This document shows, piece by piece, positions 1-64,000 of a DNA stretch of 64,000 bases. The position numbers and the translations under genes are program-made. Positions within the stretch are counted from its first letter, which is position 1; the number at the start of each line of letters is the position of its first letter. The stretch is from Gemmata palustris (GTDB lineage Bacteria; Planctomycetota; Planctomycetia; Gemmatales; Gemmataceae): NCBI RefSeq assembly GCF_017939745.1, contig NZ_JAGKQQ010000001.1, positions 2,232,001 to 2,296,000 of the forward strand, in the 5' to 3' direction. Below the pieces are notes generated by a model. It had not been told where the DNA came from, did not search any database, and saw only the letters and a program-made list of their open reading frames with translations.

Positions 1-610
1 GGGCACGAACCTTGCCGGCCTTATACTCGTATCCCGGGTACACCTCTGTCGCGCGGAAGTGCCCCGGGCCGAACACTTCGACCAGCAACTCCGCCGCTCG
101 CCCCTCAGCCAAGACACCAATACGCCCGGGCTGGACCGAGTAAGCCAGTCCTCCGACGCGCTCTACACCGTCGCAGAATAGCCCGCTCTCGCCTTCGGTG
201 ACGAGCAATGCACAGTCTGGCCGGGTGCAAGCCGGAGCGAGGCGGTGAAGTTGCGATTCGCTTAAAGACACCGGATCAAATCTGGCCACCGTCTGCTCTG
301 ATCTCCCCCGTCGGCAGACCAGTTTGAAGCGTGGGTATCGCCCCTCCTCAGGAAGCAGACTTGTGTAGAACGTCAAGCTGATCAGTTTCCGTAAGCCGTC
401 GTCGGTCAGTTTTGCAGCGGCGTCACCTGCACCGCCATCCTCACCGAACGCCTCTTTTCTCCATTTTCGTGCGTGTACGAGGAGCTCGGCGAGCGCGTCG
501 GGGCCACACATCGAATTTGGGATCTGCGGCGCATCGTACCCGACGAGATGCCGGACAACCGTATTGTGCTTGGCCATGTGATTCGGCCCTTTGGCGCGTC
601 GGGCTGACAT
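1..610 (-). CDS. DACNV-like sensor-domain protein (partial, runs off left edge)
   Basis: The reading frame is open from an ATG at 610 (an in-frame TGA lies just upstream) to the window edge, giving about 203 residues without the C-terminus. An internal ATG at 577 is the alternative start. The segments LRKLISLTFYTSLLPEEGR and CALLVTEGESGLFCDGV recall the DACNV group of DisA-N-like nucleotide-sensor domains that are common in planctomycetes. In that family the protein is thought to sense a nucleotide and signal through partner domains. The family call is from memory and could be wrong; the coding call rests on a long, well-behaved frame. It is the last leftward gene visible, beyond a 224-base gap. 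Confidence 0.6.
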   Translation of the reverse strand, partial: MSARRAKGPNHMAKHNTVVRHLVGYDAPQIPNSMCGPDALAELLVHARKWRKEAFGEDGGAGDAAAKLTDDGLRKLISLTFYTSLLPEEGRYPRFKLVCRRGRSEQTVARFDPVSLSESQLHRLAPACTRPDCALLVTEGESGLFCDGVERVGGLAYSVQPGRIGVLAEGRAAELLVEVFGPGHFRATEVYPGYEYKAGKVRA

Positions 611-731
611 TCGTCACCCGTGATGGGGTATTCCTCTGCTGAAGCTAGCAAACAGCGATCCTGGTCGCCACTTCTGCTTTTGATGCGAAGCCAGTGCCTG
701 TCTGCCATCCCGTCGCCGTCGGTCGTGGTTT

Positions 732-763
732 GTCGGGGCCGTCGCAGACGGTGCGGCCCCGAC
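732..763. terminator. Perfect 10-bp inverted repeat, possible terminator
   Basis: The arms gtcggggccg and cggccccgac flank a 12-base loop, 72 bases beyond the stop of the leftward helicase-methyltransferase gene. No U-tract follows on either strand, so intrinsic termination is uncertain. The rest of the gap 611-834 shows no convincing gene. Confidence 0.35.
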
Positions 764-834
764 GAACTGCGGCCAGAGGCGGCGGTGCCTGACACGCCAT
801 CCTTGAGCCGGAGGGAGTGGGTGGAGGGGCCGCC

Positions 835-3800
835 TTAAAACAGGCTGAGTTGTTGCGGCTTGCGGCGCTGCGTCACCTGCCCGGCGTGCGTTGGGGCTGG
901 CGGTTTCGGCGCGGGCGGCAGCGCGATGACGTTCCCTCCCGGCGTGTCGTCGGACTCGTCGTCGGCGGGTGGGGCCGCCTGCACCGGCTCGACAACTGGC
1001 TGCGGCTCGGCGACCGGCTCGGGCCTCGTGATTCGCGCCGTCACCGGCTTTTCCGCCCGCGTCTGCGGCTTACTCCCGACCCGCGCCGGGGTGGCTTCGA
1101 CAGCGTTCGACGCCCGCAGCGTTTTGATCCGCGCGTCCAGTTCGGCCACGGTCGGCTCGCCCTCCTTCGGTTCCTTCTCCGAAAGCCCAGCCTTCAACTT
1201 GTCCCGCAGGTCAGCTAGCTGCCTTTCGTACTCGGCGTGCCGGAACACCGCCCCGATGCGGGTCTGGTAATCGGCGAGCTGCCCTTCCGCCACGTCCTTG
1301 TCCTGCTCGGCACGCTCCCTTTCCAGCCCGTAGCCCGCGGCGATGCGTTCCACCGCGTTCAGCGCCGCCCGCGCCCCGGCTCCGTCCCGCAACTCGGCTC
1401 GCCGCATGACTTGGCCGTCGAGGTAGGTCTCCATGCCGCCCAGCGGGTGCAGGAGGAAGCCGTAAGCAAGCCCGCGGTAGGTGCCGACGGGGACGGTGCG
1501 GTGCTCGCTGACGTGCTGCGGCAAGCGCTCCATCCGTGCGGTCAGTGCCTCCACCGCGTCGGCGTTCGAGAGCGTGCGGTTGCCGACCGTGACCCGGTCG
1601 CCCTGATGGGCTTCCAGCGTAGCCATGTCCTGCCCCAGCTTCTCGATTCGCCCGGTCAGGCTGCGGATGCGGTCGGGAAGCTCCTTGATGTTCCGCCGCG
1701 CGAGGAATTGCTCGTCGTGGTGATTCTTCCGCAGGATGGCCAGCCGCTGCAACTCGGCGTCGGTCTCGGCCAGTGTGAGCACGGCCGGGTTCCCGGACGC
1801 GATGGCCTTCACCTCGGCGTAGCTGAGTTCTTGCCCGCCGATGTCTTCCGCCTTCCGCACCGCGCAGTCGCCGGTCATGATCTGGGCGATGAACTTCGCC
1901 TTCGTTTCCAGCGCTTGCCACATGTAGGCGTCGAAGCTCCCCTCGGTGACGTAACGGTAGATGGCGACTTCCGCGTTCGTGTTCCCCTGCCGGAGGATGC
2001 GGCCCTCCCGCTGCTCCACCTCGGCGGGCTTCCACGGGGCGTCCAGGTGGTGGAGGGCCACTAGACGCTTCTGCACGTTGGTGCCGGTGCCCATCTTCGA
2101 GGTGCTGCCGATCAGCACCCGCACCGTGCCCTGCCGCACCTTCTCGAACAGGGCGTTTTTCTTCGCGTCGGTGTCGGCGTCGCCAATGACAGCGATCTGG
2201 CTGGCGGGGATGCCGTGGTCGGCGAGCTTCGAGGCGATCTCGTCGTACACAGAGAACGGGTTGGGGTGGACGCCCATGTCGCAGAACACCATCTGCGTGC
2301 CCCGGCGGTCCTCGGTCTTCTTCCAGATGCAGACGACGTTCCGCACCAGCGCGTTCACCTTCGAGTCGGGGAAGTCACCTCCCGCACCGAGCATCCGGCC
2401 GTCGAGGGCGAGCTTGCGGCCATCGGTGGTGATGGCCAGGGCGTTGTCGATGCGCGGGTCCACCCGCTCGTTGCGGATCTTCTCGTACCGGGCCACTAGC
2501 GCGGCCTGGGCCTCGCACTGGGCGTCCGACATCGGGCAGGCGACCGTCTGCGGCTTGCCGCCCTCCAGGGTTGGCCGGGGCAGGTTCAGCATGTCCGCCG
2601 TCTGCACGTCGGCGAACGCCCGGAACATCTGTACCAACTCGGGCAGGTTCACGAACTTGGCGAACCGGCTGCGGGGCTTGAGCGTGGCGCCGTCCGGGCT
2701 GATCTCCATCGCCTCGACCACCTCGCCGAAGGTGGCCGCCCAGGCGTCGAAGTGCTCGATGCCGCGGGAGCGGAGGCCCGCCGGGTCGAGAAACCGCTGC
2801 ATGGTGTACATCTCGACCATCGTGTTGCTGATCGGGGTGCCGGTGGCGAACACGGTGCCGCGGCCTGCGTGCTGCTCGTCCAGGTAGCGGCACTTCATGT
2901 ACAGGTCGAACGCCCGCTCCGAGCCGCCGGTCTGGATGCCCGCGACCCGCTCCATCTTGGTCGGGGTTTCGAGGTTCTTGAAGTAGTGGGCCTCGTCGAT
3001 GAACACCTGGTCAACGCCCAGCTCGTCGAACACCAGCCCGTCGTCCTTCTTGTCCTCGGCCAAGAGGGACTTGAGCCGCTCCTCGCGGGCAGCCTTCTGC
3101 TTCTCCAGCGTCTTGATGATGTTCCGGCCCTTCGACGCCTTGTCCACCAGCAGCGACTCGTACTCGGCGATCTGCTCGCGGAGGAATCGCTCCTGGAACT
3201 CGCTGGACATGCCCATCCGCTCGAACCCGGAGTGGGTGACCACGATGCCGTCCCAGTCGCCGGTGGCGATCTTCGCCGTCAGGTACTTCCGCCGCTCCTT
3301 GGTGAAGTCGTCCTTCGACGCGGTCAGAATGCGGGCGTTCGGGTAAATCTGCAGCCACTCGCGGGTGATCTGCTCCAGCATGTGGTTGGGGACCACCACC
3401 ATCGGTTTCTTGGCAAGCCCGGCCTGCCGCATCTTCATTGCTGAGGTGACCATGCAGGCGGTTTTCCCAGCTCCGACGACGTGTGCCAGCAGGGTGTTGC
3501 CGCCCGTCATGCACCGCCAGACGGCATCCTTCTGGTGTTGCCGCAACTCGAACGCCTTGCTCATCCCTGGGAAATCGAGGTGCGATCCGTCGAACAGGCG
3601 GGGGCGGAGGTTGTTGAAGGCGTCGTTGTAGTCCCGCACCAGCAGCTCGGTGCGGTCGGGGTCGGCGAAGATCCACTGGCGGAACCGCTCCTTGATCTGC
3701 CGCTGCTTTTCCTTCGCCGCCAGCGTCTCGGTCGTGTTCACCACCCGCTGGTCTCCGCCGGTCGCCGACGTGATCGTGTCGTAGATGACGGGTGTTTTCA

Positions 3801-6171
3801 TGTTGAGCGCCTGGTCGAGCAGCGCGGTGCCGTTGATGCGGCCGGTGCCGTAGTCGGCGGTCGCTGCCACCGAGTTTAGCGCCCGGTAGTCCGGCTCGAC
3901 GCTCCACACGGCGTCCTTCTTCAGGTGCCCGACCTTCACCGACTCGGCCGGCACGCCGAACAGCTCGGCCGCGAACGCCTGGATGTCGCTCGCCGGAATC
4001 CACGGCGCGCCGAGGTTGGCGTCGATGTCGCCGGGCAGCACGTCCTCGGGCTGCACCTGTCGGAGGGCGTCGGCGTTGCGGGCGAACTCCGGCCCGGCCT
4101 TCTCGGCTGCGGCCAGCTTGGCCCGGACGTTGCCCGACAGGTAGGCGTCGGCCGTCTCCCACCGCTTCGACTCCGGGTCGCGGTAGATCAGGTCGCCTAG
4201 CTCGCGGACGATCTCCGCCTCCGGCTTGCCGTACAGCCCGGCGATAAACGGCAGGTCGATACCGCCCCGCTGGTCGAGGGACACGAGCAGCCCCTCCTCA
4301 GCGGTGGTGACGCGGGTGACAGCCGGCTTCGGCCCCACCACGTCCTGGCGCATGATCGCGGCCTTCGTCGCCTTACCCGTGGCCTCGTCGTACTCCTCCA
4401 GCGACATGACCAGCATGGCGTCCGGGTCTTCCCGGAATTTCACCAGGTTGGGCATCCGGCGGATGGTGGCGGTTGCAGTTTCGCTGAACGTGGTCTTGTT
4501 GATTGGCCCGTAGGCGGAGTGGAAGCGGTCGTAAGCGGCGTTCAGCGACCGGCGGACATGCTCGCGGTTGGCTTCCGGCCAGCCCTCGTTCTGGGATTGG
4601 AGGACGCGGCGGGCGAGGTCGCGGAGTTCGATCAGATCGCCCATCCTGCGGCCGCTGAGCGCACCGCCCGCCCACAGCTCCCCGCCGCCGTAGACGACGG
4701 GCTCTGCCTTCCCGTCCACCATCTGGTGAATGCGCTTGTCGTGGACGAAGAAGCTGCCCTCGGCGATGTGCTTGAGCGGCGGGGGCGGGACGAACTTGCT
4801 AACTTGCGCGGAATCGCAAACTGAACTTTCATGCTTGAGCGGCGGCGGCCTGACGCTTTGCGCCTCCACCCGCGTCGGTTCGAACCGGGGCAGTTTGCCG
4901 ACGGCGATGCGGAGCTGGGAGGCGAGGTCGCCGGTGCCGGTGACGCTGTACCCCTCCCCGCCATAGAGCGTGTCCTTGCGGCTCCACTGGCCGAGCACCA
5001 TTTCCGGGTGCGTCAGGAAGTAGCGGTTCACCGCCACGGTGGCGTCCTCGACCATCAGCGGGCCGGTTCCCGTCCATGCCGGGTCGGCGTGTTTCGGTTC
5101 CTGGCCCGGCTCACGCTTCCGCAGGAACAGGATGTCGGTGACGACGGCCGTGCCCTCCCGCTTGAAGGCGTCGGACGGCAGCCGGATTGCTCCGAGGAAG
5201 TCAGCCTTGGAGGCCAGCGACTCGCGGGCGGAGGCGTTTTGCTTGTCCAGCGTGTAGTGCGACGTGACGACGGCCAGTACCCCGCCCGGCTTGAGCGCGT
5301 CCACCGACTTGGCGATGAAGTAGTCGTGCAGGGAGAGTTTCTCGCCGTTCAGTTCCAGTTTCAGGTCGGCGAACGGCACGTTGCCGATCACCGCGTCCAG
5401 CGGCGGCAGCTTGGTGTCCCGGAAGTTCTCGATGCGGATGTCGGCCTGCGGGTGCAGCAGGCGGGCGATGCGGCCTGACACGGCGTCCATCTCCACCCCG
5501 AGGTAACGGTGCTGGCCGGTCATGAACAGCCCGGTGCCGCACCCCGGTTCGAGCACGGTGGCGCCGGCTGGGACGCCGAAACGCGAAAGGGCCGAGTAGA
5601 TAGACGCGACGACTGTGGGGGAAGTGAAGAACTGGGTGAAGACGGTGCGCTTGGCGCTGTCGTACTCGGAGGGGGTGAGGAGGGCCCGCAGCTCGCGGCC
5701 GGTGTCTTCCCAGCCGTTCTTGAACAGGCTCGTGGCGGGGTCGGGGAAGATGTGCAGGGCGACGGGGCCAAACCCGCCGAACCGGCGGAGGGCCTGCATC
5801 TCGTCGTCGGTGGGCGGTCGCTGCTCCCGCTCGACGGTTTTCAGCGTGCGGATGGCGGCGATCAAGTCGTGGGCTTTGGCCTTCAGGCCGGTCGGGGAAA
5901 GTTCCATGGGTGCTCCTGACGTGGGAAGCCCCTCCAACGGGGGCTTTTCGGCAGAAACAGGAACAGCCGCTTGGCCGGACGGCTCAAGCGAAATGGGAAG
6001 GGCCCCATTGCAGCTTGAACCGGGCGGTTGCGGCTGTATCTCGGCACCGGAAAGCCCCTCGGGGGAGTCGTCCTCGAGGAGATCGTCGAACAGCCCGCGG
6101 CGGGCTTGCTCGCGGGCAACATGTGAGGGGTTCTTGCTGGACGGGCGGAAGCGGTCGGAGAAGCGGGGCAT
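835..6171 (-). CDS. DarB-like N6-adenine methyltransferase / SNF2-type helicase fusion
   Basis: This 1778-residue protein joins a class I DNA adenine methyltransferase to a superfamily 2 helicase. The methyltransferase carries the SAM motif VLEPGCGTG near residues 206-214 and a catalytic NVPF variant of NPPY at about 264-267. The helicase has Walker A HVVGAGKT near 900, DEAH near 1057, ATGTPIS near 1110 and an arginine-finger motif QREGRILRQG near 1393. The tail is proline-rich and alanine-rich. Such fusions occur on plasmids and in P1-like phages, where DarB is packaged and protects incoming DNA from type I restriction. Its place downstream of the lysis genes fits a late, virion-delivered protein, but that is inference. 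The ATG at 6171 is preceded by a 65-base gap. Confidence 0.85.
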   Translation of the reverse strand: MPRFSDRFRPSSKNPSHVAREQARRGLFDDLLEDDSPEGLSGAEIQPQPPGSSCNGALPISLEPSGQAAVPVSAEKPPLEGLPTSGAPMELSPTGLKAKAHDLIAAIRTLKTVEREQRPPTDDEMQALRRFGGFGPVALHIFPDPATSLFKNGWEDTGRELRALLTPSEYDSAKRTVFTQFFTSPTVVASIYSALSRFGVPAGATVLEPGCGTGLFMTGQHRYLGVEMDAVSGRIARLLHPQADIRIENFRDTKLPPLDAVIGNVPFADLKLELNGEKLSLHDYFIAKSVDALKPGGVLAVVTSHYTLDKQNASARESLASKADFLGAIRLPSDAFKREGTAVVTDILFLRKREPGQEPKHADPAWTGTGPLMVEDATVAVNRYFLTHPEMVLGQWSRKDTLYGGEGYSVTGTGDLASQLRIAVGKLPRFEPTRVEAQSVRPPPLKHESSVCDSAQVSKFVPPPPLKHIAEGSFFVHDKRIHQMVDGKAEPVVYGGGELWAGGALSGRRMGDLIELRDLARRVLQSQNEGWPEANREHVRRSLNAAYDRFHSAYGPINKTTFSETATATIRRMPNLVKFREDPDAMLVMSLEEYDEATGKATKAAIMRQDVVGPKPAVTRVTTAEEGLLVSLDQRGGIDLPFIAGLYGKPEAEIVRELGDLIYRDPESKRWETADAYLSGNVRAKLAAAEKAGPEFARNADALRQVQPEDVLPGDIDANLGAPWIPASDIQAFAAELFGVPAESVKVGHLKKDAVWSVEPDYRALNSVAATADYGTGRINGTALLDQALNMKTPVIYDTITSATGGDQRVVNTTETLAAKEKQRQIKERFRQWIFADPDRTELLVRDYNDAFNNLRPRLFDGSHLDFPGMSKAFELRQHQKDAVWRCMTGGNTLLAHVVGAGKTACMVTSAMKMRQAGLAKKPMVVVPNHMLEQITREWLQIYPNARILTASKDDFTKERRKYLTAKIATGDWDGIVVTHSGFERMGMSSEFQERFLREQIAEYESLLVDKASKGRNIIKTLEKQKAAREERLKSLLAEDKKDDGLVFDELGVDQVFIDEAHYFKNLETPTKMERVAGIQTGGSERAFDLYMKCRYLDEQHAGRGTVFATGTPISNTMVEMYTMQRFLDPAGLRSRGIEHFDAWAATFGEVVEAMEISPDGATLKPRSRFAKFVNLPELVQMFRAFADVQTADMLNLPRPTLEGGKPQTVACPMSDAQCEAQAALVARYEKIRNERVDPRIDNALAITTDGRKLALDGRMLGAGGDFPDSKVNALVRNVVCIWKKTEDRRGTQMVFCDMGVHPNPFSVYDEIASKLADHGIPASQIAVIGDADTDAKKNALFEKVRQGTVRVLIGSTSKMGTGTNVQKRLVALHHLDAPWKPAEVEQREGRILRQGNTNAEVAIYRYVTEGSFDAYMWQALETKAKFIAQIMTGDCAVRKAEDIGGQELSYAEVKAIASGNPAVLTLAETDAELQRLAILRKNHHDEQFLARRNIKELPDRIRSLTGRIEKLGQDMATLEAHQGDRVTVGNRTLSNADAVEALTARMERLPQHVSEHRTVPVGTYRGLAYGFLLHPLGGMETYLDGQVMRRAELRDGAGARAALNAVERIAAGYGLERERAEQDKDVAEGQLADYQTRIGAVFRHAEYERQLADLRDKLKAGLSEKEPKEGEPTVAELDARIKTLRASNAVEATPARVGSKPQTRAEKPVTARITRPEPVAEPQPVVEPVQAAPPADDESDDTPGGNVIALPPAPKPPAPTHAGQVTQRRKPQQLSLF

Positions 6172-6236
6172 GGGCTTGCTGGTTGAAGTGCAGGCCCAGG
6201 ATTAACACGGTGCGGCGGAGATGCCAACCGGAAAGG

Positions 6237-6470
6237 CTACCGCCCGGGGCCGTGGTGGTGACCGGGCTTATCGAACATCCGCATGACTTCTTTGGCGGCG
6301 TGGACCGCGGCGACTACGCCGGTGAGGATGACGGCACCAACGGCAACCTTTTCCAGAACGAGTGCCATCCGGCCCTCGGACTTGCTGGCCATCGCCTGAG
6401 TTTCCTTGACTAGTCCCATCAGCCCCGGCGGAATGTGGGTGTGAACGATGCCGGGTGGAATGTGGGTCAC
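6237..6470 (-). CDS. Small membrane protein of the lysis region
   Basis: A 77-residue protein with one strongly hydrophobic helix (VAVGAVILTGVVAAVHAA) near residues 43-60 and a His-rich end. The N-terminus holds a duplicated HIPPG motif. Its ATG overlaps the stop of the upstream gene as ATGA, so it is probably translationally coupled. The function is unknown; a holin-like or spanin-accessory role is only suggested by position. Confidence 0.55.
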   Translation of the reverse strand: MTHIPPGIVHTHIPPGLMGLVKETQAMASKSEGRMALVLEKVAVGAVILTGVVAAVHAAKEVMRMFDKPGHHHGPGR

Positions 6471-6640
6471 GAGAGGGGCTCGAACTGGATGGGAAGATGG
6501 GGGCAGCGGTCAGAGGTGCGAGGGCACATGGCGCACGCGGCGAGGAACGAGAGCGAGCAGACGGTGAGGAGAGCCAGGAAGCCGGTAGCCTGCGTGCGAA
6601 GGCGCTCGTTGGTGAGGAATGCGAATCGGAGTTTGGTCAC
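6467..6640 (-). CDS. Small lipoprotein-like protein of the lysis region
   Basis: The 57-residue product has a hydrophobic helix ending in SFLAACAMC, which resembles a lipobox or a single-pass anchor. The start is taken as the GTG at 6640, because it overlaps the upstream TGA as GTGA. A longer in-frame start at 6706 would cover most of the zinc-finger gene. It may be a second outer-membrane spanin-like lipoprotein. Confidence 0.5.
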   Translation of the reverse strand: MTKLRFAFLTNERLRTQATGFLALLTVCSLSFLAACAMCPRTSDRCPHLPIQFEPLS

Positions 6641-6804
6641 GAAGGCTGGTCTACCTGTCTTTCGTCCCGCTTCGCGGCCACAACGGCCACGAGCTTGGGA
6701 ATGCAATGCTCGCAGATATGCACCAGTTTGCTCGTCGATTCAACGAAAATCGTGCCTTCGTGACGCTTGAGCGGCCGCGAACAGAAGTCGCAGATGAGGC
6801 TCAC
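6637..6804 (-). CDS. Tiny zinc-finger protein (55 aa)
   Basis: I read this gene directly from the reverse strand. It starts at GTG 6804 and ends in a TGA that overlaps the next gene as GTGA. The product begins VSLICDFCSRPLKRHEG and has a second CEHC pair about 30 residues later, so it is a two-knuckle CxxC/CxxC zinc ribbon. The start codon is uncertain because the ribosome-binding site is weak. No function is recognised. Confidence 0.5.
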   Translation of the reverse strand: MSLICDFCSRPLKRHEGTIFVESTSKLVHICEHCIPKLVAVVAAKRDERQVDQPS

Positions 6805-6883
6805 AGCGGTTTGATCTCGGTATTGGCGGGGCGCAGCTCGACGGCCCCCGCTGCGGCGATTCCCAGCGGTAAAAACCCCCAGC

Positions 6884-7099
6884 TCACTGGCTTACCGCCC
6901 GGTGCCTGGCCGCGCACTCCTTGTACATCGCCACGAGTTCGAGATAGTCCGTAACAACGTCATCGGAGATTTCGCCGTCGAAGACGCGCACCGATGGGCA
7001 ATCCGCCCTCGCGTTAGCGGGCGTCTGGTGCGCTGGCGGATTTGAGCAGGCCGATAGTGGCATCATCAAGGCGGCACACAGGGCGATTCTTTTCAGCAC
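6884..7099 (-). CDS. Rz1-like outer-membrane spanin lipoprotein
   Basis: A 71-residue protein with a lipoprotein signal (MLKRIALCAALMMPLSAC) whose lipobox LSAC would give a lipidated Cys18. The gene begins inside the 3' end of the Rz-like gene in another frame and overlaps it by 86 bases, the classical Rz/Rz1 arrangement. The family joins inner and outer membranes at the last step of lysis. The C-terminal half is not Pro-rich as in lambda Rz1. Confidence 0.75.
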   Translation of the reverse strand: MLKRIALCAALMMPLSACSNPPAHQTPANARADCPSVRVFDGEISDDVVTDYLELVAMYKECAARHRAVSQ

Positions 7100-7331
7100 G
7101 CAGGTTACTCCATTTTCGGTTAATCTCGGTGGCTTGAAGCCGCATGGCCTGTAGCTCTGTCTCCAGCTCGGCGGCCTTGCGGTCCTTCTCGGAGGCGGCA
7201 GAGTTCAGCTCTTCCACCCGCCTCTCCAGTGCGTCGGCTTCGTTCGCCCGGTCGAGGCGGGAGTTGAGGTAGCCGAACAGCGCGATAGCTGCGAGCACAG
7301 CCCCCAGTTTAATCCAGTTGGTAAAACTCAC
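7014..7331 (-). CDS. Rz-like inner-membrane spanin
   Basis: The 105-residue protein has one N-terminal membrane helix (residues about 8-24) and a long charged coiled coil (residues about 25-85), the build of an i-spanin. It directly follows the endolysin gene, overlapping its last 23 bases, and contains the start of the Rz1-like gene. Its role would be to pair with Rz1 across the periplasm and fuse the membranes. Confidence 0.75.
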   Translation of the reverse strand: MSFTNWIKLGAVLAAIALFGYLNSRLDRANEADALERRVEELNSAASEKDRKAAELETELQAMRLQATEINRKWSNLRAEKNRPVCRLDDATIGLLKSASAPDAR

Positions 7332-7809
7332 TCTCGGCCTCCCTTCGTCTGGTTAATCCCGGGAACACCCGCAGCACGCCGCCCACCCGCGCCTTGTTCC
7401 AGAGGAGGAACTCCCCCGGCACGTCGGCGTGCCGCCCGGAGTTCACCCGCTTGAGGAGCGTGGACGACTGCAGCGCCCCGGTGCCAAGGTTGAAGGCAAA
7501 CGAGTGCAGGCTGTCGGCCTGACCTTGCCGCAGCGGCACCCGGACCATGCGGTTGACCCCGGACACGGTGCGGGCGGCGTCCTTCTCCAACAGCTTGGTG
7601 GCTTCGTCCGGCAGCATCGGCTCGCGGAACCGCTCCCCCGGCAGGATGAGGTGGCCGAAGCCGATGGTCTTTTTTCCAGCCACGTCCTCGTATACGAACG
7701 GCGAGTAGCCCTCGAAGTGCTGGATCAGGCCAATCCCGGCCGGGCTTACCTTGCACGGGCGGCACGTCGGGTTATCAGCAAGCATGAGGAGGAGGGAGGC
7801 GAGAATCAC
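7309..7809 (-). CDS. Phage endolysin, GH24 lysozyme
   Basis: This 166-residue muramidase has the T4-lysozyme-type active site. Glu33 lies in HFEGY, Asp42 nine residues on, and Thr48 in KKTIGFGH, the same spacing as E11/D20/T26 of T4 lysozyme. The short hydrophobic start MILASLLLMLADN resembles a weak signal or signal-arrest-release anchor, which would let it reach the periplasm without a holin hole. It begins with an ATGA overlap after the holin candidate. Confidence 0.9.
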   Translation of the reverse strand: MILASLLLMLADNPTCRPCKVSPAGIGLIQHFEGYSPFVYEDVAGKKTIGFGHLILPGERFREPMLPDEATKLLEKDAARTVSGVNRMVRVPLRQGQADSLHSFAFNLGTGALQSSTLLKRVNSGRHADVPGEFLLWNKARVGGVLRVFPGLTRRREAESEFYQLD

Positions 7810-8075
7810 CGTGAGGCGTCCCGTAGGTACTCTTCCAGCATCCGCTCCTGCTTGAGCTTCTGCTTCACGCGGTCAACGGTCACCTTCCGCAGCCCCCAGA
7901 TGACGAGCGTCACCCCGACGGATAAAAGTGCGTAGCTGTAGCCCAGCCGCAGATCGTACAGGCCGCAGTAGATGAACCCCGCACCCCACGGCAGCATGAC
8001 GAACGCCCCGTTGAAGGTTTCAAAGTTCATCACGCGACGCTTGATGGCGCGCTTCCGTTTGGCGTTCAGTTTCAC
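7806..8075 (-). CDS. Holin candidate (two membrane helices)
   Basis: The 89-residue protein has a basic N-terminus, two hydrophobic helices (about residues 23-40 and 47-63) and a charged coiled C-terminus, with its stop overlapping the endolysin start. The start is GTG at 8075, preceded by a strong AGGAGG. Size, topology and position fit a class II holin that forms lesions in the inner membrane; no sequence family was recognised. Confidence 0.6.
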   Translation of the reverse strand: MKLNAKRKRAIKRRVMNFETFNGAFVMLPWGAGFIYCGLYDLRLGYSYALLSVGVTLVIWGLRKVTVDRVKQKLKQERMLEEYLRDASR

Positions 8076-8199
8076 GTCCCCTCCTCAGTTTCTCGATGAT
8101 TTTCGTAGTTTCCGGTTCAATATCGACGCCAGCCAGGCGGCACTCCCGCTCAAGCAGGAGAGCAAGTCGTTCGGGATAAGCATTACGCGACGGCTCCAT
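8020..8199 (-). CDS. Small hypothetical protein (59 aa)
   Basis: The frame starts at ATG 8199 with AGGAG seven bases upstream and begins MEPSRNAYPERLALLLERE. It is predicted to be helical and charged. It overlaps the first 56 bases of the holin gene, more than its neighbours do, which lowers confidence. Confidence 0.45.
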   Translation of the reverse strand: MEPSRNAYPERLALLLERECRLAGVDIEPETTKIIEKLRRGRETERQTEARHQASRDEL

Positions 8200-8232
8200 G
8201 GGCTTGCTCCTGTGGGTGCAGCCCGAACGCCG

Positions 8233-8562
8233 TCACCGCTTGTCCGCTTTCCGGTCGAGTTTGTCTCCCAGCACCATAAACCACCCCTGCATGTCGTCTC
8301 GAAGTTTGGTGAGGGCCTGGTTGTTCTCACGCACCATGCCCTCGAACTTTCGATCCGTCTCGCGGCGGTCGGCGGTTGCGTGCTCCTCAATTGTGGAGAA
8401 GCGGGCATCGTGCGCCTTGTCGGCTAGCTTGAGTTGGGAGATGTCGTTCTGCATCCCGAACCAGATACCAATAGCTGAGACCGCGATGGTCACGGCGGTG
8501 AGGACATGCCCGGCATGAATGGTGGGGTCGAAAGAGAGCCAGCGGTGGGGAGTGTTACTCAT
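8233..8562 (-). CDS. Membrane-anchored coiled-coil protein of the lysis region
   Basis: A 109-residue protein with one membrane helix near residues 19-36 followed by a long charged coiled coil. A good GGAG precedes the ATG. Proteins of this build often sit with holins or act as a second inner-membrane lysis factor. The exact role is not recognised. Confidence 0.65.
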   Translation of the reverse strand: MSNTPHRWLSFDPTIHAGHVLTAVTIAVSAIGIWFGMQNDISQLKLADKAHDARFSTIEEHATADRRETDRKFEGMVRENNQALTKLRDDMQGWFMVLGDKLDRKADKR

Positions 8563-8623
8563 CGGGCTCCTGCCATAAAGAATCCATAAAGATGTTACAC
8601 CAACTGTTGCGTTCGCGCAACGA

Positions 8624-9166
8624 TTACGACGCTATCGCTAGCCACAACGCCGCACCCAGTAGCGCCCCCGCAGCGTACTCGCCGTACTTCCACGACCGCC
8701 CGGAATCCAGGAAGTAGCTCAGCCAGAAGTAGGGCACGGCCATGAACGGTGTGAGCGACGCGGGCCACACCGCCCCGCCGGTCAGGAATCCGACGCCCGC
8801 CACGCACGGGGCGGCCAGGGCCATGCGGACGGCTGTCCCGATCAGACCGCGCACCCGGCTGTCACGGGCCGCAACGCAGGCAAGCACCCACTCCGACAGG
8901 ATGAAGCCCTTCTCCGTGGAGTCGATCCGGTTGCCGCACGCAGCCCCCATGTACTTCCCCCACTCCGGGACGGCCCAGAGGAAGAGTGCAACCCACGCCC
9001 ATGCGGCGGCAGGCCAGTTCACGGACACCAGCAGCACCAGCAGGGCCATGAAGAAGGTCGAAACGAGGCGAGCAACGGTGGTCGAGGTGGTTTGGTCGAA
9101 GAGCTTGGAGCCGCGGGCGCGGTTGAGGAAGGCGAAGGCGGAAGTGAACAGAACCCCTACGAGCAT
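8624..9166 (-). CDS. Multi-pass membrane protein
   Basis: The 180-residue protein has at least four hydrophobic helices spread over its length, rich in Ala, Leu and Trp. It lies between the fibre gene and the lysis genes on the same strand. It could be a holin-like or superinfection-exclusion protein; the sequence gives no family. Confidence 0.6.
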   Translation of the reverse strand: MLVGVLFTSAFAFLNRARGSKLFDQTTSTTVARLVSTFFMALLVLLVSVNWPAAAWAWVALFLWAVPEWGKYMGAACGNRIDSTEKGFILSEWVLACVAARDSRVRGLIGTAVRMALAAPCVAGVGFLTGGAVWPASLTPFMAVPYFWLSYFLDSGRSWKYGEYAAGALLGAALWLAIAS

Positions 9167-9175
9167 GAACCCTCT

Positions 9176-10030
9176 CTATCGTTTCGTGAGCGGCTGAAGA
9201 ATGACGCTGCCGCCGGTGAAGACGTAGCCGTTGTCGTTGCCGATTCGGACGCGGTTCACGGCTGCGGACATCGCCGCTTTTCCGCCGGTCTGTTCGCCCA
9301 CCGCGTAGGCCGGGCCGCTCGCGCTGGGCTGGGTGACGATATAGCTGCGGTAGAAGGCCGCGCCGGTCTGGCCAAATGCCCCGCTCGTCCCGATTGGAAC
9401 GTATAAGCCACCGCCATTTGAACTCACCTCAAGCGCGAGGTTCGAGGCAAGCCCGGACGAGTTGCCCTCCACGATGATCAGGCTGTACGCGCTGTAGGTG
9501 GTGAAATCCACCGTGAGCGCGAAAGGGTGGCCGGACAGCGCGCCGGTGACGGCACCGGGGTACGCATCTGGTGCGGCGTTCGGTAGCCCCTTGATTTGGA
9601 ACTGGGTGCCGTCGTATGCGATCTCGTAGATGGCCCCGCTGACGATGTCGCCCGCAGAGAGCGCGACGAGCGACCCGTTGTACAGCTTGTAGATGTTCTT
9701 GGTGCCTAGGCCGTCCACGTTCACGGTCGTGGTGCCGCTGTTCGTGTTCGCTGCCTTGAACTGGAGCTTGAGGCAGCCGCCGGAGTAGGAGGTAACCGCG
9801 GGCGAGTTGGTCAGCGTGATCGCGTTCGCCGTGCCCCCCACGGTTGAATACGCGAAGCCCTGCTTCTGCACGTCCGCGAACGAAGCGTGCGGGATGCCCC
9901 CAGCGGTCACGCCGTCGCCGATGATGAATCGCTTGTTGGTCGAGTCGTATCCGGGCTCGCCCGCGGCGGGCGTGGCCGCCTGGACGTTCGTCGCCGTGTC
10001 GCGGCGGAGTTGGGTTTGGGTCGTCGTCAT
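9176..10030 (-). CDS. Tail fibre with Mtd-like N-terminal domain
   Basis: The first 40 residues, with AGEPGYDSTNKRFIIGDG, match the N-terminal virion-binding segment seen in major tropism determinant-like receptor-binding proteins. The remaining 240 residues are Gly-, Ser- and Thr-rich beta structure. It follows the tail-tip J gene, the usual place for the host-range fibre. No template or variable repeat of a diversity-generating retroelement is visible, so Mtd-style hypermutation is not implied. Confidence 0.7.
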   Translation of the reverse strand: MTTTQTQLRRDTATNVQAATPAAGEPGYDSTNKRFIIGDGVTAGGIPHASFADVQKQGFAYSTVGGTANAITLTNSPAVTSYSGGCLKLQFKAANTNSGTTTVNVDGLGTKNIYKLYNGSLVALSAGDIVSGAIYEIAYDGTQFQIKGLPNAAPDAYPGAVTGALSGHPFALTVDFTTYSAYSLIIVEGNSSGLASNLALEVSSNGGGLYVPIGTSGAFGQTGAAFYRSYIVTQPSASGPAYAVGEQTGGKAAMSAAVNRVRIGNDNGYVFTGGSVILQPLTKR

Positions 10031-10045
10031 GCCATGGTGCCTTCC

Positions 10046-12286
10046 TTAGCTGTAATAACCCCAGTCGTCCGTCACGGACGGGGGCGTGGTGAAGTCGCCG
10101 TAGTCGAGGGTCGCACCCGGAGATGTCGTCCAGTCGCCCCAGTCGTTCGTGATGGACACACCGCCGGACGAGCCGATGACGCAGTTGGTCAGCGTCGTCC
10201 AGTTCGACGGCCTGCCTGCGGTGTTCACCGCGCGGATGCCGATGTCGTAGCTCTCGCCGAGCGAGCTGGTGATGATGTCGGCGGCCGTGAGTTCGCCCCT
10301 GACGAAGAACGACGGACGCCACTCGGTCTCGCTGGAGAGCTTGTACCGCGTCTCGATCTGCCCGCCCTGCTGGACGAAGATGTCCGGGTGCGGGTTCCAG
10401 AGAGCAACGAGGTTGTAGACGCTGATGCCGCCCGATGCCGCAACGGCACGCGAGCTGTACGCAAGCCCGGATGGGGCGGAGACGATCTGCGGATTGGGCA
10501 GGTTGGTGTCAGGAGCGGGGTCGAGAACGGTGGCCTCGCCGTTCGCCCATTCGTAACTGGCGCTGCTCTCCTCCTGCAGGGTGACCTGGATCGGGCCGAG
10601 GCCCGTCGTGGACATCTTGCGGAGGCGGAACACCTTATTTTCCCACCCCACGGGCGCGTTGGTGAACCGCACCGTGTCCCAGACCGCGAATTGCAGCGCG
10701 TGGTGGTTGAGGGTCAGATCCACGATGATCCCCTGCCGGGCCTGCTCAAGGATTACCTTGGCGATGCGCTGGGCGGCCTCGGGGTGGCTCGTGAAGGGAA
10801 GCTGGATGTCCCGGAAGATTTGCTGGTTCCCGTCCTGCTCCTGATATGTGGGGTTGATCACGAAGGGGAAGTCGGTCGCCTGCCAGCGCCGGGCCGGGTC
10901 GACATAGGTGCCCTTCACAGCGTTGAAGAGCTGCTGTCGGGGCGTGCGGGTGATGATCTCGATCTCCCCGGCCAGCATGTCGAGATCGATGTCGCCTGCG
11001 GGGGCGTCGTAAGTACCCGCATAGGCCCGGAACTTCCCCTGGACGTAGGTCACCGTCCCGGCCATCGAGGCCACGAGGGCGTTCAGGTTGTCGAGCGGGG
11101 CGATGGCGGTGTCGACAACGCCGTTGGTCGTGTATCGCTTCTGCGTGCCGCCGGAGGTCAGGGCGACATCCTCGTCGCAGGCGTTGGCGGCGGCCTCGAA
11201 GAAGTCGTCGTTGATCTCGTCGGCTGCGCACTCGAAGCCGTAGTCCGAGGTCAGGTAGTCGCGAATGCACAGGGCCGAGTTCGTGCTGTAGGCGGTGATC
11301 CCGTCGCGGGGATCGTAGAGCTTCTTGCCCCGCACCACGGCGCTGAAGTTGGGGATCGAGGAGAACACCTCCCGGGAGAACTGGAGCCGGACGTAGATGT
11401 ACGCGATGCCGTTCAGTCGGTGGCTGCTGTCCCAGTCTGCCACCTCGGCGACCAGGTCAGCGTCGGCGTCCTGGCCGATGGCCCCGGTGTGCTTTTTCAC
11501 GCGGACGTAGCTGTTCTGGGTGCCCGAAATCGTGTTGTCCGTGGCCGTGCCGCCGGAGGCCGAGACGTTCGGGCCGCCGTTGCTGTAGGTGAACGTCGTC
11601 GAAGTCGGGGTCGCGAGGATGATGAAGTTGCCGCTCATCGAGCCGTCGGTGTTGACGGTCACGTCCACCTGATCGCCCGCCGTGAAGCCGTGGGCCGACG
11701 ACGTGGTGACGGTGACCACCTCGTTGTTCCGCACCGCCGAACTGATCGAAGCGGTAAGTGCCGTCCCGACGGGGAGATAGGCGTAGGGCAGGTTCGTGGC
11801 GTACCCGTCCGCGTTCAAGGTGATCGGCTTGTCGTCGAGGTAGATCGTGTCGATGCTCTCCACCTCGTGGCCCGCAAGGGCGATGACCAGGTGGAGCATG
11901 ACGTTCGTGCCGGAGACGGGCGCACCGGAGGGGACCGGCCCACTGTCCGTGGAGGCGGCGAACAGGAGCGGGCCGGAGACACGCGACTCCCCGTAGATGA
12001 TCTTGTGGCTCTCCACCGAGGTGCGGAGCATGACCTTCTGCCCCTCGGCGGTCTGGGTGAAGTTCCCGGCCGCCTTCGGCTTGTTCGAGACGGCCCGGGT
12101 CCCGACCGCGTTGATGGCTGCGGCCACGCCCAGGCCGATCACGCCAGAGGCGATCGTACCGATGGTGATCGCGGCTCCGAACGATCCGACGCCCGCACCG
12201 AACGCGGCGAGGGTGATGGCCCCGGCGGCGGCGTTCGCGGCAGCGTACCCGGCAGCAGCGGCGATGATGGGGATTGCCGGTGGCAC
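10046..12286 (-). CDS. Tail tip attachment protein, phage lambda J-like
   Basis: A protein of about 746 residues. It has an Ala-Gly-rich hydrophobic N-terminus, a central gp27/J-like region (from HKIIYGESRVSGPLLF on) and C-terminal fibronectin-like modules near residues 600-715. J-type proteins form the tail tip and determine host adsorption. I place the start at GTG 12286, because it overlaps the upstream TAG and has GGAGGG seven bases before it; an earlier in-frame GTG at 12301 is less likely. Its neighbours, an NlpC-like gene upstream and a fibre gene downstream, fit the standard order. Confidence 0.85.
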   Translation of the reverse strand: MPPAIPIIAAAAGYAAANAAAGAITLAAFGAGVGSFGAAITIGTIASGVIGLGVAAAINAVGTRAVSNKPKAAGNFTQTAEGQKVMLRTSVESHKIIYGESRVSGPLLFAASTDSGPVPSGAPVSGTNVMLHLVIALAGHEVESIDTIYLDDKPITLNADGYATNLPYAYLPVGTALTASISSAVRNNEVVTVTTSSAHGFTAGDQVDVTVNTDGSMSGNFIILATPTSTTFTYSNGGPNVSASGGTATDNTISGTQNSYVRVKKHTGAIGQDADADLVAEVADWDSSHRLNGIAYIYVRLQFSREVFSSIPNFSAVVRGKKLYDPRDGITAYSTNSALCIRDYLTSDYGFECAADEINDDFFEAAANACDEDVALTSGGTQKRYTTNGVVDTAIAPLDNLNALVASMAGTVTYVQGKFRAYAGTYDAPAGDIDLDMLAGEIEIITRTPRQQLFNAVKGTYVDPARRWQATDFPFVINPTYQEQDGNQQIFRDIQLPFTSHPEAAQRIAKVILEQARQGIIVDLTLNHHALQFAVWDTVRFTNAPVGWENKVFRLRKMSTTGLGPIQVTLQEESSASYEWANGEATVLDPAPDTNLPNPQIVSAPSGLAYSSRAVAASGGISVYNLVALWNPHPDIFVQQGGQIETRYKLSSETEWRPSFFVRGELTAADIITSSLGESYDIGIRAVNTAGRPSNWTTLTNCVIGSSGGVSITNDWGDWTTSPGATLDYGDFTTPPSVTDDWGYYS

Positions 12287-12684
12287 TAGCCGACCCTCCA
12301 CGCCTTAACGCAGTCCTTCGTGCGAAGGCGGGTGACGCCGCGTTCCATCAGGAAGTAGCTGTGCATCCCGTTGCAGATTCCGAGGCACCCTTGGGGGTGC
12401 TGGACGATGTCGCCCCGCTGGGCGAACCCGACGTGCATCTGGGGCAGACCGACGTCGTCGGCGATGTCGGCCGGGAGTTCCAGTTCGCGCTCGGCCATGA
12501 GCTGCTCAAGCTCGGCTTCGGACGAGTAGAGACCGCGCCAGGCGGAGGCGAAGTCGTTGCCGTTGGCCTTCTTCACCCAATCAGCAGCCCAAAGGGCGCA
12601 GTCGTTCATGCCCCACTCGAACTCGACGTGCCGCGCCTGCTCGATGTGCTCGTTCAGCAACCCTTCCCAGCCCTCGATCCTCAT
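12286..12684 (-). CDS. Tail assembly protein, DUF6950 / NlpC-P60-like
   Basis: The 132-residue protein has FEWGMNDCALWAADWV, where the Cys would be the nucleophile of a papain-like fold, and later the GDIV segment typical of DUF6950 and NlpC/P60-like tail proteins. In lambda-like tails this position is taken by the K peptidase, which may cut peptidoglycan during DNA entry. The ATG at 12684 overlaps the preceding TGA by one base. Confidence 0.7.
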   Translation of the reverse strand: MRIEGWEGLLNEHIEQARHVEFEWGMNDCALWAADWVKKANGNDFASAWRGLYSSEAELEQLMAERELELPADIADDVGLPQMHVGFAQRGDIVQHPQGCLGICNGMHSYFLMERGVTRLRTKDCVKAWRVG

Positions 12685-13253
12685 CAGCCTTTCCCGCCCC
12701 ACACAATTTCCTTTTCCACCGCCTGCTCGACGTACTGGCACCCCTTGTCCCCGGGGTGGCGGCTCTGCTGGTCGGCGTTGTTGTAGCGCCGGACCTTCGG
12801 CTTATCCCAGGCGGCGAAGCGGTTCTCGATCGACACGGTGACCACAAACGTCTGGCCCTGCCTGATGCGGGCCGCGTCCATGCGCCCGCGGTAGAGGATG
12901 ACGGGGTCGCCCACGAGCAGGCCCGTGGCCGGGTCGAAGTAGCCGAGGTAGATGGTCGCGCGTCGCCCCTGGTAGTGCTCGCCGAGCACGATGGCCCCCA
13001 TGTCGCCGGGGATGTTCGAGAGGGTCAGGCTGATGGGCGAGCGGGAAAGGTCGCTGTTCTCTTCCGCCGCCGTGATGCCGCCGAACTTGCCCACCCCGAG
13101 ATAGGTCTGGCCGTCGAACACGAGGTTGCCGAGGCTGGAATGGGCGAGCAGGTCGCCGCTGTCGAACTCGAGGTTCGCCATGAGCACGGGCTCGATCACG
13201 TCCTGCTGCGAGGCGGTGATCGTGTCCGTGTCTGCGTCGCGGGAGCCGGTCAT
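12684..13253 (-). CDS. Minor tail protein (DUF2163/BR0599-like position)
   Basis: This 189-residue, beta-rich protein contains HSSLGNLVFDGQTYLGVG and a conserved-looking LYRGRMD stretch. It sits between a minor tail gene and the NlpC-like gene, where DUF2163-type tail-tip proteins are found. The role is inferred from order and fold-like features. Confidence 0.6.
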   Translation of the reverse strand: MTGSRDADTDTITASQQDVIEPVLMANLEFDSGDLLAHSSLGNLVFDGQTYLGVGKFGGITAAEENSDLSRSPISLTLSNIPGDMGAIVLGEHYQGRRATIYLGYFDPATGLLVGDPVILYRGRMDAARIRQGQTFVVTVSIENRFAAWDKPKVRRYNNADQQSRHPGDKGCQYVEQAVEKEIVWGGKG

Positions 13254-13423
13254 GGGCGGTTGACAGTCAAATGGGTTGTGTTACGGTTGGCGAGCTGCGG
13301 CGGCGTTGAAGGAAACGCTGGATAGGTGTGGGGATTCGTCCGGCCATACCGAGGCCACCACCGCGGGGAGCCGGTATCAAGCCCGGCCCGTAGCACCATT
13401 GAAAGATCAGGTGAGAATGGCCT

Positions 13424-13642
13424 ATGGCTTACGGCGAAGGGAATCCCCCGGACAAATGTCCCTTGAAATCCGCCGTCGAGCAGGCCGTTGGCCCCGATGA
13501 GTTTGTCCGCATCAGCCGATGGGACATCGCTCGGTTGATTCAAGCGCGTGGCCCTGATGGCGAGTCGCTGTTCAGGCTCCGGTACGATCGAGTATTGGGC
13601 TTGCAGCCGGAGTTCATGGGCAAGACTGCCATCTTGATGTAG
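13424..13642 (+). CDS. Opposite-strand small protein, moron candidate (72 aa)
   Basis: This is the only rightward frame in the leftward tail block, in a 391-base gap between two tail genes. The product starts MAYGEGNPPDKCPLKSAVEQ and looks protein-like, with balanced charged and hydrophobic residues. Third codon positions are more mixed than in the tail genes. AGGTGAGA lies about 11 bases upstream. The 170 bases before it (13254-13423) hold no other gene; a TTGACA at 13260 lacks a clear -10 partner. Function unknown. Confidence 0.45.
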   Translation: MAYGEGNPPDKCPLKSAVEQAVGPDEFVRISRWDIARLIQARGPDGESLFRLRYDRVLGLQPEFMGKTAILM

Positions 13643-13644
13643 CC

Positions 13645-14253
13645 TCAACTGAAAACCTCGACCGCCGTGAACGTTTTCGGCATGTAAAGGCCTACCTCGT
13701 TGCACTCCCAGATAGCCTGCTGATCGTCGATCAGGGCCATCTCGCAGCTGGGGCGGGTGAGCGTCACCGTGGCGTTGTCCGCCGGACTGTTCCGCAGGCG
13801 GGGCTTAAACGGGATCGTCCCCTCGCCGCTGCCGTTCGTGTTGACCTGGCCGGTCACCATCTTCATCTCGCCGTTGACGCCGATGTAGTCGCCGGGGAGG
13901 AGCCAGCCGGTCACACTGGCCGGGCATCCGTCCACGAGCAGCGAGTTGCCGGTCTGGCCCGCGCCCTTCACGAGGGGCGCACCGCCCGCGCTGCCGCGGG
14001 GATTGACCGCGTCCGGGTCGTAGGCGTTGAACGTGTTGGCCCCGCCCTCCAGTTTGAGCAGGAAGGCCTGCCAGTTGGCCGCCTTGTCGCGCTTCATGGG
14101 GGGCAAGCTGTAGGTGGCGATCCACCGGGCGCCGCCCAGCACCATGCGTTGCGAGGCTTTCGTCTCGGGGCTTTCGAACCGGCGGGTGTTCGTCTCCAGT
14201 CCGAACCGGCTGACGCTGATTCCGGGGGAAGTGGGCATGTCGATGGTGGGCAT
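13645..14253 (-). CDS. Minor tail protein
   Basis: A 202-residue protein just downstream of the tape measure gene (one-base overlap). The segment NWQAFLLKLEGGANTFNAYD resembles distal tail or DUF2460-like minor tail proteins that link the tube to the tip. The fold appears beta-rich. The role is from gene order. Confidence 0.65.
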   Translation of the reverse strand: MPTIDMPTSPGISVSRFGLETNTRRFESPETKASQRMVLGGARWIATYSLPPMKRDKAANWQAFLLKLEGGANTFNAYDPDAVNPRGSAGGAPLVKGAGQTGNSLLVDGCPASVTGWLLPGDYIGVNGEMKMVTGQVNTNGSGEGTIPFKPRLRNSPADNATVTLTRPSCEMALIDDQQAIWECNEVGLYMPKTFTAVEVFS

Positions 14254-15956
14254 TACGACCTCAAGCGAGCGAGCTGCGATTCCGCGCCGCCCTTTTCGAG
14301 GGCCGCAAAAACGCTGGACTGCGCGTGTGCGGCGATGGCCGGGGCGGCCTCGCGGATGCGGGCGTTGATCAGTTCCGGCACGCCGGGGTTGACCTGGATG
14401 GTCTGCTGGACGATGACGGTGCTCCCACCCATTTGGTGGTTCGGGATGACCGTCCCGGCGGAATCAGGTACGAAGATTTCCGGGCCGCGCTCGCCCACGA
14501 CGGACGGGATGCCCACGGGCGGGCGGCCGCCGTCGGCGAAGAACCCGCCGAAGATGCTGCCGAGGCCGCCAATGGCGTCGTCCATAAGCCCTTTGCCGCC
14601 GCCGGTCCCGATCAGGGCGTCGGCCAGAGGGCCGGCAACCTTCTTCTCGAACGCGGCTCGGGCGATCGACTCGGCGAAGCCCAACATGGCTTCCTTGGCC
14701 GAACCCGCCTTGAACACCACGTCGGTCAGGGTGGCGGAGAGCTTGTCGTGCAGTTCCTGCTGGAAGCGGGCGGCCTGCTGCATGGATTCGGCCAGGTCGT
14801 AGTTGGTGCGGGCGAGTTCCTCGTTCGCTTCGATCATCTCCTGCGTGGCCTTGATGCCACCGCGGCGGGCGATCTCCTCGGTCTTGAACCGGGCTTCGAG
14901 CGCCGCCTGCTCGCGCGGGGACTGCTGCAGGATCTCGTTCTCCTGCATGAGCGACAGGTTGTACTCGTCCAGCGCCTTTTTCGCCTCGGCGATCTTCTTC
15001 GCGGCGGCTTCCCGCTCCTTCTGCCCGAGCAGACCGTCGTTCGACCCCTTGGCGGAGTTCGGCCGATACGCCGGGCCTTGCGCCTCGTCGCCCATGAAGA
15101 CGGCGTAATCAACCGAGTCGGGGCGATTCTCGGACACGTTGGGATTTCCCCCCTTCATCCGGTTGCCGATAGCCTGCCCGGCCTGGAAGGGGATTTCGAC
15201 GAACGCGGCCCCGAGATAGTCCGGCAAGTTGGACAGGGATTCGACCAGAGGCACGATATCCAGCAGCTTCAGCCGCATCCGCTCCAGGGACTCGGTCCAG
15301 CGGTCGCCCAGGTCGTCGATCCTGCTGAGCTGCTCGTCGGTCAGGGCGTTGCCCAGGTTCTTCGCCTCATCGACGAAGGCGGCAACGTCGCCCTTCGAGT
15401 CCTTGATGAGCGGGATGAGCGTCGCGAACGAGCGGCCGAAGATGTTGACGCCTTTCTCGGTCAGTTCGGACTGTGACCCGACTCGGCCGAGTGCGGCGGC
15501 GATCTCGTAGAACTGTTGCTCCGGGGAAAGTTGGGCGAGAGCCTTCACGGACAGGCCGAGGGTGTCGAACGCTTTCACCGCCCCTTCGTTGGTGCCTTTC
15601 GCGGCCTCGCCGATCATCGCGTTCATGCGGGCGATTGAGCCGGAGAACTCGTCCAGGCTGGAGCCGCCCTTCTGGAGCGGGATGTTCAGGGCCGAAAGGG
15701 TGCTGCCGAGGAAGCCCGTCCGCTGCGCCATGTCGTTGATGTGGTCGGCCGCGTCGAATGCCCCCTTGGCGAACTGGGCGAACGCCACCACGGATAGGGC
15801 TGGGACGAGGGCGGCGAACTGGCTCTTGAGAGTCGCCAGCGAGGTGCCCATGGAGCCGGCGGCCTGCTGGACCGAGTCGTTGGCCTTCTTCAGCCCGCGC
15901 TCAAGCTGAGCCGCGTCGGCGCTAATCCTGACCTTCAGCTCACCGACGTCCGTCAT
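14253..15956 (-). CDS. Tail tape measure protein
   Basis: The 567-residue protein is mostly helical. It has an N-terminal ADAAQLERGLKKA region typical of tape measures, a hydrophobic stretch near residues 48-62, and coiled coil over residues about 325-420. Tape measure length sets tail length at about 0.15 nm per residue, so the tail would be near 85 nm, fairly short. It follows the chaperone genes with an ATGA overlap. Confidence 0.88.
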   Translation of the reverse strand: MTDVGELKVRISADAAQLERGLKKANDSVQQAAGSMGTSLATLKSQFAALVPALSVVAFAQFAKGAFDAADHINDMAQRTGFLGSTLSALNIPLQKGGSSLDEFSGSIARMNAMIGEAAKGTNEGAVKAFDTLGLSVKALAQLSPEQQFYEIAAALGRVGSQSELTEKGVNIFGRSFATLIPLIKDSKGDVAAFVDEAKNLGNALTDEQLSRIDDLGDRWTESLERMRLKLLDIVPLVESLSNLPDYLGAAFVEIPFQAGQAIGNRMKGGNPNVSENRPDSVDYAVFMGDEAQGPAYRPNSAKGSNDGLLGQKEREAAAKKIAEAKKALDEYNLSLMQENEILQQSPREQAALEARFKTEEIARRGGIKATQEMIEANEELARTNYDLAESMQQAARFQQELHDKLSATLTDVVFKAGSAKEAMLGFAESIARAAFEKKVAGPLADALIGTGGGKGLMDDAIGGLGSIFGGFFADGGRPPVGIPSVVGERGPEIFVPDSAGTVIPNHQMGGSTVIVQQTIQVNPGVPELINARIREAAPAIAAHAQSSVFAALEKGGAESQLARLRS

Positions 15957-16153
15957 GCCACCCTTTTCCGCTGCGCGTCTTCACGCTCAACTCGCTCCAT
16001 AAATGATTTCAAACTCTTGACGTCTTCGCCGGTCAGCCCGGCCTTGCCGCCGCCCTCTCGCTTCACGCCTTTACTCGCCAGATACCCGGCCTGCGCACGC
16101 ATCACGTCCCAGGTGGTTGCCCGCCAGAACGCGTCCGGCGGCCAGCGCAACAT
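15953..16153 (-). CDS. Tail assembly chaperone, T part of a G/GT pair
   Basis: The 66-residue frame contains LRWPPDAFWRATTWDVMRA, the signature of tail assembly chaperone C-termini. The frame stays open upstream of its first ATG (GFPWRQYQEFCLG precedes it) into the end of the G gene. This suggests that it is made mainly as a -1 frameshift extension of G, as in lambda. Its stop overlaps the tape measure start. Confidence 0.7.
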   Translation of the reverse strand: MLRWPPDAFWRATTWDVMRAQAGYLASKGVKREGGGKAGLTGEDVKSLKSFMERVEREDAQRKRVA

Positions 16154-16191
16154 GCCGAGGCAGAACTCCTGGTACTGCCGCCACGGGAAGC

Positions 16192-16572
16192 CTACGGGAG
16201 CTTCCCGAGGAGCTCCCCCATCTTGATGGCCATCGCCTCCCGCAGTTCGGGCGGTTCGAGCGTGACCCGGAGGAAGGCGTAGAGGTGCATCCGCAAGGCA
16301 TCGAACGCCGGAGAGTGGACGCCGAGGGCGGTAAAGATGTGGTCGGCCACGTCCCGCGTCTTCGTCGGGTAGCCTGCGGTAGTGAGCAGGGTGGCGACCA
16401 ACTTGGCGGTGTCGTTCAGGCCCATCGACATGACGCGGCTGGCGACCTGCAGGATGCTCTCCCGGAAAGCCGCTTCCACGGCCTCGACCATCTCCAGGGT
16501 GCCGACCAGATTGTAGTCCGTGCCCGCGAACGGCAGTGTGTGCCGGGGGCGTGCCGCCTCGAACCCGGTCAT
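16192..16572 (-). CDS. Tail assembly chaperone G-like protein
   Basis: This 126-residue helical protein lies between the tube gene and the tape measure, where gpG-type chaperones that coat the tape measure are encoded. It ends at TAG 16192, but a -1 shift near its end would fuse it to the T frame. Its ATG overlaps the upstream stop (ATGA). Confidence 0.7.
   Translation of the reverse strand: MTGFEAARPRHTLPFAGTDYNLVGTLEMVEAVEAAFRESILQVASRVMSMGLNDTAKLVATLLTTAGYPTKTRDVADHIFTALGVHSPAFDALRMHLYAFLRVTLEPPELREAMAIKMGELLGKLP
16213..16219 (-). other. Candidate -1 slippery site for G/GT fusion
   Basis: On the minus strand the G gene reads ATG GGG GAG here, a run of five Gs eight codons before its stop. 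The tRNA on GGG can re-pair after slipping one base back. The -1 frame is then open into the T frame. The site is not a canonical X-XXY-YYZ heptamer. Confidence 0.4.
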
Positions 16573-16925
16573 TCGCGGGCCATCTTGACGGCGGCCACGG
16601 ACATGCCGGTCGCGTCGGACAGGGTGTAGTTGAGGAAGCCGTCCGGGTCGTTGAACCGGTCCGCTGGGAACGGTCCCACGATGGCTCGGCCGCCGTTGGT
16701 ACCGGAGCCGGGCAGCGTGATTACCGTGTCGGGGGTGGCGATGGCGCCGAAGCCGGGGGCGCGGGCGTCGTTGGCGGCGATGGTCAGCGTCCGGGACGAG
16801 GCGTTCGCGTTGCTGAAGACCAGCACAGTTCGGCCGTCGTTCTGGAACTTGTCTGCGGTGGAGGCCGCGCCGAGCGTGTAATTCAAGCCGGCGAAGCTAG
16901 AGGTTTGGGTAGAAATGGTTGCCAT
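16569..16925 (-). CDS. Virion structural protein between tube and chaperone genes
   Basis: A 118-residue, beta-rich protein with the segments NDGRTVLVFSNANASSRTLT and VGPFPADRFNDPDG. I recall this pattern from small phage structural or decoration proteins. It lies directly after the tube gene. It may be a tail-tube or capsid decoration protein. Confidence 0.55.
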   Translation of the reverse strand: MATISTQTSSFAGLNYTLGAASTADKFQNDGRTVLVFSNANASSRTLTIAANDARAPGFGAIATPDTVITLPGSGTNGGRAIVGPFPADRFNDPDGFLNYTLSDATGMSVAAVKMARE

Positions 16926-16937
16926 GAGGTGCTCCTA

Positions 16938-17342
16938 TCAGGCTGCGGTGAAGACGGGCTCGCCGTGCGATTCGAGGGTGTAGTTGAAGGTTTCCACCCC
17001 GTCCACCTCACCCGCGCGGCTGTAGCCGGTGATGAGGAAGTCGCACTCGATGGTGTCGCCGTTGGCGAGGACCAGCGTGTACTCGTCGATCGAGCCCGCC
17101 ATCGCGTTCTGGCGGATGGCCTCGTCGGACGCGGAGTCCTTGAAAAACCCCGAGCAGGCGATGCTGAACGACTTGAGGCTCGCATCCTCGACCAGCTCGC
17201 GCCAGCCGTTCGTGTCCTTGGTGCTGCCGTCGACAACGTTATTTCCCATCGTGAGCGTGGTGCTCCGCAGCCCGCCGATGACGGTGCCAGTCGCGGCATC
17301 GCCCAGCTTAATGACCATATCGCGGCCTTTTTGTAGTGCCAT
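16938..17342 (-). CDS. Major tail tube protein (TP901-1/GTA type)
   Basis: The 134-residue protein begins MALQKGRDMVIKLGD and contains DGSTKDTNGWRELVEDASLK, typical of the TP901-1-like tube family that polymerises around the tape measure. The start at 17342 is set by a GGAGGG four bases upstream; an earlier in-frame start at 17387 would bypass it. It lies between the DUF3168 gene and the chaperones, as expected. Confidence 0.85.
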   Translation of the reverse strand: MALQKGRDMVIKLGDAATGTVIGGLRSTTLTMGNNVVDGSTKDTNGWRELVEDASLKSFSIACSGFFKDSASDEAIRQNAMAGSIDEYTLVLANGDTIECDFLITGYSRAGEVDGVETFNYTLESHGEPVFTAA

Positions 17343-17365
17343 AAACCCTCCTTGGTTGTTGTTGC

Positions 17366-17845
17366 TTAGTAGAAGCCGATGAACCATCCGCCTGCGGTGA
17401 CAGGCGTCACGTCAGGCACCGGTTCGAGCATCACCCGGTAGCGGGCAACGCCGTGGTAGTAATGGTCGCTCGAACCCTCGACGGCCGTTTCCTGGAACGT
17501 GTCGTGGAACTCGCGGCGGATCTCGACGAGCGCGAAGCCCGTGACCGTCATGTTCAGCTCCTGCCGGTGGAGCGCGTCGAAGATGAGCGATAGCAGCGAC
17601 TTCACCGACTTCCGACCCGCCTTCTCGAAGTCCCAGGCGTGAATCGTGATGGTGCAGTCCCAGCCGTCCTCGGTCTTCGTGTCGAACTCGCTGAGCGTGT
17701 CCTCGCCGATGCGGACGTAGGGGGGCGGGAATTTGGCGGGGACGTGGTCAAACACCTTCTGACCGCCGAGCGCCGCCGTGAGGGGCGCGTAGCCGGACAG
17801 TCGGGCGTAGATCCCGGCCTGGAGCGCGTTATCCGGCGAGGGCAT
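17366..17845 (-). CDS. Tail completion/terminator protein, DUF3168
   Basis: The 159-residue protein has LQAGIYARLSGYAPLTAALG at the start and FPPPYVRIGEDT soon after, the hallmarks of DUF3168 tail terminator proteins that cap the tail and join it to the head. It overlaps the gp10-like gene by one base and precedes the tube gene. Confidence 0.85.
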   Translation of the reverse strand: MPSPDNALQAGIYARLSGYAPLTAALGGQKVFDHVPAKFPPPYVRIGEDTLSEFDTKTEDGWDCTITIHAWDFEKAGRKSVKSLLSLIFDALHRQELNMTVTGFALVEIRREFHDTFQETAVEGSSDHYYHGVARYRVMLEPVPDVTPVTAGGWFIGFY

Positions 17846-18297
17846 CAGCGTTTCACGGACTTGGCCGCCGCGATGCGAACGGCTTTGGCGAGACGCTCGC
17901 GGATCCAGCCCTTGCTCTTTTCGAGGGCGGGGAACATGAACGGGCGGGCGGACATCTTCGAGGTGCCGAATTCCAGCGAGCGGGCGTAGTCAACGATGCC
18001 GCCGCCGGCGACCACGACGCCGTCCAGCCCGTCGACGGAGGAGTTGATCGAGTTCACCAGCCGCCCGGTGTCCGAAGCGGGGGCTTCTCCCGGCGCGGAG
18101 GCCTGGTGCGTGACCGTGCGGCGCGTGTACACCCGGCCCGTCTTCTGGCCGTCGGTGATGCTCCGCTTCGCCTCACCCTCGACTTTTTTGGCGGAGGCGA
18201 ACAGCCCCTTCACCAGCTCCGCCTCGATCGAACGCTGCACGTCGAGCGTGGCGTTCTGAATCTTGTCCAGCCCCTCTACCTTGACCGAGAAGTCCAT
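17845..18297 (-). CDS. HK97 gp10-like neck / tail completion protein
   Basis: The 150-residue protein carries SAPGEAPASDTGRLVNSI and YARSLEFGTSKMSARPF, both signatures of the HK97 gp10 family, which acts at the head-tail joint. It starts inside the end of a small membrane-protein gene (22-base overlap). Confidence 0.85.
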   Translation of the reverse strand: MDFSVKVEGLDKIQNATLDVQRSIEAELVKGLFASAKKVEGEAKRSITDGQKTGRVYTRRTVTHQASAPGEAPASDTGRLVNSINSSVDGLDGVVVAGGGIVDYARSLEFGTSKMSARPFMFPALEKSKGWIRERLAKAVRIAAAKSVKR

Positions 18298-18512
18298 GCG
18301 CCGTGCCAGTCCCTTACCAGTTGTTCAATCCATTCCCGGTTCGCCCGGCAGATGTTCGGGTCGTACCGGTGCAGCAGTTCGTGCCCTGCGAGCAGCAGCG
18401 CGCTCACGGCCGTCACGAGCATCAGTCCTACCGCGAGGTTCCTGCGGTAGCATTTCAAGCCGCCGCGAAGCAGAAGAAGCGAGGTGGCAGCGGAAAGCCA
18501 GCAGCAGATCAT
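18276..18512 (-). CDS. Small membrane protein (78 aa)
   Basis: The start at ATG 18512 overlaps the stop of the G8-domain gene (ATGA). Two hydrophobic stretches lie near residues 2-16 and 27-43, followed by a charged tail. An accessory role to the preceding spike is only a guess; no family was recognised. Confidence 0.55.
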   Translation of the reverse strand: MICCWLSAATSLLLLRGGLKCYRRNLAVGLMLVTAVSALLLAGHELLHRYDPNICRANREWIEQLVRDWHGAWTSRSR

Positions 18513-21217
18513 GGCGCGGCGGCCGGTTCGCCGAGCGCCTCCGGACGGAGGGGCAGTTCCGGCCTCATCCACGGAGGCACGACGTTCGCGGCCAGCAGCC
18601 CAGCATCCGTCGACGAGTGATGGACGAGGTCAACCGGGTACTGGAAGTAATCGCCGCTCAACCGGTCCTGGTCGACGAACCAGCAGCGGGTCTTCCAGAT
18701 GCCGCCGTCCTGGTAGCAGCCGTTGCGCTTCACCAGGTTTTCGAGCGTGTTGCCGTTGGCCCGGCTGTTCGGGATGATTCTCGCGTTCTTGTCCGGCCCG
18801 AAGCTCTCGGAGCTGACCCAGGTGAAGGCGGTCCGCGATCCCACCGCGTCTGATATGGTGGCCTTAATCGAGACGATGCCCGTGGTGCCGAGCGACGTAT
18901 CGCTGGTCGGGTCGAGGTAGAAGTACGGCTTCGGAGTGCCCGGCAGCGGTTCCACCCCGTCCACGCCTATCGGGGAGGCCGGGTAGGCCTGCGGCAGGTC
19001 GGTGGCGCTGTCGAGGTTTTGGTACCGGCGAAGAATGCCCGCCCAACGTTCGCCCGGCACGCTCACCTGCGCGTCGGTCTCCCACGGCCCCATCAGGTTG
19101 TAGTAAGAGTGATCCTGCGGGAACGTCATTCCCGGATTCTCCGCCTCCCACTCGGCGATGTCGAAGTCGCCCGTGAAGTGCGTGAACTCCGTGGGCACGT
19201 CCTCGAAGGTGAGGTCGATGAAGAAGCCGGCGTAGTTGAACCCTAGCCCGGCCTCGTCGAAGCCGATGTCGAAACCCTCGATGTGACCGTTCACGAAATT
19301 CATCCCCCACGACACGGGGCCGAGGCGGGTGGCGGTGCCGAACCCCGGCCCGGTCCACAGGAAGTCGTGGAAGCTGTACCAGAACGAGTAGTTGATCAGG
19401 TTGAACGGCCGCTCGGTGGCGATGCAGTCGAAGCCCTTGGAGATCATCGGTGAGTTGTCGGTGCGCTCGGTGAACTGCCGGTGGGCGATGAAGAACCCGA
19501 CCCCGCAGCCGTAGCAGGCGTTGTCGTGGAAGTCCACGATCTGAGCCTGCTCGATGCCGTAGGTCTCCTCGTCCTGGAAGAACACCGGGTTCTGGCTGCC
19601 CGACCCCTTCCCGCTCGCTAGCGGGTCCTGGTAGCGCATGGAGAACTGGTGGGGGATGCGGTTGAGCTGATCGACGTTCTGCTGCATGAAGCCCCAGCCG
19701 TCCTGGCTGGAGGTGGCGATGTTCCCCTGCTGGAGGATGGCGCGAGACTGGCTCTCGTAAGCCACCCCGGCGTGGCCATTGTGGTTCTGCCAAAGCTCGG
19801 CGCGGCTGCCCCAGGACATCGCGAACCCGTCGCCCCGGCACCACATCACCGTATTGTTCAGCCACTGGCCGATCTCGTTGCCCAGCTCGGAGACGATGCC
19901 AGCGCCGCGCACGTTGTACACCACGCAGTCCTCGATGGCGGCGCGGCTGGCGTGGTGGGTGATCGCCCATCCGGGGATGGGGTAGTTCTCACCCCAGACG
20001 CTGCACCCTTTGACGACCGACTGCTTCCGGCCGAAGTACGGCCCCTGCCAGTGCAGGTGGATGGGGTAGCGGCCCCGGACGTTGTTGGGGTTCGTGATGA
20101 CGGTGCCGCCGTTGGTGGCGCGGGCGAGCGTGCCGTCGGGGTTCACCAGAGAGGGATCGGTGTCGGTGCGGCCGATGTCCTTGAACTCGACGTACCACCA
20201 CTGGCAGTCGTCGTGGTGCATGTTCATCGTGTGCCCGCGGGTTTGCAGGCTGGACGGGTCTTCCGAGCGGATGCGGATGGAGTGGGACAGCATCGCCACC
20301 ACCGGGCGGCGGGTCCGCACCTGGCCGCGCTTCAGACGGCGGGTGGTGACGACGTGGGCGTGTTGCAGCGGTGCATCCAGCACCAGCGTGTTGCCCACGA
20401 TGGCGACGATGGTCCGCAACTCGTCGTGGCTTAGGCGGAAGCCTTCGGTCTGCATCCGAACCCCGTTGACGCCTTGGTACGGGCCGTAGAACTGCGTCGG
20501 GCCGGTGTATTGCGGGTCGGTGGCGCTCGTGCCGGCGTTGCAGGTCGCGCCGATGACGATCCGGTCGCCCTTCCGCCAGTTTGCGCCCACGACCCCGTCG
20601 AGCGTGACGGCGACGCTCCCCGCCGGGATGTCACGGGGACTGAACAGGCGGGAGGCCTTCTCTGCGCCGACGGCACGGCTTGCCCCTTTGCACACGATGC
20701 CCTGCCGCACCGTCGAGCCGGGGGCTTCGGTGCTGTGGATGACGATTTCCGCCCGCGGCTTGCCGGGGGTGGTGCTCTCCGGGATGGGGTTTGCCCCATC
20801 GCCGATGATCATGTTGTCGTAGGCCAGGAGCGTGTCCACCCAGAGCCGGGTGTCGCGGTCGGTGGCCCAGCGAAGGGTGCCCGCCTCCTCGACGTTGATG
20901 TCCTTGACTTTCGCGTCGGATTCCACGTCGTAGGTAACGGCGTGGCCGACGTTTACGACCGCCCCAACTCCCGGAACGGTGCCCGCATCCCAGGTGGCGG
21001 GGTTCGACCAGTCGCCATCCGCCACGCTGCTGTGCGAGTACGGGCCGAGGTCGTCCACCGCGTTGCAGCAGGTGTCGGCGTCCGAGGCGATGAAGTCGTG
21101 GTAGGCCTGCGGCACTTCCGCCGGGCGGCCGCCGAACCGGGTGGTGATCTCCGGGATGCGGTTCAGGTCGGGGCGCGGGTTGTAGCGGCGCTGTGGCGGA
21201 AGGCTTTGGGGCCGCAC
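18509..21217 (-). CDS. G8-domain parallel beta-helix protein, CEMIP/hyaluronidase-like spike
   Basis: A 902-residue protein. Residues about 62-165 form a G8 domain (WSNPATWDAGTVPG, then VNVGHAVTYDVES). A long right-handed beta-helix follows, with RYPIHLHWQG near 381-390 and ITHHASRAAIEDC near 418-430. The same order of elements occurs in the animal proteins CEMIP/KIAA1199 and TMEM2, which degrade or bind hyaluronan, and in some bacterial G8 proteins. There is no signal peptide. Its place among structural genes suggests a virion spike that binds or cuts a surface polysaccharide. Enzyme activity is unproven. Confidence 0.75.
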   Translation of the reverse strand: MRPQSLPPQRRYNPRPDLNRIPEITTRFGGRPAEVPQAYHDFIASDADTCCNAVDDLGPYSHSSVADGDWSNPATWDAGTVPGVGAVVNVGHAVTYDVESDAKVKDINVEEAGTLRWATDRDTRLWVDTLLAYDNMIIGDGANPIPESTTPGKPRAEIVIHSTEAPGSTVRQGIVCKGASRAVGAEKASRLFSPRDIPAGSVAVTLDGVVGANWRKGDRIVIGATCNAGTSATDPQYTGPTQFYGPYQGVNGVRMQTEGFRLSHDELRTIVAIVGNTLVLDAPLQHAHVVTTRRLKRGQVRTRRPVVAMLSHSIRIRSEDPSSLQTRGHTMNMHHDDCQWWYVEFKDIGRTDTDPSLVNPDGTLARATNGGTVITNPNNVRGRYPIHLHWQGPYFGRKQSVVKGCSVWGENYPIPGWAITHHASRAAIEDCVVYNVRGAGIVSELGNEIGQWLNNTVMWCRGDGFAMSWGSRAELWQNHNGHAGVAYESQSRAILQQGNIATSSQDGWGFMQQNVDQLNRIPHQFSMRYQDPLASGKGSGSQNPVFFQDEETYGIEQAQIVDFHDNACYGCGVGFFIAHRQFTERTDNSPMISKGFDCIATERPFNLINYSFWYSFHDFLWTGPGFGTATRLGPVSWGMNFVNGHIEGFDIGFDEAGLGFNYAGFFIDLTFEDVPTEFTHFTGDFDIAEWEAENPGMTFPQDHSYYNLMGPWETDAQVSVPGERWAGILRRYQNLDSATDLPQAYPASPIGVDGVEPLPGTPKPYFYLDPTSDTSLGTTGIVSIKATISDAVGSRTAFTWVSSESFGPDKNARIIPNSRANGNTLENLVKRNGCYQDGGIWKTRCWFVDQDRLSGDYFQYPVDLVHHSSTDAGLLAANVVPPWMRPELPLRPEALGEPAAAP

Positions 21218-21219
21218 GG

Positions 21220-21957
21220 TCAGCTCTGGGCGATGCCGAGGCCGACGGTGACGGCGGAAGTGGAGGCGTAGGTCTCGGATCCGCGAATCACGGGAACGAC
21301 GTAAAGGACGGTGTCGCTGGCCGCGAGGTTGAACCCGAGGGGGGCTTGCCCGGCCATCTGGATGAGGCGGGGGGTGCCGCAGTCCACGACGTCTTCGCAG
21401 TGGATGACGCCGGCGAGCTTGTTCAGGTCGGCCGCCGCGATGCTCAGGGCGGCGTGGTCGTCGAAGGTGCTGTTAACCGGGTCGGAGTGGAACACGAAAA
21501 GGTCGAACAAGGCGGAGAGCGCGGTCGCTTTGGCCACGAAGGCGTTCTGGATGTACCCGGCGCCGCCGTTGGCGCGGGCAGCGCCGGAGAAGGACAGCTT
21601 CCCGCCCACCACCATGCCGTTGGTGTACGCCCCGGCCGTCACGGTCGGGGATGCGGTCAGGTTCACGATTCCCGCGCCGGTGTTCGCGGCGATGGACGCC
21701 AGCGAGGCGTTGCCCGCGTCCTGCTTGCCCTCGGTCGCGGGGGAGGCGGGGATGCGGGCGGCGGCGACTTGAATCGCGGAGAGGGCGGTGTTGCCCGTGG
21801 TCTGATTCTCGGCCGTCGCCGGGTTGATGATCGTCCCCGTCGCGTTCACGATGGGGTGGACGGGGTTGTCGGTCGGGCCGACGCTGTTGCGCTGGGTCTT
21901 GAGAGTAACCGTGCCTGTCGAGGCCGGGACGGTGATTGAGCCTTCGCTTATTGCCAT
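21220..21957 (-). CDS. Virion appendage/fibre protein with N-L-I-N repeats
   Basis: The 245-residue protein has helical repeats with Asn and Thr at core positions (TTGNTALSAIQVAAARIPA, then AGNASLASIAANTG), like trimeric fibre stalks. A C-terminal beta-rich globular part follows. It ends two bases before the G8-domain gene, so both are probably co-translated and may form one appendage. Confidence 0.6.
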   Translation of the reverse strand: MAISEGSITVPASTGTVTLKTQRNSVGPTDNPVHPIVNATGTIINPATAENQTTGNTALSAIQVAAARIPASPATEGKQDAGNASLASIAANTGAGIVNLTASPTVTAGAYTNGMVVGGKLSFSGAARANGGAGYIQNAFVAKATALSALFDLFVFHSDPVNSTFDDHAALSIAAADLNKLAGVIHCEDVVDCGTPRLIQMAGQAPLGFNLAASDTVLYVVPVIRGSETYASTSAVTVGLGIAQS

Positions 21958-21969
21958 GCGGCCTCCGGG

Positions 21970-23190
21970 TTATCGGGTGAGTTCGAGCATTTCGCCGTCG
22001 GTCAGCTCGCGCCGCCAGAAGGTGATGCGGCGGATGTAGCCGTTAAGGGATTGGTCGCCCGCGCCGCGATTCCCGATGCCGATATGGTCATCGGTCGGAT
22101 CGGTCAGGTTGATTTTCGGCCCCGTGCTTGATGCGATGGCGCCAGCGTTTAGGCAGATAGCGCCGCCAGCACCGTTGCTACGAGTCGCCACTTTGTTGAT
22201 GTTGCCCAATCCGTTTGTCAGGGTGTTGGCAGTGTCCACGGAAAGGCCGGAGCTATTGAGCCTCACAACACCGCTGGTCTGCGCTTGGATACGGCCAGTT
22301 GTCAGGTTGCCGCCACCCAGAATCGTAGCCACGGTCACGCCGTCAAAATCGCCGGAGAACTCAATGTATTGCGACATCGGCAGGCGGTTGTAGTGAGTGG
22401 TGTCAATGAGGCGCTGGCCGTCGTTATAGCTGGAGCCGTCATCCCCGAAAGAATGAAGCTCAGCGCCGAGGCCACGCGTCGTGGTAGTCGTGATCTTTGG
22501 CGTGGAAACTGTCGCGCCCTGCTCAAGCTGTACAAAATCCACAGCAATTGAATTCCCGGTCGTTGCGAGCCGGAACCCAATCTGTGGGTTGGTCACGGTG
22601 GCCGCGCCCGTGTTCGGGCGGACGTAGATAATGCTGTTAAGCTGGCTGGTAATGTCTACCCATGTCGCCCCGCCGTCCTGCGTCATCTCGACCGTGCCAC
22701 TGCCGCTGACACGGCGCACGAAGGCAGAGAAGATAACCTGGCTGGAAGCAAGCGTGATGGATTGAAGGACTGTAGCCGTGCTTCCCCCAGTCGTGGCCGT
22801 GATTAGCGTAGCCGTGTTTGGCGTGGCATCAACATCTGCGCCGGGCTGGTTACGGCTCACAGACGCGCCAGCCCCTACCGTCCATGCCGATGCCTGCGTC
22901 AAATCACGGCTGTGGAGCGCGCGGTTGGTTTTGCTGGCTTCAGCATAAAGGCCGACACCGAGGACGTTACGAAACTGGTTAGCATCGAAAATGCGTACCT
23001 TTCCGTCAGCTGTGATGCCCGTGTAGGCACCGTTTACGCCGCCGTTGGACACCGTAATCAAGTTGCCGAAATTGGTACGCGTCCCGATGCTCCCGCCCCA
23101 CCAGCGGCCATTTCTGAAATCCAGGTCGAAGGCCGCGTCCCGGAATACCCAAGCGGGTGGCGCTTTCGCCGCCAGGTTTGGGAAGGGCAT
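21970..23190 (-). CDS. Head spike/fibre protein with carbohydrate-binding-like domain
   Basis: A 406-residue, beta-rich protein. Residues about 85-230, starting with ASKTNRALHSRDLTQASAW, match the phage head spike fibre domain pattern. The C-terminal part ends GYIRRITFWRRELTDGEMLE, a LamG/concanavalin-like closing strand. It would bind a host or environmental glycan. It overlaps the next fibre gene by one base. Its codons look less GC-rich than those of the capsid genes. Confidence 0.65.
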   Translation of the reverse strand: MPFPNLAAKAPPAWVFRDAAFDLDFRNGRWWGGSIGTRTNFGNLITVSNGGVNGAYTGITADGKVRIFDANQFRNVLGVGLYAEASKTNRALHSRDLTQASAWTVGAGASVSRNQPGADVDATPNTATLITATTGGSTATVLQSITLASSQVIFSAFVRRVSGSGTVEMTQDGGATWVDITSQLNSIIYVRPNTGAATVTNPQIGFRLATTGNSIAVDFVQLEQGATVSTPKITTTTTRGLGAELHSFGDDGSSYNDGQRLIDTTHYNRLPMSQYIEFSGDFDGVTVATILGGGNLTTGRIQAQTSGVVRLNSSGLSVDTANTLTNGLGNINKVATRSNGAGGAICLNAGAIASSTGPKINLTDPTDDHIGIGNRGAGDQSLNGYIRRITFWRRELTDGEMLELTR

Positions 23191-24278
23191 TACATCACCT
23201 CCAGTTCCAAGGTGAAGACCTCGGCACTTGTAGGCGTGTAGCCCGCCCGCACTTCGATCAGGGCGAAAAGGTTCGGGGTACCTGAGGCTGTCACGAACGG
23301 AACACTGCTTCCGAGCGCCGGGATGGCGATGCCTGCACTGCCGTCGCCGAAAACCTGGTTGGTAGAGACATCGAGCGCGCCGAGCCAGCCCGCCATAGCG
23401 GCCGGGGCAAACGCACCATTATCGCCATTGGCGACCGTAGGACTGACGTTGAAGAGATGGATGCGGAAGATGCCGTTAGTCCCCGTGCTGGACTTCTTGA
23501 GCCGCCCGCGCACCACCTGCCCCGCCACGTCGTTGCCCCGTGCCGCTGCGATGGTCAGGGGCGTCACGGAGCCGGCCGTCGTGTTGTTCGCCAGCAAGTC
23601 GCCGGAGACGTAAGCGGTCGTGTCCGCCGGGCGGGTCAGCGTGGAGCCAGCCGCCACAATCCGCGGTCGGCAGGATTCGAGAATAGAGTCCAATTTGGTG
23701 TTCGCGCTCGACTGGTTCGCCGCCGTGGCGGCCCCGGTGGTGTTCGTCGCAATCGTTCCCAGCGAGGTGTTCGCGGTGCTCTGGTTCGCCGCAGTCGCCG
23801 CGCCGCTCGGAAGCGGCAGGGAGGCGGCGGATACCGGCTGCGTCACGCCCGAGCCGTCCACGGGGATGCGGCCGCTGACGAGTGTGGGCAGCTTGGCCAG
23901 GATGTTTGTGCCGTTCTGCAGGCCGCGTTTAACGAGTGCGATGAGGCTGAACGCACCGGTGTCGGTGCTGGCGACGGTATCCGCCTGCGCTCCGAGGTTC
24001 GTGTTCACGGTGCCCGTGTTCGTCGCCACGGTCGCCAACGAGGTGTTGCCGGTCGTCTGCGCGGCAGCAGTTGCAAGGGATGTGGTGTTCGTCGCGATAG
24101 TCGCGAGGGTGCTGTTCGCCGTGGTCTGAAGGCCAGCCGTCGCAGGGCTGATGAGGTTGCCGGAGTCGTCAGTCAGCGGGCGGGCGAAGGCTTTGTTGGT
24201 GCCGTCGCTGTAAGCGATCATGGCTTGGTTCGTGTCGTTGGCGTCTTTGACGATGATCGGCGAAGGGGTAAAAGGCAT
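23190..24278 (-). CDS. Fibre protein with long repeat stalk
   Basis: The 362-residue protein has repeated units of the type AAQTTGNTSLATVATNTG over residues about 45-205, interrupted by a VSGRIPVDGSGVTQPVS linker. This pattern is typical of trimeric coiled fibre stalks. A C-terminal beta domain of about 150 residues would be the knob. It belongs to the appendage block inside the neck genes. Confidence 0.65.
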   Translation of the reverse strand: MPFTPSPIIVKDANDTNQAMIAYSDGTNKAFARPLTDDSGNLISPATAGLQTTANSTLATIATNTTSLATAAAQTTGNTSLATVATNTGTVNTNLGAQADTVASTDTGAFSLIALVKRGLQNGTNILAKLPTLVSGRIPVDGSGVTQPVSAASLPLPSGAATAANQSTANTSLGTIATNTTGAATAANQSSANTKLDSILESCRPRIVAAGSTLTRPADTTAYVSGDLLANNTTAGSVTPLTIAAARGNDVAGQVVRGRLKKSSTGTNGIFRIHLFNVSPTVANGDNGAFAPAAMAGWLGALDVSTNQVFGDGSAGIAIPALGSSVPFVTASGTPNLFALIEVRAGYTPTSAEVFTLELEVM

Positions 24279-24293
24279 TCAGAGGCTCCTGGA

Positions 24294-24707
24294 TTATGCG
24301 GCGAGCGCCGAGTTGATGGGATTGGAGAAGTCAAACTGACCGCCCGCGTTGGGGTCTTCCGCGTCGAGCAGGTCGGCAACGGTGACGAGGTAGATTTGCC
24401 CGCCCCGGATCACGATGGTCTGGTCGGTGGTGAGCACTGGGGAGAGGGTCGTCGCCCCAGTGATGATGGCACCCGGAGCGCCGCCGTCGGCGATGGTGCC
24501 GTCCTCGTCGCTGAACACGGCGAGGTTGCCGACGACCGTGGCGCCGTTTACCGAGGCGAGCTTGTCCTTGCTCGCGTCCGATGCGGCCTTGGTGCCTGCC
24601 GTGCCGACCCGCACGCGGAAGTTCTCCGCCGACCGCTCGACGGGGATGTCGTCCGTCGCCTGAACTGTGCCGCCGTCCGGTAGGTCGCCGATGTAAGTGT
24701 CTGCCAT
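24294..24707 (-). CDS. Small appendage/baseplate-like structural protein
   Basis: A 137-residue protein starting MADTYIGDLPDGGTVQATD, a pattern seen in short phage fibre adaptor proteins. It lies three bases from the head-closure gene and upstream of the fibre genes, so it could be the adaptor that attaches them to the virion. Confidence 0.5.
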   Translation of the reverse strand: MADTYIGDLPDGGTVQATDDIPVERSAENFRVRVGTAGTKAASDASKDKLASVNGATVVGNLAVFSDEDGTIADGGAPGAIITGATTLSPVLTTDQTIVIRGGQIYLVTVADLLDAEDPNAGGQFDFSNPINSALAA

Positions 24708-24710
24708 TGC

Positions 24711-25106
24711 CTATGCCCTGAGTAAGATTTTGCCGCCGTCGCGCAGGAGCAGGTGCCCGCCGCTGCGCACAGCGATTGCCCCGATGGTCAGAACCAGCGA
24801 TTCCGACTCCGTCTCGATGGCGCGGACGGTCAGAAAGCGATTCTGCTCGTCCTCGTTGATAACTTCCTTCACCTCGAACACCCGCGCGCCGTACTTCAGC
24901 CGCGACGCGCTGGTCACGTCCGGGCGGTACCGCATGGTGATTTCGTGGGTGATGGGCGTTGCGAGCTGCATCGCCTGGAACCGCTCGTAGGCCTTCTTCG
25001 GCTTGATGCCCGCCCACACGGTCGCGCCGTCTACCCACGCCTCGGTGAATCCGCCCTGGCCGTCGGCTGCGCGGGTCAGCGACTGGACCGTCACCCGGTG
25101 CTTCAT
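24711..25106 (-). CDS. Head closure / head-tail adaptor protein
   Basis: From ATG 25106 the product starts MKHRVTVQSLTRAADGQGGF and continues TEAWVDGATVWAGIKP, the signature of the SPP1 gp16-like head closure family. This protein seals the filled capsid and joins it to the tail. A longer frame from TTG 25139 is possible but overlaps the upstream gene. Confidence 0.85.
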   Translation of the reverse strand: MKHRVTVQSLTRAADGQGGFTEAWVDGATVWAGIKPKKAYERFQAMQLATPITHEITMRYRPDVTSASRLKYGARVFEVKEVINEDEQNRFLTVRAIETESESLVLTIGAIAVRSGGHLLLRDGGKILLRA

Positions 25107-25131
25107 GCTGTTCACGACCGTGGAGCAGCAC

Positions 25132-25773
25132 TTACCCAAGACGGTCCCCCATCACGCGGTAGCGGCCGTAGAGCGACAGGGCGGCGGGCGGCAGGGCCGA
25201 CGGGTCATCGCACTGCCCGCGCTGCTCGTAGAGCGCCGCAACGTGCGTCAGGATGCCGGTCTTGATGGGCTGGGGAACAGCGGCAGCGGCCCCGTACCCG
25301 GCAACGTAAGTGATCTCGCACCCGGCTTCGGGGCGGACGTTCGAGGGCCAGACGGCACCGTAGTTCAGGAGCAGGCGGTCGCCGGAAGCGTCCACCCGGT
25401 AGTTCGAGGCCGCGAACGTGCTAGCGGCGTTGTTCAGGTCGTAGGTGACGACCGAGGAGATGGACTGCACCGGCCCCTTCGGCAACGGCACAGAGCCCGG
25501 AAGGCCGCCGTAAAGCGAGGACATCGCCCCTTCCCGCACACCGTCCCACCACGGCTTGTTCGCCCCCGCGCAGAGGTCGAGGGTAAGCTTCCAGGTCTGG
25601 GTGATGAGCGAGCGGCGGAGGAACTCTTCGGCCGCCTGGCGTGCGGCGGTGATGAGGGCGGTGAAGATCGCGTCTTCTTCCGTACCGTCCACCCGCGCCC
25701 ACGCCTTCGCTTCGGCCAGCGTCACGGGTTCCGTGGCGGGCGGCGTGATGAGGGCGAGGGACTGGCGGAGCAC
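25132..25773 (-). CDS. Head-tail connector, phiE125 gp8 / HK97 gp6 family
   Basis: The protein of about 213 residues contains PPATEPVTLAEAKAWARV and ITYVAGYG, markers of the gp6-like connector that forms a ring under the portal. The GTG at 25773 avoids overlap with the upstream gene and matches the family start; an earlier TTG at 25815 is the alternative. Confidence 0.8.
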   Translation of the reverse strand: MLRQSLALITPPATEPVTLAEAKAWARVDGTEEDAIFTALITAARQAAEEFLRRSLITQTWKLTLDLCAGANKPWWDGVREGAMSSLYGGLPGSVPLPKGPVQSISSVVTYDLNNAASTFAASNYRVDASGDRLLLNYGAVWPSNVRPEAGCEITYVAGYGAAAAVPQPIKTGILTHVAALYEQRGQCDDPSALPPAALSLYGRYRVMGDRLG

Positions 25774-25777
25774 GGAG

Positions 25778-26281
25778 TTAGGCGGCGGGAGCGGTGTGCG
25801 CTTCGATGGCGGCAATCATCTGCTTCACGTTCATCGTGTCAGGGACGAGTTCGAGGCCCTGAGCGAGTGCGTGGCCGACGAGTTCGGCCTTCGACATCTT
25901 GTTCAGTGGCTTTGCGGGCTTCGTTTCCGCCGGGCCGGTGACCTTGGTCTCCCGGAGTTCGGCCGGGTTCACCGACGCGCCTCGCTTAAGCGGGCTGCCT
26001 TCGGGTAGGTCGGCCTCGGTGAGCGTCTCGCCCTCGGCGAGTTCGCGGGGCTGGAGTTCGGCATCGGCGATCGCTTTCTTCACTGCGTCCGACAGAACGG
26101 GCGGGGCCTTGGCGATCTCAGCGGCCGCTTCGCCTGCCGCCTTGATGAAACCGCCAGCCGGTCCGCCCAGGGCGGTCGCCAGCGGGTCGGACAGCTTGCG
26201 GGTCGTGCCGGCGATGAAGCTGTCGGTGTCGATGCCGGTCTGGGAGCCGGTGAAGTCCTTCAGAATCAGGTATTCTTTCAT
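25778..26281 (-). CDS. Head-region protein with HeH/LEM-like C-terminus
   Basis: The 167-residue protein has a charged middle and ends in NKMSKAELVGHALAQGLEL, which resembles a small helix-extended-helix module of the HeH/LEM or Rho-N type. Such modules bind nucleic acid or proteins. It lies between the capsid-associated gene and the connector. Function unknown. Confidence 0.55.
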   Translation of the reverse strand: MKEYLILKDFTGSQTGIDTDSFIAGTTRKLSDPLATALGGPAGGFIKAAGEAAAEIAKAPPVLSDAVKKAIADAELQPRELAEGETLTEADLPEGSPLKRGASVNPAELRETKVTGPAETKPAKPLNKMSKAELVGHALAQGLELVPDTMNVKQMIAAIEAHTAPAA

Positions 26282-26335
26282 GTCGTGTCCTTCCGTGGAA
26301 AGGGGCGGGGGCGACCGAAGCCGCCCCCGATTCGG

Positions 26336-26776
26336 TTACGAAGCGGACTGCGTGACCGGCTTCTGACCCGCGTGGCCGAGGATCGCCACGGCAGCCAGTA
26401 CAGCGGCGGAGGCGTTGCCCGCCGGCGTGATGGTCAGGCGGACGTAGCGCTTGTTGCCGACGTAGCCCAGCTTCCGCACTTCGTTGTCGTCGTCGAACTG
26501 GAAGCTCGCGGCGGCCTCCGGCGCGGTGCCGTTGGTCTGGGTGGTCATGTCGGCGTCTGCCACCGCATTGCCGCCGGACAGGTCGGAGGCGTCCGACTCT
26601 TCAAGCAGCGCGGTGAAAGTCGCGTCGGCGTCGGCCACGGAGCCGATGAGGATGGCGAACATGAGGGAGTCGAAGCCCTGGCGGTCGATGATCTGCGACA
26701 CCTGGGCGGTGTTGTCGGCGACGCTCACCGGGCTGATGGCCCGTTTCACGAGGAGGTTGTTGGTAATGTCTCGCAT
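26336..26776 (-). CDS. Capsid-associated structural protein
   Basis: This 146-residue protein lies directly downstream of the major capsid gene. It has the segments QGFDSLMFAILIGSVADADA and YVRLTITPAGN, a pattern I recall from small proteins encoded next to HK97-type capsids. A decoration role is plausible. Confidence 0.6.
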   Translation of the reverse strand: MRDITNNLLVKRAISPVSVADNTAQVSQIIDRQGFDSLMFAILIGSVADADATFTALLEESDASDLSGGNAVADADMTTQTNGTAPEAAASFQFDDDNEVRKLGYVGNKRYVRLTITPAGNASAAVLAAVAILGHAGQKPVTQSAS

Positions 26777-26847
26777 GGGAAGTCCTTCTTTGATGGGATG
26801 GAGATGTGGGCCGGACGCCGTGAAGTGCCCGGCTCAGTCAGAGATGG

Positions 26848-28167
26848 TTAGGTGCTGATCTTGCCCAGCTTCAAAGCCTCGTGGTTGATTACGCCGCCGC
26901 CAACCCGCTTCGTCGTGTAGTAAATCACGAACGGCTTGTTGGTGTACGGGTCGCGCAGCACGCGGATGCCGATGCGGTCCACGATCTGGTAACCGGCCTT
27001 GATGTCGCCGTAAGCCATGGCCAGGGCGTTCGAGGCGATCGCGGGCATGTCGTTGGCGAAGTACGCGGTCTGGCCGAGCAGGGTCGGGCGCAGGCCGGCG
27101 TTCTTGTCATACGTCATGTTGAAGATCGGGCGGCCTTCGAGGTCCTTGATCTTCAGCAGGGCGGCGTTGGTCGCGCGCTTGTAGAGGAACGAAGCGTTCG
27201 CCTGGTAGGGTTCCTTCAGGGCGTTCTGGAGGTCCACCATGCCGTCGTAGGTGAAGGTGCTGGCCGAGCCGGTGACAACCTGCTCGATCTGCTCCTGGGT
27301 GATGTCGGTGCCTGCGGCGTAGGACAGGATGCCGCGAGGTTTGCCAACGCCGTTGCCCGACACGAAGGCGGTCGCTTCCTTGCGGGCGAAGATGTCGGCC
27401 ACCTTGCCGGCCAGCCATGCCTCAATGTCCACGATGCCGTCATCGATCATCTTCTGCGTGGCTTTCGGCTTGGCTGCCAGCTCATGCACCACGATCGACT
27501 TCTTGCCGAACTGAGGCGTGGTCTCGGTCGTGGGAGCGGTCGTTTCGCCCACCCACTCGCCGTCGGCCTCGCCGTTGTCGAGAACGTACTCGTAGGCGTC
27601 GGTGCTGATGTTGACGACGCTGGCGAGCTGACGGATCGGCGAGGTCTCGAACACCTTCGTCTGGATGATGCCGCCGAACTCGGGCATGACGAGGTAACCG
27701 CCGTCCGGGTCGCTGCCGACCGAGAGGGCTTTTACCTCGGCAGGAGCGTCCGACGCTTCGATGAACTCGTGGAAGTCCTGCTGGTTCGATTTCTTCGAGC
27801 GGGCGAACTGGTTGAACAGCTTCTTGTGCTGGGCCTTGGCTTCCTTGTCGGAGTCGTTCGAGCCGCCTGCAGCCGGGCGGTTGAGGGCGGTCTTCACGCC
27901 GTTCAGCTCGGCTTCGAGGAGCTTGTGCTTGGTTTCGAACGCGTCCTCGGCAGCTTTCAGCTTGCCCGTAAGCTTCTGACTCTCTTCGACCGCAGAAGCG
28001 ATCGTCTCGGAGACCTTGTTGAACTTGGCCTCGTCGAAGGCGTCCATCTTGCCGAGCTTGGGGGCGATTTCGCTTTTGAAGGCGTCCAAGCCGCTCATTG
28101 CGGTGTTGAACTTGGTCTCCATGCCTTTGAGGGCATCTTTGACTTCGGTAATTACTGCTTCACTCAT
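26848..28167 (-). CDS. Major capsid protein, HK97 fold
   Basis: The 439-residue protein has an N-terminal coiled-coil scaffolding (delta) domain over residues about 1-105. The conserved shell domain begins near SVGSDPDGGYLVMPEF. The segment TSPIRQLASVVNISTDAYEY is typical of the family. The protease encoded just upstream probably removes the delta domain near residues 140-150. Confidence 0.92.
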   Translation of the reverse strand: MSEAVITEVKDALKGMETKFNTAMSGLDAFKSEIAPKLGKMDAFDEAKFNKVSETIASAVEESQKLTGKLKAAEDAFETKHKLLEAELNGVKTALNRPAAGGSNDSDKEAKAQHKKLFNQFARSKKSNQQDFHEFIEASDAPAEVKALSVGSDPDGGYLVMPEFGGIIQTKVFETSPIRQLASVVNISTDAYEYVLDNGEADGEWVGETTAPTTETTPQFGKKSIVVHELAAKPKATQKMIDDGIVDIEAWLAGKVADIFARKEATAFVSGNGVGKPRGILSYAAGTDITQEQIEQVVTGSASTFTYDGMVDLQNALKEPYQANASFLYKRATNAALLKIKDLEGRPIFNMTYDKNAGLRPTLLGQTAYFANDMPAIASNALAMAYGDIKAGYQIVDRIGIRVLRDPYTNKPFVIYYTTKRVGGGVINHEALKLGKIST

Positions 28168-28171
28168 GGTG

Positions 28172-28813
28172 TTAAATCCTAAAGCTGGTTAATGCATCGC
28201 GCAGGTCGCGCAGGTTGGTCTCCACCTCCTCGTCAGGCTCCCCCTGAGTCGTAAGTGCCTTGAAGCCGTGAAGTGCGACGGTGGTCGCGTCCTTCTGGCT
28301 GAAACCTCCCTCCCGGAGGTATTCCTCGAACGCGCGGATCGTGTCCGGGCGTGATTTCACGTTGGTGATGGTGGCCTTCTCGTTGGCCGGGAAAGTGACG
28401 AGCGACACCTCGTACAGTTCGACTTCGAGTAGCTTGCGGACGCCCTTCTTCGGGTCGCGCTCATCGCGGATGGTGGTGAAACCGATGGACAGGCCGGTCA
28501 GCGCCCCCGCCTTGGCCAGTAGGTAGGCGTCGTTACCCGCCTGGGTGGTAAGGATGCGGCCCTTCAGGCGGAGGCCCTTCTTCGTCTCCTCCACCTCGTC
28601 CCACACGCCGATCGGCATGTCGGAGCGGTGCTGCCAGAGCATGGCGGGCTTCCGCTTGGCGATCGACTCGGCGAACGCGCCGGGCATGACGATCTCGCCG
28701 TAGCTGTCCGTGTTGCCGAAGACGGAGCCGAGGCCCTCAATGGTGCGGGTGCCGTCATCCGCTTCCGCGGCCTTCAGCTCGTCGATGGCGAAGCGTTTGG
28801 TCTCCAGGTTCAT
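28172..28813 (-). CDS. Prohead maturation protease, HK97 gp4 / U35 family
   Basis: The 213-residue serine protease has its expected His62 in LWQHRSDMPIG, Ser109 in LTGLSIGF and an acidic residue in VELYEVSLV. It cleaves the capsid scaffold and itself during head maturation. It stops four bases before the capsid gene. Confidence 0.9.
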   Translation of the reverse strand: MNLETKRFAIDELKAAEADDGTRTIEGLGSVFGNTDSYGEIVMPGAFAESIAKRKPAMLWQHRSDMPIGVWDEVEETKKGLRLKGRILTTQAGNDAYLLAKAGALTGLSIGFTTIRDERDPKKGVRKLLEVELYEVSLVTFPANEKATITNVKSRPDTIRAFEEYLREGGFSQKDATTVALHGFKALTTQGEPDEEVETNLRDLRDALTSFRI

Positions 28814-28829
28814 GGGCGAATCCGTGTGG

Positions 28830-29006
28830 TTAGAGTGATGTGACGTTGCCCGTGGCGAGGTCGCCGAGGACGTGAGTGGTGGCGATCGGCCCGCCGTCCA
28901 TGCTGGCGGTGCAGCGGATGAGCGTGACGGCGAGGTCAGCCAGGTTCACGCGCGGGCGGAAGTCGGCGGCGATGACGTTGCCGTGCTGGGAGCGGATGCG
29001 GTTCAC
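28830..29006 (-). CDS. Small head-operon protein (58 aa)
   Basis: The frame runs from GTG 29006, which overlaps the previous TGA as GTGA, to TAA 28832-28830. The product starts MNRIRSQHGNVIAADFRPRV and ends with a short acidic segment. It fills the space between the ubiquitin-like gene and the protease. No family was recognised. Confidence 0.55.
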   Translation of the reverse strand: MNRIRSQHGNVIAADFRPRVNLADLAVTLIRCTASMDGGPIATTHVLGDLATGNVTSL

Positions 29007-29389
29007 GCGTTCCCCGTGAACACTGCGTTGATCACCATACCGTCCATAACAGGGACGCGCTCGTCGTTACAGATGGTGCCCGAGCCGGACGCGCCTCTGT
29101 ACGTGACGCTTGCGCCCTGCCGGTCTATGCCGGCCAGTTCTGCTATCTCGCGGTAGCCGATCTCGTCGCCGGCGAACTCGTGCTGCTTGCCATTGACGGT
29201 GATCCGCTTCACGGCAGTGCGATTAACGTGCGCGAATAAGGTGATCGTCACTTCCGTGACTTCATCGACGACGCTCTTGATCGAGACGCCTCGGACGTGC
29301 TTCAGACGTGTTCCGTTGAGCACGACCTTGCTTTCCTGATTCGGCACCGCAGGAAGCGTTACCTCTACTTCGTTCCACTCCTTCGTCAC
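29003..29389 (-). CDS. Two-domain protein with ubiquitin-like (multiubiquitin-type) C-terminus
   Basis: The 128-residue product has an N-terminal beta-rich part (VVLNGTRLKHVRGVSI) resembling a common small phage protein. The C-terminal half (about 64-128), with ITVNGKQHEFAGDEIGYREI, AELAG and a final GMVINAVFTGNA, resembles the beta-grasp multiubiquitin-type domains of bacterial E2-linked systems. The end is GNA, not a free diglycine. It sits between the Mu F-like gene and the capsid operon. A fold-only role is possible. Confidence 0.6.
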   Translation of the reverse strand: MTKEWNEVEVTLPAVPNQESKVVLNGTRLKHVRGVSIKSVVDEVTEVTITLFAHVNRTAVKRITVNGKQHEFAGDEIGYREIAELAGIDRQGASVTYRGASGSGTICNDERVPVMDGMVINAVFTGNA

Positions 29390-30138
29390 TCGCTCTTCTC
29401 CTCAAAAACCATCCCGCACCGGCAGTTGACCACGTTCGCCGGGCTGGCGCTGCTGTCGCCCGGTCGGTCCATCATTTCCCCATCGACCCTGAACTTCTCG
29501 TCCAGCCCGACAGTCACACCAGCCATTGCCAGGTGCTCAGGCCTCGTCCGGTCGTCCCGGGTCGGTAGCCACTCCTTGACCATCACCACGCCGAGGTCCT
29601 GCTCGGCCTGCCGCACCGACTCGATGCTGCCGTAGGTGGCGGCGGCGTGCGTCTCGGTGCGTGCGACCGTGGCGGCGCGGTAGGGAGTCAGTTGGCTCAC
29701 CTTGCGGATGCGCCGCCCGATTTCCTCGGTGCCCAGCCCTTCGGTCAGCCCCGTGTTGATGGCATCCAACACGTCGTCGCGGTCGGTGTCCGCGATGAAC
29801 TGGGCCTTCCGGAGCGACTCGCGAGCAATCCACTCGGCGATGCGGGCTTCGAAGATGGTCTGAGCGGCCTTCTGGCTGATACGGCGGGACTTGACCTGCT
29901 TCAGCGCCATCGACCCGAAGACGGGGATGGTGCGGCGGTAGTGGTCCTCGATGACGCCCTTCACGCGCGTGCGGTGGGCGATGAAGACGTGGGCGGGCGG
30001 GTGTCCCCGCGTCGTGTACGCGGTCGCCGCCGTCCGGATCATCGCGTTGCGGGCGCGTGCCTGCTCGACGCGGAGGGTGAGTTCCAGCCGGTCCATCGCC
30101 AGCAGCCACGTCCGGAGGAGCAGGCGGCGGTCGGTCAC
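29386..30138 (-). CDS. Minor head protein, Mu gpF / SPP1 gp7 family
   Basis: The 250-residue protein has VARTETHAAATYGSIESVRQ and the C-terminal NVVNCRCGMVF, the conserved core of Mu F-like minor head proteins that enter with the portal and may help DNA ejection. It overlaps the portal gene by four bases. Confidence 0.88.
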   Translation of the reverse strand: MTDRRLLLRTWLLAMDRLELTLRVEQARARNAMIRTAATAYTTRGHPPAHVFIAHRTRVKGVIEDHYRRTIPVFGSMALKQVKSRRISQKAAQTIFEARIAEWIARESLRKAQFIADTDRDDVLDAINTGLTEGLGTEEIGRRIRKVSQLTPYRAATVARTETHAAATYGSIESVRQAEQDLGVVMVKEWLPTRDDRTRPEHLAMAGVTVGLDEKFRVDGEMMDRPGDSSASPANVVNCRCGMVFEEKSE

Positions 30139-31466
30139 TCGGCCTCGTCTTCGTCGGGTTCGCCCGCGTCCGGTTTATCCGCCGGGCTCCCCGGCTCCGG
30201 CAGGTCAACCTGACCCGCCAGTTCCAGGGGAATCGACGTGCTGGACACGAAGATCACGTCTCCGCTGTCCACGTCGTCCAGCCCCATCGCCCGCCGCTTC
30301 TCGTTGATCGTCATGTAGCTCGCGGCGTTGATGCGCTCGGCCTTTTGCTTCCGTAGCGGCTCCAGCGCCGGGATCATCTCCTCGTCGTACCAGAGGAACA
30401 GGTCCTCGCCGTACAGCGGGGTGAGCCAGCGGTTGAAGGCGTCGAGCGTCCAGCCGAGTTGAGCGAGGACGGTTTCTGTCCAGAAGGCGAGCTTTGCCTC
30501 CTCGTAGTTCGCGTAGGTGTTGTCGCCCGGGATGCCGAGGAGTTGCGGCGGCACACCGAACGCCAGGGCGATGTCGCGGGCGGCGGAATGCTTGCCCTCC
30601 AGGAACTCCATGTCCTTCGGGTTGAGGGACATTTCCTTCCAGTCGAGTCCACCTTCCAGCAGCATCGGGCGGCCGGCGTTCCCGGCCCCGCTGAACTGCT
30701 CGTCCATCATCTGCTTTAGGCGAAGGAACTGGTCGTCCGACAGGCTGGCGGGTTTCCCGTCGCTGCCGTTGACCACGAGAGCGCCGCTCGGGCGCGCACC
30801 GTTCTCGATGAGCCGCTTGTTCCACTGCTGCCCGCCGTTGTGGATGTCCACGCCGAGGGCAGCCGCTTCGAGCGGGCTCATCCCGTACCACGGGTTAAGC
30901 GGGTTGAACGACTTCAGGTGCAGTACCGCCGAGCGGCCGGTGATCTGGTCCACCGGGAAGACGGTGACAGCGTTCTGGTTCGGGCGGTACTCGTACTGCT
31001 TCGGGAACAGGCCCGTGCCCGCCTCGACCTTGACCTTGCCGGGGCTCAGGAGTTGCAACTCTGCCGGGGGTTTACTCTTACCGCGGCTCGGGTCCATGCC
31101 GTTGCCGAAGACGTAGCCGTTGCCGCTGAGTTGGTAGTAGCTCGACAGCGTCCGCATGAACTCCCGGCCCGACTGGGCGGGGTTCGGGTTCTCCATCAGC
31201 TTCAGCAGCTCGTGCCCCTCGACCTTCGCCAGCTTGCCGCCCTTGCCCCGGCGGTAAAGCTGCAGGTCCACCGAGGCGACGGAAGCGGCCACGCGGTTGA
31301 TGCAGGCGAAGGCGACCACGCACTGGGCGTAGCCCTCGGCCGACAGCTTGTCGTACCCGGCGCCGGTAAGACCGGCTTTGCCCAGCCCGACGGAGAAGAA
31401 GTACGAGGCGGATTTACGGGCCGTCGGTGTGTCGTCGGCCTTATGGCGGAAGGGCCAGACCATCAT
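30135..31466 (-). CDS. Portal protein, HK97 family
   Basis: The 443-residue protein contains CVVAFACINRVAASVASVDL, LLKLMENPNP, SFNPLNPWYGMSPLEAA and PPQLLGIPGDNTYANYEEA, all characteristic of phage portal family PF04860. It forms the dodecameric DNA channel. Gene order terminase-portal-F-protease-capsid is normal. Confidence 0.93.
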   Translation of the reverse strand: MMVWPFRHKADDTPTARKSASYFFSVGLGKAGLTGAGYDKLSAEGYAQCVVAFACINRVAASVASVDLQLYRRGKGGKLAKVEGHELLKLMENPNPAQSGREFMRTLSSYYQLSGNGYVFGNGMDPSRGKSKPPAELQLLSPGKVKVEAGTGLFPKQYEYRPNQNAVTVFPVDQITGRSAVLHLKSFNPLNPWYGMSPLEAAALGVDIHNGGQQWNKRLIENGARPSGALVVNGSDGKPASLSDDQFLRLKQMMDEQFSGAGNAGRPMLLEGGLDWKEMSLNPKDMEFLEGKHSAARDIALAFGVPPQLLGIPGDNTYANYEEAKLAFWTETVLAQLGWTLDAFNRWLTPLYGEDLFLWYDEEMIPALEPLRKQKAERINAASYMTINEKRRAMGLDDVDSGDVIFVSSTSIPLELAGQVDLPEPGSPADKPDAGEPDEDEAE

Positions 31467-32875
31467 AACCTGCGGATGCGAATCTGCGAGGCTGCCGAGA
31501 GCTTCATCCAGTTCAGGAACTGCGTGGTGGAGTCCACCTGATCGTCATGCGCACCGTTGGGGAATTGCATCATTTCCATCTCGTAATCGGTTAGCCACGC
31601 GGCATGCGTGGGGAGGTAGACGCGCCCGGACTCGACCAGCGCGGAGCAGGCCGCCGCGCGCGTGATCTTGTCGGCCTCGGGGTTGATGGCAATGATCGGG
31701 AGCTGCGTCTCGCGGCGTAGGTCCTGCAGGAGCTGCTGACCGGACGCCTTGTCTTCAATCAGGATCGCGTCGGGCTGCCATGCGGTGGCCTGGCTGACGA
31801 CGAGTGATTTCAGGTCGGGGTACTCGAGCCTGCGGACGACGACTTGAAGGAGGTCCCATCCGCCGTGGCGCTCTCCCCATGTAGTGCAGCAGCTCGGGTC
31901 GTTGATCTGGCTGGCCTTGATTGCGGTGTCCCAGCTCTGGACGATGCGCAGGTACTTTTCTTCCTTGCGTTCGTACCGCTGGAACCAACCGGCCTTGAAC
32001 ATGCCGCCTTCGGGCGGGGCGGGCCGTTGCTGGTACTGCCCGGCGTAGGCGTAGGAGCCCAGTTCGACCTTCTGGCGATCGATGGCCTGCAGGTTCTCTC
32101 GCTCAGAGTGCAGCGGCTCGCCCGCCTCGCGTGTGAGCTTGATTCGCCCGAAGTCGATGAAGGTGCGTGTTTCGGCCACGGCGGGGATACAGAGATGCTC
32201 CCAGCCGCCCTTACCGAGGAGATGCCCGGTCAGGTCTTCGGCGTGGAGCCGTTGCATGACTACAACGATGACGCCGTTCGCTTTGTCGTTCAGTCGGGTG
32301 GCGAATGCCTGGTCGAACCAAGTGCAGGCCGTCTTGCGTTGCACGTCCGACAGAGCGCCGGCGGCGCTGTGCGGGTCGTCCACGATCAGGTAATTGCCGC
32401 CCTCGCCGATCACCGACCCCGCGACGGATGTGGCGTACCGCATCCCGCGTTCGGTGGTGACGAACTTTTCCTTGGTGTCCTGGTCGCCGACGAGTTGGAC
32501 GTTCGGGAATATCCGACGGTACCAGTCCGATTTCACGACGAGTCTGCAATCCGTCGAGTGCTTCAGCGAAAGGCTGTGCGCGTAGCTGGAGGCGAGGATG
32601 CGTTCGGCCGGGTTCAGGCCCAGCAGCCAAGCGGGCCACGCCACCGTCACCGAGATGCTTTTCAGGTACCGGGGCGGGATGTTGATGATGAGCCGCTTGA
32701 TCTCGCGCCGTGTGCAGGCTTCGAGGTATTCGGCGATCAGGTCGACGTGCCAGTTATGGCTGTAGGGAGTACCAGGATCTACGGTGGCAAACGTCTTGCG
32801 AGTGAATGCCGCGAGGCGTGTGCGCAGGAGGGCGTCGAACGCCTTCTGGTCACTTACCTTTTGCGTACTCGTCAA
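31463..32875 (-). CDS. Terminase large subunit (T4/psiM2 type)
   Basis: The 470-residue packaging motor has a Walker A-like NIPPRYLKS near residue 66, Walker B YLIVDDPHS near 165, and RNase H-fold nuclease acids in QSWDTAI and HDDQVDS. It belongs to the COG5362-type terminases. The overlap with the portal gene is four bases. Confidence 0.92.
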   Translation of the reverse strand: MTSTQKVSDQKAFDALLRTRLAAFTRKTFATVDPGTPYSHNWHVDLIAEYLEACTRREIKRLIINIPPRYLKSISVTVAWPAWLLGLNPAERILASSYAHSLSLKHSTDCRLVVKSDWYRRIFPNVQLVGDQDTKEKFVTTERGMRYATSVAGSVIGEGGNYLIVDDPHSAAGALSDVQRKTACTWFDQAFATRLNDKANGVIVVVMQRLHAEDLTGHLLGKGGWEHLCIPAVAETRTFIDFGRIKLTREAGEPLHSERENLQAIDRQKVELGSYAYAGQYQQRPAPPEGGMFKAGWFQRYERKEEKYLRIVQSWDTAIKASQINDPSCCTTWGERHGGWDLLQVVVRRLEYPDLKSLVVSQATAWQPDAILIEDKASGQQLLQDLRRETQLPIIAINPEADKITRAAACSALVESGRVYLPTHAAWLTDYEMEMMQFPNGAHDDQVDSTTQFLNWMKLSAASQIRIRRL

Positions 32876-33332
32876 GCATGGCCTTGTCCTGCTCCGGGAG
32901 GGGCAGGCCGTTGACGTTCACGCTCACGTTGGTCTCGGCGCGCGGCCCGTACCGCTTGGCAGCGAACTTCTCGGCCACCTTCAATCGAGTCTCGATGCGG
33001 ATCTTGGAGCGGCTGATGTGTTCGTGATTTACCGCAACCCGTGGGCCGTCTCCGTCGCCAAGTTCGTGGAAGTCTTCGCTGTCGTCGTCAGCGATCTCAA
33101 CCACTTCGTCCATGAACATCTCGCCCTGAGCCTCGCGTGCGAGCGCGTACTGCTCCGAAAACGCTTTGTATGCCTCGTCCCCGCGGAAGCCCTTGACCAC
33201 CCACAGGAGGATGGTCGAGACGGCGGGCATGCCGTCCATCTCGGCGATCTTGCGGAGCGTCCTGCCTTCTGCGAGGTGGAGGCAGATGGCGTCGCCGAGT
33301 TCGGAGGTGAAGGTGCTGGGTCTACCGGTCAT
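32850..33332 (-). CDS. Terminase small subunit (Sf6-like)
   Basis: From ATG 33332 the 160-residue product starts MTGRPSTFTSELGDAICLHL and has the DGMPAVSTILLWV helix-turn-helix of Sf6-type small terminases, which recognise the packaging start. A longer frame from 33374 would read through the terminator-like hairpin at 33339-33359 and is less likely. It overlaps the large subunit gene by 26 bases. Confidence 0.82.
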   Translation of the reverse strand: MTGRPSTFTSELGDAICLHLAEGRTLRKIAEMDGMPAVSTILLWVVKGFRGDEAYKAFSEQYALAREAQGEMFMDEVVEIADDDSEDFHELGDGDGPRVAVNHEHISRSKIRIETRLKVAEKFAAKRYGPRAETNVSVNVNGLPLPEQDKAMLDEYAKGK

Positions 33333-33338
33333 AAACGA

Positions 33339-33359
33339 AAAAACCCGCTCCTGGCGGGA
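33339..33359 (-). terminator. Intrinsic terminator before the late operon
   Basis: On the minus strand the stem CCCGC-CAGGA-GCGGG is followed directly by six Ts, then the terminase small subunit start seven bases on. It would stop leftward transcripts coming from the 33461-33976 gene unless anti-terminated. Confidence 0.65.
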
Positions 33360-33460
33360 AATGAAACACCGCAAACGCTCAATACTGGCCTGCGGTGACA
33401 GTTATCAATTCTGCATAAATAGTAGCACGTGAGTGCCATGGTCGTAAAGCGAAAGATGCG

Positions 33461-33976
33461 TCAGTCGTACTTGAAGTGATCGGCCAACGCCTCCAGCGCT
33501 TCGTGTAGCAGGGCGATGCCCTGGCGTTTTGCAGAGCGGACGCTGCCCGCCTTGACGCAATGGCTGGCCGGGGTGCCCTCGCAGCAGACGGCAAACGCGA
33601 CACGCCGTGCGTCCTGGCTGAAGATGGCTTGCAGCGCTTCGCGGTACTCGACCGCGCCGAACCCGTGCGGTGCGAAGGACAGGGCCTTGGCCCCGCCGTC
33701 GCTGTCTTCGTAGCGGGCCTGGACGTAAAGGGACGGGTTGGCTTTGGCCCACAAGGTGTGCAGCCGTTTGCCGGCCCGATACTGTCTGCCTGTGATTACC
33801 TGGCGGGCAACGTAGAACTCGAGTGGGGCGTCGAGGGAGCGGTATTCCCTGCCTCCGCTGGTGCCTTCCACGGCTACGACATCACCGCGCTGCTTCCGGT
33901 GCCCTGTCAGCACCTCGGGCTTGCCGTCCTTGACCGGCGGCAGCCAGTAGCGTGAATCCCCGTCCGTGTCAGCCAT
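33461..33976 (-). CDS. DUF6456-like candidate phage regulator
   Basis: The 171-residue protein has RQVITGRQYRAGKRLHTLW and a C-terminal AKRQGIALLHEALEALADHF, matching my recollection of DUF6456, a family encoded near phage packaging or replication genes and thought to be regulatory. It lies directly upstream of the terminases, separated by 128 bases that include a terminator. It could be a late activator or anti-terminator. Confidence 0.55.
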   Translation of the reverse strand: MADTDGDSRYWLPPVKDGKPEVLTGHRKQRGDVVAVEGTSGGREYRSLDAPLEFYVARQVITGRQYRAGKRLHTLWAKANPSLYVQARYEDSDGGAKALSFAPHGFGAVEYREALQAIFSQDARRVAFAVCCEGTPASHCVKAGSVRSAKRQGIALLHEALEALADHFKYD

Positions 33977-34076
33977 ACCCCACCCCTAGCCGTTCAGGGC
34001 GAGTGTGGCACAGGATGTTGGGGGATGGCAAGCGAGTTCTTGCGCCGTAACCAGAAGCGGGGTAGCTCTTTACCTC

Positions 34077-34898
34077 GTGTCCCCTTTCGCATTCGCAGCA
34101 CCCGAACTTCTTGCCAACGGTTACAGCGTGCTCCCGCTGCGGCCGCGTGAGAAGTCGCCAGCGATTCGAGGCTGGCAGCGGTTCTGCACGGAAACTGCTG
34201 GTCCGCACCTCCTTCGCCAGTGGATGCGGGTTCCGGACGCCAACATCGGGGTATGTCTCGGTCCGGCAAGCGGGGTCACGGCCCTGGACTTCGACGAAGA
34301 CGCGGACGGCCTGCACGGGCGGATCGTGGAGCTGGTAGGCGACTCGCCGGTCAAGAAGGCGGGGCGGCGAGGCTACACGGCCTTCTACCGCTTCGGTGGT
34401 GAGAGGAGCAGACACTACTCGTCCGGCAAGGTGAGCGTGCTCGACGTGCTCGCGACGGGGCGGCAGACCGTCGTTCCCGCTTCCGTTCATCCGGAGGGCG
34501 CCAACTACCGCTGGCTCACGGAGAGGACGCTGGAAAACACCCCTGCGGGTGAACTGCCGGAACTCAGGCCGGAAGCGATGGCTGAGGTCGCGCGGCTACT
34601 TCGCCCGGCGAAAGCCCTGTTCACACCGAGGGTTTCTCACCGAGGCAGGATGGCCGACGCGCTGCGGTGCATCTCCCCAGATGTCCCCTACCCGGTATGG
34701 CGAGACGTCGGCATGGCCTTGAAGGACGAACTCGGCGAGGCGGGCTTTCCGCTGTGGGTTGAGTGGAGCGCGGGCGGCGAGAAATACCCCGGCTCGGAGC
34801 AGGCCCGCCGCGTCTGGGACAGCTTCCGGGGGGAAGGCATCCACGCCGCCACCCTGTTCTACCACGCCGTCCGGCACGGGTATCGAGTTAGCCGCTAA
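34077..34898 (+). CDS. Bifunctional DNA primase/polymerase (Prim-Pol) with PriCT-2 tail
   Basis: The protein of about 273 residues carries NGYSVLPLRPREKSPAIRGW, ANIGVCLGPASGVTALDFDED with the metal-binding acids, and VPASVHPEG, the core of Prim-Pol PF09250. The C-terminal region (RCISPDVPYPVWRDVGMALK) is PriCT-2-like. It would prime and extend phage DNA. The GTG at 34077 starts the domain. No helicase is fused. It is the only rightward gene of clear function between 835 and 37734, and it overlaps the HNH gene tail-to-tail by 11 bases. Confidence 0.85.
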   Translation: MSPFAFAAPELLANGYSVLPLRPREKSPAIRGWQRFCTETAGPHLLRQWMRVPDANIGVCLGPASGVTALDFDEDADGLHGRIVELVGDSPVKKAGRRGYTAFYRFGGERSRHYSSGKVSVLDVLATGRQTVVPASVHPEGANYRWLTERTLENTPAGELPELRPEAMAEVARLLRPAKALFTPRVSHRGRMADALRCISPDVPYPVWRDVGMALKDELGEAGFPLWVEWSAGGEKYPGSEQARRVWDSFRGEGIHAATLFYHAVRHGYRVSR

Positions 34899-35208
34899 TC
34901 CAGAGGCGGAGGTACTTCAGCGCCTGCTGCTCCCACCACTCCTTCGGGGCGTAGAAGTCCTCGCCGTGCTGGTGCTGGTTCAGATGCTCCTCGCGGGTTA
35001 GTGGGACGCAGCAGAACTCGCCCTTCTTCCCGGTACCGCTCCCCATCCAGGTGCGGCGGACGTGCGCCGCCTCGCACCGGCCGACCCCGTCCACCCACTC
35101 GCTGAACCTGCCCGAGATGCAGGAAGGCTGGAAGCTAACCCAGCGGCGGAACTGCTTGTCCGTGCCTCGTTTGCGGGCCTGCTGCAGAAGCTGTTCGAAG
35201 TCGGTCAC
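34888..35208 (-). CDS. HNH-like nuclease (DUF968-type)
   Basis: The start GTG 35208 overlaps the stop of the DnaC-like gene. The 106-residue product has CEAAHVRR, GTGKKGEFCCVPLTREEHL, NQHQHG and a WW pair, the spacing of DUF968-like HNH nucleases found in phage replication regions. It may cut recombination intermediates or cooperate with the nearby RusA. Confidence 0.75.
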   Translation of the reverse strand: MTDFEQLLQQARKRGTDKQFRRWVSFQPSCISGRFSEWVDGVGRCEAAHVRRTWMGSGTGKKGEFCCVPLTREEHLNQHQHGEDFYAPKEWWEQQALKYLRLWISG

Positions 35209-35990
35209 GCGGCGCCTCGGTGGCTCTTCCAGTCGAAAACGATCAGCTTGCCGCCGTTCTCCTTCAGCCGGTCGATCACCCGCTCGCCGGCGAACTCGGT
35301 CAGCGCCGGCAGCGCGAGGTTGCTGATCAGGACCGTCGGCTTCATCTGCTCGTACCGCTCGTTCACGATCTCGAAGAGGATGTTCCGCTCGGCGTCGGAC
35401 CCGTACTGCACCCCGATCTCGTCGAGGATGAGCAGGTCGGGTGCGGCGAAGGCCGAGAGTGCGTCCTGCTCGCTCACCTGCGAATTCTTCCGGTAAGTGT
35501 CCTTCACCTTGCGGAATGCCCGGCCCGCGGTCATGTACACGGCCGCCTTCGAGTGATTTCGGATGACCTGGTCGGCGACGGCGCAGGCGAGGTGCGTCTT
35601 CCCGGTGCCGGCGTTGCCGCACAGGATCAGCGAGGTGCCGGTGCGGAGGTGGTCGAGGAACCGGTCGGCATAGCTCCGGCAGGTCGCCAGGGCCTTCGCC
35701 GAGCTGGAGTCGGTCGCGGTGAAGGCGGCGAAGGACTTACCCTCGAAGCGGGGCGGGACGGCGGCGTGCTGAAGGTGCTTCCGGATCAGGCGGTCACGGT
35801 GCTCCGCGGTATCCCGTATCTGCCTTGCGGCCTCCTCGTCGGAGCGAGCCTGCTCCTGCTCGGCTTCGCACACCGGGCACCGCGCGGGAGCCCAGTCCGC
35901 AAAGAGCCTGAACAACCTGACCCTCTGCGGGCCGTGGGTGGGGCAGTCCAGCGTCTCGAACCGTTCTTCCATCTTCAACTCGCTGGACAT
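35205..35990 (-). CDS. DnaC-like helicase loader ATPase
   Basis: From ATG 35990 the 261-residue protein has an N-terminal zinc-binding part (CPTHG and CPVCEAE), then an AAA+ core with LILCGNAGTGKTHLA (Walker A) and LLILDEIG (Walker B). It would load a replicative helicase, possibly the host DnaB. The start is chosen because GAGGT lies eight bases before it and it follows the stop of the DUF1376 gene by one base; longer frames overlap that gene. Confidence 0.88.
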   Translation of the reverse strand: MSSELKMEERFETLDCPTHGPQRVRLFRLFADWAPARCPVCEAEQEQARSDEEAARQIRDTAEHRDRLIRKHLQHAAVPPRFEGKSFAAFTATDSSSAKALATCRSYADRFLDHLRTGTSLILCGNAGTGKTHLACAVADQVIRNHSKAAVYMTAGRAFRKVKDTYRKNSQVSEQDALSAFAAPDLLILDEIGVQYGSDAERNILFEIVNERYEQMKPTVLISNLALPALTEFAGERVIDRLKENGGKLIVFDWKSHRGAA

Positions 35991-35991
35991 C

Positions 35992-36807
35992 TCAGGTGAC
36001 CTCGAAGCCGGCGGTTCCGGCGCGGTAGTCTTGTTCGGCGAATCCGCCGTGGTTGGTGCGGGGCTTTGCATGTCGAATCTCTCCTTTCGGAAGTGGGGCT
36101 TCTCTCCGTGATTTGGCATTGGCTACGTCCTGGGTAAATAGCCCCCACCCGCGGGGCTGGACCTGCTTCTCGTGAAGTCGCTTGATTTCGGGCAAGATGT
36201 CCAGGTCAACACTCGCTCCGGACGTAATCCATTGGTGGATCACGCTCGTGTTTTGGGTGGCGAGCTGGGGGAACAGGGAACAGCCGTATTCGTAGACCCG
36301 CTGGAAAGCTGTCAACTTCGCGCGCGATTCATCGTCCTCTTCTATTACTGCAGTAGAAGATGAAGAAGCAGAAGAAGAGTTGACGTTTGGTTGAACCGGC
36401 GGCGGTGCGGCCGGTTGGCACTTGGTTGAACCACCGTTGGAAATCGCCCGTTTCTCAGCACGTTTGGCGGCGCTCTTCCGCCCGCCCTCGGCTGACTTTC
36501 GCTGCCACGCGGCCTGTTTTTCGGCCTCTTCGAGGAGTCGATGGTTGGTGAGGAAGCCCGGTTTCGCAGGGTGCGGCATGAAGCAATGACGGACCACCGA
36601 CGAACCACCGTTCAACCACCCTTCGCCGAGACGCGACAGCCTGCTAAGCACGGTGTCGTCGTCGGGCAGCGAGCAGTCGCCGGAATCCCAGCAGTACGCA
36701 AGAAGTCGTATGTATGCCCCCTCGTACTCGGGAGGCATAAGTGCGATTTTGGAAGAAGATAGCCAGTCCTTGGCGTAGAACTGGAACGCTGGTGATTTGC
36801 TCGTCAT
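35992..36807 (-). CDS. DUF1376 (YdaU-like) replication initiator-like protein
   Basis: The 271-residue protein begins with the DUF1376 domain (FQFYAKDWLSSSKIALMPPE, then YEGAYIRLL). A low-complexity, Ser-rich linker (SSSASSSS near 151-158) and a helical C-terminus follow. In phages this family often replaces the O-type initiator next to a DnaC-like loader, as here. A hairpin at 36811-36857 covers its ribosome-binding site. Confidence 0.83.
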   Translation of the reverse strand: MTSKSPAFQFYAKDWLSSSKIALMPPEYEGAYIRLLAYCWDSGDCSLPDDDTVLSRLSRLGEGWLNGGSSVVRHCFMPHPAKPGFLTNHRLLEEAEKQAAWQRKSAEGGRKSAAKRAEKRAISNGGSTKCQPAAPPPVQPNVNSSSASSSSTAVIEEDDESRAKLTAFQRVYEYGCSLFPQLATQNTSVIHQWITSGASVDLDILPEIKRLHEKQVQPRGWGLFTQDVANAKSRREAPLPKGEIRHAKPRTNHGGFAEQDYRAGTAGFEVT

Positions 36808-36810
36808 AAG

Positions 36811-36857
36811 CCCCCTGGCTGTTCCCTGGATGGGAGTCGGGGAAAGCGGCCAGGGGG
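36811..36857 (-). promoter_or_regulatory. Inverted repeat enclosing the DUF1376 ribosome-binding site
   Basis: The 9-bp arms ccccctggc and gccaggggg are 29 bases apart. On the minus-strand RNA the 3' arm contains the AGGGGG that serves as the ribosome-binding site for the start at 36807. Pairing would hide it and could lower initiator synthesis. The rest of the 162-base gap 36808-36969 shows no gene. Confidence 0.45.
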
Positions 36858-36969
36858 TCCACCTTGTCGGCTTCGGGAGCTACCCGTCGCCTATCCCCGC
36901 TCTGATAAGCTCACGGGGGAGCTGTTCGACCACTACCACAGCCCGTCCATCTTGACGAGGATTTTATCG

Positions 36970-37344
36970 TTAAGGGTAGTTAACCAGATTGCTTGCTGAT
37001 AGCGGTTCTATCGTGACCGTCACTCCAGGCGTGTGGCCCCACTCCACTGTGCCTCGGTGGATGAGCGAATCGTCCGCCAGAATCGCCCGCTTGACGAGGA
37101 AGTCGCTTACGACCTTCTCCAGGTTGAACACGTCTCTGGCCCGCTTGTCTGGCCTGCCGAACGCGTACAGCACCTCCACAGGTTCCACGTGGCGGTGGAA
37201 GCGGTCAGGTTGCTTCAGCAGTGCTTCGAGAGCGTCGGCTTGCCACGCCTTGTAGCGGGAGCTGGGAAAACGGCCGCCGGTGCGGGGGTTGTTCACGAAC
37301 AGGTTGTTCACCGAAGGGGGGAATGGAAGCCAGAGACGGGTCAA
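36970..37344 (-). CDS. RusA-type Holliday junction resolvase
   Basis: The 124-residue product has LPFPPSVNNLFVN at its start and the acidic cluster GRPDKRARDVFNLEK, followed by VKRAILADDSL, the RusA fold with its metal-binding aspartates. It resolves recombination and replication junctions before packaging. The TTG at 37344 overlaps the upstream TGA (TTGA) and gives the right family length; the frame extends further but as low-complexity sequence. Confidence 0.85.
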   Translation of the reverse strand: MTRLWLPFPPSVNNLFVNNPRTGGRFPSSRYKAWQADALEALLKQPDRFHRHVEPVEVLYAFGRPDKRARDVFNLEKVVSDFLVKRAILADDSLIHRGTVEWGHTPGVTVTIEPLSASNLVNYP

Positions 37345-37571
37345 GTCTGCCCCGTGTGGCCATCCACCCCTGCGACCTTCGCCTTCAGGTCGGCGACCGC
37401 CTTCGTCAATTTGGCAATGTCCGCCTCGAGCAACGCGATTCGCTCCTGCTGGCGTTCGCGGCCGGAGTGATTGGAATCGGCCCAATAGTCCATGAGTGCG
37501 AAAAGAGCGTCCCGGTCGGAGAAGCCCCTCCTGACGAAGGACTGGAACAGCGTTTTCGACTCACTCTGCAT
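37341..37571 (-). CDS. Small coiled-coil protein (76 aa)
   Basis: The product has an N-terminal helical part (FVRRGFSDRDALFALMDYW) and a C-terminal coiled coil of about 30 residues (IALLEADIAKLTKAVADLKA). It overlaps the repressor-like gene at its start and the RusA gene at its end, so it belongs to the leftward early operon. Confidence 0.65.
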   Translation of the reverse strand: MQSESKTLFQSFVRRGFSDRDALFALMDYWADSNHSGRERQQERIALLEADIAKLTKAVADLKAKVAGVDGHTGQT

Positions 37572-37734
37572 TAACGAAGCGTTCCAGCTTTTCGCGGGTC
37601 GGCGACTGCAACCGCTTTGTTTTCCCGTTCAGCAACCGCATGACAGAGTGACGACTCGTCCCGGAAAGCTCTTCAAGTGCGCGAATGCTGCCCGCAATCT
37701 TGACCGCAGCTCGCGCTAAAAAAACATCATTCAT
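37561..37734 (-). CDS. Small Cro/CI-like HTH regulator (57 aa)
   Basis: The gene was read directly from the reverse strand. ATG 37734 and TGA 37563-37561 enclose 57 codons. Residues 14-38 (AGSIRALEELSGTSRHSVMR) form a probable helix-turn-helix followed by LLNGKTKRL. It is divergent from the RecE-like operon and the 90 bases between them hold three copies of a CGTGG-type site, so it probably represses both directions. Its stop lies inside the next gene. Confidence 0.65.
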   Translation of the reverse strand: MNDVFLARAAVKIAGSIRALEELSGTSRHSVMRLLNGKTKRLQSPTREKLERFVNAE

Positions 37735-37824
37735 GGTCGCACTTTCTGCTTGCGCGTGGTTTCAATCCGTGGTTTAAATTGGCCACGCTGAATGAAGAAT
37801 GTCAACAAATGAATGGAGCCAAGG
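37735..37824. promoter_or_regulatory. Divergent early promoter region with three-copy operator
   Basis: Two direct repeats, cgtggtttcaat (37755-37766) and cgtggtttaaat (37768-37779), are spaced 13 bp apart. An inverted copy, CGTGGCCAAT on the minus strand, lies at 37787-37778. The region is AT-richer than its surroundings and lies between the small HTH gene (leftward) and the nuclease gene (rightward). This is the pattern of a Cro-type operator array. The -35 and -10 boxes are not clear. Confidence 0.6.
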
Positions 37825-38898
37825 ATGGCAAACAAGCAACGCCCCGTCGTCGAGCCAGGCATTTACTTCGATATGCCCGAGGATGTCTATCACGCTGCCG
37901 AGGGGCTGTCGTGCAGTGGCATAAAGCACCTCACCGTATCGAAGTTGAACTATTGGCACCGGAACCTGAACCCCGACCGCGAGCCCGAGGAGGACACGGG
38001 GGCGCGGCGGTTCGGCAAGGCCACGCACTGCTACGCCCTGGAGCCCGAGCGGTTCGCCCGCCACTTCGCCATGAAGCTGTCGCCGGAGGACTACCCCGGC
38101 GCGCTGGTCACGGCGGACGACATGAAGGCGTTCCTCGAAGCGAACGGCCTGCCGAAGTCTGCCAAAAAGAAGTCCGACCTCATTGAACGCATCGTCGCGA
38201 GCGGGCTCCCTGCCGTCATCTGGGACCTCGAACTGGAGCGCCACGCCGCCGAACACGCGGGCAAGACATTCCTCGGCAAGGAAGAGTCGAAGAAGATCGC
38301 CGGGGCCGGCGCGGCCATGGCCGCCGACCCATACGTCACGGCCGCCCTCAGCGGGGGCATGCCGGAGGTATCGTTCTTCGTCCGAGACCCCGAGACGGGG
38401 GTGATGCTCAAGGCACGGATGGATTACGTGCGGCCCCGCTCCACCGTGGACATCAAGACGTTCTCCAACTCGCGCGGCAAGCCGGTCGAGAAGGCCGTCT
38501 TCGAAGCCATCTTCTACGAGGGCTACCTCATCCAGTGCGTCCTCTACAACTTCGTCCGCGAACAGGCCCGGCAACTCCTGGCCGCCGGGGAAATATGCAC
38601 CCACGGGGACGTGAGCGAGCAGTGGCTGAAAGAGTTCACCGAGAGCGAGGAACACGGGTTCGTGCTGGTGTTCATCGAATCCGCACCTCCGTTCGACCTG
38701 CGAATGGTGCTCATGAAGGAGGCGGGCGCGGTCGGGGCGGATCTGAACGTGTACTGGTCGTCCGCGTATATGCGAATTAGTGACATGAAAAACCTGTACG
38801 CGGAGTGCATCACCAAGTACGGCGACGGACCGTGGCGGGACCACCCGCCGCCGCACCAGCTCGACGATACCGACCTTCCCATGCTGATGTTCAGCTAG
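37825..38898 (+). CDS. RecE/exonuclease VIII-like PD-(D/E)XK nuclease with SAP-like insert
   Basis: The 357-residue protein matches the phage PDDEXK (DUF3799) exonuclease family. It has LSCSGIKHLTVSKLNYW and RFGKATHCYALEPERF near the start and the metal-binding KARMDYVRPRSTVDIKTFS core near residues 197-215. An inserted SAP-like helix pair lies near 91-124 (MKAFLEANGLPKSAKKKSDL). It degrades double-stranded DNA for recombination and leads the early rightward operon. ATG 37825 has GGAG six bases upstream; an earlier ATG at 37813 is possible. Confidence 0.85.
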   Translation: MANKQRPVVEPGIYFDMPEDVYHAAEGLSCSGIKHLTVSKLNYWHRNLNPDREPEEDTGARRFGKATHCYALEPERFARHFAMKLSPEDYPGALVTADDMKAFLEANGLPKSAKKKSDLIERIVASGLPAVIWDLELERHAAEHAGKTFLGKEESKKIAGAGAAMAADPYVTAALSGGMPEVSFFVRDPETGVMLKARMDYVRPRSTVDIKTFSNSRGKPVEKAVFEAIFYEGYLIQCVLYNFVREQARQLLAAGEICTHGDVSEQWLKEFTESEEHGFVLVFIESAPPFDLRMVLMKEAGAVGADLNVYWSSAYMRISDMKNLYAECITKYGDGPWRDHPPPHQLDDTDLPMLMFS

Positions 38899-38923
38899 CC
38901 AACCAACTGAAAGGATTTACCCA

Positions 38924-40168
38924 ATGAAAATACTCCAACTTACTGCCGAGAACGTGAAGAAACTTAAGGTGGTGGACATCACCCCCGGCACCGACGTGGT
39001 CCAGATCACGGGCAAGAACGGGTCCGGCAAGACGTCGGTTCTCGACTCCATCTGGTGGGCGCTGGGCGGCACCAAGGAGATTCAGGCGATGCCGATCCGC
39101 AAGGGGCAGGAAAGTGCCCGAATCAAGCTTGACCTCGGCGAGATCGTCGTGACCCGGAAGTTCACCGACAAGGGCTCGACTCTGACGGTAGAGAACGCCG
39201 AGGGGGCACGGTTCCCGTCCCCTCAGAAGATGCTCGACGACCTCATCGGAGAGTTGTCGTTCGACCCACTGGCGTTCGCCACGATGGACGGAGCGAAGCA
39301 ATACACCGAGCTGAAGCGCATCGCAAAGATCGAGGTCGATTTGGACGCCCTCGATGCCCAGAACAAGCTGGATTACGAAACGCGAACCCTCCGCAACCGC
39401 GAGGAGAAGGAGTATCGCACGCGGGCGGAGGGCTTCGAGTTCAAGTTCGAGGCGATGGAACAGCCGATCGACGTGGACGCTCTGGTCAACGAACTCTCCA
39501 CCGCGGCCCAGCACAACGCGGACATTGATACACGGGCGCAACGTCGAGAGGACACCGCCGCCCAGATCCAGGCCACCCACGCGGAGATCGTCCTGCTGGA
39601 AGCTAAAGTGGCTGCCATGAAAAAGCAGGTCGCCGACTGGCAGGAGAAGCTCGACACGGCCGAACCGTTACCGGCCAAAATCGTGGTCGATGACCTCCGT
39701 ACTCGGATTGCCGAGGCCCAGGCGCGTAACGCTGAATTCTCCCTCCGAGCTGAACGAACCAAGCTCCTCGATCAGGCGAAGACGGCCGAGGCCGCGAGCG
39801 AAGTCCTGACCGCGAAGATGGCCGAGCGGACTAAAACGAAGGAGGGAGCCATCTCGGCCGCGAAGATGCCGATCGACGGCCTGTCGCTGTCGGAAGGCCG
39901 GGTGCTGCTTAACGGCATCCCGTTCGACCAGTCGTCCGGGGCCGAACAGCTCCGCACCAGCGTCGCCATTGCCATGGCCGCCAACCCGAAACTCAAGGTG
40001 ATCCGCATTAAGGACGGGTCGCTGCTCGACGACGACGGACTCGCCATCATCGAAGGGATGGCCAAGGGGAACGGCTACCAGGTGTGGATCGAGCGTGTCG
40101 ACTCCTCCGGGAAGATCGGCATCGTGATGGAAGACGGGGCTGTCTCCCGCGCCAACGAAGCGGCGTAG
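38924..40168 (+). CDS. RecF/SbcC-like SMC-type ATPase
   Basis: The 414-residue protein has Walker A QITGKNGSGKTSVLD near residue 28, a central coiled coil over about 185-320, and a C-terminal ABC half with LRTSVAIAMAANPKLKVIRI and a LLDDDGL Walker B-like segment. It begins with a good GAAAGGA site, 25 bases after the nuclease gene. It may work as the ATPase partner of that nuclease. Confidence 0.82.
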   Translation: MKILQLTAENVKKLKVVDITPGTDVVQITGKNGSGKTSVLDSIWWALGGTKEIQAMPIRKGQESARIKLDLGEIVVTRKFTDKGSTLTVENAEGARFPSPQKMLDDLIGELSFDPLAFATMDGAKQYTELKRIAKIEVDLDALDAQNKLDYETRTLRNREEKEYRTRAEGFEFKFEAMEQPIDVDALVNELSTAAQHNADIDTRAQRREDTAAQIQATHAEIVLLEAKVAAMKKQVADWQEKLDTAEPLPAKIVVDDLRTRIAEAQARNAEFSLRAERTKLLDQAKTAEAASEVLTAKMAERTKTKEGAISAAKMPIDGLSLSEGRVLLNGIPFDQSSGAEQLRTSVAIAMAANPKLKVIRIKDGSLLDDDGLAIIEGMAKGNGYQVWIERVDSSGKIGIVMEDGAVSRANEAA

Positions 40169-40177
40169 GGGGTGACT

Positions 40178-41104
40178 ATGACCTTCACCATCAGCCCCGC
40201 AAAGCGGAAAGCCGTCCCGATGCTCATCAGCCTGGCCGGGGTCTCCGGCTCGGGCAAAACCTACTCCGCGCTGCTACTCGCCGCCGGCCTCGCTGGGAAG
40301 GGCCCTGTTGGGTTCCTCGACACCGAGAACGGCCGCGGCAGCATGTACGCCGACAGCCCAGGGATCATGGCCGCCATGCCGGACGGCTACGAGATCGCCG
40401 AGATGAAGGAGCCGTTTGCCCCGGCGCGGTACTCCGACGCAGTCGAGGCGTTCGAGAAGCACGGGTGCAGGGTGCTGGTGATCGACAGCATGACCCACGA
40501 GTGGGAAGGTGACGGCGGTTGCTCGGACATCGCCGAGAACAACAAGATGCGGGGGACGCCGAACTGGATTATGGCAAAGCGCGAGCACAAGCGGCTGATG
40601 AACCACCTTCTCGCGTCCGGGATGCACCTCATCTTCTGCCTCCGCGCCCGTGAGAAGATCAAGGTGGTGCGGAACGATAAGGGCAAGGAGGAGTTTCTGC
40701 CCATCGGTCTGCAGCCGATCCAGGAGAAGAACTTCACGTTCGAGATGACTCTGTCCCTGCTGCTGGAAGAGGGGACGCACCGTCCGATCGTCACGAAGTG
40801 CCCCGAACCGCTCTTACCGCTATTCGCCGGCGAGCAACCCCTCGTCACGAAAGAGATGGGCCGCAAATTGCGCGCGTGGTCTGACGGCGGCGCACCTGCC
40901 GAGGAGAATCCCGAAGTGCTGTTCAGGCAGGGGTCTGAATACGCCGCCCAAGGAACAGCCGCTTATGTGGCGTTCTGGGAGACGCTGACGGGGAAGCAGC
41001 AGAAACTCCTGCTCCCGAAGCACGACGAGAACAAGGAACTCGCGCGGATGGCAGACGATAGACAGAAGGTCGCCGACCCCTCACCTCGTGAACTCAACTT
41101 CTAA
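40178..41104 (+). CDS. Sak4-like RecA-fold ATPase (phage recombination)
   Basis: The 308-residue protein has [20 protein letters not shown] (Walker A), [13 protein letters not shown] and [13 protein letters not shown] (Walker B), the RecA-core layout of Sak4-type annealing proteins or AAA24 ATPases. Sak4 proteins pair with phage SSB, which is encoded next here. ATG 40178 follows AGGGGGTGACT; a GTG at 40172 is the alternative. Confidence 0.8.
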
Positions 41105-41124
41105 CTCAACCGAAAGGAAAATCA

Positions 41125-41571
41125 ATGTCCGGAAGTCTAAATAAAGTCTGCCTTATCGGCAACCTGGGGAAAGACCCCGAGATTCGCTCAACGCAGGACG
41201 GGCGGGAGATCGCCAACCTCACCGTCGCCACATCCGAGAGCTGGAAAGACAAGAACAGCGGAGAACGTAAGGAGCGCACGGAATGGCATCGCGTGGTCAT
41301 CTTCTCCGAAGGGCTGGTCAAGGTCGCCAAGAACTGGCTGGCCAAAGGCTCGAAGGTGTACCTCGAAGGGCAGCTTCAAACCCGGAAGTGGACCGACCAG
41401 TCGGGCGTCGATAGGTACAGCACGGAAGTGGTGCTTCAGGGCTACGGCGCGGCGCTCACCATGCTGAACAAGGTCGATCGTGACGGGGGCCACGAAGAAG
41501 ATGATGCTCCCCCCGCCCAGCGGCCACAACAGCCTCCTTCCGAACTGCTCGACGACGAGATCCCCTTCTGA
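41125..41571 (+). CDS. ssb: Single-stranded DNA-binding protein
   Basis: The 148-residue protein has the OB-fold markers [28 protein letters not shown] and [12 protein letters not shown] flexible Pro- and Gln-rich linker leads to the acidic tip DDEIPF, which recruits partner proteins. It would protect replication and recombination intermediates and assist the Sak4-like ATPase encoded just before it. Confidence 0.95.
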
Positions 41572-41629
41572 AGAGGAATTCACTGAGCGTGGTGCGAAGC
41601 AAAACCAGGATTAGCATGAAAGAGAAAGA

Positions 41630-41932
41630 ATGCCTATGACCCAAGTCGGACACAACAGCAATAAGCCCCGCGCAGGCGGGGTGGCGGTAGATCAACTCAA
41701 GAGCATCATCGCTCGCGTGGAGAAGCTCGAAGAGGAAAAGAAGGGCATCGCGGACGACATCAAGGACGTGTTCGCCGAGGCCCGGGGGAATGGCTGGGAC
41801 GTGAAGGCTATCCGCCAGATCCTGAAAATCCGGAAGATGGACCAGAGCGAGCGCGAGGAGGCGGAGAACATCCTCGACACCTACATGAGCGCCCTCGGGA
41901 TGCTCCCGCTGTTCGAGGAAGACGGGGAATGA
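41630..41932 (+). CDS. GapR-like DNA-binding protein (DUF2312)
   Basis: The 100-residue protein contains RVEKLEEEKKGIADDIKDVF and WDVKAIRQILKIRKMDQSER, the full DUF2312/GapR signature. GapR binds overtwisted AT-rich DNA ahead of replication in alphaproteobacteria. The phage copy may manage supercoiling during replication or act as an H-NS-like protein. An internal ATG at 41636 is an equal start candidate. Confidence 0.85.
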   Translation: MPMTQVGHNSNKPRAGGVAVDQLKSIIARVEKLEEEKKGIADDIKDVFAEARGNGWDVKAIRQILKIRKMDQSEREEAENILDTYMSALGMLPLFEEDGE

Positions 41933-42489
41933 CGCCCCAGCTTCTTCCCCCTGTCGTCGTCAGCGGCTTCGGACGGTGCGGCTCGTCGCTGGTGATGCAA
42001 ATGCTGCACGCGGCCGGCTTTCCGGTGACCGGCGACTACCCCTCGTTCGAGTGCGAGGAGTACGGCTTAGGCGGGGAACCGCCGCCGGCAGGTGCCTCTA
42101 AAGTCATCAACCCCGAATGCAACCCGCCGCCCGGTGGGCCGTACCGCTGGATATGGCTGGATCGCAATCATGCCCAGCAGGCGAAGTCGCAGGCGAAATT
42201 GCTGCGAGAGCTTGCGGGCATCAGGCTGCCCCGGCGGGATGTGCGGGTGCTGGCCTGTAGCTACGCACCCGCCCGGCGGGATGCGTTCGATGTCATGCGG
42301 CGGCTCGGTGGTCCCGTACTGGTGATGAGCTTCGAGGAACTCGTTTCCGACCCCTGCGCTTCCGCTAAGCGGATCAGCGACTTTGTCGGCTGCGGACAGA
42401 TCGAGCAGATGGCTAACGTCGTCAAAAAGCGAAGCGCCGACTGCCTGCCCTATCTGCTTGAGAGGGAACTACTTCAGGGGGCAGCATGA
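41929..42489 (+). CDS. Sulfotransferase-fold P-loop protein
   Basis: The 186-residue protein begins with VVVSGFGRCGSSLVMQMLHA, the PAPS-binding loop of sulfotransferases (usually SGxPRSGTS, here with a Cys). Near residues 133-150 it has VMSFEELVSDPCASAKRISD, the usual late motif. It overlaps the GapR-like gene by four bases. The reaction would be transfer of sulfate from PAPS, but the acceptor is unknown and the Ser/Thr changes in the loop leave activity open. Confidence 0.7.
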   Translation: MTPQLLPPVVVSGFGRCGSSLVMQMLHAAGFPVTGDYPSFECEEYGLGGEPPPAGASKVINPECNPPPGGPYRWIWLDRNHAQQAKSQAKLLRELAGIRLPRRDVRVLACSYAPARRDAFDVMRRLGGPVLVMSFEELVSDPCASAKRISDFVGCGQIEQMANVVKKRSADCLPYLLERELLQGAA

Positions 42490-42680
42490 CGCTGGTTTAC
42501 GAACACGGCAATCGTCGCGCCGAGGTCGATGGGGCGATCGTTTCTTTCTTCCGGCTGTCCGGGGACAAGCGGCGGAGCAAGTTCGCCTGCTGGTGGAAGT
42601 CCTGCGGAACAGCGCAGCAGGCCGAATGGCTTGCCGAGCGATGGGCTTACCGGGGTGAAATCGGACGGCTTGGCGTTTAG
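42486..42680 (+). CDS. Small hypothetical protein (64 aa)
   Basis: A basic, Trp-rich protein coupled to the sulfotransferase-like gene by an ATGA overlap. It has one Cys-x5-Cys pair (CWWKSCG). Its end overlaps the end of a leftward gene by four bases. Confidence 0.55.
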   Translation: MTLVYEHGNRRAEVDGAIVSFFRLSGDKRRSKFACWWKSCGTAQQAEWLAERWAYRGEIGRLGV

Positions 42681-42976
42681 CTTCGCCGCCTGCCCGGCCT
42701 GACTGTAAACGGCTGCATCCCGACGGCGTACCTTGCGGGGTAGACCCGGATCGTCCGGCCGTGCTCGTCGGTGTAGATGCTGATGGGCTGGGGGCCGGGT
42801 TCCGGCTCCGGCGTGGGGAACATCGGCCGCTGCGTGGTTTTGATGCCCAGCGCCCGCCTCGCGTTGCTGATGGCGCTGGGGTCAAGCAGGCCGTAGTGGT
42901 CGGCGATCGCCGCGTCGGTCATCCCGCTTGCGACCAGTTCCCGTAGCTCGGCCTCCCTCTCCCGCCACCCGGTCAC
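42677..42976 (-). CDS. HTH-like small protein (99 aa)
   Basis: The N-terminal half (VASGMTDAAIADHYGLLDPS, then AISNARRALG) looks like a helix-turn-helix. The rest is Pro-rich. The start GTG 42976 overlaps the upstream TGA. Confidence 0.6.
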   Translation of the reverse strand: MTGWREREAELRELVASGMTDAAIADHYGLLDPSAISNARRALGIKTTQRPMFPTPEPEPGPQPISIYTDEHGRTIRVYPARYAVGMQPFTVRPGRRRS

Positions 42977-43245
42977 ACGACCCACGCCGGGTTAGCATTT
43001 ACCTGCGCTAGGCCCTGGGCTTTCAGGACGCGGTTCGTCTCCCGCATGACCCGGTCGAGCTTGGCAGGCTGGCCGTCGAGCAGGAGGGTTTCCGGACGCT
43101 CGCCGAAGCGGCTGCCGAGAGTGGCCTGGGCGACGGATAGGGGGTTAGGCTTGTTTACCGGGGTGAACTTGTTCTGCTCGGTCGGAGACTTAACCGGGGG
43201 CGAGGGTTTGCTGGGGCGGTAGAGCACGATGGGCGGTTTGGTCAT
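42973..43245 (-). CDS. Hypothetical protein (90 aa)
   Basis: The N-terminus is Pro-, Lys- and Ser-rich (VLYRPSKPSPPVKSPTEQ) and the C-terminus helical. The ATG at 43245 overlaps the upstream stop (ATGA). No family was recognised. Confidence 0.55.
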   Translation of the reverse strand: MTKPPIVLYRPSKPSPPVKSPTEQNKFTPVNKPNPLSVAQATLGSRFGERPETLLLDGQPAKLDRVMRETNRVLKAQGLAQVNANPAWVV

Positions 43246-43403
43246 TGCTGCCTCCGCTTCCGGCGGATGTTGCTTCCGCCCCAGCTCCACCGTCCTTCCA
43301 GCTCCCGTGCTCGCTGTCGCTCGATGTGCAGCGTGGCCATTTCCGGACTACCGCTCGCGGGGCACGCCGTCACCCCGCGTTTCCGGATGAACTCCGCTAC
43401 CAT
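43242..43403 (-). CDS. Small basic protein (53 aa)
   Basis: The frame starts at ATG 43403, seven bases into the end of the previous gene. The product begins MVAEFIRKRGVTACPASGSP and ends in a strongly basic tail. A GAGG site lies upstream. It was read directly from the reverse strand. Confidence 0.5.
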   Translation of the reverse strand: MVAEFIRKRGVTACPASGSPEMATLHIERQRARELEGRWSWGGSNIRRKRRQQ

Positions 43404-44113
43404 GTCCGCCTCACTGCGCCGCTCGCCCCGCTGGACGACGGCGCGAGGGCTTCCCCCGGCGACTTGCCCTCCCGCCGCTGGCAGGATGAGATGAAGAAGT
43501 TCAGGTCGTCGAGTTCGACATCGTAGTCACCAGCGATCGCGCGGCGGTCCGGGCTTTTCGTAAGCCGAGCTTTGATGTCCGGCCAATCGTCGTCGGTCAA
43601 CGGCTGCCCGGGGTCGCGCTTGCCGGCGTAACCACTGTGGTCTGACGCCAGCTTCTCGTAGGGAACGGGGGCGTAGGGCTTTACAGGTGCAGGTAGGGGT
43701 GGCGCGGGAACGGAGTGTTCCTCCGACGATTTGCCCTCTTTCTCCGCCCGCTTCTTGGCCTGCATGGCGCGCATCCGCTCCGAGGCCGCAGCACGGGCTT
43801 CCGGCGAGAAGTTACGCTTCTTCCTGGGCTGAACGTCCCGAGCAGGTTCCGAGGCAACGGGGGTTGGCTCTGGCTCGTCGTCCGCCGGATCAGCGGCAAC
43901 GGCTTCGGGCTCGTCTGCTTCTGGCTGGCACGGAGTCTCGCTCGATTCAACCGAATCCGGCAAGGGCGGTAACTGAACAACGGTGCTCACAACGGTCACT
44001 GCTTCCTGGCCCAATACCTCGATGATCGCCTCAACCGCCGCCTTCACCTCTGAGGGTGGGTTCTTGTCGAGCGACCAGCCCTTCAGCACGAAGGCGTGAT
44101 GCAGCGGGGTCAT
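43397..44113 (-). CDS. Hypothetical acidic/basic linker protein (238 aa)
   Basis: The N-terminus is helical. Residues about 50-100 are acidic and Pro-rich, a basic KKRNFSPEARAAASERMRAM helix follows, and the C-terminal part has DWPDIKARLTKSPDRRAIAG. It could be a DNA-associated protein. It is coupled to its neighbours by overlaps on both sides. Confidence 0.6.
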   Translation of the reverse strand: MTPLHHAFVLKGWSLDKNPPSEVKAAVEAIIEVLGQEAVTVVSTVVQLPPLPDSVESSETPCQPEADEPEAVAADPADDEPEPTPVASEPARDVQPRKKRNFSPEARAAASERMRAMQAKKRAEKEGKSSEEHSVPAPPLPAPVKPYAPVPYEKLASDHSGYAGKRDPGQPLTDDDWPDIKARLTKSPDRRAIAGDYDVELDDLNFFISSCQRREGKSPGEALAPSSSGASGAVRRTW

Positions 44114-44316
44114 TTCGAGTCCTTCGGGCTGTGGCGGTTGAACCGATGCATCTCTCCCGGCAAGAGCACCCGCTGGTCGCCCAGCGGGGCCAGCACGGAC
44201 TCGATGGCCGCCACCAGCGCCAGAAACGTGTCGTCCGTGGGCATGGCGCGGGTGTCACGCTCGGGATGCAGTTTGGCGTACTGTTCCCGCGTCAGGGCGA
44301 GGAGATCCACCTTCAT
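44110..44316 (-). CDS. Small hypothetical protein (68 aa)
   Basis: The product starts MKVDLLALTREQYAKLHPER. Its ATG overlaps the upstream TGA and its TGA overlaps the downstream ATG. No family was recognised. Confidence 0.6.
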   Translation of the reverse strand: MKVDLLALTREQYAKLHPERDTRAMPTDDTFLALVAAIESVLAPLGDQRVLLPGEMHRFNRHSPKDSK

Positions 44317-44483
44317 GCGGCCTCCACGGGGGCGAACATCGCCTCCTGCTGGATGCGGGTGACGGCACGCTCGGCATCGCGGAGGCGAGCGTAGGTGCGG
44401 GTGCCGCGCAGTGTCGGCTTGCCGTTGCCGTCGAGCAGCTCGACGACGTGGCCTTGCTTCGTCTTGGTGATTTGGAACTTCAT
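44313..44483 (-). CDS. Small YegP/DUF1508-like protein (56 aa)
   Basis: From ATG 44483 (GGGGGAAG upstream) the product reads MKFQITKTKQGHVVELLDGN and then TYARLRDAERAVTRIQ, the strand-helix pattern of DUF1508 domains. Longer frames bypass this ribosome-binding site. Confidence 0.6.
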   Translation of the reverse strand: MKFQITKTKQGHVVELLDGNGKPTLRGTRTYARLRDAERAVTRIQQEAMFAPVEAA

Positions 44484-44506
44484 GTGTCTTCCCCCTGTTG
44501 ATGTTT

Positions 44507-44728
44507 TCAGTCGTGGCGCCTTGGCTTTCGTTTGGCATGGGTCGGCGGGTTCCATGCGGCGATCTCCGCCGGGACGTAGCGCACTTCGCCACCCCCCACC
44601 GGAACCGCTTTCGGGCATCCGGGTTTTTCCACCCTGTACTTGAACGTGTTGAGGCTACACCCCTTTAAGGCGGCTGCCTCTGTGGGGGTAAGTAGCTGTT
44701 CTAACTCGGCTTCTGTGAATGTTCGCAC
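44507..44728 (-). CDS. AlpA/excisionase-like HTH protein
   Basis: The product of about 73 residues contains LLTPTEAAALKGCSLNTFKY, the winged-helix core of MerR-like excisionases, with VPAEIAAW at the end. It may regulate the divergent clusters on either side. The start could be GTG 44728 or TTG 44737. Confidence 0.72.
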   Translation of the reverse strand: MRTFTEAELEQLLTPTEAAALKGCSLNTFKYRVEKPGCPKAVPVGGGEVRYVPAEIAAWNPPTHAKRKPRRHD

Positions 44729-44790
44729 TGGCTGCAAATATCTGTTGCGCTAACGGTTTACTTCAGGCACTCTGCATTCACTGAAAACAC
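44729..44790. promoter_or_regulatory. Divergent intergenic region at AlpA-like gene
   Basis: This AT-rich gap of about 60 bases (gcaaatatctgttgcgc at its left) separates the leftward AlpA-like gene from the rightward small-gene cluster and must hold promoters for both. No clear boxes are visible. Confidence 0.35.
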
Positions 44791-45069
44791 ATGTCAACCG
44801 AAAACGAAGAATCGCACATGCTGAACTTTACGCTGAACGCGACAGATTACGAGGTAGCCGAGTACCACGGCGGCTGGTCGTGGCTTGACGTGAACCGCAA
44901 CGAAGAAAGCCTCTCGTTCTTCGCCACGCCGCTCGAAGCCCAGCAGGATGCCATCAAGTGGGAGGCTGGGCGCGGGCGGCGCGAAGAGAATGCCGAAGAA
45001 GAAGAACGCGAAAGGCTTGAGGCAGCAAACGACCGAGGCACTTATCGGAAACCACGCACACCATGGTAA
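44791..45069 (+). CDS. Acidic small protein (92 aa)
   Basis: The product contains DYEVAEYHGGWSWLDVNRNE and a Glu/Arg-rich helical tail. A second start, ATG 44818, would remove nine residues. No function is known. Confidence 0.55.
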   Translation: MSTENEESHMLNFTLNATDYEVAEYHGGWSWLDVNRNEESLSFFATPLEAQQDAIKWEAGRGRREENAEEEERERLEAANDRGTYRKPRTPW

Positions 45070-45080
45070 AGGAGACACCT

Positions 45081-45242
45081 ATGAAGATCGACCCGTTAAC
45101 CGCAGTGCTCGACCCGCTGCTGTTCCAGCAGTACATGCAGGAACCGAAAGTGGTGATCAGCAACGTGCCTTTCGCCGATTGGAAAGCCCGCTGCCGACCC
45201 GTCGCCACCAACCCCGCGACGGTGGAGCACGGCGATGAATAG
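45081..45242 (+). CDS. Small hypothetical protein (53 aa)
   Basis: The strong site AAAGGAG precedes ATG 45081. The product starts MKIDPLTAVLDPLLFQQYMQ. It was read directly from the sequence. It overlaps the next gene by eight bases. Confidence 0.6.
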   Translation: MKIDPLTAVLDPLLFQQYMQEPKVVISNVPFADWKARCRPVATNPATVEHGDE

Positions 45243-45531
45243 GATGCACCGCCCCGGCCTCACCCTGTGGCACACGGCAGTCTGCTGCCTGCTCGTGGCG
45301 ATGTCCACCACCCTGACGATGAAGCCGGAGCCGGTGGGGTATTCGCCGGAGTCCCGCCGGGCGATGAACGCTCTCGTCGCCAGCACCTCGCAGCCAAAGG
45401 GCTACGCGGTGTACGACAGTGGCACACGGGCGGATCAGATCGCCGAGTTGTGGGGCGTTACCGACCTCGCGAAGGCCGAGGCAGTGCTGAAGCTGCTGGA
45501 CGGGAAGCGGTTCAGGGAGAGCGGGCTATGA
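45235..45531 (+). CDS. Membrane-anchored small protein (98 aa)
   Basis: One hydrophobic helix lies near residues 9-24. The C-terminal half (TRADQIAELWGVTDLAKAEA, then VLKLLDGKRF) is helical and soluble. Start and stop overlap the neighbouring genes. Confidence 0.55.
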   Translation: MNRMHRPGLTLWHTAVCCLLVAMSTTLTMKPEPVGYSPESRRAMNALVASTSQPKGYAVYDSGTRADQIAELWGVTDLAKAEAVLKLLDGKRFRESGL

Positions 45532-45677
45532 GCGACTTCCAGTTCCTGATTCTGACGGCCCTGCTGTGCTACCTGATCGCCGCGATGGACCGCTCCGGGG
45601 AAAACAAGCCGGTGTTCTTCGCCCTATCCGCAGTGGCCGCCAGCCTTGCCCTGTTCTGTGCAGGGTTTCAGCCATGA
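45528..45677 (+). CDS. Tiny membrane protein (49 aa)
   Basis: The product starts MSDFQFLILTALLCYLIAAM and has a second hydrophobic helix after a short polar loop. It is coupled to both neighbours by ATGA overlaps. Confidence 0.55.
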   Translation: MSDFQFLILTALLCYLIAAMDRSGENKPVFFALSAVAASLALFCAGFQP

Positions 45678-45925
45678 CCGCCGCCTTCACCCACGGCCAG
45701 GAGGTCATGGTGCTCGACGCACGGGGCAACTACGAGTGCCGTGGCCGCGTCATGGGGGTGCATCGCTGCAACCCGACCATCTACGACGTGCAGCCTTTGG
45801 AGAGCGACAGGCTCGCGGCCAGAAAGATCGGAATCCCTGAGCGGCAGGTGCAGGCGGTGCCCGCACCCATCCTGGCCTACGAGCGGCGTGACGATCAACC
45901 CAAGCACATCAAGGACGAAGCATGA
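45674..45925 (+). CDS. Small hypothetical protein (83 aa)
   Basis: The product starts MTAAFTHGQEVMVLDARGNY and looks like a small beta barrel (HGQEVMVLD, RGRVMGV). Overlaps with both neighbours support the start at 45674. Confidence 0.55.
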   Translation: MTAAFTHGQEVMVLDARGNYECRGRVMGVHRCNPTIYDVQPLESDRLAARKIGIPERQVQAVPAPILAYERRDDQPKHIKDEA

Positions 45926-46344
45926 CCGACACCCGCACGAAAAGCCCCCTCACCCCCGAGCAGCGGGCGCAATGTCGGGAGGCGTTTGAAAGTCGCCACG
46001 CTGGAAACAGCCCGTCACGCTATCTCTCTGACGGTACGGATAGACCAAGCTATCTGCTTTATGAAGAAGGCTACGAAGAAGCATGGTCTGCGGCGCAGGC
46101 GGGGCGGTGGATGCCGATTGAGAGCGCGCCGAAGGACGGGTCTAGCCTTTTGCTGCGTCACTACGAGCAAGTCATCGAAGGGCGTTACTCACGGAGCGAG
46201 ATACTTGGGCACATGGGTAGCCGCAGGGTGCAGCTATGGCGCACCGCAGCAGGTGTGATCCATGAGCATGAGCCCCAGCCCACCCACTGGATGCCCCTCC
46301 CCACCCCACCCACACAGCCCATCAGCGGGGAGAACGGGGTATGA
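45922..46344 (+). CDS. DUF551-like protein (140 aa)
   Basis: The C-terminal half has GRWMPIESAPKDGSSLLLRH and PTHWMPLPTPP, the paired motifs of DUF551 proteins common in phages. The N-terminus is polar. The role is unknown. It overlaps both neighbours. Confidence 0.65.
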   Translation: MTDTRTKSPLTPEQRAQCREAFESRHAGNSPSRYLSDGTDRPSYLLYEEGYEEAWSAAQAGRWMPIESAPKDGSSLLLRHYEQVIEGRYSRSEILGHMGSRRVQLWRTAAGVIHEHEPQPTHWMPLPTPPTQPISGENGV

Positions 46345-46499
46345 GCGAGTTCTTCATCATCGCCATTTCCTTCCTCACTATGTGCTGGCTCTGCTGGCTC
46401 GACTCACGCCTTCCCCAGTCACCGCCGTGCCCCTGCGAGGCGGTGTACGGGCTGGAGACGTGCCCCGATTGCGGGCGGGACCCGTACCGCGATTACTGA
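46341..46499 (+). CDS. Tiny membrane protein with zinc knuckle (52 aa)
   Basis: A membrane helix (FFIIAISFLTMCWLCWL) is followed by CPCEAV and CPDCGRDP, a likely zinc knuckle. It is the last gene of the rightward cluster before a terminator. It was read directly from the sequence. Confidence 0.55.
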   Translation: MSEFFIIAISFLTMCWLCWLDSRLPQSPPCPCEAVYGLETCPDCGRDPYRDY

Positions 46500-46536
46500 G
46501 AACTTGCGCCAGCCGTGACGCCGTGGCAGAAAGGAC

Positions 46537-46573
46537 AAAGCCGCCCTGCACTGGAATGCTGGGGCGGCTTTTT
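46537..46573 (+). terminator. Intrinsic terminator after the small-gene cluster
   Basis: The stem aaagccgccc / gggcggcttt, with a 15-base loop and a five-T run, follows the cluster by 37 bases. The A-rich 5' side could make it bidirectional. Confidence 0.8.
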
Positions 46574-46595
46574 ACCGGAGCGAAAGGAACTCGCC

Positions 46596-47261
46596 GTGGC
46601 TGAGTCAGGCTTACACTACTTCCGCATTGCACTTCAAGAGATGAATGCTCGGCTGGCGCCCAAGCCGGAGCGGCAAGCCAAGCCACCGAAGCCACCCCGC
46701 CCACCACGTCCGGCTTTTCCCGCGAGCAATGCCGTGCCGCCACCCCCGGCCCAGGATGACTACACCGGAGCGGTGTGCCTGCTGCACTCCCTGACCGATC
46801 TGTACCCAGTCTATCTGGAGGTGCTGGTGGATGCCGAGGACTTGCAGCGGCTTTCGGCTAGAAAATGGCACCTAACTCGGTGCAGAAGGGAGTGCGGGCT
46901 TCGCGTTGCCAGCTATCTGGGAGGCTACCTGCACTGCGTTGTCATGAACGCCCCCAAGGGCAAAGTCGTTGACCACATCTACCACCGGACTCTCGACAAT
47001 CGGAAAAGCCAGTTGCGGGTTTGCACCACGCGAGAGAACAACGTCAACCGGCGACCACGTGCAGGCAAGGTGAGCCAGTTCAAAGGCGTTTACCAGTCCA
47101 AGAGAACAGGCAAGTGGTTCGTCCACGCCGGGCCACGGGGAGGACGGGTTTTCATCAGCGGCTTCGATTCCGAGACCGACGCAGCCCGTGCGTACAACGA
47201 GCTGGCGAGGCATCTTTACGGTTCAATGGCTTACCAAAACCGCATCGGGCTAACCCCTTGA
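46596..47261 (+). CDS. HNH homing-type endonuclease with AP2 domain
   Basis: The 221-residue protein has a Pro-rich linker near 22-50. The HNH core is KVVDHIYHRTLDNRKSQLRV with NNVNRRPR. The C-terminal AP2/ERF-type DNA-binding domain contains FKGVYQSKRTGKWFVHAG and SETDAARAYNELA. Such enzymes are selfish free-standing endonucleases that spread between phages. GTG 46596 has AAAGGA seven bases upstream and starts just after the terminator, so earlier in-frame starts are unlikely. The stretch 47262-47411 after it shows no gene. Confidence 0.85.
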   Translation: MAESGLHYFRIALQEMNARLAPKPERQAKPPKPPRPPRPAFPASNAVPPPPAQDDYTGAVCLLHSLTDLYPVYLEVLVDAEDLQRLSARKWHLTRCRRECGLRVASYLGGYLHCVVMNAPKGKVVDHIYHRTLDNRKSQLRVCTTRENNVNRRPRAGKVSQFKGVYQSKRTGKWFVHAGPRGGRVFISGFDSETDAARAYNELARHLYGSMAYQNRIGLTP

Positions 47262-47411
47262 TTTTGCTCTTGCTCCGTGCAATCACCGGCTTGGCACCCC
47301 CTTCCAAAGTGAAGGGCATGGGACTGTAAGCAAAAATATCTTCGGCCAAAACCGCCCACGCGAACGGGGCCAGGGGAACTCCCCCAGCCCAGGACGGCTA
47401 AGTCGGGCGGC

Positions 47412-47732
47412 TTACTCGCCCCGGCTGAGGTACTCCGCGTAGTTTTGAATGTGTCGGTCAACGGCCTGGAGCATGTCGTAGCAGGGCGATAGCACCTCCT
47501 CTCGTTTTTCCTTCTCCGGGGGAAGCCGTAGCGAGGCGAGCCGGGTCGCCCCCTCGAAGGCGATTCCAATTTTTCCGTACTCGCCCGGAACCGGGTTCAA
47601 GGTGGCGGTTTCGTCTTCGAGTTGCAGTAGTGCGTCGAGCGCCGACAATTCAATCGTGGCGGCCACATGCACGAGGCCGGTTTCGGGGTCAACGTTCGTT
47701 GGGAATAGGTGCAGGGTCATGATGAGTGGCAT
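47412..47732 (-). CDS. Hypothetical protein (106 aa)
   Basis: The product has TLHLFPTNVDPETGLVHVAA and a helical C-terminus ending in VDRHIQNYAEYLSRGE. AAAGGA lies before ATG 47732. It forms a leftward trio with the next two genes. No family was recognised. Confidence 0.6.
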   Translation of the reverse strand: MPLIMTLHLFPTNVDPETGLVHVAATIELSALDALLQLEDETATLNPVPGEYGKIGIAFEGATRLASLRLPPEKEKREEVLSPCYDMLQAVDRHIQNYAEYLSRGE

Positions 47733-47782
47733 TGCTTCGTCCTTTCAGGTTGGGCGGGGCTGCGAACCCCGCCCGGTTGATT

Positions 47783-48052
47783 TCACTTCGCGGACACGTT
47801 GTCCGACTGCTTTCGCCCGGCGGCGTCCGCCCGCTTCTGGTTCACAATCCAGCGGTACGCCTCGCGCATCAGTTCCGCCATCGCCAGCAGGTCGTCGGTG
47901 TTCAGGCTGTCGGTTTCTTTCCACGTCTCGTCGCCTTGGCGATAGCTTCGGGTGGGGTTGGCGGTGTAGTAGGTCTTGCCTTCGGTGTTGGTGTTCCGCC
48001 AGATTACGACTTGCAGGCAGCCATCGCGGAGCTTGTGGGCGGGTGAACTCAT
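47783..48052 (-). CDS. Plasmid/phage-type small protein (89 aa)
   Basis: From ATG 48052 the product has KLRDGCLQVVIWRNTNTEGK and YYTANPTRSYRQGDETWKET, a pattern common in small proteins of proteobacterial plasmids and phages near transfer or replication genes. It is likely a single beta sheet with a helix. GGAAAGGA precedes the start. Confidence 0.65.
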   Translation of the reverse strand: MSSPAHKLRDGCLQVVIWRNTNTEGKTYYTANPTRSYRQGDETWKETDSLNTDDLLAMAELMREAYRWIVNQKRADAAGRKQSDNVSAK

Positions 48053-48104
48053 GGTGTTGTCCTTTCCGTAGTAGGTGGGGGCGGAGTTAACCGCCCCCGG
48101 TTGG

Positions 48105-48305
48105 TTAAGCTGCGGTCGCGTCTGCAACGGCTTTTTCAGCATCCACTACGTTGCTTTGCGTCTGGTGCTTCAACCAGCGGCCTTTGTCGTAGTCGTAGCC
48201 TGCGGATTTGAGCGCCTTCCGCTGCTCAAGGGTGGGCGTGCCGACGAATTCCACCGTGGCGGTGTAGCTGTGGCGGACGAGGGCTTGAAGGGTGTTGGTG
48301 GTCAT
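48105..48305 (-). CDS. Small hypothetical protein (66 aa)
   Basis: The product contains TPTLEQRKALKSAGYDYDKG, similar in style to short DNA-associated phage proteins. AAAGGAG precedes the ATG. It is the first gene of the leftward trio. Confidence 0.6.
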   Translation of the reverse strand: MTTNTLQALVRHSYTATVEFVGTPTLEQRKALKSAGYDYDKGRWLKHQTQSNVVDAEKAVADATAA

Positions 48306-48583
48306 GGTGTAGGCTCCTTTGTTAAGTGGTTTTGAAGGTTATCGCTGCAAAGCGGCGATACCTTCTGCCACGTGGCGAACGGCGGGGGTGTGGTCGTCAG
48401 GGCTGGACGGGCGGCGATTTTGACTTCCGCGAGGAGGCCGCAGGCCGGGGAAAATCGTTGACCGTCCACCGAAGGCGTGGCCTTGACGACCGAGGGGCAG
48501 CCGGCCCCTGGACATGAATCAACCGGCGGTCAGCCGTGCTTCCATTGAATACGGTGACGTGGTGCGGTAGCAGGAGGGTGCTC
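48306..48583. other. Intergenic region with nested inverted repeats
   Basis: This gap lies between the leftward trio and a rightward membrane-protein gene. It holds the hairpin aggggc-agccg-gcccct at 48493-48509, itself flanked by gaccg (48488) and cggtc (48527). It probably carries divergent promoters. No gene is seen. Confidence 0.35.
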
Positions 48584-48964
48584 GTGGAACAGAACCGCTT
48601 CGGCCGCGGGATGCGGTGGCTGTTGATGGCGTGCGGCCCGATGAACCTAGGCGGGGTCGCCGTGTTCGCCCCGCCGTTCCCGCACCTCCGCAACATGGTC
48701 GGCCTGCCCGAGGCGCACCCGCTGTATCTGTGGGTGCTGACCGCTTGGCTGCCGCTGTTCGGGGTGGCTTACTTCTGGATGGGCTGGACGGGGAAGGCGG
48801 ACAGGACGTTCCTGACGGTCGGGACGGCGGGGAAGGCGACATTCGCGGTCATCCTTCTCGGCTTGTGGGGGAACGGCGAGCTGCCGATGATGGCCGGTCT
48901 GGTCGGCCTGCCCGACCTGGTGCTCGCGGGCGTGTTCGCCGCATGGCTGTGGCGGACGGGGTGA
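48584..48964 (+). CDS. Four-helix membrane protein (126 aa)
   Basis: The product has hydrophobic helices near residues 10-28, 44-66, 80-93 and 103-121, with the conserved-looking PPFPHLRNMVGLPEAHPLY and WMGWTGKADRTFLTVGTAGK. I recall similar stand-alone membrane proteins in planctomycete genomes. GTG 48584 has AGGAGG six bases before it. It looks like host-derived cargo next to the transfer gene. Confidence 0.6.
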   Translation: MEQNRFGRGMRWLLMACGPMNLGGVAVFAPPFPHLRNMVGLPEAHPLYLWVLTAWLPLFGVAYFWMGWTGKADRTFLTVGTAGKATFAVILLGLWGNGELPMMAGLVGLPDLVLAGVFAAWLWRTG

Positions 48965-49106
48965 GGTGCTGCGGGCCGGGCTGATTAACCACCGACACGG
49001 CAAGCCGAGTCTCCCGGAATCGTGGTCGTCGCGCGAACGCCGCCGCAGCACAAGGTGACCGTAGCGTGCCTGCTCCGCTCGTACAAGCACTTCCGCGATA
49101 GGGATT

Positions 49107-49148
49107 CTCCGGGCCGCGAAGCGGGTCGCTTGCGACGAAACCCCGGAG
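49107..49148. other. Nested stem-loop upstream of the relaxase, candidate oriT
   Basis: The arms ctccggg (49107-49113) and cccggag (49142-49148) enclose a smaller hairpin, aagcg-ggt-cgctt. It lies about 60 bases before the relaxase start, where MobF systems often keep oriT. The nick site is not identifiable. A TACAAT at 49180-49185 could be the -10 box of the relaxase promoter. Confidence 0.4.
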
Positions 49149-49210
49149 CAGCCCGGCCATCGCCCATTTACTCCTTGCTTACAATTGGTCATCTGCGCTA
49201 CAGGTGGCCG

Positions 49211-52000
49211 ATGATTCGCATGAGAGACATACGCGACGCAAAAAGTGCCGCGTCATATTACGGCAAGTCAGATGGCGGGTATTACCTCGGCGCGTCTGAC
49301 CTCCGCCGCGAGGTCGGTGGCAACGCCGCCTCCCTGCTCGGCATTTCCGGTGTCCCCGACCCCGACCAATTCAAGCGGCTCCTCCAGGGCCTGCACCCCG
49401 AGACCGGCGAGCAACTCACCTCGAAGCTCGTTGACGGCAGGCTGGCCGGCTGGGACATCACGGCCTCGATTCCCAAGGGCGTGACCATCGCCATCGAACG
49501 TGGTGACGCCCGCATCCACGACGCCCTGTGGGAAGCCGCCCGCGAGACGATGGCCGAAGTCGAGGGGATGATTGCCACCCGGAAGCGGAAGGGCGGCGCG
49601 ATGGAAGACCGGGTGACCGGCAACCTCATGTGGTTCGGGTTCGAGCACCCTGAGACGCGGCCCGCCCGGTCGGACGGGATGCCTGACCCCGACCGGCACA
49701 TCCACCTGGTCGTCCCGAACCTGACCTTCGACACGGTCGAGGGTGAGTGGAAGGCCATCAAGTTCCGCCCCGTGATGGAACTGCGGAAGTACTTCGACCG
49801 CGCCTTCGACGCCCGGTTAGCCAGAAAGCTGACTGACCTCGGCTACGGCATCGAGACCCGCATGAAACCGGACGGGCAAGGCGGCAAGCGGTTCTACACC
49901 TGGGACATCAAGGACATGCCGAAGTCGGTGGTGGAGAAATTCTCCCGTCGCACGGCGGAGGTTGAGGCACTGGCCGAGAAGCTCGGCATCGACGGCCCGG
50001 CGAAAGACAAGCTCGGTGCAACGTCGCGGCAGTTCAAGCGGGACGACATGACGCTGGAGGATTACCGCCGCTACTGGGACGGCCGCGTGACGCCGGACGA
50101 AGCCCGGCAGGTGGCCGAGGTCATCCGGTCGGCGATGCTCGGGCAGAACCCGCCGGAGAAGGGCAGCGTGCGAGAGGCGGTGGAGTATTCGCTGTCGCAC
50201 AACTTCGAGCGGCGGTCGGTGGTCGCTCAGCCCCAGGTCGCGATAACCGCCCTGGAACGCGGCATGGGCGTGGTGCGGCCGGAAGACGTGATGCCGGAAG
50301 CGAAGCGGCAGGGGCTGCTGTTGAAGGACGGCGAGGCGACGACGCGGGACGTGCTGGCCGAGGAGCAGAAGGTCATCGCGTTCGCCCGTGGCGGGCGTGG
50401 GTCGTGCCGGGCGATGGGCAACGAAAAAGGCCGCCCCAACGAGTCGGAGCGGCCTTCAGGCAGAGGGCTTGCTCCCCATAGACTCGACCACACTGCCACA
50501 CCCTCCCCCGAACGGCAAGCGGTTTCTGCGCCAGCCCTCTCCCCTGAGCAGGCCGTCATGGTGAACCACGTCCTCACCTCGCCCGACCGGGTGATGCTGG
50601 TGGTGGGCGACGCGGGCACGGGCAAGACATTCGCGGTGCGGCAGGCGTTCCAGCGGATCGACCGTCCGGTGGACATCATCGCCCCCGGCGCCGAGGCGTC
50701 ACGCGGCGTGCTGCGGCGGGAAGGCTTCCAGAATGCCGACACCGTCACCGCGTTCTTGAACAGCGCGCAGCGGCAGCAGGCGGTGAAGAACGGCGTCATC
50801 TGGGTGGACGAGGCCGGGCAGCTTCCCATCCGCGACCTGTCCCGGCTGGTGGCCGTGGCGGAAGCCCAGAACGCCCGGCTGGTGCTTCAGGGCGACCCGA
50901 AGCAGCACCGCGCCGTGGCGCGCGACGGGAACATGCTCCGGGTGCTGGAGCGGTACGCGGGGCTTCCAGTGGCGCGGCTCAAGGACATCCGCCGCCAGAA
51001 GGGGGATTACAAGCAGGCGGTGGCTTCCATCGCGGCGGGGAACATCACCGACGGTTTCGACAAGCTGAACGCCCTCGGCTGGGTGAAGCAGACGCCGGTG
51101 TTCGACCACAACCAGCCCCTGGTGGACGCCTACCTCGAAGCGGTGGACACCAAGCGCAGCGACCAGGACATCACCGACCGCGTGCTGGCCGTGTCGCCGA
51201 CGCACGCCGAGGCGAACGAGGTCACAGCGGCCATCCGCGACGGGCTGAAGCAGCGCGGGCTGCTGGCCACGGAGGAGCGCACCGTCCCCACCCTCACCCC
51301 GCTGCACTGGACGGACGCCGAGAAGGCCGACCTGGAGCGGTACGACGGCACCGAAGTTGTGCGATACCACCGCGACGGGGGAACGTTCAAGGCCGGGCGG
51401 GTCGTCGCCATCGCGGACTTCAAGCCGGGCGACCGGCTGGGCAAGCCGACTACCTTCGCGGTGTACTCGCCGGCGGAGCTGCAACTAGCCGAGGGCGACC
51501 GCATCCGCATCACCGGCGGCGGCTGGACGACGGACAAGAAGCACCGCCTCGACAACGGGGCGCAGTATCAGGTGGCGGGGTTCGAGGAATCCGGCGCCAT
51601 CCGGCTCACGAACGGCTGGCACATCCCGGCGGGCTTCGGTCACCTCGCCCACGGCTACGTCGCCACCTCGCACTCTTCTCAGGGGAAGACCGTTGACCGC
51701 GTGCTCATCGCCATGGGGCACGAGTCGCTCCCGGCCATCACCGCCGAGCAGTTCTACGTCAGCGTGTCACGAGGCCGCGACCAGGCGACCGTCTTCACCG
51801 GCATGGCTCCGGCGGTGCTTCGTGACGCCATCAAGCGGGCGGACGAGCGGAAGTCAGCGACGGAGTTGATGAAGCCGAAGCGGCGACGGGAGTGGTGGAT
51901 GGCGCGGCGCGCACGGCAGGTGTGGGAAGCCTTGCGCGGGCGTAGCAAGGGTGGTATGTCCGAGCGGCAAAAGCAGAAGGAGCACAGCCATGCAAGGTAA
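49211..52000 (+). CDS. MobF-family (TrwC/TraI-like) conjugative relaxase-helicase
   Basis: The 929-residue protein has an N-terminal relaxase domain with paired tyrosines at 16/17 and 24/25, matching Y18 and Y26 of TrwC. The three-histidine metal site is His146 and His163/165 (FGFEHPE, DRHIHLVVPN). Its C-terminal RecD-like helicase has VVGDAGTGKTFA near 465, VIWVDEAGQL, LQGDPKQH and the late VATSHSSQGKTVDRV. It would nick oriT, stay attached to the strand and unwind it. ATG 49211 follows AGGTGG; the frame extends to 49022 but without family similarity. The linker near 393-430 carries an inverted repeat. Confidence 0.92.
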   Translation: MIRMRDIRDAKSAASYYGKSDGGYYLGASDLRREVGGNAASLLGISGVPDPDQFKRLLQGLHPETGEQLTSKLVDGRLAGWDITASIPKGVTIAIERGDARIHDALWEAARETMAEVEGMIATRKRKGGAMEDRVTGNLMWFGFEHPETRPARSDGMPDPDRHIHLVVPNLTFDTVEGEWKAIKFRPVMELRKYFDRAFDARLARKLTDLGYGIETRMKPDGQGGKRFYTWDIKDMPKSVVEKFSRRTAEVEALAEKLGIDGPAKDKLGATSRQFKRDDMTLEDYRRYWDGRVTPDEARQVAEVIRSAMLGQNPPEKGSVREAVEYSLSHNFERRSVVAQPQVAITALERGMGVVRPEDVMPEAKRQGLLLKDGEATTRDVLAEEQKVIAFARGGRGSCRAMGNEKGRPNESERPSGRGLAPHRLDHTATPSPERQAVSAPALSPEQAVMVNHVLTSPDRVMLVVGDAGTGKTFAVRQAFQRIDRPVDIIAPGAEASRGVLRREGFQNADTVTAFLNSAQRQQAVKNGVIWVDEAGQLPIRDLSRLVAVAEAQNARLVLQGDPKQHRAVARDGNMLRVLERYAGLPVARLKDIRRQKGDYKQAVASIAAGNITDGFDKLNALGWVKQTPVFDHNQPLVDAYLEAVDTKRSDQDITDRVLAVSPTHAEANEVTAAIRDGLKQRGLLATEERTVPTLTPLHWTDAEKADLERYDGTEVVRYHRDGGTFKAGRVVAIADFKPGDRLGKPTTFAVYSPAELQLAEGDRIRITGGGWTTDKKHRLDNGAQYQVAGFEESGAIRLTNGWHIPAGFGHLAHGYVATSHSSQGKTVDRVLIAMGHESLPAITAEQFYVSVSRGRDQATVFTGMAPAVLRDAIKRADERKSATELMKPKRRREWWMARRARQVWEALRGRSKGGMSERQKQKEHSHAR
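50427..50456. repeat. Inverted repeat inside the relaxase linker
   Basis: The perfect 8-bp arms aaggccgc and gcggcctt are 14 bases apart, preceded by five As. It lies in the low-complexity linker (GNEKGRPNESERPSG) between the relaxase and helicase domains. Confidence 0.55.
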
Positions 52001-52427
52001 GTTTTCGGCATTCCGTAAGAACGGCGAAGTGGCGGAAGATGTGCCGCCGCAACAGGACGCCGGGGGCGACGAGGAGGCGCTGCCGTTCACCGCGATGACG
52101 CCGCAGTCGTGGCCGCGTCCGGCGAACAAGACGCTGCCGCGCCTGCACATCGTCAAGAAGGACGGCAGCGTGGTCACGATGATGTATTTTCACCTTGATA
52201 GCCACGCGACCTACAAGGGTGGCGAGTTCACGCTGCTGTTCACGGGGGCCAAGCACTGGCAGGTGACGGTCAAGGGAAGCGGGCCGAAGTTCTGGGAGGT
52301 TTATGATTACCTCACGCTCGCCCGCTGGCCGTTCCTGGTAGAGGCCACGCATGGGTTCAAGGCCGGCGACGGCGACACGGTGTTCGACTCCATCGACATC
52401 AAGGACGTGTCGCCGAAAGAGCGGTGA
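51990..52427 (+). CDS. Hypothetical protein coupled to the relaxase (145 aa)
   Basis: ATG 51990 has AGAAGGAG upstream and overlaps the last 11 bases of the relaxase gene. The N-terminus is polar. Residues about 50-145 look like a small beta barrel (RLHIVKKDGSVVTMMYFHLD, GEFTLLFTGAKHWQVTVKG). Co-translation suggests a role in DNA transfer or maintenance, which remains a guess. Confidence 0.65.
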   Translation: MQGKFSAFRKNGEVAEDVPPQQDAGGDEEALPFTAMTPQSWPRPANKTLPRLHIVKKDGSVVTMMYFHLDSHATYKGGEFTLLFTGAKHWQVTVKGSGPKFWEVYDYLTLARWPFLVEATHGFKAGDGDTVFDSIDIKDVSPKER

Positions 52428-52523
52428 CTCAGGGCGGAGCAGACCGCGCCTACCGACGTTCGGATGTCCTCCTCGTACCGCCGCTGGTTGACTCCCCCCA
52501 CCCACTCGTGCCATAACTGCTGG

Positions 52524-53339
52524 ATGAACCTCGCCTGGCTTACCGACATCCACCTCAACTTCCTGCGCCCGCCCGCGCAGGCGGCCTTCGTTGCCATGCT
52601 CGCCGACACGGCGGCCGATGCATTCGTCCTCACCGGCGACATCGCCGAGGCCGACGACGTCGCGGTTCACCTTCACGCATTTGCCGACCGAGTTGCTCGC
52701 CCGGTGTACTTCGTCCTCGGCAACCACGACTTCTATCGAGGTTCGATTGCCGGCGTGCGGGAGAAGGTGCGGTCGCTATGCTCGGTCACTCCGAACCTGC
52801 ACTGGCTGCCCGATGCGGGCGTGGTGCCGCTCACCGACGAGGCGTGCCTGGTCGGCCACGACGGCTGGGGTGACGGGCGGTTCGGCGACTACCACGGTTC
52901 CGACGTACTGCTGAACGACTTCGGGCTGATCGGGGAGTTCGGCGGGTTCGAGGAAGACCCGAACGAACGGCTGGCCAAGCTCCACGCCCTCGGCGACGAG
53001 GCGGCCGCACATTTCCGCTCCGTGCTGCCGGACGCGCTCGCCCGGTTCCGGCACGTCCTCGTGGCGACGCACGTTCCGCCGTTCCGCGAGTCCTGCTGGC
53101 ACGAGGGGAAGGTCTCCGGCGACGACTGGCTGCCGTTCTTCTCCTGCAAGGCGGTTGGGGATGTACTGTTCGAGGTGATGGCGGCCGCGCCTGACCGGAC
53201 AATGACCGTGCTGTGCGGCCACACTCACGGCTACGGCGGGGTGGACATCCTGCCGAACCTTCGCGTGCTCACCGGCGGCGCGAAGTACGGGCGGCCGGAG
53301 GTTCAGCGGCTCATCGAACTCAGCGGGCAAGGTGGTTGA
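52524..53339 (+). CDS. Calcineurin-like metallophosphoesterase
   Basis: The 271-residue protein has all the metal motifs in order: WLTDIHLNF, LTGDIAEAD, VLGNHDFYRG, LVATHVPPF and LCGHTHGYGG. It hydrolyses phosphoester bonds, but the substrate cannot be told. Start ATG 52524 gives the family-typical N-terminus. It stands alone 96 bases after the relaxase pair and could be cargo or a defence or nucleotide-processing enzyme. Confidence 0.88.
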   Translation: MNLAWLTDIHLNFLRPPAQAAFVAMLADTAADAFVLTGDIAEADDVAVHLHAFADRVARPVYFVLGNHDFYRGSIAGVREKVRSLCSVTPNLHWLPDAGVVPLTDEACLVGHDGWGDGRFGDYHGSDVLLNDFGLIGEFGGFEEDPNERLAKLHALGDEAAAHFRSVLPDALARFRHVLVATHVPPFRESCWHEGKVSGDDWLPFFSCKAVGDVLFEVMAAAPDRTMTVLCGHTHGYGGVDILPNLRVLTGGAKYGRPEVQRLIELSGQGG

Positions 53340-53359
53340 CTCCATCGTCACCCGTGTCG

Positions 53360-53530
53360 TCATTCCCGCCCGCCCGCGTTCTTCACCCGCAGCTCCGCCT
53401 CGTACAGCGCGTAGGCTTTCTGCCGCACCGCCTCGCTGTCCGGCGGAAATTGGCCTGTTTCCCGCCACACCTCGGCGAACGCAATCAGCGAGACGCAGTG
53501 GAACAGGTCGCGGGTGATTTCTTCCGTCAT
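53360..53530 (-). CDS. Small helical protein (56 aa), last gene of the long leftward operon
   Basis: The product starts MTEEITRDLFHCVSLIAFAE and continues VWRETGQFPPDSEAVRQKAY, a pattern seen in small phage proteins. Its ATG overlaps the upstream stop. It ends 20 bases from the convergent phosphoesterase gene. Confidence 0.6.
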   Translation of the reverse strand: MTEEITRDLFHCVSLIAFAEVWRETGQFPPDSEAVRQKAYALYEAELRVKNAGGRE

Positions 53531-53802
53531 GCACGTCCCCGCACCGTGCGGCGTTCGACGAGCGTCGCCCAGATTTCCGATGCAAGCTCGGCGGCCCGCT
53601 TCGCCCAGGCGTCCGCACCCGGAACACCCGCTGGGTACACCGCCTCCACCCACATTGTGCCGTGGTCGGTGACGGTCAGAAGCGATGCCCCGGCCGGGGT
53701 GGCCAGCACGGAGCGGAGCTGACGCTTGAAAGCCGAGCAACCGTCGAAAGCGAGCTTGTACTGTCCGGGAGCAGTGCCGAGGTGAACGCGGGCGAGGGTC
53801 AA
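53527..53802 (-). CDS. Hypothetical protein (91 aa)
   Basis: The product contains TDHGTMWVEAVYPAGVPGAD and a C-terminal helix. It is linked to both neighbours by ATGA-type overlaps. No family was recognised. Confidence 0.58.
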   Translation of the reverse strand: MTLARVHLGTAPGQYKLAFDGCSAFKRQLRSVLATPAGASLLTVTDHGTMWVEAVYPAGVPGADAWAKRAAELASEIWATLVERRTVRGRA

Positions 53803-54326
53803 GCAGATAACGCACAGCCAGAAGCCGCGTCCTCTGTCGCTCGAATCGGCTTCACCAACACTCCGGCCAACCCGGAGGAGGCAATCGCGGCAACGTTGTT
53901 CTGCCCGTAGGCGATGAGACAGCTCGGGGCGTTCGCGCTCGCGGCCTTCGTGCCGTCAACGTGGTGGAAGGCTAACCGACCCTTGAAGAAGAACACCGCG
54001 TCGGCCTTCGCCCAGATTTCGGCGTGAAAACCCTTCGTTTCCGTCCGGGCGAAGATGAGCCCGATGGCGTTGCCGTGCTCGGCGCAGCGGTTCATCCACT
54101 TGAAGGTTTCCGCACCGTAGGGCGGGTTGCACCAGACCCGGCCTTCCCACGGTTGACGCAGCCCGTCGTCGTCCACGGTGTAGTGCCGCGAAGCCATTTC
54201 CCACGGGCGGTTAACCGGGGCGCACGGGTCGAGGTCGAACTGGCCGAGGGCGCGGATGATGTGCGGAGGGGTGAGCCACTCGTCTTTGCTGCTCTCCGAG
54301 ATGACGTGGTTGAAGCCGTGAGTCAT
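53799..54326 (-). CDS. Phage Dam-type DNA N6-adenine methyltransferase
   Basis: The 175-residue protein has EWLTPPHIIRALGQFDLDPC and VWCNPPYGAETFKWMNRC, the hallmarks of the phage Dam family PF05869, with catalytic NPPY. It methylates adenine in phage DNA, probably against restriction. It is coupled to both neighbours. Confidence 0.9.
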   Translation of the reverse strand: MTHGFNHVISESSKDEWLTPPHIIRALGQFDLDPCAPVNRPWEMASRHYTVDDDGLRQPWEGRVWCNPPYGAETFKWMNRCAEHGNAIGLIFARTETKGFHAEIWAKADAVFFFKGRLAFHHVDGTKAASANAPSCLIAYGQNNVAAIASSGLAGVLVKPIRATEDAASGCALSA

Positions 54327-55303
54327 GCAACGTAATCCTTCTCTATCAGGCCCAACTCGGCCTTACCCGCCAAGTGCGGGTTCCACCAGAACACACCGGT
54401 GCGGCAGCATTTGAAATGCCCACGCCGCCAGTGCAGTCGCCGCTTGCCGTGAGCGGCCTCATCCGCATCGAACCGTTCCGCCAATCGTAACCCGGCCTTT
54501 ACCTGCTTGTTCAGGTCGACGATGTGGTGGCTGAACAAAGGCGGCTTGCCGTTCTTCGACCGTTTGTGGTTGAGAGCGGTCAGGTCGTCGCACGGTCGGG
54601 TCTCGGTGATCCGAGGAGAGTTGATGCGGACGACATAGTCGACGATCAACAGGGCCATGCCCGGCCAGCGCTCCAGTTCGCCGTCCACCTCCACCTTGCA
54701 GTCGCCGCCCTCGGCCAACCGGACGGTGTCAGGCCAGATGGTTCCCTCGGTGACGTGCAGGTAGCCAACCCCTGCCGCGTCGGCCAGCCGGACCTGCACC
54801 CCTCGCCCGTCGTCCCCGGCTGCAGTCAGTAATGCCCCGAAGTGATGGGCTGGATGATCCGAAAACTCCCACTCCATCCACATAGGGTCATGAGACAGCC
54901 GGAACCACTTAGCCGCATCCGCCACGGTCTGCGGCGTGGCGAGTTTGGTCAGGCTGGCGTCCGCGAATGCGCGGGTAAGTGCGAAACGCTGGGCGCGGGC
55001 GACATCCTCACGGAAAGCGAAGTGCCGCTCCTCCGACATGCTCCCATCCAAGAGGCGGAACGCCGTCTTGCCATCGCACGAGTTCATGATTGCCAACTGT
55101 CGGTCGAGAGCGGCGAAGTATGCCCGCAGTTGATCTTGGGAGAAACCGGCCTTCTCCAGCATGTCTCTCGCCTGCTCATTCGTGATATCGGACGCTCGGT
55201 GGGCATCGACGATCAGGTGAACCGGCTCAAGCTCTGTTGGAACCTGGGACCGGATCGAAGCTTCGGTGTGCCATTTGGCAGATGCAATGCGGTCACACAG
55301 CAT
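54323..55303 (-). CDS. Conserved phage protein (326 aa), function unknown
   Basis: The protein is helical at the N-terminus and has a C-terminal RLHWRRGHFKCCRTGVFWWN motif and a final LIEKDY, features I recall from a protein widespread in proteobacterial phages. ATG 55303 has an AAAGGA eight bases upstream; ATG 55312 is the alternative. Confidence 0.65.
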   Translation of the reverse strand: MLCDRIASAKWHTEASIRSQVPTELEPVHLIVDAHRASDITNEQARDMLEKAGFSQDQLRAYFAALDRQLAIMNSCDGKTAFRLLDGSMSEERHFAFREDVARAQRFALTRAFADASLTKLATPQTVADAAKWFRLSHDPMWMEWEFSDHPAHHFGALLTAAGDDGRGVQVRLADAAGVGYLHVTEGTIWPDTVRLAEGGDCKVEVDGELERWPGMALLIVDYVVRINSPRITETRPCDDLTALNHKRSKNGKPPLFSHHIVDLNKQVKAGLRLAERFDADEAAHGKRRLHWRRGHFKCCRTGVFWWNPHLAGKAELGLIEKDYVA

Positions 55304-55568
55304 GACAGCCATCCTTTCCCGCCAACGTGTCCACGTCCACGAACTTCACCAAGTCGAGCCGCTGGGCAATCTGCCCCGCTGGGAACTCGTCCTTGTGCCG
55401 ATTCCAGAAGCCCCGGCAGCAAGCGTCGTCAGAGTGGTGGCAGATGCGGTGGCCCTTGAAGCCGCCGTGCGGGTCGGCTACGTCGGCTTCGAGCTTGGCG
55501 AGGTCGAGCGGCGAATCCTTGCGGTAGATGCAGGTTGAGCAAGCGGTTTTCTGGACGCGGAAGGTCAT
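55293..55568 (-). CDS. Cys/His-rich small phage protein (91 aa)
   Basis: The product has ACSTCIYRKDSPLDLAKLEA, HRICHHSDDACCRGFWNRH and GQIAQRLDLVKFV, a pattern found in many phages that is likely a zinc-binding module. It lies between the C5 methyltransferase and the previous gene with overlaps. Confidence 0.7.
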   Translation of the reverse strand: MTFRVQKTACSTCIYRKDSPLDLAKLEADVADPHGGFKGHRICHHSDDACCRGFWNRHKDEFPAGQIAQRLDLVKFVDVDTLAGKDGCHAV

Positions 55569-57226
55569 GCTGCCCGCCCCATCGGCGCCAGCCCGAACTG
55601 CGCCCGTACCATCGCCGCCGCGTTCGGGGGGCTGACCGAGTTGCCGCACATCCGCACCTGGGCCGTCTTCGTCAGCGGTTTCCCTTCAAACTCTAGGTCG
55701 ATGATGTACTCTTCATGGAAACCCTGTGCGCGGTACAGTTCGCGGGGCGTCAGCATCCGCAGGCCGATGTCGGCAATTAGGTACTCCTCCCCGTAAACCG
55801 TCACCAACCCAAAGCGGTGCTTTGCCGTGACGGTGTGCATCGGTTCGTCGAGCCGCGGGTCCTGGTCGGTGCCGAAGTACTTGACCAGAAAAGCCCGCAC
55901 CTCGGCGAGGTGGAGGCCCTGGGCGCTGATCGTCGCCATCGGGTCGGTAACTGGCTGGCCGTCGCGGCAGGTGCCGCGCAGCTTCACGAGGTTTGATGTG
56001 ACCAGGCTGTGGTGGTCGGAAGCTGTCACCGTGCCGATGGGCTGCCCGACACCGTGGCCGACTACTCCGCCATAGTGCTTGGCGAGAAACGCAGCCACCA
56101 AGGCGTGCTTCGGCCCACCGGCGACCACCGTCCCGAGCGGCTTGTCGATGCCCGGGACTCGCGGTGCCTGGCCTTCCCGCTCACCGTACCCGGTCTGGAT
56201 AAGGGTGGGGACGCAAATGGCGGAATGCGGGTCAGCGGTCAGTGTTCCGTGCGGCTGGTTCAGGGCACGCGGCTTGCCGGAAAAAGTCGGGCCGCCCGCC
56301 CCTACGAGGTAAGGCGTCACCAACGCCTTCTCGCCCCGCTTCGCGCCCGTCACGGTGCGGAACGGCTCATTCAGCGGTTCCACCCGGTCGCCGCCATGAT
56401 GTGTCAGGCTGATGATGAACGGCTCCGGTGCGTCGATTACGTACCGGCGAAGGCCTGCAGCCACACGGCGAAGCGTGTTTTCGGCGAGTGGCTTCTTCCG
56501 TTCGAAGATGCTCGGACACGGGATGGACCAGTCGATGCACTCGGCCGCCGTCCGCCACGGTTGCAGGTGGCTGGTGAAGAGGTCGGTGCCTATTTTCTTC
56601 GGGCTGGCGTGGGTCGGCTCCGGCCACACGATGCGCTGTCCGTCCCGCCGTGCGACGATAAACAGCCGCTTCCGGATGGTGGGCGCGGAGTAATCGCACG
56701 CCCGCAACTCGCGCCACTCGACGACGTAGCCGAGGTTCCGGAGCTGGGCGAGCCACCGCTGGAACGTCTTTCCCTTCCGCTCGGGGCATGGGTAGCCCTC
56801 GTCGTCGAGCGGCCCCCAGTCCTGAAACTCCTCGACATTCTCCAGAATGATGACGCGGGGCTGCACGGCCTTTGCCCACTTCACCACAATCCACGCGAGG
56901 CCGCGGATCTTCTTGCTGACCGGCTTGCCGCCCTTCGCCTTGGAGAAGTGCTTGCAGTCGGGAGAGAACCAGGCCAGCCCGACCGGACGACCGGCGCAGG
57001 CCTCGGCGGGGTTCACCTCCCACACGTCCTCGCAGTAGTGCCGCGTGCTCGGGTGATTGGCCCAGTGCATGGCGATGGCTTCGCGGTCGTGGTTGATGGC
57101 GATGTCCGGCGAGCGGCCGAGGGCCATCTCGATACCGAGGGAGGCACCGCCGCCACCGGCGAAGTTGTCAACGATGAGTTCGGACGGAAGGAGGCTGAAG
57201 GAGATGCCGTGGGAGAGTCTGGTCAT
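55565..57226 (-). CDS. C5 cytosine DNA methyltransferase
   Basis: The 553-residue protein has the SAM motif DNFAGGGGASLGIEMALG and the catalytic motif FSPDCKHFS, in which the Cys sits in SPDC where PC is usual. ILENVEEFQDWG (motif VI) and C-terminal MCGNSVSPPNAAAMVRAQFG (motif X) complete the PF00145 set. The long variable region (about 310-460) should carry target recognition. Methylation probably protects against restriction; no cognate nuclease is seen. Confidence 0.9.
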   Translation of the reverse strand: MTRLSHGISFSLLPSELIVDNFAGGGGASLGIEMALGRSPDIAINHDREAIAMHWANHPSTRHYCEDVWEVNPAEACAGRPVGLAWFSPDCKHFSKAKGGKPVSKKIRGLAWIVVKWAKAVQPRVIILENVEEFQDWGPLDDEGYPCPERKGKTFQRWLAQLRNLGYVVEWRELRACDYSAPTIRKRLFIVARRDGQRIVWPEPTHASPKKIGTDLFTSHLQPWRTAAECIDWSIPCPSIFERKKPLAENTLRRVAAGLRRYVIDAPEPFIISLTHHGGDRVEPLNEPFRTVTGAKRGEKALVTPYLVGAGGPTFSGKPRALNQPHGTLTADPHSAICVPTLIQTGYGEREGQAPRVPGIDKPLGTVVAGGPKHALVAAFLAKHYGGVVGHGVGQPIGTVTASDHHSLVTSNLVKLRGTCRDGQPVTDPMATISAQGLHLAEVRAFLVKYFGTDQDPRLDEPMHTVTAKHRFGLVTVYGEEYLIADIGLRMLTPRELYRAQGFHEEYIIDLEFEGKPLTKTAQVRMCGNSVSPPNAAAMVRAQFGLAPMGRAA

Positions 57227-57609
57227 GCTGCCTCGCTTTCTGCCGCAGGCACGTCGTCATCCCAGACGGTGAAGGTTTCCAGCGGCGCGTCCCAGCCATT
57301 CGGGTACACGTCGATGACCATCCCCTGGTCGGTACGAATGACGGTGACGGTGAACTTGCCAGCGACGTGGACGTCTGCGCGGTCGGGGGCGGCGTCTGAG
57401 CGGCTTGTGGTGACGCCGGGGACATGCCCCTCGTCGAAACCGAAGTCCCGGCAATTGACCGTGACGGCTTCGCGGAAGTCGGTATCGGCAGGCAATTCAG
57501 CCCAGTAGTCGGCGGCCTCACGGTCGTTGGCGATGAGCCACTGGCGGGCTTGTTCCTGCGTCATGGCGTCGATGTCGGCCTGGCAGGTAACGGGGGGTGT
57601 GCGGGTCAT
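57223..57609 (-). CDS. Hypothetical protein (128 aa)
   Basis: The N-terminus is helical (DIDAMTQEQARQWLIANDRE). The C-terminal beta region (VHVAGKFTVTVIRTDQGMVI) is followed by an acidic tail. It overlaps both neighbours by four bases. Confidence 0.6.
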   Translation of the reverse strand: MTRTPPVTCQADIDAMTQEQARQWLIANDREAADYWAELPADTDFREAVTVNCRDFGFDEGHVPGVTTSRSDAAPDRADVHVAGKFTVTVIRTDQGMVIDVYPNGWDAPLETFTVWDDDVPAAESEAA

Positions 57610-58010
57610 GCTGCCCTCCCGGTCGCTTCGGCGATAACTTCGTTTGCCTCTACCAACGCCTCGACGAGGTGCCGGCTGCGATAGCCGTGTGGGCAGTCCT
57701 CGTCAGCGTGCTCTGCAAGTGACTGGAGAGATTCCAACAGGCTCTGTCCCGCGTGCATTACCCGCAGCCGGTTCCGTACTGATTTCGTGTCGGCAAACGG
57801 TATCCCCGTGATTCGCTGGAACACCTGCTCGGCGTGCTCGCGGGTGGCAAAGTCGCCGATGGCCTCCACACCCCCTTCGGGAAGGTGGCCGTACAGCGTC
57901 CAGACATCAGCCTCGTGCGGCACGCACACCTCGAAGTAGAAGTGACCGGGCTTGTCCGGCTCCTCGGTGCGGGTGCAGGGGCTGATTTCGTAGTTGTCGA
58001 AGGGCTTCAT
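57606..58010 (-). CDS. Hypothetical protein (134 aa)
   Basis: The N-terminal half resembles a small beta sheet (GHFYFEVCVPHEADVWTLYG). The rest is helical with EHAEQVFQRI and CPHGYRSRHLVEALVEAN. It is coupled by overlaps on both sides. Confidence 0.6.
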   Translation of the reverse strand: MKPFDNYEISPCTRTEEPDKPGHFYFEVCVPHEADVWTLYGHLPEGGVEAIGDFATREHAEQVFQRITGIPFADTKSVRNRLRVMHAGQSLLESLQSLAEHADEDCPHGYRSRHLVEALVEANEVIAEATGRAA

Positions 58011-58306
58011 GCTGCCTCCTTGCCGGTGGCGTTACCAATGGCGGCACGAACTATCGCAAGTGTTTTGCTCCTGCTTGCATCCCTACCCTTGACACGATTC
58101 TGTTCGATGTGATGGCGTTCCACCTCCTTCAGCGCTTCCAGCAGATCGGCCCGGCCTGCGTCAATGCCTTGCTGGGCAGCGACCAGGATTGCCTCTCGCA
58201 TCTTCGCCGTGCTGTAGTGGCGTAGGCCGCTTCCAGCAGCGGTGAGGACGGCGTCAGCGAGTGCCTTGGCTTCCGGCGCGTGCTTCTGTTCGGTCAATTT
58301 CGTCAT
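58007..58306 (-). CDS. Small helical protein (99 aa)
   Basis: From ATG 58306 (GAAAGGA upstream) the product starts MTKLTEQKHAPEAKALADAV and is helical, with an ADLLEALKEVERHHIEQNRV coil. Longer frames bypass this ribosome-binding site and run through a hairpin. Confidence 0.6.
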   Translation of the reverse strand: MTKLTEQKHAPEAKALADAVLTAAGSGLRHYSTAKMREAILVAAQQGIDAGRADLLEALKEVERHHIEQNRVKGRDASRSKTLAIVRAAIGNATGKEAA

Positions 58307-58390
58307 GCAAATCCTTTCTTCAGTTCTCAGCCCCGCCAATCGGGGCCGTATGGTGTTCAGTGAGAAGCCGGTGGTGGCTGCGGCGGGCAA

Positions 58391-58433
58391 GGGGAAAAGC
58401 CGAGGCTCCCTCTTGGGAAACGGTCTTTTCCCC
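58391..58433. repeat. Strong hairpin within the leftward operon
   Basis: The arms ggggaaaag and cttttcccc (9 bp, then ccg/cgg) enclose a second stem, tccc-tctt-ggga. It lies in the 200-base gap between the phosphoribosyltransferase gene and the next gene, the largest gap in this operon, and may be an RNA processing or attenuation site. The rest of the gap shows no gene. Confidence 0.55.
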
Positions 58434-58506
58434 TTGAGCGACGTGGCTCCGGCTTCATCGTCACCAGATAAACGGCCTGGCGGGGGTGAGTGGTGGGGGA
58501 TGTGGG

Positions 58507-58875
58507 TCATGCAGCCAGAGCCTTCTCATGCCGGTACCGCTGCGGCTTCCCAGCCTCATACCAGAAGGCCACCCGGGGCGGCTCCTCGAAGCAGGCGACC
58601 ACGATGGGGCTTGCCTCGGCGTACCGCCGCTCCGCCTTCCGCAGAGTCGCGCCGCTCTCCCGGGCCGTGTCGATGATCAGCAGGCGGCCGAGATGGCTGG
58701 GGCACGGCGAGCCGTAGGGGATGAACGGCACCCCGAGCAGGTGGGAGGCGTAGGCCGCCGCCACGGCTCCAGAGCGTCCGGGGCCGGTGACGCTGCCGAT
58801 GTCATCCGGGAGGACGGTGAGGACTTCGACCAGACGGGCGTGGAACTCGGACTCGGACACGATGCGGGCGCTCAC
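58507..58875 (-). CDS. Phosphoribosyltransferase-like protein
   Basis: The 122-residue protein has GSVTGPGRSGAVAAAYASHL, GVPFIPYG and LLIIDTARESGATLRKAE, the last being the PRPP-binding loop of type I phosphoribosyltransferases. The classical DD pair before the loop is ID here. It may salvage nucleotides or modify a nucleobase or NAD precursor. It is shorter than most of the family. Confidence 0.7.
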   Translation of the reverse strand: MSARIVSESEFHARLVEVLTVLPDDIGSVTGPGRSGAVAAAYASHLLGVPFIPYGSPCPSHLGRLLIIDTARESGATLRKAERRYAEASPIVVACFEEPPRVAFWYEAGKPQRYRHEKALAA

Positions 58876-59117
58876 GGCTGGCCATCCAGCTTGGCGAGGA
58901 GGGCTTCAGCCTCTGCGATGACAGCCTTATCGCGTGAATATCGAGGCTCGACCGCTTTGAGTTGGCGGGTCACCTTCTCGAGCATCTGCCGCATCTGTTC
59001 TGCGTGGCAGGCGTCGATGGCAGCTTGGGCGGCGTTGATACGGTCGCCACGGGCGACGTACACATGCAGGGCGGCCTTCACCCGCTCCAACAGTGGGGGA
59101 TTCAAAACAGCGGTCAC
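58872..59117 (-). CDS. Small helical protein (81 aa)
   Basis: The GTG at 59117 overlaps the upstream TGA; ATG 59126 is the alternative. The product has PLLERVKAALHVYVARGDRI and a long helix to its end. No family was recognised. Confidence 0.55.
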   Translation of the reverse strand: MTAVLNPPLLERVKAALHVYVARGDRINAAQAAIDACHAEQMRQMLEKVTRQLKAVEPRYSRDKAVIAEAEALLAKLDGQP

Positions 59118-59602
59118 GGCTCGCATCCCTTTCCGACATTCCCGCTGTCCACCTCGCTGGTGAACTCGCGCCAGTGCCGCCACCCTTGCGGGCAGTGAAA
59201 GCCCCACTCGCGGATCTTCGGTCCGGTGATGAACAGCGTCCAGGCAGGCACAGCTCTACCATCCTCGCGCAACAGTTCGAGGCGGTGGGCGTGCGTCGCC
59301 CGGCGGAAGACGATTCCCCCAGCGAAACGGACGCTCACCCCGTCGGTGGTGTGCTCGATGTAGCCGCCTTTCAGGATGACGCTCAGGCTGATCCACGGAT
59401 GGTCATGGAGTGCCCTGTCGTCATCGTCCCGCAGGAACTTGTGCAGGTAGATGTTGAAAAGTCGATTTCGCGGGATGACCCACCAGCGGAGCAGGTACGG
59501 GTTGTCCCTGCCGCCGATGTAGAAATCCGGCTCCCGGTAGAAGGGACGGACCAGACGCTTGGCCACGCGCTCCACCAGCGAACTCCGCAACCCGGCACTC
59601 AC
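59114..59602 (-). CDS. Cupin-like phage protein (162 aa)
   Basis: From GTG 59602 the product carries ALHDHPWISLSVILKGGYIE and ATHAHRLEL, spaced as the metal-binding His residues of a cupin barrel. A typical FITGPKIREWGFHCPQGW end follows. Similar proteins are common in phages; their function is unknown. The start overlaps the upstream TGA; longer frames are Arg- and His-rich and not protein-like. Confidence 0.7.
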   Translation of the reverse strand: MSAGLRSSLVERVAKRLVRPFYREPDFYIGGRDNPYLLRWWVIPRNRLFNIYLHKFLRDDDDRALHDHPWISLSVILKGGYIEHTTDGVSVRFAGGIVFRRATHAHRLELLREDGRAVPAWTLFITGPKIREWGFHCPQGWRHWREFTSEVDSGNVGKGCEP

Positions 59603-59751
59603 CGCTCCATCTCCCGGCATTCCTTCCGCCGCAGCAGTTCGTTCAGCCCGAAGCAGCCGAGCAGGGACGCTCCCAGCAAGGTGGCCGTGGCGAAGGCGAA
59701 GGCCAGCAGGTCGGGGGTGTCGGAGGTGGCGGTGTCGGTGGGGTCGGTCAT
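59599..59751 (-). CDS. Tiny membrane protein (50 aa)
   Basis: The product has one hydrophobic helix (LLAFAFATATLLGASLLGCF) and a charged tail. It overlaps its neighbours at both ends. Confidence 0.55.
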   Translation of the reverse strand: MTDPTDTATSDTPDLLAFAFATATLLGASLLGCFGLNELLRRKECREMER

Positions 59752-59972
59752 GGCTTCGGCTCGCTGACATGCGTGAGCAGGTAGCAACCGCTGATGCCTT
59801 CGAGGAAGACCACGGCGCTGTGGCCAGAAAGGACGAACGCCTCCGAGCGAGTCTTGGTGCGAACAGGAATGGGCTCGAAGTCCTTCTTCAGCATCACCTC
59901 GGAACCGACGGGGAACTGGCGGTTGAACGCTTCGACGGCTTTATCCGGGGAGCGACGCGAGGCGGCTTTCAT
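59748..59972 (-). CDS. Hypothetical protein (74 aa)
   Basis: A basic N-terminus is followed by a beta-rich part (VGSEVMLKKDFEPIPVRTKT, HSAVVFLEG). It may be a small SH3-like barrel. It overlaps both neighbours. Confidence 0.58.
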   Translation of the reverse strand: MKAASRRSPDKAVEAFNRQFPVGSEVMLKKDFEPIPVRTKTRSEAFVLSGHSAVVFLEGISGCYLLTHVSEPKP

Positions 59973-60145
59973 TGTCCCCTCTTCAGGCGGTGCCGCCGCT
60001 TCTGGGATGCCCGTTGCTGCTTGCGTGCGCCCGTCTTCTTCTTTGACCGGGGCAGCGACGTGGCCCCCCGCTCGACGAATGTAATCGGGTCGCCTTGAAA
60101 TGCCGACAGTGCAAATGCCGCCGATAGTGATAACAGTGACTTCAT
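59969..60145 (-). CDS. Small secreted basic protein (58 aa)
   Basis: The frame from ATG 60145 (AGGAGGAG upstream) begins MKSLLSLSAAFALSAFQG, a likely signal peptide. A short neutral segment and a strongly basic tail (SKKKTGARKQQRASQKRRH) follow. It was read directly from the reverse strand. Confidence 0.55.
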   Translation of the reverse strand: MKSLLSLSAAFALSAFQGDPITFVERGATSLPRSKKKTGARKQQRASQKRRHRLKRGQ

Positions 60146-60169
60146 ACTCCTCCTTGCCCTGCGGGCGGT

Positions 60170-60370
60170 TTACTTCGTTACTCGTTCAGCCCATCCGGGC
60201 TTCTTCTCTCCAGGCTGCTGCCGATGCACCGCCGCGCGGTACGCCACGGCGCAGTCCCAGAGTTCGCGTACAGCGGCGTTCGGTGTCGCCTGGGCGCGGA
60301 GCCACCCGAGGCGCTCCATCGCCTTGTCGGCTTCCTCGACGCTGTTGATGCGGGGTTTGCGGCGAGTCAT
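60170..60370 (-). CDS. Small helical protein (66 aa)
   Basis: The product contains VEEADKAMERLGWLRAQATP and WDCAVAYRAAVHRQQ. Its ATG overlaps the upstream stop. No family was recognised. Confidence 0.58.
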   Translation of the reverse strand: MTRRKPRINSVEEADKAMERLGWLRAQATPNAAVRELWDCAVAYRAAVHRQQPGEKKPGWAERVTK

Positions 60371-60540
60371 GGTTGGACACCACGCCGCTTGAGTTCGAGG
60401 AACTTGAACGGGTCGATGAATGGCTCCGACCGTAGAGCGTGCTGCAAAGCTATCGTGGGCATCGCCGCAACGTCGGCCGGGATGTCGCGCGTGAACATTG
60501 CATCGCGTTGATTCCTAAATGTTGCCGCGTCTACGCTCAC
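60367..60540 (-). CDS. Small hypothetical protein (57 aa)
   Basis: GTG 60540 overlaps the upstream TGA as GTGA. The product ends ALRSEPFIDPFKFLELKRRG, a pattern like short phage regulatory peptides. No function is known. Confidence 0.52.
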   Translation of the reverse strand: MSVDAATFRNQRDAMFTRDIPADVAAMPTIALQHALRSEPFIDPFKFLELKRRGVQP

Positions 60541-61112
60541 TTCGCCCCCTGCTTCTTGCTTACCGCCGCCTTGCGGTTTTCCAGCGTGTCGTCCAGGTAT
60601 GTGATTTCCGCGAGCGGCGCATCCACCGACGAGTTCGTCGTTTCCCACGGTCTCGTCTTGCTGACACGGTTGCCACTCACGCAGAAGCGGTCACCGTCCC
60701 AGCCGAATCCGCAACTCCATTGGGCGTACGTTTCGCCAGCGTGGAGGAAAAGCCGACCGCGATGCTGGTCGATTTCACGCACCAAGACCTTCTTTCGTTC
60801 ATCCAGCGAGCATTGCTCCGTTTCGAGTTGCGCTATCGCCGCGAGCGTTTCGTCGGACACCAGTTCGACGGACTTCGCCGTTGCGACCGCTGCTTTCTGG
60901 CAGGCGTTGCAAATGATCGGCTTCTGGCTCATTGCTTGGGCTTCTACCCTCAGTTTCGAGCGATACTCAGCACGGTTTTCAGGTGTTGCAATGCTGTTGA
61001 AACCGGTTGAGACTGTTCGCTTGAATCCCCTTCCGCATGAGGCACATCTCGCCTCGTAGCCTTCACGGATGGTGTTCCAGCCGTAGCGGATTGTTTGGGT
61101 AACGACTGTCAT
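60537..61112 (-). CDS. Zinc-binding hypothetical protein (191 aa)
   Basis: From ATG 61112 the protein starts with a zinc ribbon (RCASCGRGFKRTVSTGF, then IICNACQKAA). A coiled middle (AAIAQLETEQCSLDERKK) and a beta-rich end follow. It may bind DNA. It overlaps both neighbours. Confidence 0.62.
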   Translation of the reverse strand: MTVVTQTIRYGWNTIREGYEARCASCGRGFKRTVSTGFNSIATPENRAEYRSKLRVEAQAMSQKPIICNACQKAAVATAKSVELVSDETLAAIAQLETEQCSLDERKKVLVREIDQHRGRLFLHAGETYAQWSCGFGWDGDRFCVSGNRVSKTRPWETTNSSVDAPLAEITYLDDTLENRKAAVSKKQGAK

Positions 61113-61228
61113 TTCTTCGCCTCCTGCTTCTTCTTCCGCCACGCCTTCAGCCTGCACACGGGGGAGCAGAACACCTGCCATGCGCGTGTGGGCGTGAACT
61201 TCTTTCCGCACTGCGGACAGGTGGTCAT
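61109..61228 (-). CDS. Tiny zinc-ribbon protein (39 aa)
   Basis: The product begins MTTCPQCGKKFTPTRAWQVF and continues CSPVCR, a CxxC/CxxxC zinc module with a Lys-rich tail. ATG 61228 and TGA 61111-61109 overlap the neighbouring genes. It was read directly from the reverse strand. Confidence 0.6.
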   Translation of the reverse strand: MTTCPQCGKKFTPTRAWQVFCSPVCRLKAWRKKKQEAKK

Positions 61229-61491
61229 GCGGCCTCGGCAGGGACGACGACGGTTTCCCCGGCGGCCGTATTGATTTTGTCCATGTACCGCTTCCTCGAC
61301 TCTTCGCTGGGGAACGACCCGCCGATGTCACCTTGGTGAAAGTGGTATCGCGTGCTGGGCCCGCCGGATTCCGCAGCCTTTAGGAACGCATCCCCGTCGG
61401 CTGTGCGGTGAATGTAAGAGCTGCCGCCGAACGGTCCTTCCAGTTCTCCTGCACCCTTTAGAAATTTCACTTGTAGAGCCTTGTCTTTCAT
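61225..61491 (-). CDS. Hypothetical protein (88 aa), first gene of the long leftward operon
   Basis: GGAGG precedes ATG 61491. The product has GPFGGSSYIHRTADGDAFLK and a C-terminal helix. The 175-base gap upstream (61492-61666) is AT-richer than average, divergent from the Gp88-like gene, and must carry the operon promoter. Confidence 0.6.
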   Translation of the reverse strand: MKDKALQVKFLKGAGELEGPFGGSSYIHRTADGDAFLKAAESGGPSTRYHFHQGDIGGSFPSEESRKRYMDKINTAAGETVVVPAEAA

Positions 61492-61666
61492 GATGTGCCT
61501 CCATGTTTGATATGCGTTTCGACCGTAGCGCAACGCATTTCATCTGTCCAGCACTTTCGTAACGCTTGCGCGAATTACTGAACTGTGACTTCCTCGCCGG
61601 GTTTCGAGGTTCATGCGTCTGGGGTGTTCCCAGCCGTGTGGCCTCTTACCCGTGCGAGGTGCAGTC
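61492..61666. promoter_or_regulatory. Divergent promoter region between leftward operon and Gp88-like gene
   Basis: The gap holds TTGCGC on the minus strand about 15 bases before TATCAA, a poor but possible -35/-10 pair for the leftward operon. No gene is seen in it. Confidence 0.35.
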
Positions 61667-62332
61667 ATGCACACCGTTCGAGGTCTGCTGGTCGCTGGAA
61701 ACGAGAAGCTTTCGAGCCAAGCTCATCACTTCGACCTGCCTGCTGGCCTGACCTGTCCTGGCAAAACCAAGCTGTGTCACGGCCGATGCTACGCGCGGAA
61801 AGGCCGGTTCGCCTTCCCGCAAGTTCAGGAGCGCCTTCGCTGGTGCCACGAACAGTCCAAGCGGGACGACTTCGCCGATCGCCTGGTCGACGAACTCTAC
61901 CGCAAGGGCGTGCTGCTGATGCGCTGGCACTGCTCGGGTGACGTGTACTCCCCCGGGTATGCCCGCAAGATGCTCGACATCATCGAGCGGTCCGAGCACA
62001 CGAAGTTCTGGGGTTACACCCGGAGCTGGAGCGTGCCGACGATCGCCCCAGTGCTGAAGGACATCGCAGCGCTACCGAACATGCAGCTCTGGCTGTCCGC
62101 CGACGCCGAGACGGGTTACCCCGACGAGGTGCCGGAGGGTGCGAGGGTGGCGTGGATGCAGACGGACGTGGAAGAGGACACGAGGGAGGCCGACCTGGTC
62201 TTTCTCGACCATCCGCTCCGGAAGCTGACACTGCCGCTCGCCGTGCTCGAAAAGGCTTGCCCCACTGAAACGCCGGAAGGCAAGAAGAAGGGGACGACCT
62301 GCGCGACGTGCCGCTACTGCTGGACGGAATGA
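61667..62332 (+). CDS. Gp88-like phage protein, Cys-rich
   Basis: The 221-residue protein has LPAGLTCPGKTKLCHGRCYA near the start, VLLMRWHCSGDVYSPGYARK in the middle, and TTCATCRYCW at the end, the layout of the mycobacteriophage Gp88 family. The clustered Cys may bind an iron-sulfur centre or zinc. ATG 61667 has GAGGTG upstream; 61613 is possible. It is followed by a terminator. Confidence 0.78.
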   Translation: MHTVRGLLVAGNEKLSSQAHHFDLPAGLTCPGKTKLCHGRCYARKGRFAFPQVQERLRWCHEQSKRDDFADRLVDELYRKGVLLMRWHCSGDVYSPGYARKMLDIIERSEHTKFWGYTRSWSVPTIAPVLKDIAALPNMQLWLSADAETGYPDEVPEGARVAWMQTDVEEDTREADLVFLDHPLRKLTLPLAVLEKACPTETPEGKKKGTTCATCRYCWTE

Positions 62333-62335
62333 AGA

Positions 62336-62381
62336 AAGGCCCGCTGCCGAACCCGAAAGGGCGACGCAACGGGCCTTCTCT
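62336..62381 (+). terminator. Intrinsic terminator after the Gp88-like gene
   Basis: The 8-bp stem aaggcccg / cgggcctt is followed by ctctttt. It starts three bases after the stop codon. The A-rich 5' side may also stop the convergent gene. Confidence 0.72.
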
Positions 62382-62401
62382 TTTGGCAGTCGGCGGGCTG
62401 G

Positions 62402-62947
62402 TTACGCGACGCCGCCGTAGCTGTGGGCGATGCCGCGTTCGTCACGCACCATCTTCGCCACCTCCTCGAACGCCCGCTCGGCCAGGATGCGGTCCTGCAC
62501 GCGAGTTTCGTACTCGATGGGGCGAATCCACTCCTTGTTGTCCTGATTCCAGCGGAAGCCGTGCTCCTTCAGCTTCGACTTCACCTCGTCCGACGGCTTC
62601 TCGTCGAACTTGATGGTGGACAGGTACGGGTTCTGGTGCTCGCGGAGTCGAACACCGGCGACCACATCGGTCATGCCCGCGGCGGAATACCCGGCCCGGC
62701 GACCAACTGCGTCCGCATGGCTCTGGCCATCTTGGCGGTGGGGCGCGAACCGGGCAGAGTGGCCGTTCTCGTGGGCGGCTTCCCGCTCGGCCGGTAGGTG
62801 CGTGCTGTTCGCCACGTCCTGCACGATGGCTGCGGCCTTTATGGCCGGGTCGAACTCGGCAGGGTTGAAGTCGGCGGCGGTGAGGGTGGGCTGTTCGGTG
62901 GCGGGCTGGCCGAGTTCGGCGACCGCTTTTTTCTTGGCTCGTGCCAT
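62402..62947 (-). CDS. Hypothetical protein with C-terminal LPD/ArdC-like segment (181 aa)
   Basis: The product starts MARAKKKAVAELGQPATEQP. It contains LREHQNPYLSTIKFDEKPSD and KLKEHGFRWNQDNKEWIRPI, a short module found in plasmid and phage DNA-processing proteins. AGAAGGA precedes ATG 62947. It may belong to the maintenance functions next to parB. Confidence 0.6.
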   Translation of the reverse strand: MARAKKKAVAELGQPATEQPTLTAADFNPAEFDPAIKAAAIVQDVANSTHLPAEREAAHENGHSARFAPHRQDGQSHADAVGRRAGYSAAGMTDVVAGVRLREHQNPYLSTIKFDEKPSDEVKSKLKEHGFRWNQDNKEWIRPIEYETRVQDRILAERAFEEVAKMVRDERGIAHSYGGVA

Positions 62948-63011
62948 GGGGCGATTCCTTCTGTTCTGGTTCGGTGTTCGCCCTGACGAGAACGGCGTGG
63001 CAAACGCATCC

Positions 63012-63040
63012 GGGGTAGCGCAGAACGTAACCCAAGTCAA
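63012..63040 (-). promoter_or_regulatory. Candidate promoter for the leftward gene at 62947
   Basis: On the minus strand TTGACT (63040-63035) and TACCCC (63017-63012) are 17 bases apart. The -35 box is good and the -10 box weak. Confidence 0.35.
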
Positions 63041-63069
63041 TTGCCGAAGTTGAGTTGCGCCCGGACGGC

Positions 63070-63150
63070 TTGCGGGCGGCGGCCTCGCGTACCTCTTGGA
63101 CAGCGGGGAGCAGCCCGCAGCACGACGGACTTTCTGGACGGCGGGGAGCA
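63070..63150 (-). pseudogene. Two short decayed copies of the DUF1559 LLPAVQ-x-VREAA motif
   Basis: On the minus strand the two copies read VLPAVQKVRRAA (near 63150-63112) and LLPAVQEVREAAAR (near 63113-63071), in different frames. The underlying direct repeats tggac-[ag]-gcggggagca lie at 63097-63112 and 63135-63150. The motif marks the N-terminal pseudopilin-like helix end of DUF1559 proteins, abundant in planctomycetes. No full gene remains. Confidence 0.45.
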
Positions 63151-63166
63151 CGAACGCGAACAGGTT

Positions 63167-63211
63167 TTTCGCGAAATCGCGCAACTGCCTTCATTTCAAG
63201 CAATTGCGCGA
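63167..63211. other. Palindrome cluster upstream of parB, candidate centromere
   Basis: A perfect palindrome tttcgcgaaa (63167-63176) is followed by the 8-bp inverted pair tcgcgcaa (63177-63184) and ttgcgcga (63204-63211). The cluster lies in the 389-base gap 62948-63336, the largest without a gene, 126 bases before parB. ParB-type proteins bind such sites next to their own gene. Confidence 0.42.
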
Positions 63212-63336
63212 CGCGGGCACGCATCCGCTTCTTTCTGCCGGTTCTGGCCTTGCGCTTTTTTGGAGATGCGCTACGCGGCGCGTTGACTTCATGCCTGCCA
63301 CTTCGCAGATGGGGGTAGCCCAACCGGAGGAGCAAC

Positions 63337-64000
63337 ATGCCGAAGCTCGAAAACAAGCCACTCTCGTGGCTCAAGCCTGACCCCAACCAGCCGCGCAAGT
63401 CGTTCATCGAGGCCGAATTGCGTCTCCTCGGCGAATCGCTGCGGCGCAAGCAACTGCAGCCGGTGCTGTGCCAGCCGGACGGCACCATCATCGCCGGGGA
63501 GCGGCGGTGGCGGGCGGCCACGCTCGTCGGCCTGCCCACGCTGGAAGTGAAGATTGCCGACGAGGTGCTGACCGACTCGCAGAAGCGGGTGTGGCAGCTC
63601 GTGGAGAACATGCTCCGCGCCGACCTGACGGGCTACGAGCAGTGGACGGCGTGCGCGGAGCTGATGTGCATGAACGCAGGCTGGCAGATGAAGGACGCGG
63701 CCGAGGCGCTGGGCCTCGACCCCAGCACCATCACCCGCATCCTGTCGCCGTCGAAGTGCGTGCAGGAGTGGCAGGACGCGTTGCGCGACGGGAAGGTCGG
63801 GATTACCGACTGCTACTCAGCTAGCAAGCTGCCGCAGGAGAAGCAAGCGGGTCTTCTCGCGCTCAAGCTGTCGGGTGCCAGCCGCGACCATCTCGAAGCG
63901 GTGGTGAAGAAGGCTCGCAGCACCAGCGCGTCCACGGTCAAGCTGGCCAAGGTTCGCTGCCCGCTGTCCACGGGGACGGTGGTTACGGTGCAGGGCGCGG
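63337..64000 (+). CDS. ParB-like partition protein (partial, runs off right edge)
   Basis: The first 221 residues show the ParB N-terminal nucleotide-binding domain with SWLKPDPNQPRKSF and the box TIIAGERRWRAATLVGLP near 50-67. The central helix-turn-helix MKDAAEALGLDPSTITRILS lies near 129-148. It would bind a centromere and act as a CTP-dependent clamp for plasmid segregation. GGAGGAG lies before ATG 63337. No parA is seen upstream; one may follow beyond the edge. Confidence 0.88.
   Translation, partial: MPKLENKPLSWLKPDPNQPRKSFIEAELRLLGESLRRKQLQPVLCQPDGTIIAGERRWRAATLVGLPTLEVKIADEVLTDSQKRVWQLVENMLRADLTGYEQWTACAELMCMNAGWQMKDAAEALGLDPSTITRILSPSKCVQEWQDALRDGKVGITDCYSASKLPQEKQAGLLALKLSGASRDHLEAVVKKARSTSASTVKLAKVRCPLSTGTVVTVQGA

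Follow-up and report, generated by a model that had tools for sequence, protein, structure and literature searches.

A planctomycete prophage carrying a MobF relaxase, a ParB-like protein and a VirD4/TraG coupling protein, with a possible route of conjugative mobilisation

Several described systems combine features of phages with those of plasmids or conjugative elements. In P1-like phage-plasmids, virion genes are joined with plasmid-type genes; according to passages in two papers (PMC10879196, PMC12977533), relaxases or oriTs are found in P1-like elements mainly where virion genes have been lost. IMEs with a MobF relaxase contain an integrase, the relaxase and a coupling protein, with no recognised mating-pore genes. 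DarB-type methylase-helicases are treated for both phages and conjugative elements among the polyvalent proteins of PMC5512222, where the passages concerned deal with proteins transferred singly and not with a phage that has both a relaxase and a coupling protein. The alphaproteobacterium Skermanella rosea contains pSR-4 (NZ_CP086115.1), a phage-like circular replicon that is annotated as a plasmid and has a type IV secretion system (T4SS); a literature search for Skermanella together with phage-plasmid found no paper. Genes of pSR-4 recognised by Pfam encode VirB3, VirB4, a VirB5-type protein (PF07996), VirB6, VirB8, VirB10, a VirB11-type ATPase, VirD4 and MobF, and VirB9 is present by annotation.

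The window, i.e. the whole 64,000-nucleotide stretch of Gemmata palustris DNA that was analysed, makes up most of a prophage situated inside a planctomycete chromosome contig of 8,313,494 bases (8.3 Mb). The prophage ends at a 17-bp repeat at the TatD gene, with a precise homology break, and the G010 sequence upstream of TatD maps to contig C2 of the window genome. A single pair of these att repeats encloses all of the phage and mobilisation genes (Table 1). BREX-like genes also lie inside the repeats. To the right of the prophage, at 76.4-92.5 kb, there is a separate serine-recombinase insertion.

Table 1. Positions of the features of the prophage and its mobilisation genes. Position 1 is the first base of the window; cont., continued window numbering.
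Feature	Position	Strand	Evidence or remark
attL core	from -23480, cont. (L006:8521)	n/a	att repeat and homology break
DarB-like methylase-helicase antirestriction protein	835..5907	-	phrog_10089 1456 bits
Phage lysozyme	7309..7809	-	PF00959 115 bits
Tail tape measure protein	14253..15956	-	phrog_9483 98 bits
Major capsid protein, HK97 type	26848..28167	-	PF05065 245 bits
Prohead protease	28172..28813	-	PF04586 116 bits
Portal protein	30135..31463	-	PF04860 270 bits
Large terminase subunit (TerL)	31463..32875	-	phrog_38 346 bits; PF17289 57 bits
Prim-Pol / PriCT-2 primase, 224 aa	34224..34898	+	PF09250, PF08707
DnaC-like helicase loader, phage's own replication module	35205..35990	-	phrog_50 249 bits
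MobF relaxase-helicase, 929 aa	49211..52000	+	TrwC PF08751 194 bits, AAA_30 127 bits
Gene overlapping relaxase end	51990..52427	+	no Pfam match
ParB-like protein	63337-64131	+	ParB_N PF02195 45.9 bits; last 131 bp beyond window end
VirD4/TraG T4SS coupling protein (T4CP)	64795-66528, cont. (L004:795-2528)	+	PF02534 240 bits
Tyrosine integrase	72638-73831, cont.	-	PF00589 24.4 bits, below cut-off 27.1
attR core	73988-74004, cont. (L004:9988)	n/a	at start of TatD

Terminase, capsid, portal, tape measure and lysis genes had been assigned to these 64 kb in the initial annotation, and Pfam and PHROG matches on the minus strand bear this out; a small terminase was also found on that strand with the other virion genes. 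With an integrase that scores below the Pfam cut-off, terminase, portal, capsid, tail and lysis genes between the att sites make up the gene set of a temperate tailed phage. SSB and proteins of the exonuclease VIII type and the Sak4-like type are also encoded by the phage, and no replicative helicase was detected among the phage proteins scanned. Contigs related to the window prophage occur in IMG/VR, and Zavarzinella formosa DSM 19928 carries five related prophages.

The claim of a full MobF relaxase-helicase with Tyr16/17, Tyr24/25 and three histidines also stands after Pfam and phmmer searches and a check of the residues. A TrwC relaxase domain (residues 10-293) is fused to an SF1-type helicase (AAA_30, residues 443-627), and in the structural database phmmer matched the protein to TrwC 1omh and TraI 9f0z. 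Both tyrosine pairs (YY, YY) and the three metal-binding histidines (HHH; His146/163/165) are present, and Y16, H146, H163 and H165 are invariant in all eight relaxases aligned. The relaxase of one phage-like locus, G002, is without the tyrosine region in the alignment. Values of dN/dS for related relaxases were 0.09-0.21 in 5/5 pairs, the window's own gene lying outside these pairs, and show that the related relaxases are under purifying selection. In the relaxase tree the phage proteins do not form one clade and are intermixed with ungrouped sequences, some of them without phage matches nearby; no match to a group A or B phage protein was present in the stretches read around the ungrouped loci G008, G028:C4, G072 and G115. 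Neither the tree nor the residue check includes L029, the second C8b frame or G000_2, three frames that are short or N-terminally incomplete. The gene that overlaps the relaxase end has homologues adjoining the relaxase in G141 (35% identity) and G028_C3 (44% identity).

The ParB gene reported for the window was confirmed by its ParB_N domain. It had also been stated that no coupling protein or type IV secretion gene was to be seen. The first half of that statement does not hold: a VirD4/TraG gene starts 795 bp beyond the window edge, and was missed because the window ended before it. Its product has a T4SS-DNA_transf domain and, by a simple hydropathy count, three hydrophobic segments. No mating-pore genes were recognised in the element. 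The presence of the T4CP beyond the window makes the case for mobilisation better than was initially supposed. ParB is regularly the upstream neighbour of the T4CP, and the two lie beside each other in 28/28 loci by clustering (26/28 by direct phmmer); the pairing is seen in phage loci and in other loci alike, including three without a portal match (G189, G133 and G155). No oriT was found, and no strong inverted repeat was observed beside the relaxase, in a scan of 17 intergenic stretches; the sole inverted repeat of that scan, with 12-base arms, is upstream of ParB (63177-63211), where 8-mer enrichment revealed no convincing shared motif.

The element had been described as a mobilisable phage-plasmid. 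The element combines virion genes with a full MobF relaxase and is plausibly mobilisable, and that part of the description can be kept. It shares with P1-like phage-plasmids the joining of virion and plasmid-type genes and a DarB-like protein, but differs from them in that it is integrated in this assembly, in the 8.3 Mb contig between att repeats and not as an extrachromosomal replicon, and in that no ParA was detected among the called proteins by a narrow P-loop regex. Given this integration, and with ParB as the regular neighbour of the T4CP, the phage-plasmid label is unsupported, as is a phage-plasmid with its own partition system. The resemblance to IMEs with MobF is in the integrase, relaxase and coupling protein and in the want of recognised mating-pore genes; a complete-looking set of virion and lysis genes sets the window element apart from them. 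Related portal (49%), capsid (48%) and TerL (40% identical) proteins, as well as MobF, T4CP and ParB, are shared with pSR-4; that plasmid differs in that it is circular, bears a set of VirB genes and has a relaxase with only about 25% identity to that of the window.

A self-transmissible conjugative element (ICE) was considered and rejected, as mating-pore genes of its own, VirB4 included, were not detected within the limits of sensitivity. With PF03135, VirB4 was found in 0/9 genomes, a search of limited sensitivity. With PF19044 the count was 0/198 genomes at 1e-6, with at most eight candidates scored per genome; this is a weak negative, because the profile missed the pSR-4 VirB4 at E 0.001. 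In the window genome itself there was no VirB4 by PF03135 and none above cut-off by PF19044, with the same limited sensitivity. A class-wide absence of VirB4 is accordingly weakened as a proposal, given an insensitive PF19044 profile and a PF03135 search of nine genomes only. Homologues of the pSR-4 VirB4 were not found in viral contigs.

A MobF-type relaxase is located in the same region in 11/11 close portal loci (group A, the window's own included), and two IMG/VR virus contigs share the window's gene order for portal, relaxase, ParB and T4CP. Since portal and relaxase occur together in all group A loci and in virus contigs, their association appears to be more than chance adjacency. The T4CP is present in five of the eleven group A loci, again counting the window's own, and was not found in the other six, one of which (G182) ends at a contig end; the relaxase is therefore more conserved than the T4CP. 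In three of the eleven the relaxase is split or short (two frames in C8b, 350 aa in G000_2 and 551 aa in G179). The mobilisation module is also carried by the contractile-tailed phages G176 and G050:C5, and in G005:C137 a relaxase is accompanied by a T4CP that is broken into two frames. Group A, G176 and G050:C5 represent three phage types in which a full-length T4CP is kept, and in divergent phages the module has a conserved position on the terminase's early side.

The element is probably a temperate siphovirus prophage with a maintained mobilisation module of the IME type, comprising the MobF relaxase, the ParB-like protein, the VirD4/TraG protein and the tyrosine integrase. From these genes we infer that phage DNA may be transferred by the module. 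The prophage would excise and circularise at the TatD site, and the relaxase would nick a putative origin of transfer within the phage DNA and remain attached to the 5' end, the strand being unwound by the relaxase's own helicase domain. The ParB-associated coupling protein would then hand over the relaxase-DNA to a mating channel that is apparently not encoded by the element. The phage would thus have two exits from the cell, namely virions and conjugative mobilisation.

The rolling-circle-type replication initiator of phage P2 is gpA, and a relaxase-helicase could have been recruited to a comparable role here, with T4CP and ParB as leftovers or engaged in DNA positioning. The greater retention of the relaxase (11/11 against 5/11 for the T4CP), the lack of recognised mating-pore genes and the absence of a replicative helicase from the phage proteins scanned would fit this reading. 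It is nevertheless considered unlikely, given the phage's own DnaC-like loader, primase, SSB and exonuclease VIII-type and Sak4-like proteins, the pairing of ParB and T4CP in phage loci just as elsewhere, and the full-length T4CP of three phage types. As neutral cargo, the module would stem from a mobilizable element that entered ancestral phages, and would now be undergoing loss without a present role. The T4CPs not found, the split or short relaxases and the scatter of phage relaxases among ungrouped sequences would fit this; the low dN/dS in relatives, the kept active sites and the conserved position beside the terminase in divergent phages make this distinctly improbable.

The occurrence of the DarB-like antirestriction protein and BREX-like genes in the same element could suggest that the module acts on competing mobile elements, by excluding or hijacking conjugative DNA that enters the cell, and not in movement of the phage. 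Kept relaxase catalysis and a coupling protein would presumably not be necessary for exclusion, however, and MobF relatives reside on plasmids of planctomycetes whose typing is conjugative (pSINAC03, with a VirD4-family gene as well) or mobilizable (pK2D_1), so that this is regarded as very improbable. The serine-recombinase insertion nearby might raise the suspicion that the assembly was wrongly joined or that a prophage lies next to a mobilisable element unrelated to it; either is contradicted by the collinearity in other assemblies and virus contigs, with one pair of att repeats around everything besides, and is improbable in the extreme.

The window prophage belongs to a family of planctomycete phages with plasmid-type transfer genes, which may spread in two ways, as particles and from cell to cell. 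It is proposed, tentatively and with more doubt than confidence, that dual-mode spread, by virions and by conjugation, is found among temperate phages of planctomycetes in at least three virion types, with a MobF-ParB-VirD4 module and no recognisable VirB4-type apparatus, which would imply an undescribed mating channel in the phylum. Phage and conjugative transfer are usually seen as alternatives, whereas here a catalytically conserved relaxase recurs beside virion genes in several phage types. Two questions become open to experiment: is mobilisation of a phage genome possible, and how do MobF/VirD4 modules work in planctomycetes, in which VirB4 was undetected? If the module works, the spread of these phages would not be bounded by virion receptors, and prophages would count among the elements moved by conjugation.

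The window (G000:C1:2232001-2296000) lies on a contig of 8,313,494 bases, in a genome of 9.23 Mb assembled in 3 contigs. Gene calling relied on a simple codon model, and small genes and start positions are therefore approximate. The virion and lysis genes occupy the minus strand from approximately 33 kb to 7 kb, while the early region encodes a DnaC-like loader, a primase, an exonuclease VIII-like protein, a Sak4-like protein, an SSB and a GapR-like protein. No tail sheath was found among the scanned proteins, and the phage is therefore termed siphovirus-like. A gene for an LCIB-type beta carbonic anhydrase (PF18599, 140 bits) is also situated within the element, at 68973-69782 (flanking locus L004), and a homologue (58%) was observed in the stretch from the relative G179.

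Features of the prophage, in window numbering continued into the flanking loci
Feature	Position	Strand	Evidence or remark
DarB-like methylase-helicase, 1690 aa	end of minus-strand run	-	phrog_10089, 1456 bits
Lysozyme	~33-7 kb stretch	-	
Tape measure protein	~33-7 kb stretch	-	
HK97-type capsid	~33-7 kb stretch	-	PF05065, 245 bits
Prohead protease	~33-7 kb stretch	-	
Portal	~33-7 kb stretch	-	PF04860, 270 bits
TerL	~33-7 kb stretch	-	phrog_38, 346 bits
Small terminase	~33-7 kb stretch	-	PF20901
MobF relaxase	49211-52000		complete MobF protein
ParB	63337-64131		upstream of T4CP
VirD4/TraG coupling protein (T4CP)	64795-66528 (L004:795-2528)		PF02534, 240 bits; TraG-D_C, 95 bits
Tyrosine integrase	72638-73831		24.4 bits; Pfam cut-off 27.1
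TatD gene	from 73988		closes element together with integrase

The first 17 bases of TatD are repeated at -23480, adjoining a decayed copy of the integrase (DNA identity 72-75%), and in the relatives G010 and G008 homology to the source genome starts at 73985 and 73988, respectively, which is the TatD start. On the basis of this repeat and this break in homology, the element is approximately 97.5 kb long, from -23.48 to 73.99 kb. In the stretches from G010 and G008, no alignment above 80 bits was obtained between the DNA to the left of TatD and the element; two short alignments of the G008 DNA fall near 91.5 kb instead. A single TatD was found in each of the 19 genomes of the genus, and in G009 an integrase 61% identical occupies the same site. 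No original left flank was located. The element takes in about 17 kb of genes with a BrxL-kinase fusion. These BREX-like genes, at -22743 to -5989 (L006, L003) and so inside the att repeats, encode the BrxL-protein kinase fusion and a HATPase_c_3 protein; the start of a neighbouring gene resembles, by eye, PAPS reductase. Compared with 17 other loci, their only match was a partial one of 33%, in G028_C3. To the right of TatD, some 16 kb (76392-92494; L004, L005) are unmatched in G010 and G008. This stretch, which encodes a Toprim/AAA_25 protein as well as a serine recombinase, represents a different insertion, separate from the prophage. An approximately 40-bp repeat in G010 (L111:9000-9045) had at least 40 more short matches on source contigs C1 and C2, the best 40 of 412 candidates being scored.

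The initial annotation reported a full MobF relaxase, which is confirmed, and no coupling protein, which is not: a T4CP gene sits just beyond the window, and was missed because it starts past the window edge. A single small called ORF separates it from ParB. This pairing was surveyed at 28 T4CP loci, comprising eight in elements identified as phages, three (G189, G133 and G155) at which the stretch read showed no match to a portal, and 17 others, the surroundings of which were only partly checked. ParB relatives, as defined by single-linkage clustering, were present at all 28, and the 30 listed of the 31 cluster members all precede the T4CP and share its strand. With the window ParB as phmmer query, 26 of the 28 loci gave a match, in 24 cases on the same strand and within 3 kb. 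Among the proteins called between the att repeats, a narrow P-loop regular expression picked out no ParA. Given that ParB is a regular partner of the T4CP, and that no ParA was found by this expression, ParB was set aside as evidence of partition and is treated here as a component of the mobilisation module.

To see whether phage and module form one element, 198 relatives were searched with the relaxase, portal and T4CP. Matches were found in 61 (relaxase, at 1e-10), 76 (portal) and 52 (T4CP) of them, many of the last being a weaker, VirD4-like gene situated elsewhere on the chromosome. One such ATPase in the source genome (G000:C1:814039-814950) is about 37% identical to the T4CP, with no relaxase listed beside it; among the matches listed, similar ones occur in approximately 17 of 19 genus genomes. 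The closest portals, with E <1e-100, define 11 group A loci: two in the source genome (the window's own included), five in G028, a same-family relative taken as the Gemmataceae planctomycete Zavarzinella formosa DSM 19928, and one each in G141, G005, G179 and G182. It is apparent from tblastn and profile searches that a MobF-type relaxase is present at all 11, approximately 12-33 kb from the portal. Eight of the frames are open and at least 900 aa long, one is split (C8b) and two reach only 350 and 551 aa. The T4CP was found at five loci, again counting the window's own; at the other six it was not found, the G182 contig stopping 5.4 kb beyond the relaxase and the remaining five lacking it in the stretches read. 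In G141, the portal of which is 80% identical, T4CP, ParB, relaxase, portal, capsid, tail and DarB-like genes are ordered as in the window. The second related prophage of the source genome (G000:C1:5826989-5882571) has the 350-aa relaxase frame and no T4CP was found there.

Among the relaxase matches listed, which are incomplete but unselected, a relaxase lay within 60 kb of the portal in at least 6 of 11 group A loci versus at least 4 of 43 other portal rows (29 genomes); the group A figure becomes 11 of 11 once relaxases found only in fetched loci are added, and the contrast is partly biased, as the second look at neighbourhoods was applied to group A loci and not to other portals. IMG/VR provided 37 portal loci, 12 of them on contigs longer than 26 kb that were searched whole for TrwC. 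Four were positive (G198, G199, G200 and G203, the last apparently the C8a prophage of the Zavarzinella isolate again). The eight negatives comprised three records, 27-35 kb long, whose portals are 55-66% identical to the window's (one comes from that same isolate), and five with portals 27-43% identical. G199, G200 and G203 also have the T4CP, and on G199 (56.7 kb) and G200 (85.6 kb) the DarB-like, tail, capsid, portal, relaxase, ParB and T4CP genes follow the window's order. Four further records were selected by relaxase and are uninformative on portals. Co-occurrence of relaxase homologues with portal genes, a check suggested in the initial annotation, was seen at every group A locus, with the gene order shared in G141, G199 and G200. 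The mobilisation module almost certainly belongs to the phage.

The module is also found with other phage types. In the G176 element, relaxase, ParB and T4CP accompany genes for a tail sheath (phrog_23, 134 bits), a portal (PF04860, 157 bits), TerL and a tape measure protein; an Acb1 anti-CBASS domain (149 bits) opens a 510-aa head-region protein of this contractile phage (L238:3941-5470). G005:C137 is of the same type (TerL 81%, portal 82%), with a relaxase and a T4CP broken into two frames. A third type, G050:C5, has a portal, maturation protease and sheath (phrog_205, 200 bits), with relaxase and T4CP on one strand and ParB adjoining the T4CP. G067, which is absent from the T4CP-positive genomes, combines group B tail genes and a different portal with a relaxase, and in G002 a relaxase lies close to capsid and tail genes of group A, with no portal match there. 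At four relaxase loci (G008, G028:C4, G072 and G115), none of the phage proteins compared found a match in the stretches read.

The relaxases were aligned in 47 rows (G000_2 was too short and was left out). The first Tyr of each pair and the three His are retained in every phage row covering those positions, gaps falling at the second Tyr pair in G179 and at both pairs in G002. Pairwise dN/dS values were 0.206, 0.091, 0.165, 0.203 and 0.158 for five pairs that exclude the window's own relaxase, two of them using IMG/VR records (L183, L187) with virion genes unchecked. In the tree, six group A relaxases group together (81/99, an open fork), and a set of 18 rows (99/96) mixes six group A and two group B phages with ten ungrouped rows, three of which (G067, G002 and G050) turned out to be phage loci. 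Another 20 ungrouped rows (18 different), most unchecked for phage genes, group together (94/90). This mixture indicates that the relaxase has been transferred from element to element or lost on more than one occasion, and no single phage origin emerges from the tree.

Against 50,697 phage records the relaxase gave one match, across 25% of its length, and the T4CP gave 22, all below 60% identity. At E 0.001, PHROGs had nothing for the T4CP, and the families matched by the relaxase all cover its helicase part. Among the papers listed, titles and abstract openings contained no description of phages in which a relaxase and a coupling protein are conserved; passages of PMC11389934, PMC4793230, PMC10879196, PMC5512222, PMC13386836, PMC13230959 and PMC12977533 were also consulted. 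Plasmid pSR-4 of Skermanella rosea (NZ_CP086115.1; L263, L264), circular and 100,864 bp in length, resembles the window phage in portal (49% identical), capsid (48%), TerL (40%), SSB (55%) and lysozyme (55%). Pfam identified VirB3, VirB4, VirB5-type, VirB6, VirB8, VirB10, a VirB11-type ATPase, VirD4 and MobF, and VirB9 is present by annotation, so that phage head and tail genes, a VirB/VirD4 set and a MobF relaxase reside on one circle. PLSDB types this plasmid as non-mobilizable, and it may be a prophage integrated into a conjugative plasmid. Its relaxase is only about 25% identical to that of the window, and pSR-4 is accordingly regarded as a parallel case and not as a direct ancestor.

A mating channel was also sought. 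PF03135 detected VirB4 in none of nine genomes (positive control, 1 of 14). With PF19044, weak P-loop matches of 17-20 bits, none above the cut-off, were seen in 8 of 11 genomes, and at 1e-6 none of 198 genomes was positive (best eight or fewer candidates per genome; control, 4 of 14), a weak negative, since PF19044 at E 0.001 missed the pSR-4 VirB4 that PF03135 reported. As these searches found no VirB4, and no mating-pore gene was recognised in the element, transfer itself is inferred. The Singulisphaera plasmid pSINAC03 (NC_019895.1, L262), with MobF and one VirD4-family gene, is typed by PLSDB as conjugative, MPF_T, which speaks against a missing mating channel, although the 27 features listed include none named as a VirB gene. 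The best explanation, and a reasonably probable one, is that the module mobilises the DNA of the phage.
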